Origin: Cucumis sativus
Lineage: Eukaryota; Streptophyta; Magnoliopsida; Cucurbitales; Cucurbitaceae
Direction: 5' to 3'
Length of the DNA: 64,000 nucleotides
Assembly: GCF_000004075.3 (NCBI RefSeq)
Contig: NC_026660.2
Location: forward strand, 14,031,837 to 14,095,836
The translations under genes were made by a program, and so were the position numbers. Numbering within the stretch: position 1 is the first letter of the stretch; every line of letters begins with the position of its first letter. Below are positions 1-64,000 of the stretch, piece by piece. A model generated the notes under the pieces. That model was given only the letters and a program-made list of their open reading frames with translations, searched no databases and was not told where the DNA came from.

Positions 1-11
1 TCGACTATATT

Positions 12-328
12 GAAACACCTTGAAGTTCAAAAAAAGGTTAGGAATCAAAGTTTGTTTAACATTTTCAAAGTGTTCCTTACCAATACATTTTGACATTTCC
101 AAAGGGTGAAGGAGACTGCACGGGCGTTGAAGGTCATGATGCCCAGACCGAAGATGTTGACACACCCGGTACACCTTCTTGGTTAAGGATGCCAAAGGAG
201 GATGACACAAGTGATGGGGTGAAACACGTTGAACTTCAAAAAAAGGTTAGGAATCAAAGTTGTGTAGTGGGGTGAAAATCATCCTTACTAATGCTTTATC
301 CTTAGTAATGCATTTTGACCTTCCATAG
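12..328 (+). repeat. Tandem intron-exon duplication in the Ulp1 gene
   Basis: The intron stretches 12-104 and 219-328 are similar: both have AACAC-TTGAA-TTC, then AAAAAAAGGTTAGGAATCAAAG, and end in CATTTTGAC plus an acceptor. The exons that follow (105 and 329) both begin with G-TG-GAAG-A--CTGCACGG. The spacing is about 210-225 bp, so one intron-exon unit of the acidic N-terminal region was duplicated in tandem. Confidence 0.6.
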
Positions 329-1568
329 GATGTCGAAGCAAACTGCACGGAGGATGACACAATGGACGAGTTGGATAAGAAGGTTCATATTGATTTGGAA
401 GAGCCAATAGATGTCGTTGACGATTTCAACGAGGAAATTGGAGTAAAATAGAACCATTATCCACTAAACGACCACACGTCCGGCCCGCACGTAGCAAGCG
501 TGCAAGTGTATACTTGTCAACCCCTTTCACAGCTTTAGTTAAACGGTCTACAAAATCAACCACCACCACCTCTCAGTCTCAACCATCCGTCTATGATGCT
601 ATGCACAAAATACATGACGCCCATTTAGATCGACTTAGAGCTTGGATCACAGACAAGCGTACGAAAGATGAGGTGCGTGAAACTTTTCACGGGAAAAAAT
701 CGAAGGAATTTTTCAGAGACTTGTTCATGTGTCGTCGGTGGTTGGCGGATGAGGTAAGGACTTTTCTTATTATTTCTTATTTACAGTTTTAGAGCACTTA
801 GTAAAACCATGTTTGTAAACTAAAAATAGTACCTTCAAGAAGTTGGTTTGATTAACCGAATTAAATGTTTTCTTTTGTTTCTATTAGCATTTGGATGCAC
901 TCTTTCTTCTCATTCGCTTCAACATTAAGACAGCCATGATACCTTTTGCTCAAAACTTCACAACTGTAGACACACTCTTCATGGTTTGTATTCGCAACCA
1001 TACTTTATGTACTGAATTTGCTTTTCATATTTGTCTTATTGTCTTATTGTATTTGATATACATGCATGTGTGTTTTTTTTCCTTCCAGAGACTATTAGTT
1101 GCGAAGTGGCCTGAATACCAAGAATGTATTAAAGAGAATCGACCATTTCACTGGATGGAGGAGTATCGGTTGGTTGACTATGTTGTCGGATCAAAACAAG
1201 ATTTTCAAGATCCTTGGGTGAATGTTGATTACATTTACTCTCCATTCAATATCCATGGCAATCATTGGATTCTATTATGCTTGGACTTGGTACGTTGTCA
1301 AGTTAAGGTATGGGATTCGCTTCCGTCGCTTACGAGTGCCGAAGATATGAGAAGCATATTAATGCCAATTCGAGAGATGGTGCCAAATTTGCTCGATACT
1401 ACTGGATTCTTTGTTAAGAGAGGCGGATCATCAACACACAAGGAACCTTGGCCACTAGTCATTGTCGACTCCATTCCACTGCAACGCAACAATAGTGATT
1501 GTGGTGTATTTACAATTAAGTATTTCGAATATGAAGCTTCTGGTTTAGATGTAGCTACATTATGTTAA
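105..1568 (+). CDS. Ulp1-type cysteine protease (C48 family) of the MULE, decayed
   Basis: Ulp1 proteases cleave SUMO-like modifiers; MULE versions have no settled role. Exons read as 105-218, 329-753, 888-983 and 1,089-1,568, with GT donors at 219, 754 and 984 and AG acceptors before 329, 888 and 1,089. The N-terminal exons are acidic and of low complexity. The catalytic set is present: His in NHWILL (codon 1,263), Asp in VWDSL (1,314), Gln in PLQR (1,482) and Cys in SDCGVF (1,500). Two defects are visible. An A-run at about 443-447 is one base short, so EEIGVK is out of frame with KIEPLSTKRP. The TAA at 1,566 stands where the family usually has a Gln codon; the same frame stays open for 21 more codons (ENMTYFRKQ...) to a TGA at 1,632. 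Probably a pseudogene. The 5' exons may lie outside the window. Confidence 0.7.
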
Positions 1569-1954
1569 GAAAACATGACATATTTTAGAAAACAATTGGC
1601 ATTTCAATTATGGACCAACAATCCCATGTATTGACTTTTAGTTCCAACTTTTGAAGGAATTGTATATGTTCCAAACTATGTACATAAATAGTTTTATATA
1701 ATGGAATGAATACCATTTTTGTTTTATGGTATGAAATTTTTATTTCATTCTCTTGGAAAATTGTAAAGTGTGCAGAACTTTTATATAATGTACAACAATG
1801 CAGGTGAGAGCAACATTCTCATGCTCTTAGAATTAGGAAGGCTAATTTATCCCACACTGTATGAAAATTTCACCTCTTTGAATGCTAATTGTTTTTGGCA
1901 GGTGTCTTAGAAACATTTTTGGATTTCTGATGTATGAATATAGGCATTCTTGAT
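1569..1954. other. Ulp1 3' flank, no gene seen
   Basis: AT-rich. The first 66 bases hold the remnant of the usual Ulp1 C-terminus in frame (to TGA at 1,632). After that there are AATG- and TTTTAT-rich stretches that look like an untranslated region. No further coding sequence was recognised. Confidence 0.5.
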
Positions 1955-2114
1955 GTGTTACCGATGGTGGAGCAGAACTTTGTGGTGGCTGCGGAACTGC
2001 AGAAGCAATGGGTTCAGGTTCTGCATCAAAATCAATTAAACTTCCAGAAGGTTCCAATTTAGTTTCCACGACATTCTCACTGATGGACCCTAAGCTACTT
2101 GAAGAGGCAGTTCT
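1955..2114 (-). pseudogene. AGD14-like ArfGAP exon fragment, minus strand
   Basis: On the minus strand an acceptor (TTTCAG, ending at 2,115) is followed by a frame reading RTASSSSLGS, then an acidic linker and SLIDFDAEPEP. This matches the central low-complexity region of plant AGD14/ZIGA-type Arf GTPase-activating proteins, which act in vesicle traffic. The catalytic zinc-finger ArfGAP domain is absent. Similarity fades near 1,955. The exon that should lie just upstream of it in the gene is at 2,187-2,375 but on the opposite strand, so the captured gene piece was inverted inside the MULE. The family was recognised from motifs recalled, not from a search. Confidence 0.6.
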
Positions 2115-2186
2115 CTGAAATTTAAATAATGCATGGTGTTAGTTTAAATACGATGTAATCCATAAACAATGGAAAAAGGCAATAGT

Positions 2187-2375
2187 AATCTTATCTGATG
2201 GAGATTCAAAAATTGGAGGTAGGTCACCTGACCGACCAAATGATCTGGAGGTATCCAGTCCCCCCATGGTACGACCTGTTAGGGGTATTTTGGGAGAGAA
2301 TGTATCTCCACTTCGTGTTATTGAACCACCAAAAAGTAGTGGTACGACCAAGGTTGTTGATAGCTCTGTGCATTA
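2187..2375 (+). pseudogene. AGD14-like ArfGAP exon fragment, plus strand
   Basis: The plus strand reads SDGDSKIGGRSPDRP, then SSPPMVRPVRGILGENV and SPLRVIEPPKSSG, matching the AGD14 segment that precedes the serine-rich RTSSSSSLG region. It stops at TAA (2,373-2,375) soon after VVDSSVH. No ArfGAP zinc finger is present. With the minus-strand piece at 1,955-2,114 it makes up two neighbouring exons of one parent gene, now facing each other. This is a captured fragment with no likely product. Confidence 0.6.
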
Positions 2376-2466
2376 ACATTTCATCCTTCTGAGAACTGGT
2401 ATCTGTCCATTTATTTGAGCCTTTCATTTAAAATTGATCACGTTTGGTCTGTTCTTGTTATCTCAG

Positions 2467-2528
2467 CAAGAGCCTCCTCTATATGACGGTGGTAAAGTAT
2501 TGGACTTGGTCGTTGCATACATTAACAG
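2467..2528 (+). other. Exon-like segment, unidentified parent gene
   Basis: A pyrimidine-rich stretch ends in TCTCAG at 2,466, then 62 bases are open (QEPPLYDGGKVLDLVVAYIN) and a GT follows at 2,529. The boundaries look like a plant exon, perhaps another piece of captured host gene. I do not recognise the protein. The rest of 2,376-2,901 is AT-rich with no other coding signal that I trust. Confidence 0.25.
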
Positions 2529-2901
2529 GTTATGATATGATAAAATGTGGGGAATGTAAGTTTACCATGATACAAGAGTGGTCTAGAGAATTATGCTTGG
2601 TATTCAATGCCCATTGAAATAGTTTTAGTTAGCTCCTCGTGAAAAATGGATTTGTATATAGCCTCACGTAGAAGGTTTTCATTATAAAAACCTCTTATGT
2701 AGGAACAATTGATCCTCATTACCAATAGCAGCATTTTGATCTGTGTCTTGTTCTGTACCTTTGTTGTTAACCAGCCGGCTTTATACATTACTTATCATTA
2801 GCTCAGTCTTGCTACTAGCTGAACTTTCATAATCAACTCATCGACATTAATTGTCACTCCTTTGAGTGTTATTAATTATTGTTTTTTCCATTGAGATTAC
2901 T

Positions 2902-2988
2902 ATGCTTGAAGAGGTGGTTCATATGCTTGAAGAGGTTGAACCTTGTAACTTTATTGACATTGTTGTCAAGAAAGAATGTGAAAACTAA
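2902..2988 (+). pseudogene. LRR receptor kinase C-terminal tail fragment, copy 1
   Basis: A short frame reads MLEEVVHMLEEVEPC and then NFIDIVVKKECEN before TAA at 2,986. It matches the last 25 or so residues of the protein tail at 3,247-3,408, which includes part of kinase subdomain XI. About 150 bp (2,904-3,054), including the flank after the stop, is repeated at 3,330-3,474. Confidence 0.5.
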
Positions 2989-3099
2989 AAGTAATCAGCA
3001 AGATTTGAATCATTACTACTGCAGTAGCAAAAGGAGAGCAGTTATTGAGTTCTAAAGCACACAATATTATTTACTTCTCACGGATGGTTCAAACATTAT

Positions 3100-3408
3100 T
3101 CTTTACAGCTTTGGAGTTGTTCTAATGGAAGTACCAACAGAAAAGAAGCCCATTTTCTAAGACACCTGCCAGGAAAGCAACAGGAAAGCAGAATGAGATA
3201 TCTAAAAGGTAATCTGAAAGAGATGGTAGATCCCAGCATATCATAGGCTCAGGTGGAGAACGCAGTCAAAGTTGTAAGGATCGCACTTTGCTGCACGACT
3301 AAGATTCCATCTACAAGGCCCTCTATGCAAATGGTGGTTCATATGCTTGAAAAGGCTGAACCTTGTAACTTTATTGACATTGTTGTCAAGAATGAATGTA
3401 AAAACTAA
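3100..3408 (+). pseudogene. LRR receptor-like kinase C-terminal fragment, copy 2
   Basis: Kinase subdomain IX appears as SFGVVLMEV (about 3,110). From 3,247 the frame reads AQVENAVKVVRIALCC, then RPSMQMVVHMLEKAEPC, and ends at TAA 3,406-3,408. The pattern (a cysteine pair, RPSM, VVxMLExAEPC) is that of plant LRR receptor kinases of subfamily XI; the ending resembles RLK7/IKU2-like proteins. The middle part between the two blocks is out of frame and has stops, and the ATP-binding and catalytic loops are absent. It is a captured fragment inside the MULE. Confidence 0.55.
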
Positions 3409-3474
3409 AAGTAATCAGCAAGATTTGCATCATTACTACTGCAGTAGCAAAAGGAGAGCATTTATTGAGTTTAG

Positions 3475-4128
3475 TGTTAGGTCATAATAGGATTTCAAGT
3501 CTTTCTCAAAAAGCTTGAAATGCCAAAGGAGAACATTTCTGTTAAAAACGACCTCCTGCTTTAGCTATGAAGTTCTACCTTATTCAAACTTTACAGAAAG
3601 ATGAGATTAAAGTGAAAAATATTCCTTAAACTCAAGAGCACGGCTGTACAGAAACTTGTGACACAGTTGTACAATTTATAGAACAGATTCAGATCAAATA
3701 AGGGCATAGAACAAAATATACACTCAGAAATTCATATTCTGCACAAGTTCGCAGTCAACAGAAATTTATAGAACAGATGCCAAAGGAGAGCATTTCTGTT
3801 AAAAACCAAATACCATGTAAAATGGTTGTTACACGCAACGTAATACAAACATTGTAAAAAAAAAATACAATGAATAAATATTTTATAAACAGTTCACAGT
3901 AGGATAAATAAAAAGAGAAGGAAAGTCTTGAAGTTGCAGAAGAAAAGTCTTCAACTTAGAATTGTCAGTGAGATGACTTTAGTGATCTTGCAAACAACAC
4001 AGGACACAATTTTATAAGCATCTTCCACCTGCATTAAAACAATGAACCTTTTTTACATCGTGATCATGCAAACAACTCAAGCACAAACCAAGCAAGTATA
4101 AAACTATTACTACGTACCAAGACGGGTA
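3475..4128. other. MULE internal spacer, no gene seen
   Basis: Non-coding AT-rich sequence between the receptor-kinase fragment and the 3' end of the transposase gene. It contains a short direct repeat: ATGCCAAAGGAGA-CATTTC at about 3,522 and again at about 3,776. Confidence 0.5.
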
Positions 4129-6617
4129 CTAATCTTGTATGCTCGACTTCTGAATGTATGAAATTGGATTGGTACACGTTAATATATTGTGGCCTGTTTC
4201 TTTACATCGACCACATTTATGCAATTTTGGTGCTTTACCGACACTTGGAATCCTATTTTTCTTCGGTCAACCAACTCTTTTACCTACTTTCGGAGGTAAG
4301 ACAGTCATATGTACATATTCTTCAGTTGTCTTCCATTCCGACTGATTCCTAACTGGGTAGACGACCTCTGAATATGCTGCCAACAAACATTCATTAGTGT
4401 AATAGTTAGCACATAAGCTATAAACATTTATATTGCGATCCCGTGCAACAACAATGGCATGTGCGCATGGTAGTTGCTCAGCTTGAAACTCCTTACAAGT
4501 GCACTCTTGAGTATGAAGATTTACGACCTCCTCTTTATCTAAATCCTTAACATGGAATTGGTAACAATCAATTGGGTTGACTTTCATTGTCAAAGCTCGT
4601 TCTTATTTCTTTTGTAGAACTAACTCTGCCCATTTAGTCAATGTAGACGTCACTTTAATGTCGTCTTCTCGACGCTCCCAAAACCAACGTTGTAGCAAAG
4701 CTCGAACATGTTCAAGGAATGAAGCAATAGGCAAATCTCTAGGTTCTTTCAGTATAGAATTCATGGACTCTGCTTTATTTGTTGTCATCATATTATATCG
4801 TCTTCTTGGACAGTGAAAACGAGACCAACGTGTTATTCAAACATCGTTTAGATATTTTCCTGAATCATTAGGAAATGCAAGAATATTTCTCCACGCTTCT
4901 GAGAACGTTGATTCACGATATGTTCTAGATGCATTGTAAAACAAAGTAGCTATAGTGTCATTCTTGTATTTATCATTCAAATTTTGAGTCAAGTGTTGGA
5001 CACAAAGTCCATGGAATGCGAAGGGAAAAACCGATGCAATACACTTAGAAAAACATGTTTTTCGATCTGTCACAAAGCCTAGATTAGGCACCTCTCCTAT
5101 TGCACCTTTCAATTTCTCTAAGAACCACTGTATTGAAGCATTTGTTTCTCTGTCCACCACTCCAAAGGAAAGAGGATAAATTTGATTGTTACCATCCAAG
5201 CAAACAGCAACTATCAACTAACCCCGATATTTGTTCTTAAGGAATGTTCCATCCATGACTATAACCGGTCTAATGCAGTTTAAGAATCCTCGAACACATG
5301 GACCAACAGCCATAAAAAGATATTTGAAGAAACGATCATCTTCAAGTTCCATGTGAAATATTGTACCTACATTTGCAAGTTTGAGAGCTTCACCATATCT
5401 AAGCAATAGATTATATGACTCTTCAGGACACCCGCGCACTTCGTTCATACGCATTTTCTCTAGCGCGCCATGCTTTTTCATAACTCATATTTATGCCATA
5501 GTCTTGCCTCATGTCTTCTATGAGATATCACGTGGTTTGTATAGACGACCGACTCCCTTGAAACTTTGACTTTATTAATTCTCCAACAACCCAAGATTTT
5601 GCTTGCCTATGGTCACGATTCAAAACGTCAAGAGAACATGAATGAACTTTGACATACTTTTTAATCTTAATTATATTTGAATCCTTCAATCTCATCGCTC
5701 GCAGTCTCCAACCACACTTGTTGTCAATGCATCTAACAAAGAGAACCTCTTTTGTAGACTTTTTTACTACAAACTGAAGAAAAAAAATTCATCGCCAAGA
5801 CACTTAATCTCATTGACAAATCTTTTTTGGAAAAAAATATTTGTCCTACATCAAACTCCTCACTTGTAGAGCTTTCTTCGGACCAATCATTCCTGTCTGT
5901 CTTCAACTTTTGGCTAGAAGAGCTGTAACGAACTTTAGATTTTCCTTTGCAATCTTTCGTAGGAGCATCTCTATGTTGTGGGATGTCAAATGATTCACTA
6001 TTCATCTCTACTGGCTCCCATGTAAAAGTCTCATCTTTCGAATCATATGACTCATATGATTCCCAAATAGTCGAAGTGGTCCCTATCACGTTATCACACA
6101 AGCCAACTTCAACTTCACGAACATGAACTTCATTCTCATTTAATGTATCCATGACAATTGGAGGATGAGGGTTTAAGTTATGAGCTTGGTTGCTGCCAGA
6201 TACTAAATTGTAATCTTTGCTTAACACTTTTTTGCTTTGATTACTTTTAGGCTCAAATGAGACGTATAAAGGGACCTCTAATGGATTTTCACTAAGAAGA
6301 TAAAACCTTAAATCACGATCATTGCTTAACTCAAATGGAGGAGCTTCGTGTTCCACTTTTATCTCATATATGCATCTTATCATTACGTCGAACTTTGAAG
6401 GGTCAACTTCTGCAAGGTCATATAATTCTGCCTGTAAATCTTTGAAGGGTACTTTTATCTCATATATGCATCTTATCGTTGTCAGTAAAGAATTATACTT
6501 CTGCAAGGTCATATAATTCTTACTGACAACGATGCCTTTTAACATGCCTCCTTCGTATTTTCTTCGCCTCTCATCCCACGTACCACCGTAACGCACTAAC
6601 ATGGGAACATGTGACAT
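4129..6617 (-). pseudogene. MURA-type MULE transposase, decayed
   Basis: From the N-terminus (6,617) the protein has a PB1-like start (MSHVPMLVRYGGTWDE), an acidic linker, the start of a MuDR DNA-binding domain (FFSKKDLSMRLSVLAM, about 5,800), and beyond a frame change RCIDNKCGWRLRAM. The MULE core follows: first Asp in VIVMDGTFLKNKYRG, second Asp in FVTDRK, then GLCVQHL and NMMTTNKAESMNS. The end has a SWIM zinc finger (CTCKEF...LPCAH) and a CCHC knuckle (CGRCKETGHNILTC), ending at TAG 4,129-4,131. The C-terminal half is one reading frame broken by stops at 5,218, 4,837, 4,603 and 4,267. At 5,218 and 4,267 a C-to-T change fits the family residue (Gln, Arg). The third catalytic acidic residue was not assigned. 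Not functional as it stands. Confidence 0.8.
6358..6531. repeat. Duplication and hairpin in the transposase N-terminal region
   Basis: CTTTTATCTCATATATGCAT occurs at about 6,358 and 6,453, and CTTCTGCAAGGTCATATAAT at about 6,410 and 6,498, so the reading frame holds IRCIYEIKV twice. The right part is a near-perfect inverted repeat with arms at 6,477-6,497 and 6,512-6,531 and one bulged base. Confidence 0.6.
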
Positions 6618-6869
6618 CCTTAAACCACCTTATACTTTTCAATTGCTGCAAAAAATGATTTGAAGTTAGAATTTGACATATCACATAAACAAAGTTTATT
6701 AAAAAACAGTAGGTAAATACTAAATAAAACGTGCATAGTCTCACCCTACATGTTTACGATATTGACAGTTACAAAATGTTTAGAACATTGCGAGATACAA
6801 AAAACAATAGTTAAAAGTCACCCTAAATCAATTCATTTCAGATTAAACATTTCAATTTAAGAACCTGCA

Positions 6870-6951
6870 AGATGTCTGCGAGATGTTTGCGAGATGTTTG
6901 CGAGATGTCTACCAGATGTTTGCGAGATAAAATAATAATAATAATAATAAA
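6870..6951. repeat. 11-bp minisatellite plus AAT microsatellite
   Basis: Five tandem copies of AGATGTTTGCG or close variants occupy 6,870-6,924, followed by an AAT repeat at about 6,930-6,951. They lie in the subterminal region of the MULE, 5' of the transposase. Confidence 0.85.
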
Positions 6952-7474
6952 TTGCTAACATCTTTTGAAACATCTCTAAAACAACCTTAAATCAACCCTA
7001 AATAAACCACAATGCGTGAGATGTTCGCCGGAGTAGATGATGAACGACACCAGAGTAAAGCGAAAAGTTGACAAACTTTTGAGAGAGGAAAAGAATTGCA
7101 AACGGGTTTTTCTTTTTTCCTTTTCCTTTACATAATCTATTAGAAGGAGAAATGCAACAAATGAGTTTTTCTTTTTTCTTTACGTAATCTATGAGACTGC
7201 AACAGAAAGATTTTTCTTTTTTTTTTTCCCTTTACGTAATCTATGAGGAGAGGAGAAGAAGGCTACCTTCGAAATTCTGTTTTTTTCCTTCAGGTGAATG
7301 ACATTGAAGAGAGAGAGAGAGGTTGGAAAAGAAGAGAAGAGCAAATGTGAATTGAAATTAAATGAGGGTATTTTTGTCATTTCACCTCCAATTTGTCCTA
7401 TATGTCAACTTTTTTAGAATCAATCCTAAAAGTCTTTATCTACCCCATTTTTGGCCTATTTTTGTCAATTTCCC
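6952..7474. mobile_element. MULE subterminal and terminal region
   Basis: Non-coding. Three spaced copies of a TTTTTC(T)n-CTTTACGTAATCTAT block start near 7,105, 7,167 and 7,211, and a GA-rich stretch lies at about 7,306-7,325. The final 34 bases (7,441-7,474) read on the minus strand as GGGAAATTGACAAAAATAGG then CCAAAAATGGGG, a usual plant MULE end. The next nine bases, GTGATTATT, would be the target-site duplication. The matching unoccupied site upstream of PMEI-B (about 38,219) reads GTGGTTATT. Confidence 0.55.
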
Positions 7475-7625
7475 GTGATTATTCATGAATTGATTTGGGT
7501 GGGCTCTTTCAAGATAAAAGTACCAAACAAAAACAAACAAAAGACTAAAATGGGTTATTTAGTTGTGTAATTACAACTGCCCTTTCTCCTCCATAAGAAA
7601 AACAAACCATTTCTCTAAATTTCAT

Positions 7626-7638
7626 CTATATATATATG
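7626..7638 (+). promoter_or_regulatory. TATA box of PMEI-A
   Basis: CTATATATATATG lies about 60 bases before the chosen start at 7,694. The same context (TTTCATCTATATATG) lies at the same distance from PMEI-B at 38,440. Confidence 0.55.
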
Positions 7639-7693
7639 TATTGATAAAATGAATCATATCAATAAGGACGGGAAACAACAAAGAAAAATTAAA

Positions 7694-8096
7694 ATGGCCA
7701 ATAACTCTTGTCTCATTATTATCTCTCTCATTGGAGTTCTTTCGTTCACCATCATTTCAAATGTGGCATCATCTAATGACGTCGTTTCCACCATCTGTCT
7801 AAAAACCTCAAATCCACAATTTTGTTCAAGTGTGTTGAAATCTGCAGGCACTACAGATCTAAAAGGCTTGGTTGTATACACCTTAAACCTTGCTCATACA
7901 AATGCTGAAAAATCTTTGACTCTAGCCAACTCACTGGCAAAAACTGCCACTAATCCTCAACTTAAGCAACAATATTCGTCTTGTGCTGAGAGCTATGATG
8001 AAGCTATTGGTGACATTGAAAATGCCCAAAAGGACTTGGCACTTGGGGACTTTAATGGTGTCAATATTGTAACTTCTGGTGCCATGACAAATATTG
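7694..8096 (+). pseudogene. PMEI-A: invertase/pectin methylesterase inhibitor, 3' end lost
   Basis: Members of this family are secreted four-helix proteins that inhibit pectin methylesterase or acid invertase. The start at 7,694 (MANNSC) is chosen over the in-frame ATG at 7,649 because it aligns with PMEI-B. A signal peptide is present (residues 1 to about 26, hydrophobic LIIISLIGVLSFTII). The first disulfide motif CLKTSNPQFC and the third cysteine in CAESYDEAIGDIE are present. After residue 134 the gene meets a rearrangement: the frame runs 14 codons into gypsy sequence and stops at 8,140, so the fourth family cysteine is lost. The missing 3' end, starting with a 63-bp overlap, lies at 36,603 and 59,776, where TAG follows CQDKFA earlier than in PMEI-B. 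Confidence 0.75.
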
Positions 8097-8107
8097 AAAG
8101 GAAAACA
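8097..8107. other. Rearrangement junction with 11-bp filler
   Basis: PMEI-A ends at 8,096 (equivalent to 36,665), and sequence equivalent to 29,412 begins at 8,108. The 11 bases between (AAAGGAAAACA) match neither side. This looks like end-joining after loss of most of one tandem unit. Confidence 0.6.
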
Positions 8108-8791
8108 GATGATGACCCTGCCCGTTTTGGCGTTGCCTGATTTCAATGCCACCTTTGAAATGGAAACAGATGCATCGGGATATGGGGTAGGAGTCGTACT
8201 CGTCCAAGCCAAGCGTCCCATAGCATACTTTAGTCATACGTTAGCCTCAAGAGATAGAGCCAAGCCTGTATATAAAAGGGAATTAATGGCAGTGGTGTTG
8301 CATGTGCAACGATGGCGACCATATATGTTGGGGAGAAAATTTATTGTGAAGACCGATCAGAAATCCTTGAAGTTCTTGTTAGAACAAAGAGTGATACAGC
8401 TTCAGTATCAGAAATGGGTAGCGAAGCTAACGGGATACTCATTTGAGGTGGTCTACAAACTCAGCTTGGAGAATAAAGCAGTAGACGCCTTGTCTTGGAT
8501 GCCTCCTACAATTAACCTCGGTAGCATAACAGCTCCTACATTGGTTGACATTCTGGTGACTAAAAAGGAAGTCAAAGCGTATGAAAAATTAAGCAAAATA
8601 ATGGAAGAACTACAAGCAATGGAAGAAGTAACAGAGGGTAAATTCTCCATCCGACAAGGTATGTTAAGAATATAAGGATAAGTTTGTGCTGTCCAAAACA
8701 TCTAACATTGATACCCAACAATCATCTACATACTTACCATGATTCGGTACTTGTGAGGAATGTGTAATATGTCAGAAGAACAAGTCCCTAG
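8108..8791 (+). mobile_element. Ty3/gypsy element G2, 3' fragment (fossil)
   Basis: RNase H region of a Ty3/gypsy retrotransposon (TDASGYG, then the DQKSLKFLLEQR segment) and the start of the integrase zinc-finger region. It is cut on the left by the tandem-array rearrangement and on the right by an LTR of another family at 8,792. It is the same element as at 26,282-30,091 and 49,452-53,257. Broken relic. Confidence 0.8.
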
Positions 8792-9235
8792 TGTAACGCG
8801 AGCATACTTGTCCAAGGTGTGTTTACCTATGGCCGTATGCTCCCGATTAGCCCCAATTTACCTTGTCTTTATGTCTTGCACGTAGCTTAGGTAGTTGCTT
8901 TCAATTTCAAGTCGATATGCTTGGGTGTGACGTTTCGGCATTTTCATATGTTAAAAATGTACTATAGGGGAGGCATACCTGTTGAATCCCTGCCCAAGCC
9001 TTGTCGTACTCTTCGCAGTCTATGCTTTCTTATTGCAATTGACAGTCTTCAATGCTTGTTTTAACAACGTTTTCAATCAATTTAATCATCTTTCATGTTT
9101 TCTAAAAATATTTTTCCAAGAACGTGAGGGGAGGTTGAAGTGTGTGTTAAAGTTGTCTGCGATTTGCAGATTTTGATCGGCTGACTTGTTCGCCGAGCTA
9201 GAACAAGTGCCGCACAATCGTTCACATCGTGTTTG
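8792..9235 (+). mobile_element. LTR fragment, family L (unit copy 1)
   Basis: Begins TGTAACG-GAGCATACTTGTCC directly after truncated G2 and is similar over about 440 bp to 20,320-20,780, which also starts TGT--AGAGCAT-CTTGTCC. Shared blocks include GTGTGACGTTTC, AATGTACTATAGGG and ACAGTCTTCAATGCTT. It ends near CCGCACAATCG. No coding region of its own was identified here. Fossil. Confidence 0.6.
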
Positions 9236-9244
9236 AAGGGTTAC

Positions 9245-10126
9245 ACAGTAAAGGAAGAGTAAGAATTTGAGAGGAGAAACTCCAATTTGGATCAACACGT
9301 GGGCAACAACATGGCTTCTCACCAACATGAGAACTCAAAAGAGACAGCAGATATTCTAGAGAAGCCAATGAACTCTTGGGATGTGAATCTGCACTTTCCT
9401 GCAATAGTTTGAGTGTGAATTAGTTCTCTGAAAACACCTGCAGAGGATAATCCACGGCAAAACAGAATAACTATAAAAAAACCACTTGCAAGTAGAAGAA
9501 AAAGGAAGTACATTTATACCTTCCCTGTCAAAGTGATATCCCTCATCAACGGATATGCATTTCTTTTCCAGGAAGTAGCCAACAATTTTACAAACCCATG
9601 GGAGTTTAGGTTGTAATAAGAAAACAATTGTGTCCAACAATAGAGTTGCAGGTGTGTTAGAGTTCACAGGTGCAGCCAAAAGTTGATTCCTCAATTGGTT
9701 TCTATCAAGAACAACATCAAGTAAGAATAATTCGGAGGAAAAATAAAGGCAACTTATCATATATATAAATATGATTAGTCTGAATTCGTTTGCGGAAGGT
9801 AAAAAAAACCTTTATGTCAATTATATATATCTGAACAAAATCTAAGAAATATATCACTTTTCAACAAAAGAAATATATCATATACAATTAAAGGATCATT
9901 GCATAGAAAGCCAACAAAATCAACAATGATAGATCAAACATCTGTTTTTCCATTCAAAACGTTAAAAAGGATAAGTTTTTAATAAGGAATGTTGAAATGG
10001 AAAAAACTAATTACCTATTATGGTGTACAATCTGGATGCAAGCATATGCAAATTTCTTAACTCTGTAATCCACTAAGGCCTTGTTAAGTACATAATCCTT
10101 GCTAGCGAAAATGCTCAACATATCCC
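9245..10126 (-). pseudogene. Three exons of a probable UPL6/7-type HECT ubiquitin ligase (copy 1)
   Basis: Minus-strand exons 10,126-10,015 (DMLSIFASKDYVLNKAL... to CIQIVHHNR), 9,701-9,520 (NQLRNQLLAAPVNS, then LPWVCKIVGYFLE... to LTGK) and 9,398 to about 9,245 (ESADSHPKSSLASLEYLLSLL, CCCPRVDPNWSF, QILTLPLL). All boundaries are AG/GT, and the exons join in phase in the undamaged copies at 30,545 and 53,700. The last exon resembles the region before the HECT domain of plant UPL6/UPL7 E3 ligases. That assignment is from memory and uncertain. No HECT catalytic cysteine or N-terminus is present, so it is a captured middle fragment. This copy has a one-base length difference in the middle exon. 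Confidence 0.45.
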
Positions 10127-10680
10127 CTATATATGTAAGAGAGAGAAAGGTTAGAAAGTACTAACACTAAGAGATATGTGCTATCAATTAGAAACACTTT
10201 AAGATGACATTATCAATTAGAAAACCAAGTATTAAGCAGCATAAGGGAAAATAACAAACAAGGGCACCACAGTGGTTCAGAAACCAATCAATATTTCCAT
10301 TTGTCACTTTTATAATAATTTCCCAAGGGAAAATCCTCATAATAAGCTTGAGTACCACCTAATAACGTGTTCAAATGTTACCATAAGCAAAAATGAGTGA
10401 TCCTAAAATTCATATGACAAGGAAAGTCGTCAACTAGCAAACCGCCAAATAACAGTTATATGGCTAGAATTAGTTTTCTCCAACTTCAAGAAAATAAAAC
10501 ATATTAAAACAAAAGGAATTATGGTGCAAAATAATGAATATGCTGCAAAGGTAAGAAGTTTCTGAAGGTAAAAATGGTCAATAAAAAACAACATATAATT
10601 TGACGTAAATCAAAGTAGAATTATTTCTCGCAATGAATTCTCTGCCAATAATGGCTAAGAGAAGGGGTATTTATTGAGAA
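10127..10680. other. Intron-like AT-rich sequence flanking the UPL fragment
   Basis: Upstream of the first exon on the minus strand the sequence is AT-rich with no exon I could confirm. It runs up to the integrase fragment at 10,681. It is likely intronic sequence carried along with the gene fragment. The same applies to 31,432-31,984 and 54,588-55,141. Confidence 0.4.
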
Positions 10681-11013
10681 TTAGTTAACCAGGCAGAAAT
10701 CATCTAGGGCATAGTATTGTTTTAGGTCTGCGACATTAAAAACATAATGAATGTGTAAGTCTGGTGGTAGTTCTATTTTGTAAGCATTATCTCCGATCCT
10801 CTTTAGGACACGGAATGGTCCTAATTGTCTGTCTTTTAGTTTGTTGTATGTTTCGATTGGAAATCGATTTTTTCTTAGGTGAATCATTACTAAATCTCCC
10901 TTGGTAAAGGTAGTTTGTCTTCTTTTTCTGTCTGTTGCGTCTTTGTAGGACTGAGTTGTTTCTTTTAGGTGATTGTGGACTTCTTCGTGTAAATTCTGGA
11001 TTTTTTCTATCAT
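10681..11013 (-). mobile_element. Gypsy integrase C-terminal fragment G3 (copy 1, fossil)
   Basis: A minus-strand segment encodes a typical integrase C-terminal region: RKRRQTTFTKGDLVMIHLRK, RQLGPFRVLKRIG, NAYKIELP and FNVADLKQY. This is the end of a Ty3/gypsy polyprotein in the orientation opposite to G1 and G2. The catalytic integrase core is absent. Relic. Confidence 0.75.
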
Positions 11014-12876
11014 CTTTTCTGCCTCTGATAGTTAGGGAACTCAACACATTTTACTTGACCTAACCAAGATGGCTCTTTGTATGTATATTGCATGTGTTGT
11101 TTGTTTTTTTCTATAGCTCTTGATTGTCTCACTTTTTTACGTTTTGCATTTGCAATTCTCTTTTCTTTCTTTGGTATGCAATGTGGTAACAAGGTCTTGC
11201 TAGAACCGGTGGGCTAACCTTTCTATGGTTCTAAACTTAGTTTCTAAGTTTGACTGCTCCCTTCGGAGTGACAACAAGCCTCGTTTTCCCCTACTATGGA
11301 ACGGGGAGGATTCATTTTCTTTTCAAAGCCCTCGTCAAACTCAATGCTAAGTTTGACTGCTCCCTTCGGAGTGACAACAAGCCTTGTTTTCCCCTAATGT
11401 GGATCGGGGATGATTCCTTCTCTTTTCAAAGCCCTCATCAAACTCGATGCTGTGCTTAGAACGCTAAGAGTAGGTGGTCTGGTTTTGGTTAGGCCAAAAG
11501 TGAAGTTTTCCCCCATTTTTTATGGGCTTTTTCTAATGTATATTGGATATGTTGTTTGATTTTTTTTATAGCTCTTGATTGTCTTACTGTTTTATGTTTT
11601 GCATTGTCAAGTCTCTGTTTTCTTTCTTTGGTATGCAATGTGGTAACTAGGCCTTGCTAGAACCGGTAGGCTAACCTTTCTATGGTTCTACATTTAGTTC
11701 CTAATTAAGTTTGATTGCTCCCTTCGGAGTGACAATAAGTTTTGTTAATGTCGACCCTTTTCTAAAGGGATTTAGTTCACTGTGGCTAGGCAAGAGGTTT
11801 CTAACTCATGTTTGACAAGACAAATTTGTTAAAACCATCTTAGTTTCTAAAGAGTGCCTCCTATCCCTTTTTTACTCTATCTAGGCTAGGTTTGGACTAA
11901 GTGCATCATAGGTAAGTCACGACAAAGCAACAAAGGAAGACAAAGCTAGAAAAGTATTCATGCACTTATTTATTATACATGCAATCAAGCATTCACAACA
12001 TACATACCATTTTCTCAATCATGCATTCACACCTCAATAAGAAATAGCTAAAAGGAGCTTACAACAAAAAAGACAGCCGCTTATTCTCAAATTTCAGCAC
12101 ATATACTCATCAAAATTTAGAATTTCACATTGCAAACCCGAGCTCAGTGCTCAAGGGTTGCCAATCATGCTTTTTATGCAAGATCTAATTAAGCTAAGAA
12201 GGTATAATGCTCATTTTGTATGGAAAGAATTCTGAAATTTTTTTTAAATTTGGGCAAAATTTGAACCCCGAAGTTTAGACTAAACATGCAAGCTAAGCAA
12301 GCTATTACCCACACCCACTCAAAAAATTGCTTTGTCTGTCCTAAAAGCTTTTGAAAATCAAAGTAAATGGAGAAAAATAAGGGGGGAACTTTGGACTCCC
12401 CTAGAAGGATCGACATCCTTGACTTTGGTTTGAAGCTTGCATGGATAAACCTTTTCATTCCTTTTTAATTGATTATTCATCCTTGTTCCTGAAAATCAAA
12501 GGAAATTCTCTCAATTTTATATATTACTAAAATTAGGATACATATAAGTCTTAACTAGTCTAATAGCACCCTCCATTCATCTTCCCCTACACTGGCTATG
12601 GTATCAAAATTTTCAATTAAGTAATACGTCTACTAACGAACTTGAAAACAAAACACATCACACTAAAAAACACAAACATCACTTTAACCCAACAGAAGCT
12701 GCTCTTTTTACCCTTGCACTCACTATCACATTACTATCATGTTTGTCAACTGTCAAACTAACTCTTTTAAGTTATTTAGTGTGACTACAAAGTTATGAAC
12801 ACCATAATCTTAATTAAAACCTTTTAATAAACAAATGCCAAGTTACTACTCAACAATGGCAAGGAATTCAAAAAAC
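11014..12876. repeat. Non-coding retroelement-derived DNA with direct repeats (copy 1)
   Basis: No gene. Two 103-bp tandem copies begin at 11,245 and 11,348 (CTAAGTTTGACTGCTCCCTT, CCCTAATGTGGATCGGGG). A longer direct repeat pairs about 11,081-11,275 with 11,537-11,745, sharing GGTATGCAATGTGGTAAC, TTGCTAGAACCGGT and CCTTCGGAGTGACAA. It probably belongs to the untranslated or LTR part of the element that supplied the G3 integrase fragment. Confidence 0.6.
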
Positions 12877-12881
12877 ATGAC

Positions 12882-15140
12882 TGTAACGACCCAACTTTTC
12901 TAGGTAAGTCGAAGTCATTAATTTCAAATAAGGACCTGAGTTTACACAAAATCTCAATCTCAAACAATTTCAAAGTCTCAAGAAAAACAAAAATTTATAT
13001 CTGGGCCCTGTTTAAAATAACCAGCACCTTCAAGACAAATTTACTAATTCGTGAATACAATTCAACTATAAAATTTTCTAAACAATCTCAAGTACTAAAC
13101 AAAACACGTGAAACAAAACATTTAGCGGAAGCAATTTAAAATAACCCCTATGGCAATCACGCTTCCTTTCTGCCCCTCGCCGGTTTGCCGTCTTTATTAT
13201 CTTTGCCTGAAAATTAAATATAAGGAGGGTGAGTATAAAAATACCCAGTACGAGACCCTCTACTGGTCCCGTCAGGGTAAAATAAATTGTTAACATTCTA
13301 TTGGGACACCCTGTACAGTCACAGTCTTGTGATCCCGTAGGATGCACATTTCAGTCTAACGCCCCGAGGGACGTACATTTCAGTCTAGTGTTCTGCAGAA
13401 ACACATATCAGTCTAATGCTCTTGAAGGTGCAGAATAATTGGTGATCCGTGTGACACCTACAAGGCACACATCCCAATAAAAGCTAACAATTTTTCCCCT
13501 CAGTCCATTCTAAACATCTTAACAGTCATTCACAGATCAGTTAAACATTCTCATCACGTAAACTCTTTATTTAACCTCAAACAGTCGTCTTACTCTAATT
13601 TAGTCCAAGGTCAATAAAAAAACATATCATTACATCAGTTAACAAGCTAAACAATCATAACCTCCTCCTCAGTCACCAAGGGCACCACCATGACGTTTCT
13701 TCCGTTCACAAGCACACAACATAACAGTAGATTATACACTCAGTCTAGACAACAATCAATCTACTAATCAAATCCACACTTTATATAAGCAACATCTACG
13801 AGATTCAGTCGTTTCCACATCCTTATCTTTGTACACATACATAACCAGACAGTCATAACATATACTCAACCACAGTCTACATCAATCCATGCACATATAT
13901 GTATTAATTTCTCCCAGTCAAACATAGCAAACATTAAACTTTAAGTCAATGCCCAAACATACATCATAACAGTCATCTCTACTCAGTTCAAATCAATACA
14001 TCTTAATTAGTCATTATATCTTAATTTTATTGTTGAGTCTAGTAGAAAATCCCTTACTTTCAAGTTAGTTAAGCTCCTTAACCACGTTGAAGTCTACGAA
14101 GAACGAACCTAAACATTAAGACAATTTCTCAATAATTCTCATCAATCATTTAAATTCAACCCAATGTGATTTTTTTTTTACAACTTACCCAAATCTTCAC
14201 AAAACGAGTTCCAACTAGAATCAATTGTTTGGTGCGAACCCAATGAATTCGAGTGTTACCTTCAACCTATAATCGATATAATCGAACAGTAAACGATTTA
14301 TCCAACCAATTATTCCAGCAATATTACTTGAGTTTATTTTGGAAACAGTTACAAATTTCATAACTTCAATCTTACCAATCAAAATTTAATGACTCGTGGC
14401 AAAGCAGGAACGACAGCGAACAACCCAATCGAATGGCGTGGGTTTGCTACCTGCGGCAGGACGAAGAAGGAACTCGACGCGCAGAAAGTTGGATCTGGGG
14501 TCTTTAGTTCGGTTCACGGTAGCGAATTAAAACCTGATTGCGCGGACGTCAAAGGTGTTATTCGCGGAAGAAGTCGAGCAGCAGCTTTGCGAAGAGACGA
14601 CGTGCGACGGAGAGACTGTATACAGACGGACGGAGAGTCGCGCGGCAGTGCAGAAAACGGAGGAGAAAGGAATGGGCGGCGGCTGGGCTTGGCTTCGACG
14701 GAGACAGAGGCGATTAGGACGGGGCACGGCGACGCAGATCTGGACGACGGCGCGGAGACAGAGGTTGCGCGGCGCTGGGCAGAGGGTCAAACGGCGCTGG
14801 GCGAAGGGTCACACGGCGCTGGGCGGAAGGTCACACGGCGGCCTTGCTTCGCGAACAGAGATGGCGGCCGACGGTTGCAGCGGCGGCTGGGTATGGTAGA
14901 AAAGAAAGAGAAACGGAAGAAGAATAGGGGCGGCGACCGTGGATCGGAGAAGAAAAGAAGGATGAAAGCGATGGTGGCCGGTTGGAGGGTGCGGCTGGAG
15001 GTAGGGATCGGTGAAGGAGAAAATAGAAAAAGAAAATGAAGGGGAAATGGGGGTTGCGCGCGGGAGGAAGAAGAAAGGAAAAAAAATTCTTTTTTTTTTT
15101 TCTTTTCTTTTATTTAAATTAAATAATAAAACTAAAATAT
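12882..15140. mobile_element. Solo LTR, right end deleted (copy 1, fossil)
   Basis: Starts TGTAACGACCCAACTTTTC after the target-site copy ATGAC (12,877-12,881) and is collinear with the complete solo LTR at 34,187-36,585, but its last 141 bases are lost in the deletion ending at 15,140. It contains a GC-rich segment (about 14,389-15,060) and a 22-bp minisatellite (CGGCGCTGGGC-AAGGGTCACA) in three to four copies at 14,770-14,838. No internal retrotransposon domain is attached. Confidence 0.8.
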
Positions 15141-15204
15141 GTGTATTGATCAAATGACCCATATCAATAAGGACACAAAATTGGCAAAGAACAAATAAAT
15201 TAAA

Positions 15205-15728
15205 ATGGACAATAACTCTTGTTTCATTACTTTCTCTCTCATTGGAGTTCTTTTGTTCACCATCATTTCAAATGTGGCATCATCTAACGACGTTGTTTCT
15301 ACCATCTGTTCAGAAATCTCAAATCCACAATTTTGTTTAAGTGTGTTGAAATCTGCAGGCACTACAGATCTAAAAGGCTTGGCTGTATACACCTTAAACC
15401 TTGCTCATTCAAATGCTGGCAAATCTTTGATCCTAGCCAACTCACTAGCAAAAGCCACCACCAATCCTCAACTTAAGCAACGATATTCATTTTGTGCTGA
15501 GAGCTATGATGAAGTTGTTGGTGACATTGAAAATGCTCAAAAACGACTTGGCACTTGGGGACTTTATTGGTGTCATTATTGCAACTACTGGTGCCATGAC
15601 AACTCTTGGTGATCACTGTCAGAATAAGCTCTTGCAGCCGCCGAAGGATACATCGTTGCTTTTAAAGAATAGCAACACTCTAGATGATATAATTTAGCAT
15701 TATTATGGTTATATCCGATCATCTTTGA
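15205..15728 (+). pseudogene. PMEI-B, copy 1: frame-shifted and promoter-swapped
   Basis: Nearly identical to the intact gene at 38,440-38,961: MDNNSCFITF start, signal peptide, CSEISNPQFC motif and third cysteine in CAESYDE. An A-run at about 15,539-15,543 is one base longer than in the intact copy, so the frame leaves the family sequence after residue 112 and ends at 15,612 without the fourth cysteine. A second one-base difference lies near 15,691. The native promoter is gone: only 64 bases of leader remain before the junction at 15,140, and the truncated solo LTR lies upstream. The frameshift could be sequencing error, since homopolymer indels are frequent in this copy. Confidence 0.75.
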
Positions 15729-15867
15729 GGGTTATGTACTTGAACATTTTGATCAATAAATAAACTGAAGTTTAATTTTTAAAATAATATTACAATGTGA
15801 TGGTGATTGGAATTGATTACTTACTTTGATTAAACTTGAGAAGATAAGAAAATCAATTAATAGAAAC
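15729..15867. terminator. PMEI-B 3' flank with polyadenylation signal (copy 1)
   Basis: AATAAATAAA follows the stop by about 30 bases, as after the intact copy at 38,988. Confidence 0.45.
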
Positions 15868-16510
15868 GTTCACCGACACACATTGTCAGCACGTCGGAGA
15901 AAGCCTAAACTTTTTTTTCTTTTCTTTTACGTTCTGTTTTCTTTTCTTTGTTTGCCATCATCATCATCATCTTCTTCTAGCTTCTTACGTTCTGTTTCAA
16001 TTGCATACTTCTGTTATTCTTGTAATTTCTTCGTGGTTTTCTTTTTAACTTTGTGTTTCAGTGTGGATTCATAAACACATTTTTCAGTGCTCTGGATTCT
16101 GGATCTGTTATGATTTTGAAAGGGTACAGTGAAGTGAAAAGTTGAAATGGAAAAGAAAAAAAGAAGAAAAGAGGACACTTCTCGCGGTGGTGGCGGCAAA
16201 GACTGACGTCGACGACAACACAACTCTCCTCCTCTCCCTATATCTCGGCCGATTTTGGGTTTATTTTCGTTTTGCATTCTGTTATGTGTGGAAGGGAGAA
16301 TAAATAGTGTGGACTTTCCCCGACGTCTTCGAAAACGTTGGGAAATTTACCTTTCGCCGACGTATGTAGTACACACGTCGGAGAAAGTTTAAATAATAAA
16401 TTCATTATTTAAACTTTCCCCGACGTACTCCTGTCATACGAGTCTAAATTAAATTTAATGCGTTCTCCTTCGGCGATGTGTGTCAAGGTGACGTTGGAAA
16501 AAGTTTAAAC
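15868..16510. mobile_element. Relic with CCGACG/CGTCGG subterminal-type motifs (copy 1)
   Basis: The motifs CACGTCGGAGAAAG, TTTCCCCGACGT and TTCGCCGACGTA recur in both orientations on either side of a TC-rich stretch. A near-perfect inverted repeat has 23-bp arms (16,375-16,397 and 16,404-16,426, one mismatch) and a 6-bp loop. Repeated short motifs of this kind are usual near the ends of CACTA-type DNA transposons, but no CACTA terminus was found here. It could be an internal remnant or a MITE-like derivative. No transposase. Confidence 0.4.
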
Positions 16511-18000
16511 ACTAATGCAATTATTTTAAATCACATATGTTATCGCTTATATGGCATAGGAGTCTATTAACGATAGAAATCTATCTTGATAGGTTTTTGC
16601 TACATTTACAATGTTTAAAAAATATTCTTATATACTTAACTATTATTCCTAAAATTGCTAACCCATTATACTTACCCTTAGTTAAATGTATAATGTCAAA
16701 AGTAAGTTTACTACGAAGGTAATCTATGTGACCCTTTTATCCTAACGTAGGAAGTTTGTTCCACTCCATACCATTATTGAACTAAAAGGATTAAGTGTGT
16801 ATTAATATGTTTAAACAAGTATAATTATAAGCAAAATCTATAAGTGATATATTGATATTAGCAATACAATACGCGTCACATATGCAAACATTTTGTGTCT
16901 AATCGTTGTATTTACAATTAACTCCATTAAAATATTACAAATAGAAATAGAACTCTTTAACCTATGTTCAGTTAGGATCACAAACTACAAAATGAAAGCA
17001 TGGAACAAATTTAATTTTTTTTTTCTTTAAAGGAAATTTTGTGTGTAGCACATTATATTTTTTTCTTTCCTTTAAAAAACATTATTGATCTTATGATATT
17101 TGACATATATTATATTTTTTTAAGAATGTAAATAATGTAAATAATGTGCCAAATAATTGAAAACATGTTATCCAAAACAGAGAATGGTTAAGAAATTGTT
17201 GACATTTAGTCAAATTAATAAATAATTCAAAATTGTGTTTGATTTTTGAATTTGAAAAGATAGTAAAATTAGAAGTGTTTTGAAATAGTGTTTACGAGAA
17301 GATTTTTAATTTTAAATAGCATTATAGTAGCTATGGATGGTTATATAATAGTCTACACAATCTTTGTCACAAATGATTAATTCGATTTTTTAAATCAAGT
17401 CTAATGTTTTTTTTTTTTTTTTGCCTATTTCTTACCCATAATTTTTACATTTTTTGTAAGTATAATGGTTGAATGCAAAAAGAGAGCTGACTAGTAAGTG
17501 CAAAAAGAGATCTCACAAGCTTCTGCAAAAGCTAATCAAGCAACCCAAATCATAAACGAGGAGAAAAGTTGATTGGTTAAGCTTTGTTGTAGTAAAGAAG
17601 AAGTCAAAGTGAACATGGAACGTTCTTCACTCTCAAAGAACATCGCCAACATATAGATTATATACTTTTTCTGGTATTGACCCAAAAAACACAATCCAAG
17701 TGTATTTTTGGTGAGATGCATAGTTTAACTAAACCGTGTTATTACAAAATTTTTAATTACTAGGAACTCCTAATGAAACGAATACATTATTTTTATAATT
17801 ACGAGGTAAAATGGAAACATACAAACTACTAAAAAAAGTTGCAATTCGATTATTGGGATTCAATCTACTCTCCATGAATGTTTCTTGAAATGAGAGTTTT
17901 TAAGCAGCTACAACTTGCTTATGTATAAAAGCAAAACCCTTTCTCAACGCCTACCTTCAGTTTTGGCTTTAGAGCTTCAAGTGATTTTTGCCCCTACTCA
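16511..18000. other. AT-rich spacer (copy 1)
   Basis: No coding sequence found. There is a T-run at about 17,408-17,422 and a short inverted repeat of TTTAAAGGAAA at about 17,027 and 17,069. The equivalent region in the next unit is 39,755-41,230. Confidence 0.5.
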
Positions 18001-18066
18001 GATAAACCCTGAAGATCAGATGTTACAAAGGCTTCAATTCCACATGCAAAAATCATGTTCATGAAC

Positions 18067-20061
18067 CAAAAGCACCTTAAGCTTCTCTTCGATATCTTTG
18101 AGCTCACTGGATAAAGAACTGATTTCTAAAGCAATCATCTCTACCCATATCCTCATCGTTCCCACTGTCTTTTAATAAGGTTGGCATGATAATCACAACA
18201 AAAGAAGAAGAAACTAAGATCAATTTAACAAATTTTATGTTGGGAAACTTTTTTAAGAACAACTACTTATAAACCAACCTTAGCTTTGGCCTCACATTCC
18301 TTGAATTTTCTAAAAGTAGATACCACCTGTCCGGGCAACCCACACCAACCAACCAAGAGTAAGTTAGTGTGAAAGACACTTATTTAATGAAGAATATGTA
18401 AAAGAGGTCATTCCAACTGTTACACATAATAGTATTGGAGGCAGATAACCTTGCCATACCTCATCAAGTTCTGATATTGATTGAGCTAGTTTTTGATACT
18501 CTGTGGGGTTTGAGACAATATCTGGATTGACCAGCTTAACCTAAATAATAATATCGATAGTGATTATTGTGTAGGAAAATATTAAAGCTATAACCAAATC
18601 AAAAGCATAATTGGAAATACATCAAAGATGTAAATGCAAATTTCAAAAGTGGGATCTACAGAATGTAAGGGGAAGAAACTCAAATAAAATTACTTTATTA
18701 TTAGTTATAACGACTACTAATAGAGATTCCAGATACACCACAGTTCCACGTCCTCTTTCAGGAGGAAAGCAATGGTTAAAAATTAATTGTGAAAACTAAA
18801 GAAGGTCCTGTTCAAATCCTAACAGCAATAGGAAAGCAAGGAGTTATAAGGTGATCACTATAGGCCAAATCCAAAATGCATTCAATATTTGTCTTCCAAT
18901 TTCATTATCAAGTGCATAGGCAAGGTCCCTAGTGAGGAAGTTATTCGTTCTTTTCTTCATTTTCTATAGCTCTAGAAGTAGCTAAATGGAATCGTCAAGC
19001 ACCTAATCTATTAATTTTAAAACTCAAAAGTTCACCGCGGGATTCTAGTCACTGCTGAAACAACATAGAGTTCACTAGTTCCACAGTTAAATTAATTGCA
19101 AATTGCATTTCCTGGCATTTTCAAGAAAAAAAAAATGCACAAATCATAATATGATGAAGTAGAAAAATTTTGTGAGCTCGACTTTTCCAGGACATATCTT
19201 AGCTACTTCTCCTATTCCAGCTCGATAACCATTGTACTTTAACAATTGAAACATTAATCCAATAGTTAACAATGTTCTGCACTTTATGCCCTTTACATTT
19301 CCAACAACTTGATGCATACATCAGTAGTTAACACAGGCACGAGCTCTTAAATTCAATGCAAAATAAACAGTCCCATTCCAAGCATAGACACCAAATACAA
19401 ACAATTGATGGACTTGAATCAGTGAAGAAATAAGAATGTCATTTAACAGCAAAGCACAAATTACCGATAATTTTTTCCACGTCTTCTCAGCAGATTCCAA
19501 TTTCACGATCAAATAAGGTTCCTAAAATAAAGCAATCACCATCATCATTTTCCACAAATATGATTCGAACTAGTTTTACCACAAATTAATTTCTAGTAAC
19601 TTGAAGAAAAACTCAGTGAACTCAAAGCATAACGAAACTCAAGTTCTGTTAAAGCCAATCCGAACAATAAGATATAGACATATTGTGTTCTCGAAAGAAA
19701 AACATTCAATAAATCTAACAGCCATGCAAATTAGAGTTGAAGCTCTAAAGGGAGGTGCAAAGCATTTTAAGTTCCAGAGAGCATCTTCTGAAGGCGATGA
19801 GCCCATAAGATGAAAAAAAGGCCTCAAGTGAGGAAGAAAGACGCCATCCAAACATGAAAAAAGGAAGAAAGGCAAGATTTTGGTAGCTCCAGACCTGAGG
19901 GAAGCCAACAAGGTGGCGAGGGAGGCAAGGCCCCAAAGTTTTAGCATTGCCAGCAAAGTGAAGGTAGAGAGGACCACAGCGACACTTTCCTTTCTGACGT
20001 GGCGCCTCCGAGAGTTTATGGACGCCCCAATTGGGGCGTTTGGATGGAGTAAGTTCTTCAA
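18067..20061 (-). pseudogene. 5' exons of plastid peptide chain release factor 1 (APG3-like), copy 1
   Basis: Plastid RF1 releases finished proteins at UAA/UAG in chloroplasts. Minus-strand exons: up to 20,061 to 19,720 (transit region ending RASTLICMA), 19,521-19,465 (EPYLIVKLESAEKTWKKLS), 18,540-18,460 (VKLVNPDIVSNPTEYQKLA), 18,326-18,279 (VVSTFRKFKECEAKAK) and about 18,192-18,067 (LLKDSGNDEDMVEMI, EISSLSSELKDIEEKLKVLL). Introns have GT/AG ends and exons 2-4 join in phase. The acceptor of the last exon is unclear, and this copy has one extra base in it. The release-factor core with the GGQ motif is absent, so it is a captured 5' fragment that ends next to an LTR at 20,320. Confidence 0.75.
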
Positions 20062-20319
20062 GGGACTTCCAAGATTCGATGGAGGTTGTCAAGAAATTCT
20101 ACGCATTCAGATTACAACCACTACAAGGAATTTCAGATCAACCACACAACAATTTAACACTATTGGGAGAATCCACGAATTCTTGGTCAAGTAGAAGAAC
20201 CTCCATGTGGAAGAAACAAATTGTGAACGTGTCGAAGACCTTGAAGTGTGGAAATGGAAGATCAAAGAGTTCCAGCTTCGCCAGTCGACAGGGACGTCAA
20301 CTGTTTAAGTAGGGGAGAA
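20062..20319 (+). mobile_element. 3' internal end of the family L retroelement (copy 1, fossil)
   Basis: Non-LTR sequence running into a polypurine tract AGGGGAGAA (20,311-20,319) directly before an LTR start. A perfect 16-bp palindrome CGCCCCAATTGGGGCG lies just upstream at 20,023-20,038. No domain could be assigned with confidence. Confidence 0.45.
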
Positions 20320-20780
20320 TGTCAAGAGCATGCTTGTCCAAGGCATTGTTTGCCCATGGCCGCATGGCCGAACATCCTCAAACCGCCTTATATTTATGTC
20401 TTATAACTTAGTTTAGCCATTTTGTTTCCTTTTGTTGTCGCCGACCTAGGGTGTGACGTTTCAAAATTTTCATATGCAAGTCTGTCATAGCTAAAAATGT
20501 TTAAAATGTACTATAGGGAAGACATAGTAGTTGAATCCCTGACCAAGCCTTGTTGCACTCTTTGCATTCTAATCTTTCTTTGCAATTAACAGTCTTCAAT
20601 GCTTTCTTTAACAGATGTGTTTTCAATTCTTTTCTTCTCTTCTTGTCTTATAAAAATAAATTTCTCTCAAAACATGAAAGAGGCTATACCGTACTGCGTG
20701 CTTTTTTTGCGACTTCTGGATTTCATACAGCTTACTTGTTCACCGAGCTAGAACAAACGTCGCATAATCACCATCCCCTA
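20320..20780 (+). mobile_element. LTR, family L (copy 1, fossil)
   Basis: Starts TGTCAAGAGCATGCTTGTCC right after a polypurine tract and is similar throughout to 8,792-9,235. About 460 bp long; the right end near 20,780 is approximate. Confidence 0.55.
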
Positions 20781-22369
20781 TTTGAAAATTTACGATTATG
20801 ACAGCATGCGGTGAGGTGCACGCGGCATGTGTGGGCCCAAGCCAAGCATGCAACTGGCATTCTGATACTCTATGCACGTGCATGCTGCCTGCGCCCATGC
20901 CCGTGCAGCCAGCATTGTCATGACGTAGTTTTTGGGATGTTTGGTGTTTTGGGAAATTTTGAGCAAATTCTGGATGTTCGAGCATGCGGATGTTCTATGC
21001 AATGCAACCAGCAGCCCATATGTTCTATGTTCTCTTTACGGTCGTATGTGCACATTTGGTTAACTCTACTACTACTAATGGGAAAGTTGACGAGCCTATG
21101 CTGAATTCATCAGGAAAGGTGTACTTTGTTGAGCCCATTGAGGAGAAGGATACCTTCTTTTTTTCGAAGAGGTGTTTCAATGCCTAGGCCGTCTTTTGAC
21201 AATGAGGTGTTAATATTACCTAGACTTCATGCTAAGAACGGGTTGTGAATTTATAATCAAGAATGCAGTTCGAGTATCATGTCTTTCAAATGATTTCCAA
21301 CAGCTTGAATGTTTCTATAAGACAAGAATTTATGCTTAACTGTTTTAGAAAGCATGTTTTATAAAAATTGTCACTCACTAAGTCTTTCGACTTATCCTTT
21401 CAAATCATTTCTCACTTTTCAGGTATGGATTATGCATTCCCTAATGTTAAGCGTATTGCTTGCTGAGCCAACCAGTTACTAGAAATTGTTAAGTCATTTT
21501 GAAAGTTAGTTTTGACTTTGTAAGAAAAGTTCAGGATGAGCATGTCTATGTTTATTGTTAAAGTTCCAATGTTATAAGTTAGTTTAGTAAAAAGGTCACT
21601 GTCATGTTTAAAGCTTCTGCTGATGTATCACAATAGTTGTAACTAGTGGTTTAAGTTATTAGTTAAAGCATGTAGCTTGTGTATCGCTGTTTGTTTTGAG
21701 CATGCATTCATGTTGTAACTGGTAGTTAAGTTAGAAAGGTTAGTCGGTTGGTAAGTTTTGCCAAGGTATGGCAATCCTTGCCAACCCTCGCACCTTCTTT
21801 CAGAGCTAGATGTTGTTCAGAAAATAAGGAGCTTTGGGAGGGGGTGGTGACAACAACACCATCCCACTAGAGTACGCAAATGATGCATTATTGTTTAATT
21901 AAGTCATATATAACTTCCACAATTTGGATAGGAATTTAACTCATTAGAAGGTGTCCTATAGAATTTCTCAGTGAAAAGTTCAGAGAAGCTACAAACAAAT
22001 GTCACTACCGAACAACAATCATATACATGGGTTAGGGCTTTGAGCAGCTGTGAACACAACTTAATAATAAATATGAAGTCGTCCTCTTTTCATCATTAGT
22101 CAGAAGAATTCTTAAACTTTCTAAAAATAATTGTCAAATAATTGATTATATAGTATGCCATTTATTTGGAATATACAATTTTTTCATTACCAGGAAAGGA
22201 GACTTCTCACTAAGTAAATGTAAAGAGACTAATGCTATAATTTGAATTGGAAAATATAATTTCATAATTAAGCATCGAATAGGGACTAGTTAAGAAGTAC
22301 ACACTTTAGTTTGCCAGAGTCCATGTTCTACACATGTTAGCCACTCTGTCATTGGTTTAGCAGTAAAAC
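20781..22369. other. Non-coding retroelement-derived spacer (copy 1)
   Basis: Includes a stretch rich in GCATGC/CACGTGC (20,800-20,930) and blocks such as GTCACTCACTAAGTCTTTCG and TGGCAATCCTTGCCAAC (a short hairpin) that look like LTR or leader sequence of a gypsy element. No stable coding frame. Confidence 0.4.
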
Positions 22370-25300
22370 AAAGGATGTGTTTAGGAATGTGAGCCACACA
22401 AAAGGGAAAGAAAACAGAAGGCGCAGTGAGCCACACAAAAGGGATCGAAACGAATGTTCAGAAATATCGGAAGGATCGAAGAAATATGGAAGGAAAGACG
22501 AGGAAAAAACAACAGACCGGAGCAAGTTCAAGAAGGTAGAGATCCCGATCTTCAATGGAATAGACCCCGATTCATGGTTATTTTTCGCGCCGATCGTTAT
22601 TTCAAATGCAAGATACACAAGTTGACTGACTCAGAGAAGTTAATGGTAGCGGTAATCAGTTATTAGGACCAGCTTTGGATTGGTATAGATCAATTGATGA
22701 ATTGGAACAATTCAAGAGTTGGGAAGATTTGAAGCAAAGGTTGTTGTCCGATTTCAGAGACGATTCGGGATGGAACACTCGTAGGCAGATTCTTAAGGAT
22801 TAAGCAGGAAACGACAGTAGGGGAATATAGAAACAGTTTCGATAAATATTTAGCTCCGGTAGCCTTCCTCCAGACCATAGTATTAGAAGAAACCTTTATG
22901 AATGGGCTAAGCCCATGGCATAAATCCGAAGTTGAAACGCTGGAGCCCATAGGTTTGGCCAAAGATGATGTAACTAGCCCTGAAATTGAAAATAGAGAGA
23001 TGGTTCGTCGAGAATGTGGGCTTAGTAGTGTTTCGGGAATGAATCAACAATTCAAGCATAATAACGTAAAGCAAACCTCGACAGTAAACACCCAATCAGA
23101 AACCCACGGAAGGGAGCTGGCCAATGAGAAACGATTACGTTAAAAAGAGTGACGGCAGATGAAAAGAGGAGGGAAGGTCCGACCAAGCGTCTTTCCAACG
23201 CTGAATTTCAAGCACGGAGGGAAAACGGTCTGTGTTTTCAGTGTGAGGAGAAGTATCACGAGCTGGACATAGGCGTAAGGTGAAGGAACAGAAGGAATTA
23301 CGGATGTTAGTAGTAAAGGAAATGGGAGAAGAACTGGAAATCATTGAGGATGAACACTTTGATGTGGAAAACGGAGGCCCAGACCATTGAAATTGAAAAA
23401 GTGGAGAATATGAATATAGAGCTGTCCATTAACTCAATTGTGGGGTTATCCAACCCTGGAACCATGAAACTGAAAGGGAAGATAAAAGAGACCAAAGTGG
23501 TAATAATCATCGACAGTGGAGCCACCCACAGTTTTATTGCAAAAAATTTTGTAACCACCCTTAGCCTACCAATGACAGAAAAACGTCCAACTATGGAGTG
23601 ATTTTGGGGATCAGGGGTTGCGGTCAAAAGGAAAAGGAATCCGCAGTAATGTTGAAGTGACGGTAGGAGAGTGGAAAATTACAAACAACTTTTTACCCTT
23701 GGAATTAGGGGTGGTTGCACTCATTGGGCATGACTGAATTTGATATGAAAAATTTGGTGATGACATTCCGACATGGAGGAAGGAAGATAGAGATAAAGGG
23801 GGACCCTAGTGTCACCAAAACCCAAGTGAGCCTAAAGTCTATAATTAAGACATGGGGAGCTGATAATCACGGTTATTTGGTAGAATGTCGGGCCATGGAG
23901 GGAAGGCTAGCTGAGGAAGGCTTAGAGGATGAAGAAGTGCCAGCCACTGTTGACAACATGATCTCTCCTCTGTTGAGCAAATTTAATGATGTTTTTGATT
24001 GGTTGGAAGAGCTGCCTTCGAAGAGGAACATTGAGCACCATATACCCCTTCAGAAGGGGGTGGATCCAGTTAATGTCAGACCTTATCGTTACGCACATCG
24101 GCAAAAGGAGGAAATTGAAAGACTAGTTGATGAAATGTTGAAGACAGGCATCATATGACCGGGTACCAGTCTGTATTCCAGCCCAGTCCTTCTCGTGAAA
24201 AAGAAAGATGATAGCTGGCAATTTTGTGTAGATTATCGGGAGTTGAACAATGTCACTATCCCAGATAAGTTCCCAATTCCGGTCATAGATGAGTTATTCA
24301 ATGAGCTGAATGGGGCCAACATGTTTTCGAAGATTTATTTAAAGGCGGGTTATCACCAAATCAGGATGCATCTGAGAGGTGTAGAGAAGACGGCCTTTCG
24401 AACACATGAGGGACACTATGAGTTCTTGGTCATGCCGTTTGAGCTAACCAATGCCCCCTCTACGTTCCAAGCATTAATGAACCACATCTTTAAGCCTTAT
24501 ATGAGAAGATTCGTATTAGTGTTTTTCGATGACATTTTGGTGTACAACAGGGGAGTAGAAGAACATGGACAGCATCTGGAAGTAGTCTTGGAGATCCTTC
24601 GAGAGAATGAATTGTATGTGAATTTAGCCAAATGTTGCTTTGCCAAAAGTAGAATAGGTTATTTGGGGCATTTCATATCCGAAAAGGGAGCTAAAGTTGA
24701 TCCAGAAAAAATAAGGGCAATTAGGGAATGGTCGATTCCCACTAGTGTGCGAGAAGTTCGAGGTTTCTTAGGACTCAATTGATACTATAGGAAGTTTGGG
24801 CAGAATTATGGCAGTATCGAAAGCCCTTTGACACAGCTTTTGAAGACAGGAACTCATTGTTGGACTGAAGAAGCAAGTGCTGCCTTTGAGAAGTTGAAGA
24901 TGGCAATGATGATTCTACCGACGTTAGCTATGCTGGACTTTAATCTACCACTCGAGATAGAAACATATGTATCTTGTTTTGGTGTGGGGCCGTTTTAGTA
25001 CAAGCCAAGAGACAAATATCCTTCTTTAGTAAAACCTTATGCATGTGGGATAGAGCGCGACTGGTTTATGAAAGAGAATTGATAATAGTAAGTGTTTTGC
25101 GGTGCAAAGGTGGAGACCATATTTGTTAGGGAAGAAATTTACAGTGAAAACTGATCAGAAGTCGCTCAAATTTCGGCTAGAACAAAGGGTGATTCAACCC
25201 TAATACCAAAAATGGATAGCCAATCTTTTGGGATATTTCATTTGAGGTAGTCTGCAATCCTGGGATTGGAGAATAAGGCAGCCGATGCTCTATCTAGAAC

Positions 25301-25965
25301 ACCCCGTATAGTGCACTTAAATCAAATATCAGCCCCAACACTACTCGATTTAGTGGTGAGTCAAGAAGAGGAAAAGAGGGATCAATACCTACAGGAAATC
25401 CAGAAGAAAATAGAAAGAACAAAAAGTGAAAGTTCCAAACTTTTCAGTACAGCAAGGGGTATTGAAATACAAAGGAAGGTTGGTGATGTCAAAAACATCC
25501 GTTCTACTACCCACTATTCATGCATACCTATTCATGATTTTGTCTTTGGAGGACATTCAGGGTTCCTAAGAACGTACAAGAGGATGACCGGAGAGATTTA
25601 CTAGGAAGGAATGAAGAAAAACATAAAGAAATACTATGAAGAATGTCTTGTATGCCAAAGGAATAAAACACTTGCATTATTACCTGCTGGATTGCTGCTG
25701 CCACTTGAGATTCCTAACACAGTGTGGTCGGATATTTCCATGGATTTTATAGATGGACTTCCAAAATCAGCTGGAAAAGAAGTGATTTTTGTGGTTGTAG
25801 ATTGTCTGAGTAAGTATGCACATTTTTACAGCTATAAATCATTCTTACATGGCCAGCTTCGTAGCAGAAGTTTTTGTTAAAGAAGTGGTGAGATTGCACG
25901 GGTATCCGCAGTAAGTTGTATCGGATCAAGACAAAATCTTTATTAGTCATTTCTGGAAGGAAATG
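22370..25965 (+). mobile_element. Ty3/gypsy retrotransposon G1, copy 1 (broken)
   Basis: Domain order is gag, protease, reverse transcriptase, RNase H, integrase, which defines Ty3/gypsy. Approximate parts: gag 22,400-23,340; protease with DSGATHSF about 23,430-23,720; reverse transcriptase with FCVDYRELN and FFDDILVY about 24,080-24,790; RNase H about 24,950-25,300; integrase zinc finger and start of core (CLVCQRNK, WSDISMDFIDGLP) about 25,610-25,965, then cut off. The family resembles Reina-type chromoviruses, but no chromodomain is left to check. Several breaks, no LTR pair. A host-copied fossil with a partner at 45,560-49,150. Confidence 0.85.
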
Positions 25966-26281
25966 TTCAAGTTAGTGGGAACTAAAATAAATAGAAGGAA
26001 ATGTTCAGGTTAGTGGGAACTATGCCCATATACACCAAGTTCGAATATAGAACTTGCTTCTTACTGAAAAAATAATGATTATTGGGACTTGCTATAAAGG
26101 GTATCCAATACTCGAAGTAAATGAATGATTACAAAATGATTGTTTCCTCAGTTTGAAGAAGAACAACAAAAAAGAAAAGAAGGATAAAAAAAAAAAAAAA
26201 CAAACTTTCTTTTTGAAATTCTAAAAGAATCCAAAAAGACTTCAAAAGGTGCAACCAAGAAAGGAGGTCAAAGAAGGGCTC
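25966..26281. other. A-rich spacer between G1 and G2 (copy 1)
   Basis: Non-coding. It holds a local duplication of GGAAATGTTCA-GTTAGTGGG, an A-run near 26,190 and purine-rich sequence up to the LTR of G2. Confidence 0.5.
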
Positions 26282-29200
26282 TGATAGACCCCCCTATCAT
26301 ACGTCAATATAGTCGAAAAAAAAAGAGAGAGATCACAAGGGAACACACATGCGAAGAAGAAAAGATTTAAAGGACTGTTAGAAGAAAAGATTTAAAAAGC
26401 TTGTTGGGCGTCGGTTAGATTTGAGGAGATTTAGGAGGGTCGTTAGGTGTTGATTAGAATAAATAAGGATAGGGAGGAAAGAGGAGGGTATGCTGAGTTT
26501 AGAAGAAAATTGACTCATGCTCTTCCTTGAGCGATAGGATAGCAGAGAGGGAATTAGATTGTTTTTCGAATTGAGTCCTCCTCAATTTGAGTGTTCTGAT
26601 ATTTTGATTTTCCTTGTAACTCATTCTTTGATTGAAGCAATAAAAGTTCTAATTGGATTTCCAAAAGAGTTCTATCAAATTGGTATCAGAGACAGTTTTT
26701 TCTGACCAAGAGGAAAATGATGGTCCAAACACGAATGAAGGAGAGAATGGAGGCGCACGACCAGGAGATGCATTTGATGAGAAGCGAGATAAGCAAAATT
26801 TCGACAATGAAAGAAATATTAGCCACGATCAGCGTACAGACAAAGAAGACTCACAAAATGTTGATAATGTTCATGGAATCGATTACCAGAGAGCATATCG
26901 TTATGAGTGAGAAAATGGCCGAGTCGAGTGTGCGAGAGACAGTATCAACAATAACGAATAAGAAGGAAGGCTCGATCGAAAAGGACCATGAGCACGAAAC
27001 AAAGGATGGAAAGATAGAAGGAGAAGACGGAGCGAACGAGCATAATAAGTTCAAGAAGGTTGAGATGCCAGTTTTCAACACGGAAAATACCCAATTTTTG
27101 ACCCTTTCGAGCAGATAGATATTTTCAGATACACAAATTGACTGATGCTGAGAAGGTCCTGGTTGCGACCATTAGTTTTGAAGGCCCGACGCTGAACTAG
27201 TATAGGGCGCAAGAAGCACACGACAAGTTTACCAGTTGGTCGAACCTCAAGGAGAGAATACTCATCCGTTTTCAATCAGCAAAAGAGGGGTCCATATGCG
27301 GACAATTTTTTAGGATCGGATAACAGACGACAGTAGAAGAATATCGAAACCAGTTATATAAGCTGATGGAACCGTTATCCGATCTACAAGACAGAGTGGT
27401 GGAGGAAACATTCATGAACGGTTTACTGCCGTGGATTAAAGCAGAAGTGGATTTTTGTCGTCCGGTCGACGTGGCTCAAATGGTGCACGCGGCTCAACTC
27501 GTAGAAAATCGAGAGATAATTCACAATGAGGCCAACCTTAAGGGGTACGCCCAAGGAAAATATCCGCCTCAAGGTTCTAGGCAAAATACGAGTGCTGCGA
27601 CGGTGAACGATAGCGACAATAAGAGAAATACATTATTTTCGATGAGAACGATTACTCTGAGAACGACATCCAGAGAAGTTAAGAGAGGGGCAGGCAAAGC
27701 GATTGTTAGACGCGGAGTTTTCAAGTCAGGAAGGAAAAAGGACATTGTTTTCCGTTGTAATGAGATATATTATCATGATCATCGATGCAAAAACAGAGGG
27801 CAAAGAGAGTTGAGAATGTACGTGGTCAGGGCGAATGATGAAGAATTTGAAATCATAGAAGAAGTGGGAGAAAATGAATTGTTTGGAAATCACATAAGAA
27901 GATCATGTTGTCATCGAACTGTCAATTAATTCGGTGGTGGGGCTGAACAATCCGAGGACAATGAAGGTGAGGGGGAATATCAGTGAGCGAGAAGTTTTCA
28001 TTTTCATTGATTGTGGAGCAACGCACAACTTCATCTCCGAAAAGATAGTAAAGGAGTTACAACTGGCCACGAAGGCAACGTCGCACTATGGTGTAATCTT
28101 GGGCTCGGGGGAGGCGATAAAAGGTAAAGGAGTATGTGAGGACGTGGAAATCAAGTTGAACGGGTGGAAGGTGGTGGAAAATTTGTTACCCTTAGAATTG
28201 AGAGGGGTAGATGTTGTGTTAGGAATGCAGTAGTTGTATTCATTGGGCATGACGGAAGTAGATTGGAGGAACCTCACAATGACTTTTGTGCAACAAGGAG
28301 AAAAGGTAGTGATAAGAGGAGACCCAAGTTTGACCAAATCCAGAGTGAGTCTCAAGAACATGATCAAAAGTGTGGAAGGATTCGTGATCGAGTGCCGAGC
28401 AATGGAGAGAGTCTTTGAGCCACAGGAAGATAACGGGATTGAAGAAGTATTAACTACTGATGAAGCAGTATCGGTCGTGTTGAAGAATTTTGAAGATGTT
28501 TCTAATTGGCCGAAGACACTACCCCCGCAAAGAAATATTGAACATCACATTCATTTGAAACAGGGCACTGATCTGGTAAATGTTCGACCCTATAGATACG
28601 CTTATCAACAGAAAGCTGAGATGGACAAACTTGTGGATGAGATGTTGACAGCGGGAATTATCCGTCCCAGCAACAGTCCATATCTAGTCCAGTTCTATTG
28701 GTAATGAAAAAAGATGGCAGCTGGCGTTTTTGCGTAGACTACCAAGCGCTGAACAATGTAACCATTCCAGACAAATTCCCTATTCCGGTGGTTAAGGAGC
28801 TTTTCGAATGAATTAAATGAAGCAAACTGGTTTTCAAAGATTGATTTGAAGGTGGGGTACCATCAGATCAAAATGTGTGGAGAAGACATCGAAAAAGCAG
28901 CATTCCGAACACATGATGGACACTATGAATTTATGGTTATGCCATTCGGCTTAACTAATGCCACATCCACTTTCCAAGCTCTGATGAACTCAACATTCAA
29001 ACCATTTTTGCAGAAGTTCATATTAGTGTTTTTCGACGACATACTAATCTACAGTGAGAACTTGGAACACCATTTGAAGCACATTGGGTTAGCATTGGAA
29101 ATCCTGAGAAAGAATGAGTTATATGCAAACAAGAAGAAGTGCAGCTTCGCACAAGAACGTATTGATTATTTGGGTCATATCATTTCAAGACAAGGAGTTG

Positions 29201-30091
29201 AAGTGGACCTTGAGAAAATCAGAGCAATCACGGAATGGCCTATACCCAGTAATATAAGAGAGGTACGGGGATTCCTAGGCCTCACCTGTAACTAAAGAAA
29301 GTTCGTTCAGCACTATGGCTCCATTGCCGCACCATTGATTCAACTACTTAGGAAAGGGGGATTCCAGTGGACTGAGGAGTCTAAGGAGGCATTCCAACAA
29401 CTACAAAATGCGATGATGACCCTGCCCGTTTTGGCGTTGAAAAAATTTCAATGCCACATTTGAAATGGAAACCGATGCATCGGGATATGGGGTAGGAGTC
29501 GTACTCGTCCAAGCCAAGCGTCCCATAGCATACTTTAGTCATACGTTAGCCTCAAGAGATAGAGCCAAGCCTGTACATAAAAGGGAATTAATGGCAGTGG
29601 TCTTGCATGTGCAACGATGGCGACCATATCTGTTGGGGAGAAAATTTATTGTGAAGACCGATCAGAAATCCTTGAAGTTCTTGTTAGAACAAAGAGTGAT
29701 ACAGCTTCAGTATCAGAAATGGGTAGCGAAGCTAACGGGATACTCATTTGAGGTGGTCTACAAACTCAGCTTGGAGAATAAAGCAGTAGACGCCTTGTCT
29801 TGGATGCCTCCTACAATTAACCTCGGTAGCATAACAGCTCCTACATTGGTTGACATTCTGGTGACTAAAAAGGAAGTCAAAGCGTATGAAAAATTAAGCA
29901 AAATAATGGAAGAACTACAAGCAATGGAAGAAGTAACAGAGGGTAAATTCTCCATCCGACAAGGTATGTTAAGATATAAGGATAAGTTTGTGTTGTCCAA
30001 AACATCTACATTGATACCCACAATCCTACATACTTACCATGATTCGGTACTTGTGAGGAATGTGTAATATGTCAGAAGAACAAGTCCCTAG
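26282..30091 (+). mobile_element. Ty3/gypsy retrotransposon G2, copy 1 (broken)
   Basis: A 5' LTR of about 396 bp (26,282-26,677, TGATAG...CTATCA) is followed by a primer-binding site TGGTATCAGAGAC (26,681-26,693), complementary to the initiator methionine tRNA 3' end as usual for plant gypsy elements. Then come gag about 26,717-27,830, protease (CGATHNF) about 27,930-28,230, reverse transcriptase ([17 protein letters not shown]) about 28,560-29,290 and RNase H (TDASGYG) about 29,410-29,810. The element stops at the integrase zinc finger, where an LTR of family L begins (30,092). No 3' LTR, so no age from LTR divergence. Several breaks. G1 and G2 are related to each other. Confidence 0.85.
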
Positions 30092-30535
30092 TGTAACGAG
30101 CATACTTGTCCAAGGTGTGTTTACCTATGGCCGTATGCTCCGATTAGCCCCAATTTACCTTGTCTTTATGTCTTGCACGTAGCTTAGGTAGTTGCTTTCA
30201 ATTTCAAGTCGATATGCTTGGGTGTGACGTTTCGGCATTTTCATATGTTAAAAATGTACTATAGGGGAGGCATACCTGTTGAATCCCTGCCCAAGCCTTG
30301 TCGTACTCTTTGCAGTCTATGCTTTCTTATTGCAATTGACAGTCTTCAATGCTTGTTTTAACAACGTTTTCAATCAATTTAATCATCTTTCATGTTTTCT
30401 AAAACTATTTTTCCAAGAACGTGAGGGGAGGTTGAAGTATGTGTTAAAGTTGTCTGCGATTTGCAGATTTTGATCGGCTGACTTGTTCGCCGAGCTAGAA
30501 CAAGTGCCGCACAATCGTTCACAATCGTGTATGGG
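30092..30535 (+). mobile_element. LTR fragment, family L (unit copy 2, fossil)
   Basis: Same as 8,792-9,235. The last part (30,520-30,545) differs from the other two copies, which agree with each other there. Confidence 0.6.
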
Positions 30536-30544
30536 TTTCGTAAG

Positions 30545-31431
30545 GGTTACACAGTAAAGGAAGAGTAAGAATTTGAGTGGAGAAACTCCAAATTGGGATC
30601 AACACGTGGGCAACAACATGGCTTCTCACCAACATGAGAACTCAAAAGAGACAGCAGATATTCTAGAGAAGCCAATGAACTCTTGGGATGTGAATCTGCA
30701 CTTTCCTGCAATAGTTTGAGTGTGAATTAGTTCTCTGAAAACACCTGCAGAGGATAATCCACGGCAAAACAGAATAACTATAAAAAAACCACTTGCAAGT
30801 AGAAGAAAAAGGAAGTACATTTATACCTTCCCTGTCAAAGTGATATCCCTCATCAACGGATATGCATTTCTTTCCAGGAAGTAGCCAACAATTTTACAAA
30901 CCCATGGGAGTTTAGGTTGTAATAAGAAAACAATTGTGTCCAACAATAGAGTTGCAGGTGTGTTAGAGTTCACAGGTGCAGCCAAAAGTTGATTCCTCAA
31001 TTGGTTTCTATCAAGAACAACATCAAGTAAGAATAATTCGGAGGAAAAATAAAGGCAACTTATCATATATATAAATATGATTAGTCTGAATTCGTTTGCG
31101 GAAGGTAAAAAAACCTTTATGTCAATTATATATATCTGAACAAAATCTAAGAAATATATCACTTTTCAACAAAAGAAATATATCATATACAATTAAAGGA
31201 TCATAGCATAGAAAGCCAACAAAATCAACAATGATAGATCAAACATCTGTTTTTCCATTCAAAACGTTAAAAAGGATAAGTTTTTAATAAGGAATGTTGA
31301 AATGGAAAAAACTAATTACCTATTATGGTGTACAATCTGGATGCAAGCATATGCAAATTTCTTAACTCTGTAATCCACTAAGGCCTTGTTAAGTACATAA
31401 TCCTTGCTAGCGAAAATGCTCAACATATCCC
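30545..31431 (-). pseudogene. Three exons of a probable UPL6/7-type HECT ubiquitin ligase (copy 2)
   Basis: Minus-strand exons 31,431-31,320 (112 nt), 31,007-30,827 (181 nt) and 30,705 to about 30,545. The AG/GT boundaries are intact and phases match (HHN-R across the first intron, LTGK-ESADS across the second). Neither the N-terminus nor the HECT domain is present, and no promoter is seen. The fragment sits between an LTR of family L and the G3 integrase fragment. The family call is uncertain; exon structure is well supported because three array copies preserve it. Confidence 0.45.
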
Positions 31432-31984
31432 CTATATATGTAAGAGAGAGAAAGGTTAGAAAGTACTAACACTAAGAGATATGTGCTATCAATTAGAAAC
31501 ACTTTAAGATGACATTATCAATTAGAAAACCAAGTATTAAGCAACATAAGGGAAAATAACAAACAAGGGCACCACAGTGGTTCAGAAACCAATCAATATT
31601 TCCATTTGTCACTTTTATAATAATTTCCCAAGGGAAAATCCTCATAATAAGCTTGAGTACCACCTAATAACGTGTTCAAATGTTACCATAAGCAAAAATG
31701 AGTGATCCTAAAATTCATATGACAAGGAAAGTCGTCAACTAGCAACCGCCAAATAACAGTTATATGGCTAGAATTAGTTTTCTCCAACTTCAAGAAAATA
31801 AAACATATTAAAACAAAAGGAATTATGGTGCAAAATAATGAATATGCTGCAAAGGTAAGAAGTTTCTGAAGGTAAAAATGGTCAATAAAAAACAACATAT
31901 AATTTGACGTAAATCAAAGTAGAATTATTTCTCGCAATGAATTCTCTGCCAATAATGGCTAAGAGAAGGGGTATTTATTGAGAA
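31432..31984. other. Intron-like AT-rich sequence (copy 2)
   Basis: Equivalent of 10,127-10,680. No exon confirmed. Confidence 0.4.
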
Positions 31985-32317
31985 TTAGTTGGCCAGGCAG
32001 AAATCATCTAGGGCATAGTATTGTTTTAGGTCTGCGACATTAAAAACATAATGAATGTGTAAGTCTGGTGGTAGTTCTATTTTGTAAGCATTATCTCCGA
32101 TCCTCTTTAGGACACGGAATGGTCCTAATTGTCTGTCTTTTAGTTTGTTGTATGTTTCGGTTGGAAATCGATTTTTTCTTAGGTGAATCATTACTAAATC
32201 TCCCTTGGTAAAGGTAGTTTGTCTTCTTTTTCTGTCTGTTGCGTCTTTGTAGGACTGAGTTGTTTCTTTTAGGTGATTGTGGACTTCTTCGTGTAAATTC
32301 TGGATTTTTTCTATCAT
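31985..32317 (-). mobile_element. Gypsy integrase C-terminal fragment G3 (copy 2, fossil)
   Basis: Same fragment as 10,681-11,013: KGDLVMIHLRK, LGPFRVLKRIG, FNVADLKQY on the minus strand. Confidence 0.75.
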
Positions 32318-34181
32318 CTTTTCTGCCTCTGATAGTTAGGGAACTCAACACATTTTACTTGACCTAACCAAGATGGCTCTTTGTATGTATATTGCATGTG
32401 TTGTTTGTTTTTTTCTATAGCTCTTGATTGTCTCACTTTTTTACGTTTTGCATTTGCAATTCTCTTTTCTTTCTTTGGTATGCAATGTGGTAACAAGGTC
32501 TTGCTAGAACCGGTGGGCTAACCTTTCTATGGTTCTAAACTTAGTTTCTAAGTTTGACTGCTCCCTTCGGAGTGACAACAAGCCTCGTTTTTCTCCCTAC
32601 TATGGAACGGGGAGGATTCATTTTCTTTTCAAAGCCCTCGTCAAACTCAATGCTAAGTTTGACTGCTCCCTTCGGAGTGACAACAAGCCTTGTTTTCCCC
32701 TAATGTGGATCGGGGAGGATTCCTTCTCTTTTCAAAGCCCTCATCAAACTCGATGCTGTGTTTAGAACGCTAAGAGTAGGTGGTCTGGTTTTGGTTAGGC
32801 CAAAAGTGAAGTTTTCCCCCATTTTTTATGGGCTTTTTCTAATGTATATTGGATATGTTGTTTGATTTTTTTTATAGCTCTTGATTGTCTTACTGTTTTA
32901 TGTTTTGCATTGTCAAGTCTCTGTTTTCTTTCTTTGGTATGCAATGTGGTAACTAGGTCTTGCTAGAACCGGTAGGCTAACCTTTCTATGGTTCTACATT
33001 TAGTTCCTAATTAAGTTTGATTGCTCCCTTCGGAGTGACAATAAGTTTTGTTAATGTCGACCCTTTTCTAAAGGGATTTAGTTCACTGTGGCTAGGCAAG
33101 AGGTTTCTAACTCATGTTTGACAAGACAAATTTGTTAAAACCATCTTAGTTTCTAAAGAGTGCCTCCTATCCCTTTTTTACTCTATCTAGGCTAGGTTTG
33201 GACTAAGTGCATCATAGGTAAGTCACGACAAAGCAACAAAGGAAGACAAAGCTAGAAAAGTATTCATGCACTTATTTATTATACATGCAATCAAGCATTC
33301 ACAACATACATACCATTTTCTCAATCATGCATTCACACCTCAATAAGAAATAGCTAAAAGGAGCTTACAACAAAAAAGACAGCCGCTTATTCTCAAATTT
33401 CAGCACATATACTCATCAAAATTTAGAATTTCACATTGCAAACCCGAGCTCAGTGCTCAAGGGTTGCCAATCATGCTTTTTATGCAAGATCTAATTAAGC
33501 TAAGAAGGTATAATGCTCATTTTGTATGGAAAGAATTCTGAAATTTTTTTTAAATTTGGGCAAAATTTGAACCCCGAAGTTTAGACTAAACATGCAAGCT
33601 AAGCAAGCTATTACCCACACCCACTCAAAAAATTGCTTTGTCTGTCCTAAAAGCTTTTGAAAATCAAAGTAAATGGAGAAAAATAAGGGGGAACTTTGGA
33701 CTCCCCTAGAAGGATCGACATCCTTGACTTTGGTTTGAAGCTTGCATGGATAAACCTTTTCATTCCTTTTTAATTGATTATTCATCCTTGTTCCTGAAAA
33801 TCAAAGGAAATTCTCTCAATTTTATATATTACTAAAATTAGGATACATATAAGTCTTAACTAGTCTAATAGCACCCTCCATTCATCTTCCCCTACACTGG
33901 CTATGGTATCAAAATTTTCAATTAAGTAATACGTCTACTAACGAACTTGAAAACAAAACACATCACACTAAAAAACACAAACATCACTTTAACCCAACAG
34001 AAGCTGCTCTTTTTACCCTTGCACTCACTATCACATTACTATCATGTTTGTCAACTGTCAAACTAACTCTTTTAAGTTATTTAGTGTGACTACAAAGTTA
34101 TGAACACCATAATCTTAATTAAAACCTTTTAATAAACAAATGCCAAGTTACTACTCAACAATGGCAAGGAATTCAAAAAAC
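32318..34181. repeat. Non-coding retroelement-derived DNA with direct repeats (copy 2)
   Basis: Equivalent of 11,014-12,876. The 103-bp tandem pair begins near 32,549, and the longer direct repeat pairs about 32,385-32,580 with 32,842-33,050. Confidence 0.6.
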
Positions 34182-34186
34182 ATGAC

Positions 34187-36585
34187 TGTAACGACCCAAC
34201 TTTTCTAGGTAAGTCGAAGTCATTAATTTCAAATAAGGACCTGAGTTTACACAAAATCTCAATCTCAAACAATTTCAAAGTCTCAAGAAAAACAAAAATT
34301 TATACCTGGGCCCGGTTTAAAATAACCAGCACCTTCAAGACAAATTTACTAATTCGTGAATACAGTTCAACTATAAAATTTTCTAAACAATCTCAAGTAC
34401 TAAACAAAACACGTGAAACAAAACATTTAGCGGAAGCAATTTAAAATAACCCCTATGGCAATCACGCTTCCTTTCTGCCCCTCGTCGGTTTGCCGTCTTT
34501 ATTACCTTTGCCTGAAAATTAAACATAAGGAGGGTGAGTATAAAAATACCCAGTACGAGACCCTCTACTGGTCCCGTCAGGGGAAAATAAATTGTTAACA
34601 TTCTATTGGGACACCCTGTACAGTCACAGTCTTGTGATCCCGTAGGAGGCACATTTCAGTCTAACGCCCCGAGGGACGTACATTTCAGTCTAGTGTTCTG
34701 CAGAAACACATATCAGTCTAATGCTCTTGAAGGTGCAGAATAATTGGTGATCCGTGTGACACCTACAAGGCACACATCCCAATAAAAGCTAACAATTTTT
34801 CCCCTCAGTCCATTCTAAACATCTTAACAGTCATTCACAGATCAGTTAAACATTCTCATCACGTAAACTCTTTATTTAACCTCAAACAGTCGTCTTACTC
34901 TAGTTTAGTCCAAGGTCAATAAAAAAACATATCATTACATCAGTTAACAAGCTAAACAATCATAACCTCCTCCTCAGTCACCAAGGGCACCACCATGACG
35001 TTTCTTCCGTTCACAAGCACACAACATAACAGTAGATTATACACTCAGTCTAGACAACAATCAATCTACTAATCAAATCCACACTTTATATAAGCAACAT
35101 CTACGAGATTCAGTCGTTTCCACATCCTTATCTTTGTACACATACATAACTAGACAGTCACAACATATACTCAACCACAGTCTACATCAATCCATGCACA
35201 TATATGTATTAATTTCTCCCAGTCAAACATAGCAAACATTAAACTTTAAGTCAATGCCCAAACATACATCATAACAGTCATCTCTACTCAGTTCAAATCA
35301 ATACATCTTAATTAGTCATTATATATTAATTTTGTTGTTGAGTCTAGTAGAAAATCCCTTACTTTCAAGTTAGTTAAGCTCCTTAACCACGTTGAAGTCT
35401 ACGAAGAACGAACCTAAACATTAAGACAATTTCTCAATAATTCTCTTCAACGCATCAATCATTTAAATTCAACCCAATGTGATTTTTTTTTTACAACTTA
35501 CCCAAATCTTCACAAAACGAGTTCCAACTAGAATCAATTGTTTGCTGCGAACCCAATGAATTCGAGTGTTACCTTCAACCTATAATCGAACAGTAAACTA
35601 TTTATCCAACCAATTAATCCAGCAATATTACTTGAGTTTATTTTGGAAACAGTTACAAATTTCATAACTTCAATCTTACCAATCAAAATTTAATGACTCG
35701 TGGCAAAGCAGGAACGACAGCGAACAACCCAATCGAATGGCGTGGGTTTGCTACCTGCGGCAGGACGAAGAAGGAACTCGACGCGCAGAAAGTTGGATCT
35801 GGGGTCTTTAGTTCGGTTCACGGTAGCGAATTAAAACCTGATTGCGCGGACGTCAAAGGTGTTATTCGCGGAAGAAGTCGAGCAGCAGCTTTGCGAAGAG
35901 ACGACGTGCGACGGAGAGACTGTATACAGACGGACGGAGAGTCGCGCGGCAGTGCAGAAAACGGAGGAGAAAGGAATGGGCGGCGGCTGGGCTTGGCTTC
36001 GACGGAGACAGAGGCGATTAGGACGGGGCACGGCGACGCAGATCTGGACGACGGCGCGGAGACAGAGGTTGCGCGGCGCTGGGCAGAGGGTCAAACGGCG
36101 CTGGGCGAAGGGTCACACGGCGCTGGGCGGAAGGTCACACGGCGGCCTTGCTTCGCGAACAGAGATGGCGGCCGACGGTTGCAGCGGCGGCTGGGTATGG
36201 TAGAAAAGAAAGAGAAACGGAAGAAGAATAGGGGCGGCGACCGTGGATCGGAGAAGAAAAGAAGGATGAAAGCGATGGTGGTCGGTTGGAGGGTGCGGCT
36301 GGAGGTAGGGATCGGTGAAGGAGAAAATAGAAAAAGAAAATGAAGGGGAAATGGGGGTTGCGCGCGGGAGGAAGAAGAAAGGAAAAAAAATTCTTTTTTT
36401 TTTTTCTTTTCTTTTATTTAAATTAAATAATAAAACTAAAATATAAATAAATATATATATAATTATATTATCACATTTTCAAATCTTCTTTCTCCCCCTT
36501 CATCATATTTTCTTCAAAAAAATAAATCTTGTACAAATCGAATAATTTTCTTAAAATAAATTACCTTCGAGTTTGGGGCGTTACA
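34187..36585. mobile_element. Solo LTR, complete, with target-site duplication (copy 2, fossil)
   Basis: The 2,399-bp sequence starts TGTAACGACCCAAC and ends GGGGCGTTACA. It is flanked by identical 5-bp direct repeats ATGAC at 34,182-34,186 and 36,586-36,590. There is no gag or pol inside, which fits a solo LTR left by recombination between the two LTRs of a large retrotransposon. A GC-rich segment (about 35,695-36,360) with a 22-bp minisatellite lies near its right end. The insertion predates the tandem amplification because all array copies share the site. Confidence 0.9.
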
Positions 36586-36590
36586 ATGAC

Positions 36591-36602
36591 AGCTATATTG
36601 TA
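36591..36602. other. Tandem unit junction
   Basis: Only 12 bases (AGCTATATTGTA) separate the target-site duplication of the solo LTR from the PMEI-A exon piece that starts the next unit. The same join recurs at 59,764-59,775. The string ATATTGTAACTT across it also occurs inside PMEI-A at 8,064-8,075. Confidence 0.6.
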
Positions 36603-36780
36603 ACTTGGCACTTGGGGACTTTAATGGTGTCAATATTGTAACTTCTGGTGCCATGACAAATATTGGTGACTGTCAAGATAAGTTCGCATAGCCACCGAAA
36701 GATACATCGTTGCTTTTGAAGAATGACAAGACTCTAAATGATATATGCAGCATTATTTTGGTTATATCCAATCTTCTTTG
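36603..36780 (+). pseudogene. PMEI-A 3' end, detached (copy 2)
   Basis: The first 63 bases (36,603-36,665) are identical to 8,034-8,096 of PMEI-A, and the rest supplies its missing 3' end: TNIGDCQDKFA then TAG at 36,689. Beyond the stop, similarity to the PMEI-B 3' end continues (CCACCGAAAGATACATCGTT) to about 36,780. There is no start codon or promoter, so it is not expressed as an inhibitor. Confidence 0.8.
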
Positions 36781-38360
36781 AAGGCTATGTACTTGAAGAT
36801 TTTAATCAATAAATAAAATGAAGTTTAATTTTTAAAATAATAACATTACAATGGGATGGCGATTGGAATTGATTACTTTGGTTAAAATTTAAGATTAGAT
36901 TAAAAAAATCAATTAATAGATAATTCCATCCAATCAAAATAACTAAATAAAAGACGAGATTTGAAAATATAATATCCTAATAGACACTAATAGACTTATA
37001 TTAATAGATAATTTCCTGCCGATGAAAAATTACTAAAGTTGTACTATATTTTATAAATATTTCAAAACATTACATAAACACTAATTAAAGTTGGGTTTAG
37101 TAGCAAAAGGTTACAAATTTATTGACACCTTTTTTAGGAAAAAAAATACCTTGACATGATGTAAACTAAATTTGTAATCAGCATTGAAATCTTTACTATA
37201 CTAAATGGGCTCGTGGAGAAAAAATTATATACATCTATTTTATTCTTAAATTGTCGAAAAAAAATTATATTACCTTTTGTGATCTAACGTAGTTGTGACT
37301 TTTATAGTGTAAGTGTCCATTTTAATGTTTGGAAAGATGATTTTTCCAATTTTTTAGTTTACAAAATAAAGTTCTATATTTCATAAAATAAAACCTTATG
37401 TTGAATATATGTAACTAATGTTGATAGGATGTGATTGGTTGATCTTCAAGATACGATGCATTCTGTTTAGAGTGGAGATGGTTGCACACACATCAAATTG
37501 GTGCATTGATTCCTCCAAATTTACATGTGAAATGTAAATGTAAAAGAAAAACAAAACAAACTCTTGCAGTTACACATTAGGAAAAAAAAACGTCACGAAA
37601 TTCCAAAGTTCAAAAGAAAACAAACATACACAGGGATTTAATTGATTCAAAGTAGTAACAAATGGTGAAAAAATGCATAATTTGTTGTGATTTCACATTA
37701 ACATGTTAGAATAAAAAATTATCGTATTCTATATATTACAATATTGGATCAAATATTAATACATTAATTTAATTATTTAATTACTACATCAATGAATTTC
37801 TTTTTCTTTTTTAAATAATAATTTTACCATTAATATTATATAATATTTGTTTATTATATGCTAAAGCATATTTAAAAATTAAATAGAATTAAGAGATTTC
37901 ACGTGAATTTATGCACATGTTTCAACTGAAAAGATGGAAACAATAGTCACAAATTATTTTTTCCTAAAACAAAACATTCGTAACCAAATCTAAATATGCA
38001 CTTTCATAACTAAGGACCAAAACTCATATTACGTAGAATTGAGCATGGTTTAAATGAAATTATTAACAAAATACTTACACTTTAAACCAGGTTTTTTGGC
38101 AACATACATAGTGAGAAAATTCCAAATTTACCCTCTTACTTGTATCTTTTCAATAAAAAGTGCATCTTAGTTGTAATTATGTCAAAATAAAAATAAAAAA
38201 ATAACTCGTCAGTTAACGTGGTTATTCATTAATTGATTTGGGTGAACTTTCTGAAGATAAAAATAACAAAAACAAACAAACAAAAGACTAGAACATGTTA
38301 TTTAATTATGTAATTACAACTTCCCTTTCTCCTCCGTGAGAAAAAAAACCATTTCTCTAA
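36781..38360. other. AT-rich spacer between PMEI-A tail and PMEI-B (copy 2)
   Basis: No gene seen. From about 38,217 it matches the sequence upstream of PMEI-A (7,475 on), so it includes the native PMEI-B promoter. At 38,107/38,108 lies the unoccupied site for the CACTA insertion found at 61,281 in the last unit. Confidence 0.6.
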
Positions 38361-38367
38361 ATTTCAT

Positions 38368-38376
38368 CTATATATG
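38368..38376 (+). promoter_or_regulatory. TATA box of intact PMEI-B
   Basis: CTATATATG lies about 65-70 bases before the ATG at 38,440, in a leader shared with PMEI-A (TTTCATCTATATATG...ATATCAATAAGGAC). Confidence 0.6.
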
Positions 38377-38439
38377 TGTATTGATCAAATGACCCATATC
38401 AATAAGGACACAAAATTGGCAAAGAACAAATAAATTAAA

Positions 38440-38961
38440 ATGGACAATAACTCTTGTTTCATTACTTTCTCTCTCATTGGAGTTCTTTTGTTCACCATCA
38501 TTTCAAATGTGGCATCATCTAACGACGTTGTTTCTACCATCTGTTCAGAAATCTCAAATCCACAATTTTGTTTAAGTGTGTTGAAATCTGCAGGCACTAC
38601 AGATCTAAAAGGCTTGGCTGTATACACCTTAAACCTTGCTCATTCAAATGCTGGCAAATCTTTGATCCTAGCCAACTCACTAGCAAAAGCCACCACCAAT
38701 CCTCAACTTAAGCAACGATATTCATTTTGTGCTGAGAGCTATGATGAAGTTGTTGGTGACATTGAAAATGCTCAAAACGACTTGGCACTTGGGGACTTTA
38801 TTGGTGTCATTATTGCAACTACTGGTGCCATGACAACTCTTGGTGATCACTGTCAGAATAAGCTCTTGCAGCCGCCGAAGGATACATCGTTGCTTTTAAA
38901 GAATAGCAACACTCTAGATGATATATTTAGCATTATTATGGTTATATCCGATCATCTTTGA
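38440..38961 (+). CDS. PMEI-B: plant invertase/pectin methylesterase inhibitor, intact
   Basis: A 173-residue secreted protein of the family that inhibits pectin methylesterase or acid invertase in the apoplast; which target cannot be told from sequence alone. Residues 1 to about 27 form a signal peptide (hydrophobic FITFSLIGVLLFTIISNV, then ASSN). The four disulfide cysteines are Cys35 and Cys44 in CSEISNPQFC, Cys97 in CAESYDEVVGDIENA and Cys138 in GDHCQNK. Length is usual for the family; the C-terminus (SIIMVISDHL) is hydrophobic as in relatives. Single exon, as is common. A TATA box lies at 38,368 and AATAAA at 38,988. It is the only host gene in the window that looks whole. It is a tandem paralogue of PMEI-A. 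Confidence 0.88.
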   Translation: MDNNSCFITFSLIGVLLFTIISNVASSNDVVSTICSEISNPQFCLSVLKSAGTTDLKGLAVYTLNLAHSNAGKSLILANSLAKATTNPQLKQRYSFCAESYDEVVGDIENAQNDLALGDFIGVIIATTGAMTTLGDHCQNKLLQPPKDTSLLLKNSNTLDDIFSIIMVISDHL

Positions 38962-38987
38962 GGGTTATGTACTTGAACATTTTGATC

Positions 38988-38993
38988 AATAAA
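38988..38993 (+). terminator. Polyadenylation signal of PMEI-B
   Basis: AATAAA, followed by a second overlapping AATAAA, lies 27 bases after the stop codon. Confidence 0.5.
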
Positions 38994-39099
38994 TAAACTG
39001 AAGTTTAATTTTTAAAATAATATTACAATGTGATGGTGATTGGAATTGATTACTTACTTTGATTAAACTTGAGAAGATAAAGAAAATCAATTAATAGAA

Positions 39100-39755
39100 A
39101 CGTTCACCGACACACATTGTCAGCACGTCGGAGAAAGCCTAAACTTTTTTTTCTTTTCTTTTACGTTCTGTTTTCTTTTCTTTGTTTGCCATCATCATCG
39201 TCATCTTCTTCTTCTTCTAGCTTCTTACGTTCTGTTTCAATTGCATACTTCTGTTATTCTTGTAATTTCTTCGTGGTTTTCTTTTTAACTTTGTGTTTCA
39301 GTGTGGATTCATAAACACATTTTTCAGTGCTCTGGATTCTGGATCTGTTATGATTTGAAAGGGTACAGTGAAGTGAAAAGTTGAAATGGAAAAGAAAAAA
39401 AAGAAGAAAAGAGGACACTTCTCGCGGTGGTGGCGGCAAAGACTGACGTCGACGACAACACAACTCTCCTCCTCTCCCTATATCTCGGCCGATTTTGGGT
39501 TTATTTTCGTTTTGCATTCTGTTATGTGTAGAAGGGAGAATAAATAGTGTGGACTTTCCCCGACATCTTCGAAAACGTTGGGAAATTTACCTTTTCGCCG
39601 ACGTATGTAGTACACACGTCGGAGAAAGTTTAAATAATAAATTCATTATTTAAACTTTCCCCGACGTACTCCTGTCATACGAGTCTAAATTAAATTTAAT
39701 GCGTTCTCCTTCGGCGATGTGTGTCAAGGTGACGTTGGAAAAAGTTTAAACACTA
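39100..39755. mobile_element. Relic with CCGACG/CGTCGG motifs (copy 2)
   Basis: Equivalent of 15,868-16,510. The inverted repeat with 23-bp arms lies at 39,616-39,638 and 39,645-39,667. The CTT/ATC microsatellite near 39,190-39,220 differs slightly in length between units. Confidence 0.4.
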
Positions 39756-41230
39756 ATGCAATTATTTTAAATCACATATGTTATCGCTTATATGGCATAA
39801 GAGTCTATTAACGATAGAAATCTATCTTGATAGGTTTTGCTACATTTACAATTTTTAAAAAATATTCTTATATACTTAACTATTATTCCTAAAATTGCTA
39901 ACCCATTATACTTACCCTAAGTTAAATGTATAATGTCAAAAGTAAGTTTACTACGAAGGTAATCTATGTGACCCTTTTATCCTAACGTAGGAAGTTTGTT
40001 CCACTCCATACCATTATTGAACTAAAAGGATTAAGTGTGTATTAATATGTTTAAACAAGTATAATTATAGCAAAATCTATAAGTGATATATTGATATTAG
40101 CAATACAATACGCGTCACATATGCAAACATTTTGTGTCTAATCGTTGTATTTACAATTAACTCCATTAAAATATTACAAATAGAAATAGAACTCTTTAAT
40201 CTATGTTCAGTTAGGATCACAAACTACAAAATGAAAGCATGGAACAAATTTAATTTTTTTTTTCTTTAAAGGAAATTTTGTGTGTAGCACATTATATTTT
40301 TTTCTTTCCTTTAAAAAACATTATTGATCTTATGATATTTGACATATATTATATTTTTTTAAGAATGTAAATAATGTAAATAATGTGCCAAATAATTGAA
40401 AACATGTTATCCAAAACAGAGAATGGTTAAGAAATTGTTGACATTTAGTCAAATTAATAAATAATTCAAAATTGTGTTTGATTTTTGAATTTGAAAAGAT
40501 AGTAAATTAGAAGTGTTTTGAAATAGTATTTACGAGAAGATTTTTAATTTTAAATAGCATTATAGTAGCTATGGATGGTTATATAATAGTCTACACAATC
40601 TTTGTCACAAATGATTAATTCGATTTTTTAAATCAAGTCTAATGTTTTTTTTTTTTTTTTTTGCCTATTTCTTACCATAATTTACATTTTTTGTAAGTAT
40701 AATGGTTGAATGCAAAAAGAGAGCTGACTAGTAAGTGCAAAAAGAGATCTCACAAGCTTCTGCAAAAGCTAATCAAGCAACCCAAATCATAAACGAGGAG
40801 AAAAGTTGATTGGTTAAGCTTTGTTGTAGTAAAGAAGTCAAAGTGAACATGGAACGTTCTTCACTCTCAAAGAACATCGCCAACATATAGATTATATACT
40901 TTTTCTGGTATTGACCCAAAAAACACAATCCAAGTGTATTTTTGGTGAGATGCATAGTTTAACTAAACCGTGTTATTACAAAATTTTTAATTACTAGGAA
41001 CTCCTAATGAAACGAATACATTATTTTTATAATTACGAGGTAAAATGGAAACATACAAACTACTAAAAAAAGTTGCAATTCGATTATTGGGATTCAATCT
41101 ACTCTCCATGAATGTTCTTGAAATGAGAGTTTTTAAGCAGCTACAACTTGCTTATGTATAAAAGCAAAACCCTTCTCAACGCCTACCTTCAGTTTTGGCT
41201 TTAGAGCTTCAAGTGATTTTTGCCCCTACT
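39756..41230. other. AT-rich spacer (copy 2)
   Basis: Equivalent of 16,511-18,000. No gene seen. Confidence 0.5.
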
Positions 41231-41298
41231 CAGATAAACCCTGAAGATCAGATGTTACAAAGGCTTCAATTCCACATGCAAAAATCATGTTCATGAAC

Positions 41299-43269
41299 CA
41301 AAAGCACCTTAAGCTTCTCTTCGATATCTTTGAGCTCACTGGATAAAGAACTGATTTCTAAAGCAATCATCTCTACCATATCCTCATCGTTCCCACTGTC
41401 TTTTAATAAGGTTGGCATGATAATCACAACAAAGAAGAAGAAACTAAGATCAATTTAACAAATTTTATGTTGGGAAACTTTTTTAAGAACAACTACTTAT
41501 AAACCAACCTTAGCTTTGGCCTCACATTCCTTGAATTTTCTAAAAGTAGATACCACCTGTCCGGGCAACCCACACCAACCAACCAAGAGTAAGTTAGTGT
41601 GAAAGACACTTATTTAATGAAGAATATGTAAAAGAGGTCATTCCAACTGTTACACATAATAGTATTGGAGGCAGATAACCTTGCCATACCTCATCAAGTT
41701 CTGATATTGATTGAGCTAGTTTTTGATACTCTGTGGGGTTTGAGACAATATCTGGATTGACCAGCTTAACCTAAATAATAATATCGATAGTGATTATTGT
41801 GTAGGAAAATATTAAAGCTATAACCAAATCAAAAGCATAATTGGAAATACATCAAAGATGTAAATGCAAATTTCAAAAGTGGATCTACAGAATGTAAGGG
41901 GAAGAAACTCAAATAAAATTACTTTATTAGTTATACGACTACTATAGAGATTCCAGATACACCACAGTTCCACGTCCTCTTTCAGGAGGAAAGCAATGGT
42001 TAAAAATTAATTGTGAAAACTAAAGAAGGTCCTGTTCAAATCCTAACAGCAATAGGAAAGCAAGGAGTTATAAGGTGATCACTATAGCCAAATCCAAAAT
42101 GCATTCAATATTTGTCTTCCAATTTCATTATCAAGTGCATAGGCAAGGTCCCTAGTGAGGAAGTTATTCGTTCTTTTCTTCATTTTCTATAGCTCTAGAA
42201 GTAGCTAAATGGAATCGTCAAGCACCTAATCTATTAATTTTAAAACTCAAAAGTTCACCGCGGGATTCTAGTCACTGCTGAAACAACATAGAGTTCACTA
42301 GTTCCACAGTTAAATTAATTGCAAATTGCATTTCCTGGCATTTTCAAGAAAAAAAAAATGCACAAATCATAATATGATGAAGTAGAAAAATTTTGTGAGC
42401 TCGACTTTTCCAGGACATATCTTAGCTACTTCTCCTATTCCAGCTCGATAACCATTGTACTTTAACAATTGAAACATTAATCCAATAGTTAACAATGTTC
42501 TGCACTTTATGCCCTTACATTTCCAACAACTTGATGCATACATCAGTAGTTAACACAGGCACGAGCTCTTAAATTCAATGCAAAATAACAGTCCCATTCC
42601 AAGCATAGACACCAAATACAAACAATTGATGGACTTGAATCAGTGAAGAAATAAGAATGTCATTTAACAGCAAAGCACAAATTACCGATAATTTTTTCCA
42701 CGTCTTCTCAGCAGATTCCAATTTCACGATCAAATAAGGTTCCTAAAATAAAGCAATCACCATCATCATTTTCCACAAATATGATTCGAACTAGTTTTAC
42801 CACAAATTAATTTCTAGTAACTTGAAGAAAAACTCAGTGAACTCAAAGCATAACGAAACTCAAGTTCTGTTAAAGCCAATCCGAACAATAAGATATAGAC
42901 ATATTGTGTTCTCGAAAGAAAAACATTCAATAAATCTAACAGCCATGCAAATTAGAGTTGAAGCTCTAAAGGGAGGTGCAAAGCATTTAAGTTCCAGAGA
43001 GCATCTTCTGAAGGCGATGAGCCCATAAGATGAAAAAAAGGCCTCAAGTGAGGAAGAAAGACGCCATCCAAACATGAAAAAAGGAAGAAAGGCAAGATTT
43101 TGGTAGCTCCAGACCTGAGGGAAGCCAACAAGGTGGCGAGGGAGGCAAGGCCCCAAAGTTTAGCATTGCCAGCAAAGTGAAGGTAGAGAAGGACCTTTCC
43201 TTTCGACGTGGCCCTCCGAGAGTTTATGGACGCCCCAATTGGGGCGTTTGGATGGAGTAAGTTCTTCAA
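41299..43269 (-). pseudogene. 5' exons of plastid release factor 1 (APG3-like), copy 2
   Basis: Minus-strand exons matching copy 1: the transit exon (within about 43,269-42,930), 42,742-42,686, 41,770-41,690, 41,556-41,509 and about 41,420-41,299. In the last exon this copy reads cleanly through NDEDMVEMIALEISS, ELKDIEEKLKVLL and then a GT donor. The transit exon is one T shorter than copy 1 in a T-run and loses frame before RASTLICMA. So each copy is cleaner in a different exon, as expected from random indel error or decay. No GGQ core. Confidence 0.75.
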
Positions 43270-43524
43270 GGGACTTCCAAGATTCGATGGAGGTTGTCAA
43301 GAAATTCTACGCATCAGATTACAACCACTACAAGGAATTTCAGATCAACCAACACAATTTAACACTATTGGGAGAATCCACGAATTCTTGGTCAAGTAGA
43401 AGAACCTCCATGTGGAAGAAACAAATTGTGAACGTGTCGAAGACCTTGAAGTGTGGAAATGGAAGATCAAAGAGTTCCAGCTTCGCCAGTCGACAGGGAC
43501 GTCAACTGTTTAAGTAGGGGAGAA
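43270..43524 (+). mobile_element. 3' internal end of the family L retroelement (copy 2, fossil)
   Basis: Equivalent of 20,062-20,319, ending in the polypurine tract AGGGGAGAA just before the LTR start. Confidence 0.45.
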
Positions 43525-43985
43525 TGTCAAGAGCATGCTTGTCCAAGGCATTGTTTGCCCATGGCCGCATGGCCGAACATCCTCAAACCGCCTTATATTT
43601 ATGTCTTATACTTAGTTTAGCCATTTTGTTTCCTTTTGTTGTCGCCGACCTAGGGTGTGACGTTTCAAAATTTTCATATGCAAGTCTGTCATAGCTAAAA
43701 ATGTTTAAAATGTACTATAGGGAAGACATAGTAGTTGAATCCCTGACCAAGCCTTGTTGCACTCTTTGCATTCTAATCTTTCTTTGCAATTAACAGTCTT
43801 CAATGCTTTCTTTAACGATGTTTTCAATTCTTTTCTTCTCTTCTTGTCTTATAAAAATAAATTTCTCTCAAAACATGAAAGAGGCTATACCGTACTGCGT
43901 GCTTTTTGCGACTTCTGGATTTCATACAGCTTACTTGTTCACCGAGCTAGAACAAACGTCGCATAATCACCATCCCCTATTTGAA
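43525..43985 (+). mobile_element. LTR, family L (copy 2, fossil)
   Basis: Starts TGTCAAGAGCATGC; equivalent of 20,320-20,780. The right end is approximate. Confidence 0.55.
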
Positions 43986-45559
43986 AATTTACGATTATGA
44001 CAGCATGCGGTGAGGTGCACGCGGCATGTGTGGGCCCAAGCCAAGCATGCAACTGGCATTCTGATACTCTATGCACGTGCATGCTGCCTGCGCCCATGCC
44101 GTGCAGCCAGCATTGTCATGACGTAGTTTTTGGGATGTTTGGTGTTTTGGGAAATTTTGAGCAAATTCTGGATGTTCGAGCATGCGGATGTTCTATGCAA
44201 TGCAACCAGCAGCCCATATGTTCTATGTTCTCTTTACGGTCGTATGTGCACATTTGGTTAACTCTACTACTAATGGGAAAGTTGACGAGCCTATGCTGAA
44301 TTCATCAGGAAAGGTGTACTTTGTTGAGCCCATTGAGGAGAAGGATACCTTCTTTTTTCGAAGAGGTGTTTCAATGCCTAGGCCGTCTTTTGACAATGAG
44401 GTGTTAATATTACCTAGACTTCATGCTAAGAACGGGTTGTGAATTTATAATCAAGAATGCAGTTCGAGTATCATGTCTTTCAAATGATTTCCAACAGCTT
44501 GAATGTTTCTATAAGACAAGAATTTATGCTTAACTGTTTTAGAAAGCATGTTTTATAAAAATTGTCACTCACTAAGTCTTTCGACTTATCCTTTCAAATC
44601 ATTTCTCACTTTTCAGGTATGGATTATGCATTCCCTAATGTTAAGCGTATTGCTGCTGAGCCAACCAGTTACTAGAAATTGTTAAGTCATTTTGAAAGTT
44701 AGTTTTGACTTTGTAAGAAAAGTTCAGGATGAGCATGTCTATGTTTATTGTTAAAGTTCCAATGTTATAAGTTAGTTTAGTAAAAAGGTCACTGTCATGT
44801 TTAAAGCTTCTGCTGATGTATCACAATAGTTGTAACTAGTGGTTTAAGTTATTAGTAAAAGCATGTAGCTTGTATCGCTGTTTGTTTTGAGCATGCATTC
44901 ATGTTGTAACTGGTAGTTAAGTTAGAAAGGTTAGTCGGTTGGTAAGTTTTGCCAAGGTATGGCAATCCTTGCCAACCCTCGCACCTTCTTTCAGAGCTAG
45001 ATGTTGTTCAGAAAATAAGGAGCTTTGGGAGGGGGTGGTGACAACAACACCATCCCACTAGAGTACGCAATGATGCATTATTGTTTAATTAAGTCATATA
45101 TACTTCCACAATTTGGATAGGAATTTAACTCATTAGAAGGTGTCCTATAGAATTTCTCAGTGAAAAGTTCAGAGAAGCTACAAACAAATGTCACTACCGA
45201 ACAACAATCATATACATGGGTTAGGGCTTTGAGCAGTGTGAACACAACTTAATAATAAATATGAAGTCGTCCTCTTTTCATCATTAGTCAGAAGAATTCT
45301 TAAACTTTCTAAAAATAATTGTCAAATAATTGATTATATAGTATGCCATTTATTTGGAATACAATTTTTTCATTACCAGGAAAGGAGACTTCTCACTAAG
45401 TAAATGTAAAGAGACTAATGCTATAATTTGAATTGGAAAATATAATTTCATAATTAAGCATCGAATAGGGACTAGTTAAGAAGTACACACTTTAGTTTGC
45501 CAGAGTCCATGTTCTACACATGTTAGCCACTCTGTCATTGGTTTAGCAGTAAAACAAAG
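43986..45559. other. Non-coding retroelement-derived spacer (copy 2)
   Basis: Equivalent of 20,781-22,369, including the GCATGC-rich stretch. No stable gene. Confidence 0.4.
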
Positions 45560-48500
45560 GATGTGTTTAGGATGTGAGCCACACAAAAGGGAAAGAAAAC
45601 AGAAGGCGCAGTGAGCCACACAAAAGGGATCGAAACGAATGTTCAGAAATATCGGAAGGATCGAAGAAATATGGAAGGAAAGACGAGGAAAAAACAACAG
45701 ACCGGAGCAAGTTCAAGAAGGTAGAGATCCCGATCTTCAATGGAATAGACCCCGATTCATGGTTATTTCGCGCCGATCGTTATTTCAAGATACACAAGTT
45801 GACTGACTCAGAGAAGTTAATGGTAGCGGTAATCAGTTATTAGGACCAGCTTTGGATTGGTATAGATCAATTGATGAATTGGAACAATTCAAGAGTTGGG
45901 AAGATTTGAAGCAAAGGTTGTTGTCCGATTTCAGACGATTCGGGATGGAACACTCGTAGGCAGATTCTTAAGGATTAAGCAGGAAACGACAGTAGGGGAA
46001 TATAGAAACAGTTTCGATAAATATTTAGCTCCGGTAGCCTTCCTCCAGACCATAGTATTAGAAGAAACCTTTATGAATGGGCTAAGCCCATGGCATAAAT
46101 CCGAAGTTGAAACGCTGGAGCCCATAGGTTTGGCCAAGATGATGTAACTAGCCCTGAAATTGAAAATAGAGAGATGGTTCGTCGAGAATGTGGGCTTAGT
46201 AGTGTTTCGGGAATGAATCAACAATTCAAGCATAATAACGTAAAGCAAACCTCGACAGTAACACCCAATCAGAAACCCACGGAAGGGAGCTGGCCAATGA
46301 GAACGATTACGTTAAAAAGAGTGACGGCAGATGAAAAGAGGAGGGAAGGTCCGACCAAGCGTCTTTCCAACGCTGAATTTCAAGCACGGAGGGAAAACGG
46401 TCTGTGTTTTCAGTGTGAGGAGAAGTATCACGCTGGACATAGGCGTAAGGTGAAGGAACAGAAGGAATTACGGATGTTAGTAGTAAAGGAAATGGGAGAA
46501 GAACTGGAAATCATTGAGGATGAACACTTTGATGTGGAAACGGAGGCCCAGACCATTGAAATTGAAAAAGTGGAGAATATGAATATAGAGCTGTCCATTA
46601 ACTCAATTGTGGGGTTATCCAACCCTGGAACCATGAAACTGAAAGGGAAGATAAAAGAGACCAAAGTGGTAATAATCATCGACAGTGGAGCCACCCACAG
46701 TTTTATTGCAAAAAATTTTGTAACCACCCTTAGCCTACCAATGACAGAAACGTCCAACTATGGAGTGATTTTGGGATCAGGGGTTGCGGTCAAAGGAAAA
46801 GGAATCCGCAGTAATGTTGAAGTGACGGTAGGAGAGTGGAAAATTACAAACAACTTTTTACCCTTGGAATTAGGGGTGGTTGCACTCATTGGGCATGACT
46901 GAATTTGATATGAAAAATTTGGTGATGACATTCCGACATGGAGGAAGGAAGATAGAGATAAAGGGGGACCCTAGTGTCACCAAAACCCAAGTGAGCCTAA
47001 AGTCTATAATTAAGACATGGGGAGCTGATAATCACGGTTATTTGGTAGAATGTCGGGCCATGGAGGGAAGGCTAGCTGAGGAAGGCTTAGAGGATGAAGA
47101 AGTGCCAGCCACTGTTGACAACATGATCTCTCCTCTGTTGAGCAAATTTAATGATGTTTTTGATTGGTTGGAAGAGCTGCCTTCGAAGAGGAACATTGAG
47201 CACCATATACCCCTTCAGAAGGGGGTGGATCCAGTTAATGTCAGACCTTATCGTTACGCACATCGGCAAAAGGAGGAAATTGAAAGACTAGTTGATGAAA
47301 TGTTGAAGACAGGCATCATATGACCGGGTACCAGTCTGTATTCCAGCCCAGTCCTTCTCGTGAAAAAGAAAGATGATAGCTGGCAATTTTGTGTAGATTA
47401 TCGGGAGTTGAACAATGTCACTATCCCAGATAAGTTCCCAATTCCGGTCATAGATGAGTTATTCAATGAGCTGAATGGGGCCAACATGTTTTCGAAGATT
47501 TATTTAAAGGCGGGTTATCACCAAATCAGGATGCATCTGAGAGGTGTAGAGAAGACGGCCTTTCGAACACAATGAGGGACACTATGAGATTCTTGGTCAT
47601 GCCCGTTTGAGCTAACCAATGCCCCCTCTACGTTCCAAGCATTAATGAACCACATCTTTAAGCCTTATATGAGAAAGATTCGTATTAGTGTTTTTCGATG
47701 ACATTTTGGTGTACAACAGGGGAGTAGAAGAACATGGACAGCATCTGGAAGTAGTCTTGGAGATCCTTCGAGAGAATGAATTGTATGTGAATTTAGCCAA
47801 ATGTTGCTTTGCCAAAAGTAGAATAGGTTATTTGGGGCATTTCATATCCGAAAAGGGAGCTAAAGTTGATCCAGAAAAAATAAGGGCAATTAGGGGAATG
47901 GTCGATTCCCACTAGTGTGCGAGAAGTTCGAGGTTTCTTAGGACTCAATTGATACTATAGGAAGTTTGGGCAGAATTATGGCAGTATCGAAAGCCCTTTG
48001 ACACAGCTTTTGAAGACAGGAACTCATTGTTGGACTGAAGAAGCAAGTGCTGCCTTTGAGAAGTTGAAGATGGCAATGATGATTCTACCGACGTTAGCTA
48101 TGCTGGACTTTAATCTACCACTCGAGATAGAAACATATGTATCTTGTTTTGGTGTGGGGCCGTTTTAGTACAAGCCAAGAGACAAATATCCTTCTTTAGT
48201 AAAACCTTATGCATGTGGGATAGAGCGCGACTGGTTTATGAAAGAGAATTGATAATAGTAGTGTTTGCGGTGCAAAGGTGGAGACCATATTTGTTAGGGA
48301 AGAAATTTACAGTGAAAACTGATCAGAAGTCGCTCAAATTTCGGCTAGAACAAAGGGTGATTCAACCCTAATACCAAAAATGGATAGCCAATCTTTTGGG
48401 ATATTCATTTGAGGTAGTCTGCAATCCTGGATTGGAGAATAAGGCAGCCGATGCTCTATCTAGAACACCCCGTATAGTGCACTTAAATCAAATATCAGCC

Positions 48501-49150
48501 CCAACACTACTCGATTTAGTGGTGAGTCAAGAAGAGGAAAAGAGGGATCAATACCTACAGGAAATCCAGAAGAAAATAGAAAGAACAAAAAGTGAAAGTT
48601 CCAAACTTTTCAGTACAGCAAGGGGTATTGAAATACAAAGGAAGGTTGGTGCTGTCAAAAACATCCGTTCTACTACCCACTATCATGCATACCTATCATG
48701 ATTTTGTCTTTGGAGGACATTCAGGGTTCCTAAGAACGTACAAGAGGATGACCGGAGAGATTTACTAGGAAGGAATGAAGAAAAACATAAAGAAATACTA
48801 TGAAGAATGTCTTGTATGCCAAAGGAATAAAACACTTGCATTATTACCTGCTGGATTGCTGCTGCGCACTTGAGATTCCTAACACAGTGTGGTCGGATAT
48901 TTCCATGGATTTTATAGATGGACTTCCAAAATCAGCTGGAAAAGAAGTGATTTTTGTGGTTGTAGATTGTCTGAGTAAGTATGCACATTTTACAGCTATA
49001 AATCATTCTTACATGGCCAGCTTCGTAGCAGAAGTTTTTGTTAAAGAAGTGGTGAGATTGCACGGTAGCATGTATCCGCAGTAAGTTGTATCGGATCAAG
49101 ACAAAATCTTTATTAGTCATTTCTGGAAGGAAATGTTCAAGTTAGTGGGA
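45560..49150 (+). mobile_element. Ty3/gypsy retrotransposon G1, copy 2 (broken)
   Basis: Same element as 22,370-25,965. Approximate parts: gag 45,570-46,530, including a CCHC-like region; protease (DSGATHSF) 46,600-46,880; reverse transcriptase (FFDDILVY) 47,250-47,950; RNase H 48,110-48,470; integrase zinc finger and start of core 48,780-49,150. Broken in several places, no LTR pair. It duplicated with the tandem unit and did not insert separately. Confidence 0.85.
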
Positions 49151-49451
49151 ACTAAAATAAATAGAAGGAAATGTTCAGGTTAGTGGGAACTATGCCCATA
49201 TACACCAAGTTCGAATATAGAACTTGCTTCTTACTGAAAAAATAATGATTATGGGACTTGCTATAAGGGTATCCAATACTCGAAGTAAATGAATGATTAC
49301 AAAATGATTGTTTCCTCAGTTTGAAGAAGAACAACAAAAAAGAAAAGAAGGATAAAAATAAAAAAAAAAACAAACTTTCTTTTTGAAATTCTAAAAGAAT
49401 CCAAAAAGACTTCAAAAGGTGCAACCAAGAAAGGAGGTCAAAGAAGGGCTC
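49151..49451. other. A-rich spacer between G1 and G2 (copy 2)
   Basis: Equivalent of 25,966-26,281. No gene. Confidence 0.5.
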
Positions 49452-52400
49452 TGATAGACCCCCCTATCATACGTCAATATAGTCAAAAAAAAAAAGAGAG
49501 AGATCACAAGGGAACACACATGCGAAGAAGAAAAGATTTAAAGGATTGTTAGAAGAAAAGATTTAAAAAGCTTGTTGGGCGTCGGTTAGATTTGAGGAGA
49601 TTTAGGAGGGTCGTTAGGTGTTGATTAGAATAAATAAGGATAGGGAGGAAAGAGGAGGGTATGCTGAGTTTAGAAGAAAATTGACTCATGCTCTTCCTTG
49701 AGCGATAGGATAGCAGAGAGGGAATTAGATTGTTTTTCGAATTGAGTCCTCCTCAATTTGAGTGTTCTGATATTTTGATTTTCCTTGTAACTCATTCTTT
49801 GATTGAAGCAATAAAAGTTCTAATTGGATTTCCAAAAGAGTTCTATCAAATTGGTATCAGAGACAGTTTTTTCTGACCAAGAGGAAAATGATGGTCCAAA
49901 CACGAATGAAGGAGAGAATGGAGGCGCACGACCAGGAGATGCATTTGATGAGAAGCGAGATAAGCAAAATTTCGACAATGAAAGAAATATTAGCCACGAT
50001 CAGCGTACAGACAAAGAAGACTCACAAAATGTTGATAATGTTCATGGAATCGATTACCAGAGAGCATATCGTTATGAGTGAGAAAATGGCCGAGTCGAGT
50101 GTGCGAGAGACAGTATCAACAATAACGAATAAGAAGGAAGGCTCGATCGAAAAGGACCATGAGCACGAAACAAAGGATGGAAAGATAGAAGGAGAAGACG
50201 GAGCGAACGAGCATAATAAGTTCAAGAAGGTTGAGATGCCAGTTTTCAACACGGAAGATCCCAATTTTTGACCCTTTCGAGCAGATAGATATTTTCAGAT
50301 ACACAAATTGACTGATGCTGAGAAGGTCCTGGTTGCGACCATTAGTTTTGAAGGCCCGACGCTGAACTAGTATAGGGCGCAAGAAGAACACGACAAGTTT
50401 ACCAGTTGGTCGAACCTCAAGGAGAGAATACTCATCCGTTTTCAATCAGCAAAAGAGGGGTCCATATGCGGACAATTTTTTAGGATCGGATAACAGACGA
50501 CAGTAGAAGAATATCGAAACCAGTTATATAAGCTGATGGAACCGTTATCCGATCTACAAGACAGAGTGGTGGAGGAAACATTCATGAACGGTTTACTGCC
50601 GTGGATTAAAGCAGAAGTGGATTTTTGTCGTCCGGTCGACGTGGCTCAAATGGTGCACGCGGCTCAACTCGTAGAAAATCGAGAGATAATTCACAATGAG
50701 GCCAACCTTAAGGGGTACGCCCAAGGAAAATATCCGCCTCAAGGTTCTAGGCAAAATACGAGTGCTGCGACGGTGAACGATAGCGACAATAAGAGAAATA
50801 CATTATTTTCGATGAGAACGATTACTCTGAGAACGACATCCAGAGAAGTTAAGAGAGGGGCAGGCAAAGCGATTGTTAGACGCGGAGTTTCAAGTCAGGA
50901 AGGAAAAAGGACATTGTTTCCGTTGTAATGAGATATATTATCATGATCATCGATGCAAAAACAGAGGGCAAAGAGAGTTGAGAATGTACGTGGTCAGGGC
51001 GAATGATGAAGAATTTGAAATCATAGAAGAAGTGGGAGAAAATGAATTGTTTGGAAATCACATAAGAAGATCATGTTGTCATCGAACTGTCAATTAATTC
51101 GGTGGTGGGGCTGAACAATCCGAGGACAATGAAGGTGAGGGGGAATATCAGTGAGCGAGAAGTTTTCATTTTCATTGATTGTGGAGCAACGCACAACTTC
51201 ATCTCCGAAAAGATAGTAAAGGAGTTACAACTGGCCACGAAGGCAACGTCGCACTATGGTGTAATCTTGGGCTCGGGGGAGGCGATAAAAGGTAAAGGAG
51301 TATGTGAGGACGTGGAAATCAAGTTGAACGGGTGGAAGGTGGTGGAAAATTTGTTACCCTTAGAATTGAGAGGGGTAGATGTTGTGTTAGGAATGCAGTA
51401 GTTGTATTCATTGGGCATGACGGAAGTAGATTGGAGGAACCTCACAATGACTTTTGTGCAACAAGGAGAAAAGGTAGTGATAAGAGGAGACCCAAGTTTG
51501 ACCAAATCCAGAGTGAGTCTCAAGAACATGATCAAAAGGTGGAAGGATTCGTGATCGAGTGCCGAGCAATGGAGAGAGTCTTTGAGCCACAGGAAGATAA
51601 CGGGATTGAAGAAGTATTAACTACTGATGAAGCAGTATCGGTCGTGTTGAAGAATTTTGAAGATGTTTCTAATTGGCCGAAGACACTACCCCCGCAAAGA
51701 AATATTGAACATCACATTCATTTGAAACAGGGCACTGATCTGGTAAATGTTCGACCCTATAGATACGCTTATCAACAGAAAGCTGAGATGGACAAACTTG
51801 TGGATGAGATGTTGACAGCTGGAATTATCCGTCCCAGCAACAGTCCATATCTAGTCCAGTTCTATTGGTAATGAAAAAAGATGGCAGCTGGCGTTTTTGC
51901 GTAGACTACCAAGCGCTGAACAATGTAACCATTCCAGACAAATTCCCTATTCCGGTGGTTAAGGAGCTTTTCGATGAATTAAATGAAGCAAACTGGTTTT
52001 CAAAGATTGATTTGAAGGTGGGGTACCATCAGATCAAAATGTGTGGAGAAGACATCGAAAAAGCAGCATTCCGAACACATGATGGACACTATGAATTTAT
52101 GGTTATGCCATTCGGCTTAACTAATGCCACATCCACTTTCCAAGCTCTGATGAACTCAACATTCAAACCATTTTTGCAGAAGTTCATATTAGTGTTTTTC
52201 GACGACATACTAATCTACAGTGAGAACTTGGAACACCATTTGAAGCACATTGGGTTAGCATTGGAAATCCTGAGAAAGAATGAGTTATATGCAAACAAGA
52301 AGAAGTGCAGCTTCGCACAAGAACGTATTGATTATTTGGGTCATATCATTTCAAGACAAGGAGTTGAAGTGGACCTTGAGAAAATCAGAGCAATCACGGA

Positions 52401-53257
52401 ATGGCCTATACCCAGTAATATAAGAGAGGTACGGGGATTCCTAGGCCTCACCTGTAACTAAAGAAAGTTCGTTCAGCACTATGGCTCCATTGCCGCACCA
52501 TTGATTCAACTACTTAGGAAAGGGGGATTCCAGTGGACTGAGGAGTCTAAGGAGGCATTCCAACAACTACAAAATGCGATGATGACCCTGCCCGTTTTGG
52601 CGTTGAAAAAATTTCAATGCCACATTTGAAATGGAAACCGATGCATCGGGATATGGGGTAGGAGTCGTACTCGTCCAAGCCAAGCGTCCCATAGCATACT
52701 TTAGTCATACGTTAGCCTCAAGAGATAGAGCCAAGCCTGTACATAAAAGGGAATTAATGGCAGTGGTCTTGCATGTGCAACGATGGCGACCATATCTGTT
52801 GGGGAGAAAATTTATTGTGAAGACCGATCAGAAATCCTTGAAGTTCTTGTTAGAACAAAGAGTGATACAGCTTCAGTATCAGAAATGGGTAGCGAAGCTA
52901 ACGGGATACTCATTTGAGGTGGTCTACAAACTCAGCTTGGAGAATAAAGCAGTAGACGCCTTGTCTTGGATGCCTCCTACAATTAACCTCGGTAGCATAA
53001 CAGCTCCTACATTGGTTGACATTCTGGTGACTAAAAAGGAAGTCAAAGCGTATGAAAAATTAAGCAAAATAATGGAAGAACTACAAGCAATGGAAGAAGT
53101 AACAGAGGGTAAATTCTCCATCCGACAAGGTATGTTAAGATATAAGGATAAGTTTGTGTTGTCCAAAACATCTACATTGATACCCACAATCCTACATACT
53201 TACCATGATTTGGTACTTGTGAGGAATGTGTAATATGTCAGAAGAACAAGTCCCTAG
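49452..53257 (+). mobile_element. Ty3/gypsy retrotransposon G2, copy 2 (broken)
   Basis: LTR 49,452-49,848, primer-binding site TGGTATCAGAGAC at 49,852-49,864, gag about 49,888-51,000, protease 51,100-51,400, reverse transcriptase ([17 protein letters not shown]) 51,730-52,460, RNase H 52,580-52,980. It ends in the integrase zinc finger where a family L LTR begins at 53,258. Almost identical to copy 1. Several breaks; no 3' LTR. Confidence 0.85.
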
Positions 53258-53690
53258 TGTAACGAGCATACTTGTCCAAGGTGTGTTTACCTATGGCCGT
53301 ATGCTCCGATTAGCCCCAATTTACCTTGTCTTTATGTCTTGCACGTAGCTTAGGTAGTTGCTTTCAATTTCAAGTCGATATGCTTGGGTGTGACGTTTCG
53401 GCATTTTCATATGTTAAAAATGTACTATAGGGGAGGCATACCTGTTGAATCCCTGCCCAAGCCTTGTCGTACTCTTTGCAGTCTATGCTTTCTTATTGCA
53501 ATTGACAGTCTTCAATGCTTGTTTTAACAACGTTTTCAATCAATTTAATCATCTTTCATGTTTTCTAAAACTATTTTTCCAAGAACGTGAGGGGAGGTTG
53601 AAGTATGTGTTAAAGTTGTCTGCGATTTGCAGATTTTGATCGGCTGACTTGTTCGCCGAGCTAGAACAAGTGCCGCACAATCGTTCACAT
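53258..53690 (+). mobile_element. LTR fragment, family L (unit copy 3, fossil)
   Basis: Same as 8,792-9,235 and 30,092-30,535. Confidence 0.6.
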
Positions 53691-53699
53691 CGTGTTTGA

Positions 53700-54587
53700 A
53701 GGGTTACACAGTAAAGGAAGAGTAAGAATTTGAGTGGAGAAACTCCAATTGGGATCAACACGTGGGCAACAACATGGCTTCTCACCAACATGAGAACTCA
53801 AAAGAGACAGCAGATATTCTAGAGAAGCCAATGAACTCTTGGGATGTGAATCTGCACTTTCCTGCAATAGTTTGAGTGTGAATTAGTTCTCTGAAAACAC
53901 CTGCAGAGGATAATCCACGGCAAAACAGAATAACTATAAAAAAACCACTTGCAAGTAGAAGAAAAAGGAAGTACATTTATACCTTCCCTGTCAAAGTGAT
54001 ATCCCTCATCAACGGATATGCATTTCTTTCCAGGAAGTAGCCAACAATTTTACAAACCCATGGGAGTTTAGGTTGTAATAAGAAAACAATTGTGTCCAAC
54101 AATAGAGTTGCAGGTGTGTTAGAGTTCACAGGTGCAGCCAAAAGTTGATTCCTCAATTGGTTTCTATCAAGAACAACATCAAGTAAGAATAATTCGGAGG
54201 AAAAATAAAGGCAACTTATCATATATATAAATATGATTAGTCTGAATTCGTTTGCGGAAGGTAAAAAAACCTTTATGTCAATTATATATATCTGAACAAA
54301 ATCTAAGAAATATATCACTTTTCAACAAAAGAAATATATCATATACAATTAAAGGATCATAGCATAGAAAGCCAACAAAATCAACAATGATAGATCAAAC
54401 ATCTGTTTTTCCATTCAAAACGTTAAAAAGGATAAGTTTTTAATAAGGAATGTTGAAATGGAAAAAACTAATTACCTATTATGGTGTACAATCTGGATGC
54501 AAGCATATGCAAATTTCTTAACTCTGTAATCCACTAAGGCCTTGTTAAGTACATAATCCTTGCTAGCGAAAATGCTCAACATATCCC
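53700..54587 (-). pseudogene. Three exons of a probable UPL6/7-type HECT ubiquitin ligase (copy 3)
   Basis: Minus-strand exons 54,587-54,476, 54,163-53,983 and 53,861 to about 53,700, with the same splice sites and phases as copy 2. The last exon reads ESADSHPKSSLASLEYLLSLL and PRVDPNWSF, then loses similarity after QILTLPLL. A partial gene with no catalytic domain. Confidence 0.45.
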
Positions 54588-55141
54588 CTATATATGTAAG
54601 AGAGAGAAAGGTTAGAAAGTACTAACACTAAGAGATATGTGCTATCAATTAGAAACACTTTAAGATGACATTATCAATTAGAAAACCAAGTATTAAGCAA
54701 CATAAGGGAAAATAACAAACAAGGGCACCACAGTGGTTCAGAAACCAATCAATATTTCCATTTGTCACTTTTATAATAATTTCCCAAGGGAAAATCCTCA
54801 TAATAAGCTTGAGTACCACCTAATAACGTGTTCAAATGTTACCATAAGCAAAAATGAGTGATCCTAAAATTCATATGACAAGGAAAGTCGTCAACTAGCA
54901 ACCGCCAAATAACAGTTATATGGCTAGAATTAGTTTTCTCCAACTTCAAGAAAATAAAACATATTAAAACAAAAGGAATTATGGTGCAAAATAATGAATA
55001 TGCCTGCAAAGGTAAGAAGTTTCTGAAGGTAAAAATGGTCAATAAAAAACAACATATAATTTGACGTAAATCAAAGTAGAATTATTTCTCGCAATGAATT
55101 CTCTGCCAATAATGGCTAAGAGAAGGGGTATTTATTGAGAA
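54588..55141. other. Intron-like AT-rich sequence (copy 3)
   Basis: Equivalent of 10,127-10,680. No exon confirmed. Confidence 0.4.
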
Positions 55142-55474
55142 TTAGTTGGCCAGGCAGAAATCATCTAGGGCATAGTATTGTTTTAGGTCTGCGACATTAA
55201 AAACATAATGAATGTGTAAGTCTGGTGGTAGTTCTATTTTGTAAGCATTATCTCCGATCCTCTTTAGGACACGGAATGGTCCTAATTGTCTGTCTTTTAG
55301 TTTGTTGTATGTTTCGGTTGGAAATCGATTTTTTCTTAGGTGAATCATTACTAAATCTCCCTTGGTAAAGGTAGTTTGTCTTCTTTTTCTGTCTGTTGCG
55401 TCTTTGTAGGACTGAGTTGTTTCTTTTAGGTGATTGTGGACTTCTTCGTGTAAATTCTGGATTTTTTCTATCAT
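55142..55474 (-). mobile_element. Gypsy integrase C-terminal fragment G3 (copy 3, fossil)
   Basis: Same fragment as 10,681-11,013 and 31,985-32,317. Confidence 0.75.
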
Positions 55475-57335
55475 CTTTTCTGCCTCTGATAGTTAGGGAA
55501 CTCAACACATTTTACTTGACCTAACCAAGATGGCTCTTTGTATGTATATTGCATGTGTTGTTTGTTTTTTCTATAGCTCTTGATTGTCTCACTTTTTTAC
55601 GTTTTGCATTTGCAATTCTCTTTTCTTTCTTTGGTATGCAATGTGGTAACAAGGTCTTGCTAGAGCCGGTGGGCTAACCTTTCTATGGTTCTAAACTTAG
55701 TTTCTAAGTTTGATTGCTCCCTTCGGAGTGACAACAAGCCTCGTTTTCCCCTACTATGGAATGGGGAGGATTCATTTTCTTTTCAAAGCCCTCGTCAAAC
55801 TCAATGCTAAGTTTGACTGCTCCCTTCAAAGTGACAACAAGCCTTGTTTTCCCCTAATGTGGATCGGGGAGGATTCCTTCTCTTTTCAAAGCCCTCATCA
55901 AACTCGATGTTGTGTTTAGAACGCTAAGAGTAGGTGGTCTGGTTTTGGTTAGGCCAAAAGTGAAGTTTTCCCCCATTTTTTATGGGCTTTTTCTAATGTA
56001 TATTGGATATGTTGTTTGATTTTTTTTATAGCTCTTGATTGTCTTACTGTTTTATGTTTTGCATTGTCAAGTCTCTGTTTTCTTTCTTTGGTATGCAATG
56101 TGGTAACTAGGTCTTGCTAGAACCGGTAGGCTAACCTTTCTATGGTTCTACATTTAGTTCCTAATTAAGTTTGATTGCTCCCTTCGGAGTGACAATAAGT
56201 TTTGTTAATGTCGACCCTTTTCTAAAGGGATTTAGTTCACTGTGGCTAGGCAAGAGGTTTCTAACTCATGTTTGACAAGACAAATTTGTTAAAACCATCT
56301 TAGTTTTTAAAGAGTGCCTCCTATCCCTTTTTTACTCTATCTAGGCTAGGTTTGGACTAAGTGCATCATAGGTTAGTCACGACAAAGCAACAAAGGAAGA
56401 CAAAGCTAGAAAAGTATTCATGCACTTATTTATTATACATGCAATCAAGCATTCACAACATACATACCATTTTCTCAATCATGCATTCACACCTCAATAA
56501 GAAATAGCTAAAAGGAGCTTAAAACAAAAAAGACAGCCGCTTATTCTCAAATTTCAGCACATATACTCATCAAAATTTAGAATTTCACATTGCAAACCCG
56601 AGCTCAGTGCTCAAGGGTTGCCAATCATGCTTTTTATGCAAGATCTAATTAAGCTAAGAAGGTATAATGCTCATTTTGTATGGAAAGAATTCTGAAATTT
56701 TTTAAAATTTGGGCAAAATTTGAACCCCGAAGTTTAGACTAAACATGCAAGCTAAGCAAGCTATTACCCACACCCACTCAAAAAATTGCTTTGTATGTCC
56801 TAAAAGCTTTTGAAAATCAAAGTAAATGGAGAAAAATAAGGGGGGAACTTTGGACTCCCCTAGAAGGATCGACATCCTTGACTTTGGTTTGAAGCTTGCA
56901 TGGATAAACCTTTTCATTCCTTTTTAATTGATTATTCATCGTTGTTCCTGAAAATCAAAGGAAATTCTCTCAATTTTATATATTACTAAAATTAGGATAC
57001 ATATAAGTCTTAACTAGTCTAATAGCACCCTCCATTCATCTTCCCCTACACTGGCTATGGTATCAAAATTTTCAATTAAGTAATACGTCTACTAACAAAC
57101 TTGAAAACAAAAGACATCACACTAAAAAACACAAACATCACTTTAACCCAACAGAAGCTGCTCTTTTTACCCTTGCACTCACTATCACATTACTATCATG
57201 TTTGTCAACTGTCAAACTAACTCTTTTAAGTTATTTAGTGTGACTACAAAGTTATTAACACCATAATCTTAATTAAAACCTTTTAATAAACAAATGCCAA
57301 GTTACTACTCAACAATGGCAAGGAATTCAAAAAAC
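55475..57335. repeat. Non-coding retroelement-derived DNA with direct repeats (copy 3)
   Basis: Equivalent of 11,014-12,876. From about 55,560 onward base substitutions against the other two copies become clearly more frequent than to the left of this point. Confidence 0.6.
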
Positions 57336-57340
57336 ATGAC

Positions 57341-59758
57341 TGTAACGACCCAACTTTTCTAAGTAAGTCGATGTCATTAATTTCAAATAAGGACCTGAGT
57401 TTACACAAAATCTCAATCTCAAACAATTTCAAAGTCTCAAGAAAAACAAAAATTTATATCTGGGCCCTGTTTAAAATAACCAGCACCTTCAAGACAAATT
57501 TACTAATTCGTGAATACAGTTCAACTATAAAATTTTCTAAACAATCTCAAGTACTAAACAAAACACGTGAAACAAAACATTTAGTGGAAGCAATTTAAAA
57601 TAACCCCTATGGCAATCACGCTTCCTTTCTGCCCCTCGCCGGTTTGGCGTCTTTATTACCTTTGCCTGAAAATTAAACATAAGGAGGGTGAGTATAAAAA
57701 TACTCAGTAAGAGACCCTCTACTGGTCCCGTCAGGGGAAAATAAATTGTTAACATTCTATTGGGACACCCTCTACAGTCACAGTCTTGTGATCCCGTAGG
57801 ATGCACATTTCAGTCTAACACCCCGAAGGACGTACATTTTAGTCTAGTGTTCTGCAGAAACACATATCAGTCTAATGCTCCTGAAGGTGCAAAATAATTG
57901 GTGATCCGTGGGACACCTACAAGGCACACATCCCAATAAAAGCTAACAATTTTTCCCCTCAGTCCATTCTAAACATCTTAACAGTCATTCACAGATCAGT
58001 TAAACATTCTCATCACGTAAACTCCTTATTTAACCTCAAACAGTCGTCTTACTCTAATTTAGTCCAAGGTCAATAAAAAAACATATCATTACATCAGTTA
58101 ACAAACTAAACAATCATAACCTCCTCCTCAGTCACCAAGGGCACCACCATGACGTTTCTTCCGTTCACAAGCACACAACATAACAGTAGATTATACACTC
58201 AGTCTAGACAACAATCAATCTACTAATCAAATCCACACTTTATATAAGCAACATCTACGAGATTCAGTCTTTTCCACATCCTTATCTTTGTACACATACA
58301 TAACCAGACAGTCACAACATATACTCAACCACAGTCTACATCAATCCATGCACATATATGTATTAATTTCTCACAGTCAAACATAGCAAACATTAAACTT
58401 TAAGTCAATGCCCAAACATACATCATAACAGTCATCTCTACTCAGTTCAAATATAATAATACGGTCCATACAGTCAATACATCTTAATAAGTCATTATAT
58501 CTTAATTTTGTTGTTGAGTCTAGTAGAAAATCTCTTACTTTCAAGTTAGTTAAGCTCCTTAACCACGTTGAAGTCTACGAAGAACGAACCTAAACATTAA
58601 GACAATTTCTCAATAATTCTCTTCAAGGCATCAATCATTTAAATTCAACCCAATGTGATTTATTTTTTACAACTTACCCAAATCTTCACGAAACGAGTTC
58701 CAATTAGAATCAATTGTTTGCTGTGAACCCAAGGAATTCGAGCGTTACCTTCAACCTATAATCGAACAAGTAAACGATTTATCCAACCAATTAATCCAGC
58801 AATATTACTTGAGTTTATTTTGGAAACAGTTACAAATTTCATAACTTCAATCTTACCAATCAAAATTTAATGACTCGTGGCAAAGCAGGAACGACAGCGA
58901 ACAACCCAATCGAATGGCGTGGGTTTGCTACCTGCGGCAGAACGAAGAAGGAACTCGACGCGCAGAAAGTTGGATCTGGGGTCTTTAGTTCGGTTCACGG
59001 TAGCGAATGAAAACCTGATTGCGCAGACGTCAAAGGTGTTATTCGCGGAAGAAGTCGAGCAGCAGCTTTGTGAAGAGACGACGTGCGAGGAGAGACTGTA
59101 TACAGACGGACGGAGAGTCGCGCGACAGTGCAGAAAACGGAGGAGAAAGGAATGGGCGGCGGCTGGGCTTGGCTTCGACGGAGACAGAGGCGATTAGGAC
59201 GGGGCACGGCGACGCAGATCTGGACGACGGCGCGGAGACAGAGGTTGCGCGGCGCTGGGCAGAGGGTCACACGGCGCTGGGCGAAGGGTCACACGGCGCT
59301 GGGCGGAAGGTCACACGGCGGCCTTGCTTCGCGAACAGAGATGGCGGTCGACGGTTGCAGCGGCGGCTGGGTATGGTAGAAAAGAAAGAGAAACGGAAGA
59401 AGAATAGGGGCGGCGACCGTGGATTGGAGAAGAAAAGAAGGAGGAAAGCGATGGTGGTCGGTTGGAGGGTGCGGCTGGAGGTAGGGATCGGTGAAGGAGA
59501 AAATAGAAAAAGAAAATGAAGGGGAAAGGGGGGTTGGGCGCGAGAGGAAGAAGAAAGGAAAAAAAATTCTGTTTTTTTTTTTTCTTTTATTTAAATTAAA
59601 TAATAAAACTAAAATATAAATAAATATATATATAATTATATTATCACATTTTCAAATCTTCTTTCTCCCCCTTCAACATATTTTCTTCAAAAAAATAAAT
59701 CTTGTACAAATCGAATAATTTTCTTAAAATAAATTACCTTCGAGTTTGGGGCGTTACA
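57341..59758. mobile_element. Solo LTR with target-site duplication (copy 3, fossil)
   Basis: TGTAACGACCCAAC...GGGGCGTTACA, 2,418 bp, flanked by ATGAC at 57,336-57,340 and 59,759-59,763. It carries more substitutions than copies 1 and 2 show between themselves, plus a small insertion near 58,450. Confidence 0.88.
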
Positions 59759-59775
59759 ATGACAGCTATATTGTA

Positions 59776-59953
59776 ACTTGGCACTTGGGGACTTTAATGG
59801 TGTCAATATTGTAACTTCTGGTGCCATGACAAATATTGGTGACTGTCAAGATAAGTTCGCATAGCCACCGAAAGATACATCGTTGCTTTTGAAAAATGGC
59901 AAGACTCTAAATGATATATGCAACATTATTTTGGTTATATCCAATCTTTTTTT
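59776..59953 (+). pseudogene. PMEI-A 3' end, detached (copy 3)
   Basis: Same 63-bp piece of PMEI-A plus its 3' end as at 36,603, with TAG after CQDKFA. No start codon or promoter. The following spacer (59,954-61,280) is AT-rich without a gene. Confidence 0.8.
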
Positions 59954-61280
59954 AAGGCTATGTACTTGAAGATTTTAATCAATAAATAAAATGAAGTTTA
60001 ATTTTTAAAATAATAACATTACAATGGGATGGCGATTGGAATTGATTACTTTGGTTAAAATTTAAGATTAGATTAAAAAAATCAATTAATAGATAATTCC
60101 ATCTAATCAAAATAACTAAATAAAAGACGAGATTTGAAAATATAATATCCTAATATACACTAATAGACTTATATTAATAGATAATTTCCTGCCGATGAAA
60201 AATTACTAAAGTTGTACTATATTTTATAAATATTTTAAAACATTACATAAACACTAATTAAAGTTGGGTTTAGTAGCAAAAGGTTACAAATTTATTGACA
60301 CCTTCTTTTAGGAAAAAAAAATACCTTGACATGAGGTAAACTAAATTTGTAATCAGCGTTGAAATCTTTACTATATTAAATGGGCTCGTGGAGAAAAAAT
60401 TATATACATCTATTTTATTCTTAAATTGTCGAAAAAAAATTATATTACCTTTTGTGATCTAACGTAGTTGTGATTTTTATAGTGTAAGTGTCCATTTTAA
60501 TGTTTGGAAAGATGATTTTTCCAATTTTTTAGTTTACAAAATAAAGTTCTATATTTTAAAAAATAAAACCTTATGTTGAATATGTGTAACTAATGTTGAT
60601 AGGATGTGATTGGTTGATCTTCAAGATACGATGCATTCTGTTTAGAGTGGAGATGGTTGCACACACATCAAATTTGCGTTGATTCCTCCAAATTTACATG
60701 TGAAATGTAAATGTAAAAGAAAAACAAAATAAACTCTTGCAGTTACACATTAAAAAAAAAAAACGTCACGAAATTCCAAAGTTCAAAAGAAAACAAACAC
60801 ACACAGGGATTTAATTGATTCAAAGTAGTAACGAATGGTGAAAAAATGCATCATTTCTTGTGATTTCACATTAACATGTTAGAATAAAAAATTATCGTAT
60901 TCTATATATTACAATATTGGATCAAATATTAATACATTAATTTAATTATTTAATTACTACAACAATGAATTTCTTTTTCTTTTTTAAATAATAATTTTAC
61001 CATTAATATTATATAATATTTGTTTATTATATGCTAAAGCATATTTAAAAATTAAATAGAATTAAGAGATTTCACGTGAATTTATGCACATGTTTCAACT
61101 GAAAAGATGGAAACAATAGTCACAAATTATTTTTTCCTAAAACAAAACATTCATAACCAAATCTAAATATGCACTTTCATAACTAAGGACCAAAACTCAT
61201 ATTACGTAGAATTGAGCATGGTTTAAATGAAATTATTAACAAAATACTTACACTTTACACCAGGTTTTTTGGCAACATAC
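59776..61280. repeat. Tandem unit, fourth copy, interrupted
   Basis: Matches 36,603-38,107 over the same length (1,505 bp). By eye there are about two dozen substitutions, near 1.5-2 percent. It ends abruptly at the CACTA terminus at 61,281. Confidence 0.9.
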
Positions 61281-61800
61281 CACTAGTAGAAAAGTGGTAT
61301 ACGATGACAGTTATTTACTGTCGTAAACGAAATTCGCGACAGTTATTTTCAGTAATAGAAGCGGGAGTCATGGAAAGTCCTTCGATGATAGTTTTTAAAA
61401 ACTGTCGCAATAAGTTATTTTATGACATGAAATAAATGTCGTTAATCAGAATTCAATGACGTCAAATAACTGTCATATTTTATTTTATGACAACAAATAA
61501 CTATCATCATTTGTGGATTAACGACGGTTAAATAAATGTCGCAAATTCATTTATTGTGACATTTTTTAATTGTCATGAATATGTTAATCGCGACAGTTTT
61601 TTTATATAAAAATGTCATTGTTTTGCTATTGACGACATTTTTTTCCTGTCACATCTAGGGCAATCGTGACAATTTATTTTATTAAACAACTATCATCGTT
61701 TTCGGATTGACAACAATTAATAACTGTCACAAATTCATTTATTACGTCATTTATTTTCTGTTGCAAATTTCTCAATTTACTACAGTTTTTTCCTGTTCTC

Positions 61801-63539
61801 CTTGTCGCTCCACCATTACACAAACCATTTGAATGACAATAATGTAGCTGAGAATGACAATTTTGAATTTATAATATTGACACCCATATAGAAAAAAGTA
61901 GCCAACACTTTAATATATATACGATATAATACAATTTATAATATTTGTACATTTCCAATCAAGTGTCAACAATTTACAAGTACGGAATCCCAACCCTTAA
62001 TCAAAAAATATTTTAAATAGCATTAGAATACATCTAACAAGATTTTCTGCAGAAGCATAAACGACCAACCGAGAATGTTCGTCTCTGAAAATGTTCTTGG
62101 AAAGTAAACTTATGAAGTTGTTGACTCCAGTTGAACCTACAAAGACAACATGAATATAAGCATCCATCATAGGACAAGAGAGTACAACTCTTATAGAAAC
62201 TTTCAACATTGAACATTACCTATCACTACATGCGTCGATAAGAGAAACAACTACATAGCAGAGCACAAATGTAGAATAACAGCATCACCGTAACATCCAC
62301 TTGGTCTACAATATTGAAACTTTTTACAAATTACAACTCTTGTATCATTGCTCTTTAGAAAATTTACCTGGATATAAATAAGTAATCTACAAGGAAATTA
62401 TTGAATAAGTAATCATAAGTAATAATCGAGATGAATGAAACTTAAGAATCCATTAGTAGTTCACTGTCAATAAGGTTGGAAGAAACGTTATCCGATAAGA
62501 ACCGAAAAGTTTCCATCTTAAGGAGTCAAACACTTTCATCAGAAATAAGACAGTTTTCATGTGTAATCCACTTCAGTTAACGAAGCCAAGAAATATTAAG
62601 GTACTAGGAAAATGAAACTAGAACAACTTGTATCATTTATGGCTTAACAGAAATTAAAGGTCTCCTAGTTTCTTATCCAAAAAAAGCTCTACCAATGAGT
62701 ATGACATAAAATCCATGACAATTTACAAAAGTAGCAATTTAGCAATAGCAATAAGTACAGACATAACACCCATGACAATTTACACAAGTAGCAATAGCCA
62801 ACCAGTACAAGCATACTATCCATGATAAAAAAGAAAGGTATCTATTACTCTTAATCCTATAATATGAACGACATTAACTAAGAAGGGACCATTGACATGT
62901 ACCTGATGTTCTAATTCCATGGAGATCGAAGTCCCGAATGAGCTTCCACAAGTTAACATCCTACAATACAATACATTTTAGTTAAATCATATAGCAACTC
63001 ATTAAACATATAGAGAAGGACTTCCAACTGACATTTGGAAAAGAGTTGGGTTGATCAATTTTTGTGGCATGGGGAGCAATGTTATCTTGAGCAAATTGTT
63101 TAACACTTTCTTTGAACTGCAATCAGTTAATCAAGAATTTTGATATATTGACATTATAAATGAAACTACATACAAATCATTTTTGTAATAAACTAATTTG
63201 AACCATTTACTATCATTTAAATAAAGCGAGAGAGAAAAGAGGAAGCCTTAAAAGCAAGATTCTTAATATATCCTCATAAAAAAAAAAAAAAACTTGTTCA
63301 AGTGTCAAAGTCGACAAAAAAAAAAAAAAACTGCAACTGACAAAAACGAAAGAACTATGATTATTTGATGATGTTTGGTTCAATAAGTAGGAATGTAGCT
63401 TGGAACCTTTTCTCATTTTCTCCAACTGCCAGAACATTCAAGACATTTTTTAAAGATTCACAACACTCTATCACTTCACATTTCATGTACTCATCTGCAC
63501 AAATGTGCTTCCATAGGTCATAATCTCTGGATTAAAATT
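61801..63539. other. CACTA internal region, no recognised gene
   Basis: AT-rich, with minus-strand exon-like pieces (for example around 62,130-62,060 after a TTTGTAG acceptor) that match no protein I recognise. Two long A-runs lie at about 63,279-63,292 and 63,317-63,331. Confidence 0.35.
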
Positions 63540-63778
63540 CAACAGCCATATCCAATGCTATTGGAATATGTAGCAGTATAAAAATTGTTAACAGTTGCTA
63601 TAAGTATGCCTAAAAATTTCAACAGCCATATCCAATGCTATTGGAATCTGTAGCAGTAGAAAAATTGTTAACAGTTGCTATAAGTATGCCTAAAAATTTC
63701 AACAGCCATATCCAATGCTATTGGAATCTGTAGCAGTAGAAAAATTGTTAACAGTTGCTATAAGTATGCCTAAAAATT
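63540..63778. repeat. Tandem repeat, three copies of 80 bp
   Basis: Units begin CAACAGCCATATCCAATGCT at 63,540, 63,620 and 63,700. Copies 2 and 3 are identical; copy 1 differs from them at two positions. It lies in the internal part of the CACTA element. Confidence 0.9.
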
Positions 63779-64000
63779 AAAAGAAAACATAAAGGGACTA
63801 TATTGACCTTGCTGGCTAGTAAAAAGGGAGGCATTTGGATTATTTTTAGGCTGGGATATGAGGAATAAGGAACTAGCAAGAGATCCATCTCTCTGTTTCA
63901 TTTGAAAATTTAGTTTAGTTTTAAAATTATAATTGAAAGGATGCTTGGAATGAAGAATTCTAATTTTTAGGCAAGAGTTCTAATAAACTCTATGGGTGTA
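63779..64000. other. Unassigned AT-rich end of window
   Basis: No gene seen and no second CACTA terminus before the window ends. Confidence 0.4.

Follow-up and report, generated by a model that had tools for sequence, protein, structure and literature searches.

A probable pericentromeric tandem duplication of a 23.17-kb PMEI-bearing block on cucumber chromosome 6

A 23.17-kb block of chromosome 6 of Cucumis sativus, which holds the 3′ part of one PMEI gene (PMEI-B), a second PMEI gene (PMEI-A), two dead Ty3-type elements and the end of an LTR, probably forms a real pericentromeric tandem duplication. The duplication itself is read from the sequence, whereas the mechanism given for it below is one that we infer. 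As a structural variant, the array is of an ordinary kind, and it lies in an unreliable region of the reference; the noteworthy feature is the link of PMEI-B to the centromere. The window, that is, the whole 64-kb stretch analysed (chr6 14,031,837-14,095,836), was considered together with neighbouring C6:14.00-14.04 and 14.09-14.25 Mb, and genome-wide comparisons were made with an assembly of 226,625,048 bases in 88 contigs.

Structure of the array

The units of the array and their parts are listed in Table 1. In a self-BLAST of the window, 15,137-38,119 matches 38,372-61,293 with 98.8% identity over 23,038 columns, and 8,108-15,140 matches both 29,412-36,444 (98.8%) and 52,578-59,617 (98.0%). 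Global alignment and self-BLAST together place units 1 and 2 at about 99% identity, which bears out the earlier view that one unit was amplified in tandem. There are, in effect, at least two head-to-tail copies longer than 1 kb and above 90% identity, and the same novel junction lies between successive units, as in a tandem segmental duplication. Chance similarity as the source of the unit matches is ruled out by their length and identity. In unit 2, the order is the 3′ part of PMEI-B, PMEI-A, G1, G2, an integrase fragment on the opposite strand and the 3′ end of an LTR, while unit 1 begins on the promoter side of PMEI-A, after a deletion. In the assembly, the array extends to about 14.208 Mb, and an 80.5-kb higher-order repeat spans a 500-N gap.

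Some details differ from the preliminary description. It had given a constant offset of about 23,170 bp; instead, units 0 and 1 are offset by 21,304, and from unit 1 to unit 2 the offset declines along the units from 23,235 to about 23,170, because 72 of the 92 alignment gaps are bases absent from unit 2. The left unit truly begins at 8,034 and not where it had been placed, as the left PMEI-B piece (P1) extends 63 bp beyond the unit start; this overlap marks P1 as the left end of the original gene. Truncated units had been described on both sides of the array. On the left this stands, since unit 0 is partial, but the sequence past the window rules out a truncated unit at the right edge, where unit 3 is merely interrupted by a CACTA element and resumes at 14,098,901.

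Table 1. Features of the array and its flanks (positions in the window unless marked C6)
Feature	Position	Strand	Evidence or remark
Mutator-like element, right part	1-7,474		left flank of array, outside unit
PMEI-B 5′ half (P1)	7,475-8,096	+	PF04043, TIGR01614
Partial unit 0	8,034-8,096 and 8,108-15,140	+	ahead of unit 1
First 63 bp of unit 0	8,034-8,096	+	100% to 36,603-36,665
11-bp filler at deletion junction of PMEI-B and G2 RNase H	8,097-8,107		parent sequences
Remainder of unit 0, G2 RNase H to LTR region	8,108-15,140	+	self-BLAST; 31 private substitutions
Unit 1	15,141-36,602	+	21,462 bp; 1,931 bp absent at start
PMEI-A, unit 1	15,205-15,612	+	frameshifted, 135 aa, promoter side deleted
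G1, degenerate Ty3-type pol, unit 1	22,733-25,601	+	PF00078, E 1.1e-31
G2, degenerate Ty3-type element, unit 1	26,636-30,064	+	open frames
Integrase C-terminal/SH3 fragment of another Ty3-type element	31,988-32,335	-	PF24626
LTR 3′ end, terminating GGGGCGTTACA	36,398-36,585	+	sequence matches genome-wide
17-bp spacer, LTR end to PMEI-B	36,586-36,602		same at 59,759-59,775
Unit 2, complete	36,603-59,775	+	23,173 bp; self-BLAST, global alignment, junction reading
PMEI-B 3′ part and downstream flank	36,603-38,264	+	94.2% to L029 5,406-7,088
PMEI-A, unit 2	38,440-38,961	+	intact 173-aa open frame
G1, unit 2	45,628-48,717	+	open frames; 62% direct repeat with G2
G2, unit 2	49,807-53,230	+	open frames, Pfam
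Unit 3, start	59,776-61,280	+	self-BLAST, junction sequence
CACTA element in unit 3	61,281-64,000, on to C6:14,098,900		5,784 bp; target duplication TAC

Much of each unit consists of retroelement remains. The G1 copy of unit 1 keeps an open RT frame at 24,159-24,779, and matches to PF17917 and PF17919 fall at 52,607-53,230 in the G2 copy of unit 2. Self-comparison of unit 2 showed no LTR pairs by which G1 and G2 might be dated. Among the best 40 of 160 candidates, most places with the LTR family that ends the unit are centromeric, close to a centromere or on small contigs.

Junctions and origin of the first tandem copy

The junction between units is identical at its two places in the window (36,543-36,662 and 59,716-59,835, 120 bp compared), and the assembly contains four such junctions of LTR and PMEI-B. 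At the joint, a spacer of 17 bp separates the LTR end GGGGCGTTACA (36,575-36,585) from PMEI-B, which is entered in mid-exon. A 12-bp sequence, ATATTGTAACTT (36,595-36,606), crosses the joint, and its recurrence at 36,633-36,644 makes it possible that part of the joint is templated filler. Both deletions described previously are borne out. One of them joins 8,096 to the RNase H region of G2, to which unit 0 jumps after its first 63 bp, so that 15.9 kb are absent relative to unit 2; at the other, at 15,140, the 1,931 bp were lost at a 4-bp microhomology, ATAT. Judged from the sequence, these fillers and the microhomology are marks of end joining.

The first tandem copy thus looks like a product of end joining and not of homologous exchange. 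A DNA break would have led to a fusion between a site just beyond the LTR end and mid-exon sequence of PMEI-B. Later copies would have come from misalignment between existing ones, through unequal exchange and gene conversion, with a mosaic of near-identical and 1-6% diverged stretches as the outcome. The 15.9-kb deletion in unit 0, the 1.93-kb deletion at the start of unit 1 and the insertions of a MULE upstream and of a CACTA element in unit 3 would then have shaped the array further. The repeated unequal exchange of the preliminary description can explain the later copies. For the first copy, an origin in unequal homologous exchange, with repeats such as G1 and G2 or the two PMEI genes as partners, is improbable. 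Although unit 2 offers such repeats, with PMEI-A and PMEI-B 85% alike over 324 columns and G1 and G2 62% alike over 3.2 kb, the LTR end meets a PMEI exon without visible long homology (the right-hand site of origin was not found), and the possible templated filler also argues for end joining as the origin.

Divergence among the copies

Units 1 and 2 differ by 97 substitutions in 21,191 sites (0.46%) and by 88 gaps. The substitutions amount to about 0.2% across the first 17 kb and about 1.5% across the last 4.2 kb, and their variance-to-mean ratio of 8.3 compares with a maximum of 2.5 in 1,000 shuffles. Across five copies of a 7-kb block from G2 to the LTR, unit 2 has 51 private substitutions and unit 0 has 31, four of them adjacent and near its junction; the differences between unit 1 and two relatives of it in the second contig are 0.19-0.27%. 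In the PMEI-A block, unit 3 has 19 private substitutions. Incompatible site patterns, of which most are based on one to four sites, occur among the copies, and together with the clustered substitutions they point to conversion or exchange between copies. A mixed consensus could likewise produce mosaic patterns.

The array had also been called recent. This fits the first 17 kb of units 1 and 2, but not their last 4.2 kb, nor unit 3, which past the CACTA element (from 14,098,901) matches unit 2 at 97.5%, then 95.6% and then 94.2%. Such differences between stretches suggest several rounds of exchange or conversion. At 4.5e-9 substitutions per site per year, the rate in the accessible text of PMC6582320, units 1 and 2 would have separated roughly 0.2-1.7 million years ago, depending on the stretch; because the array is a mosaic, a single date is meaningless.

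Reliability of the assembly

The copy number in the reference assembly is untrustworthy and is not established. The array contig, of 96,104 bp, is bounded by two 500-N gaps, and the right 75 kb of it are found again, at 99.3% identity, in the contig beyond the right gap. This second contig bears the same tandem, with an offset of 23,156, and continues past the array repeat as a satellite whose period is about 155 bp. For the 9930 v3 genome, the accessible text of PMC6582320 gives a PacBio subread N50 of 10.8 kb, so that few reads could span a 23-kb unit, and describes a meta-assembly of six pre-assemblies with Pilon correction and linked-read and Hi-C scaffolding. Bounding gaps, recurrence across one of them and short reads together make the copy number unsafe, and the warning of an assembly artefact given earlier was apt. 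The array marks a region where the reference is unfit for gene copy number. Substitutions between the two contigs are patchy (variance-to-mean ratios of 15.2 and 9.1, against maxima of 1.9 and 1.8 in 1,000 shuffles), and one run of 11,811 bp is free of them, a length reached in none of 1,000 shuffles. The near-equal numbers of gaps and substitutions between units 1 and 2 (88 and 97) fit poorly corrected sequence.

We lean slightly towards a real tandem in which the contig from 14,127,734 is the same locus assembled twice, so that the true array would be units 0-3 followed by the 155-bp satellite. In coordinates from 14.0 Mb, 52,124-127,233 matches 132,722-207,869 at 99.3%, and where the first contig ends, at the counterpart of 207,869, the second is about 0.4 kb short of the satellite. 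All gaps in the 34 kb and 41 kb aligned are shorter than 20 bp, and the long stretch without substitution is in keeping with a double assembly, as are the merging of six pre-assemblies and the scaffolding by linked reads and Hi-C (PMC6582320, accessible text). Nevertheless, substitutions number 176 over the 34 kb of unit 3 and 114 over the 41 kb of units 1-2, and they cluster at densities that reach 32 per kb, in a line that the same text calls highly inbred. In addition, the first units of the two contigs differ structurally, with 1.93 kb absent in one and 1.67 kb in the other, and unit 3 has its private substitutions in the PMEI-A block. It is very improbable that the assembly made the entire tandem, with units 1 and 2, out of a single real unit. 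Reads of which most fall short of the unit length (PMC6582320, accessible text), many single-base gaps between units 1 and 2 and N gaps on both sides of the contig would suit such an artefact, but units 0 and 2 are rich in private substitutions, which repetition of a single sequence by an assembler would not leave. The junctions, moreover, vary between units, each within the length of a single read, and the second contig displays the same tandem.

The PMEI genes

In unit 2, where it is whole, PMEI-A exceeds the curated cut-offs of both PF04043 (E 1.6e-12, profile 2-128 of 156, 48.3 bits against 29) and the NCBIfam model TIGR01614 (E 7.3e-21, profile 6-177 of 178, 74.3 bits against 35.95), which places it in the PMEI family; among solved structures, its best match is the pectinesterase inhibitor 1xg2_B (E 6.5e-18). 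At 99-100% identity, it occurs in six places, one of them partial and all within the array, among the best 40 of 55 candidates, and the 173-aa frame is open in four of the six. Thus, some copies are intact, and others are frameshifted or severed from the promoter side. The frameshift in unit 1 is a 1-bp homopolymer difference at 15,539. Because gaps are about as many as substitutions and most of them are bases missing in unit 2, this and other frameshifts in the array may be sequence errors.

As for PMEI-B, the open frame of P1 (7,694-8,137) continues into retroelement sequence and encodes 148 aa with a chimeric end. P1 is 94.5-95.5% identical to five dispersed PMEI-B copies (L029-L033) and 88% identical to PMEI-A. 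Pairwise dN/dS between PMEI-A of unit 2 and five PMEI-B copies is 0.71-0.88, with 13.5-15.5 synonymous differences, too few for a firm statement, and strong purifying selection on PMEI-A is unsupported. The functional effect of the array is probably small, and a dosage effect is the most that would be expected.

PMEI-B relatives and centromere 6

Relatives of PMEI-B are dispersed through the genome. The 2-kb flank of the chr2 copy has at least 17 full-length matches at 99-100%, its own place included, among the best 40 of 585 candidates. PMEI-B adjoins all 17, on C63 and C76 only in diverged form or in pieces. A family search found an unbroken full PMEI domain in 13 copies, while those on C44, C52 and C76 carry a stop. 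In pairwise comparisons of five copies, the longest shared piece is 5.1-9.0 kb at 99.0-99.7%. A constant large PMEI-B unit was not found: what lies 16-18 kb downstream of the copy on chr2 is a dispersed element, whose distance varies among the best 40 of 1,701 candidates. In at least seven places (two on C6 and one each on C4, C10, C16, C44 and C69) among the best 28 of 377 candidates, PMEI-B has a tandem repeat of about 1,037 bp at a distance of 3-10 kb upstream; the repeat's own locus is absent from the matches listed, so that copies were missed.

The CENH3 interval of Cent6 is 15.9-16.5 Mb in the accessible text of PMC11220175. Three PMEI-B copies (C6 16.21, 16.27 and 16.35 Mb) fall inside it; another is at 15.80 Mb, C2 and C4 have one each, and the rest are on small contigs. 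The array, at 14.0-14.2 Mb, lies outside this domain, unlike a CENH3-bound centromeric repeat. Between the PMEI-B pieces of the array and the five compared copies, identity is 93.9-95.5% and the order is conserved, which suggests that they share one ancestral block. In these five copies, what comes after PMEI-B is G2, starting in mid-RT, and it looks as though PMEI-A and G1 were lost there by deletion. Tentatively, the segment with a complete PMEI-B may be a gene-bearing macro-repeat, spread in near-identical copies over the region of centromere 6 and unplaced contigs related to it, with the array as a separately re-amplified outpost, about 5% diverged; we hold this somewhat less likely than its opposite. 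If it were true, an intact protein-coding gene family would belong to the repeat fabric of a working plant centromere. The array and the Cent6 copies offer a concrete case for asking whether genes in centromeric repeats remain intact and expressed.

Comparison with known systems

Tandem segmental duplications in plant pericentromeres are a general class. Like them, the array has head-to-tail units of tens of kb, richness in retrotransposons, mosaic divergence and truncated genes; no structural difference was found, and the centromere-linked PMEI relative is peculiar to the array. It exemplifies how a gene near a centromere may come to be cut, joined and multiplied along with dead retrotransposons.

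The Femaleness (F) locus of cucumber is a copy-number variant in which unequal crossover alters copy number, according to the accessible texts of PMC7072070 and PMC8813957. In both cases, a gene-bearing segment is duplicated in cucumber, but the F locus controls gynoecy and the array is without a known trait. Novel v3 genes of cucumber are enriched in pectinesterase-inhibitor domains (PMC6582320), and the PMEI copies of the array may be among them, although the accessible text describes neither the array nor the centromeric PMEI-B copies. The accessible part of PMC12073293 places 11 CsaPMEI genes on Chr6 and reports a single tandem pair of PMEI genes. The array was not found in the accessible literature on CsaV3_6G018 to 023 and on copy number variation of cucumber pectinesterase inhibitors.

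Flanking and inserted elements

The satellite to the right of the array has matches elsewhere of at most 79% among the best 39 of 177 candidates; its own locus was not returned, so that its rarity is poorly gauged. To the left lies a Mutator-like element of 10.6 kb (C6:14,028,755-14,039,310, including a 500-N gap). It has a C48/Ulp1-like fragment on the plus strand (PF02902), a MULE transposase fragment on the minus strand (PF10551), 121-bp terminal inverted repeats that are 96.7% alike and a 9-bp target duplication, GTGATTATT; long terminal inverted repeats, a target duplication of about 9 bp and a MULE transposase are what characterize such elements. Its empty site is found in L029, the PMEI-B copy on C2. 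Since one MULE with a matching target duplication runs across the left N gap, the contig join there is supported.

The element that interrupts unit 3 at 61,281 has CACTA...TAGTG ends and a 3-bp target duplication, which we take to be the defining motif of CACTA (En/Spm) elements. In the resumed unit 3, BLAST against unit 2 gave no match to G2 except for a 73% piece of 338 bp. The CACTA element has a single open frame of at least 120 codons, which encodes 121 aa, and an inverted relative lies at C6:14,236,585-14,241,807, with 96.6-97.6% identity.

Copies of the array gene beyond the array

Genome search identified at least 17 near-identical, multi-kb segments outside the array that bear PMEI-B, the PMEI gene cut at the unit start, and the full PMEI domain is unbroken in 13 of the PMEI-B copies. 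Three segments lie within the published CENH3 interval of Cent6 (C6, 15.9-16.5 Mb; PMC11220175).

L035 (C2:32,001-34,000) represents a tandem repeat of ~1,037 bp. Among the 28 of 377 candidates scored, seven places show this repeat upstream of PMEI-B, at a distance of several kb. In this scored set, full-length matches to L035 show 98-100% identity; besides many small contigs, they occupy the Cent6 interval, the area around 15.95 Mb on C5 and a position near the end of C4.

Locations of PMEI-B segments and of the satellite
Feature	Location	Remarks
PMEI-B segment	C6:15,795,521
PMEI-B segment	C6:16,214,134
PMEI-B segment	C6:16,268,635
PMEI-B segment	C6:16,352,263
PMEI-B segments	C2:48,857; C4:26,686,523; small contigs	L029-L033 are five of the copies in the PMEI-B rows
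Satellite	C6:14,208,278-14,225,430	17 kb; period ~155 bp; L020-L022

Other repeats of the array and its borders

In the second contig, which follows the right 500-N gap, the array is bounded by the ~155-bp-period satellite. Its long alignments are ~75-80% alike, and matches elsewhere did not exceed 79% in a search from which the query's own place was missing.

For the LTR family at the unit end (window 36,398-36,585), 36 copies outside the array were found among the candidates scored: 12 on C4, at 11.4-12.8 Mb, six on C5, three on C7, one each on C1 and C6, and 13 on small contigs.

Smaller tandem repeats were also observed. At window 11,071-11,739, in unit 0, a 103-bp tandem repeat is flanked by a 215-bp repeat pair, and both recur at the corresponding places of units 1 and 2. 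Upstream of PMEI-B in the dispersed copy L030 lies a ~518-bp-period tandem repeat, ~95% related to this arrangement at window 11,071-11,739. Finally, within the CACTA element of unit 3 an 80-bp sequence is repeated in tandem, with 3.1 copies that are 98% alike (window 63,534-63,778).
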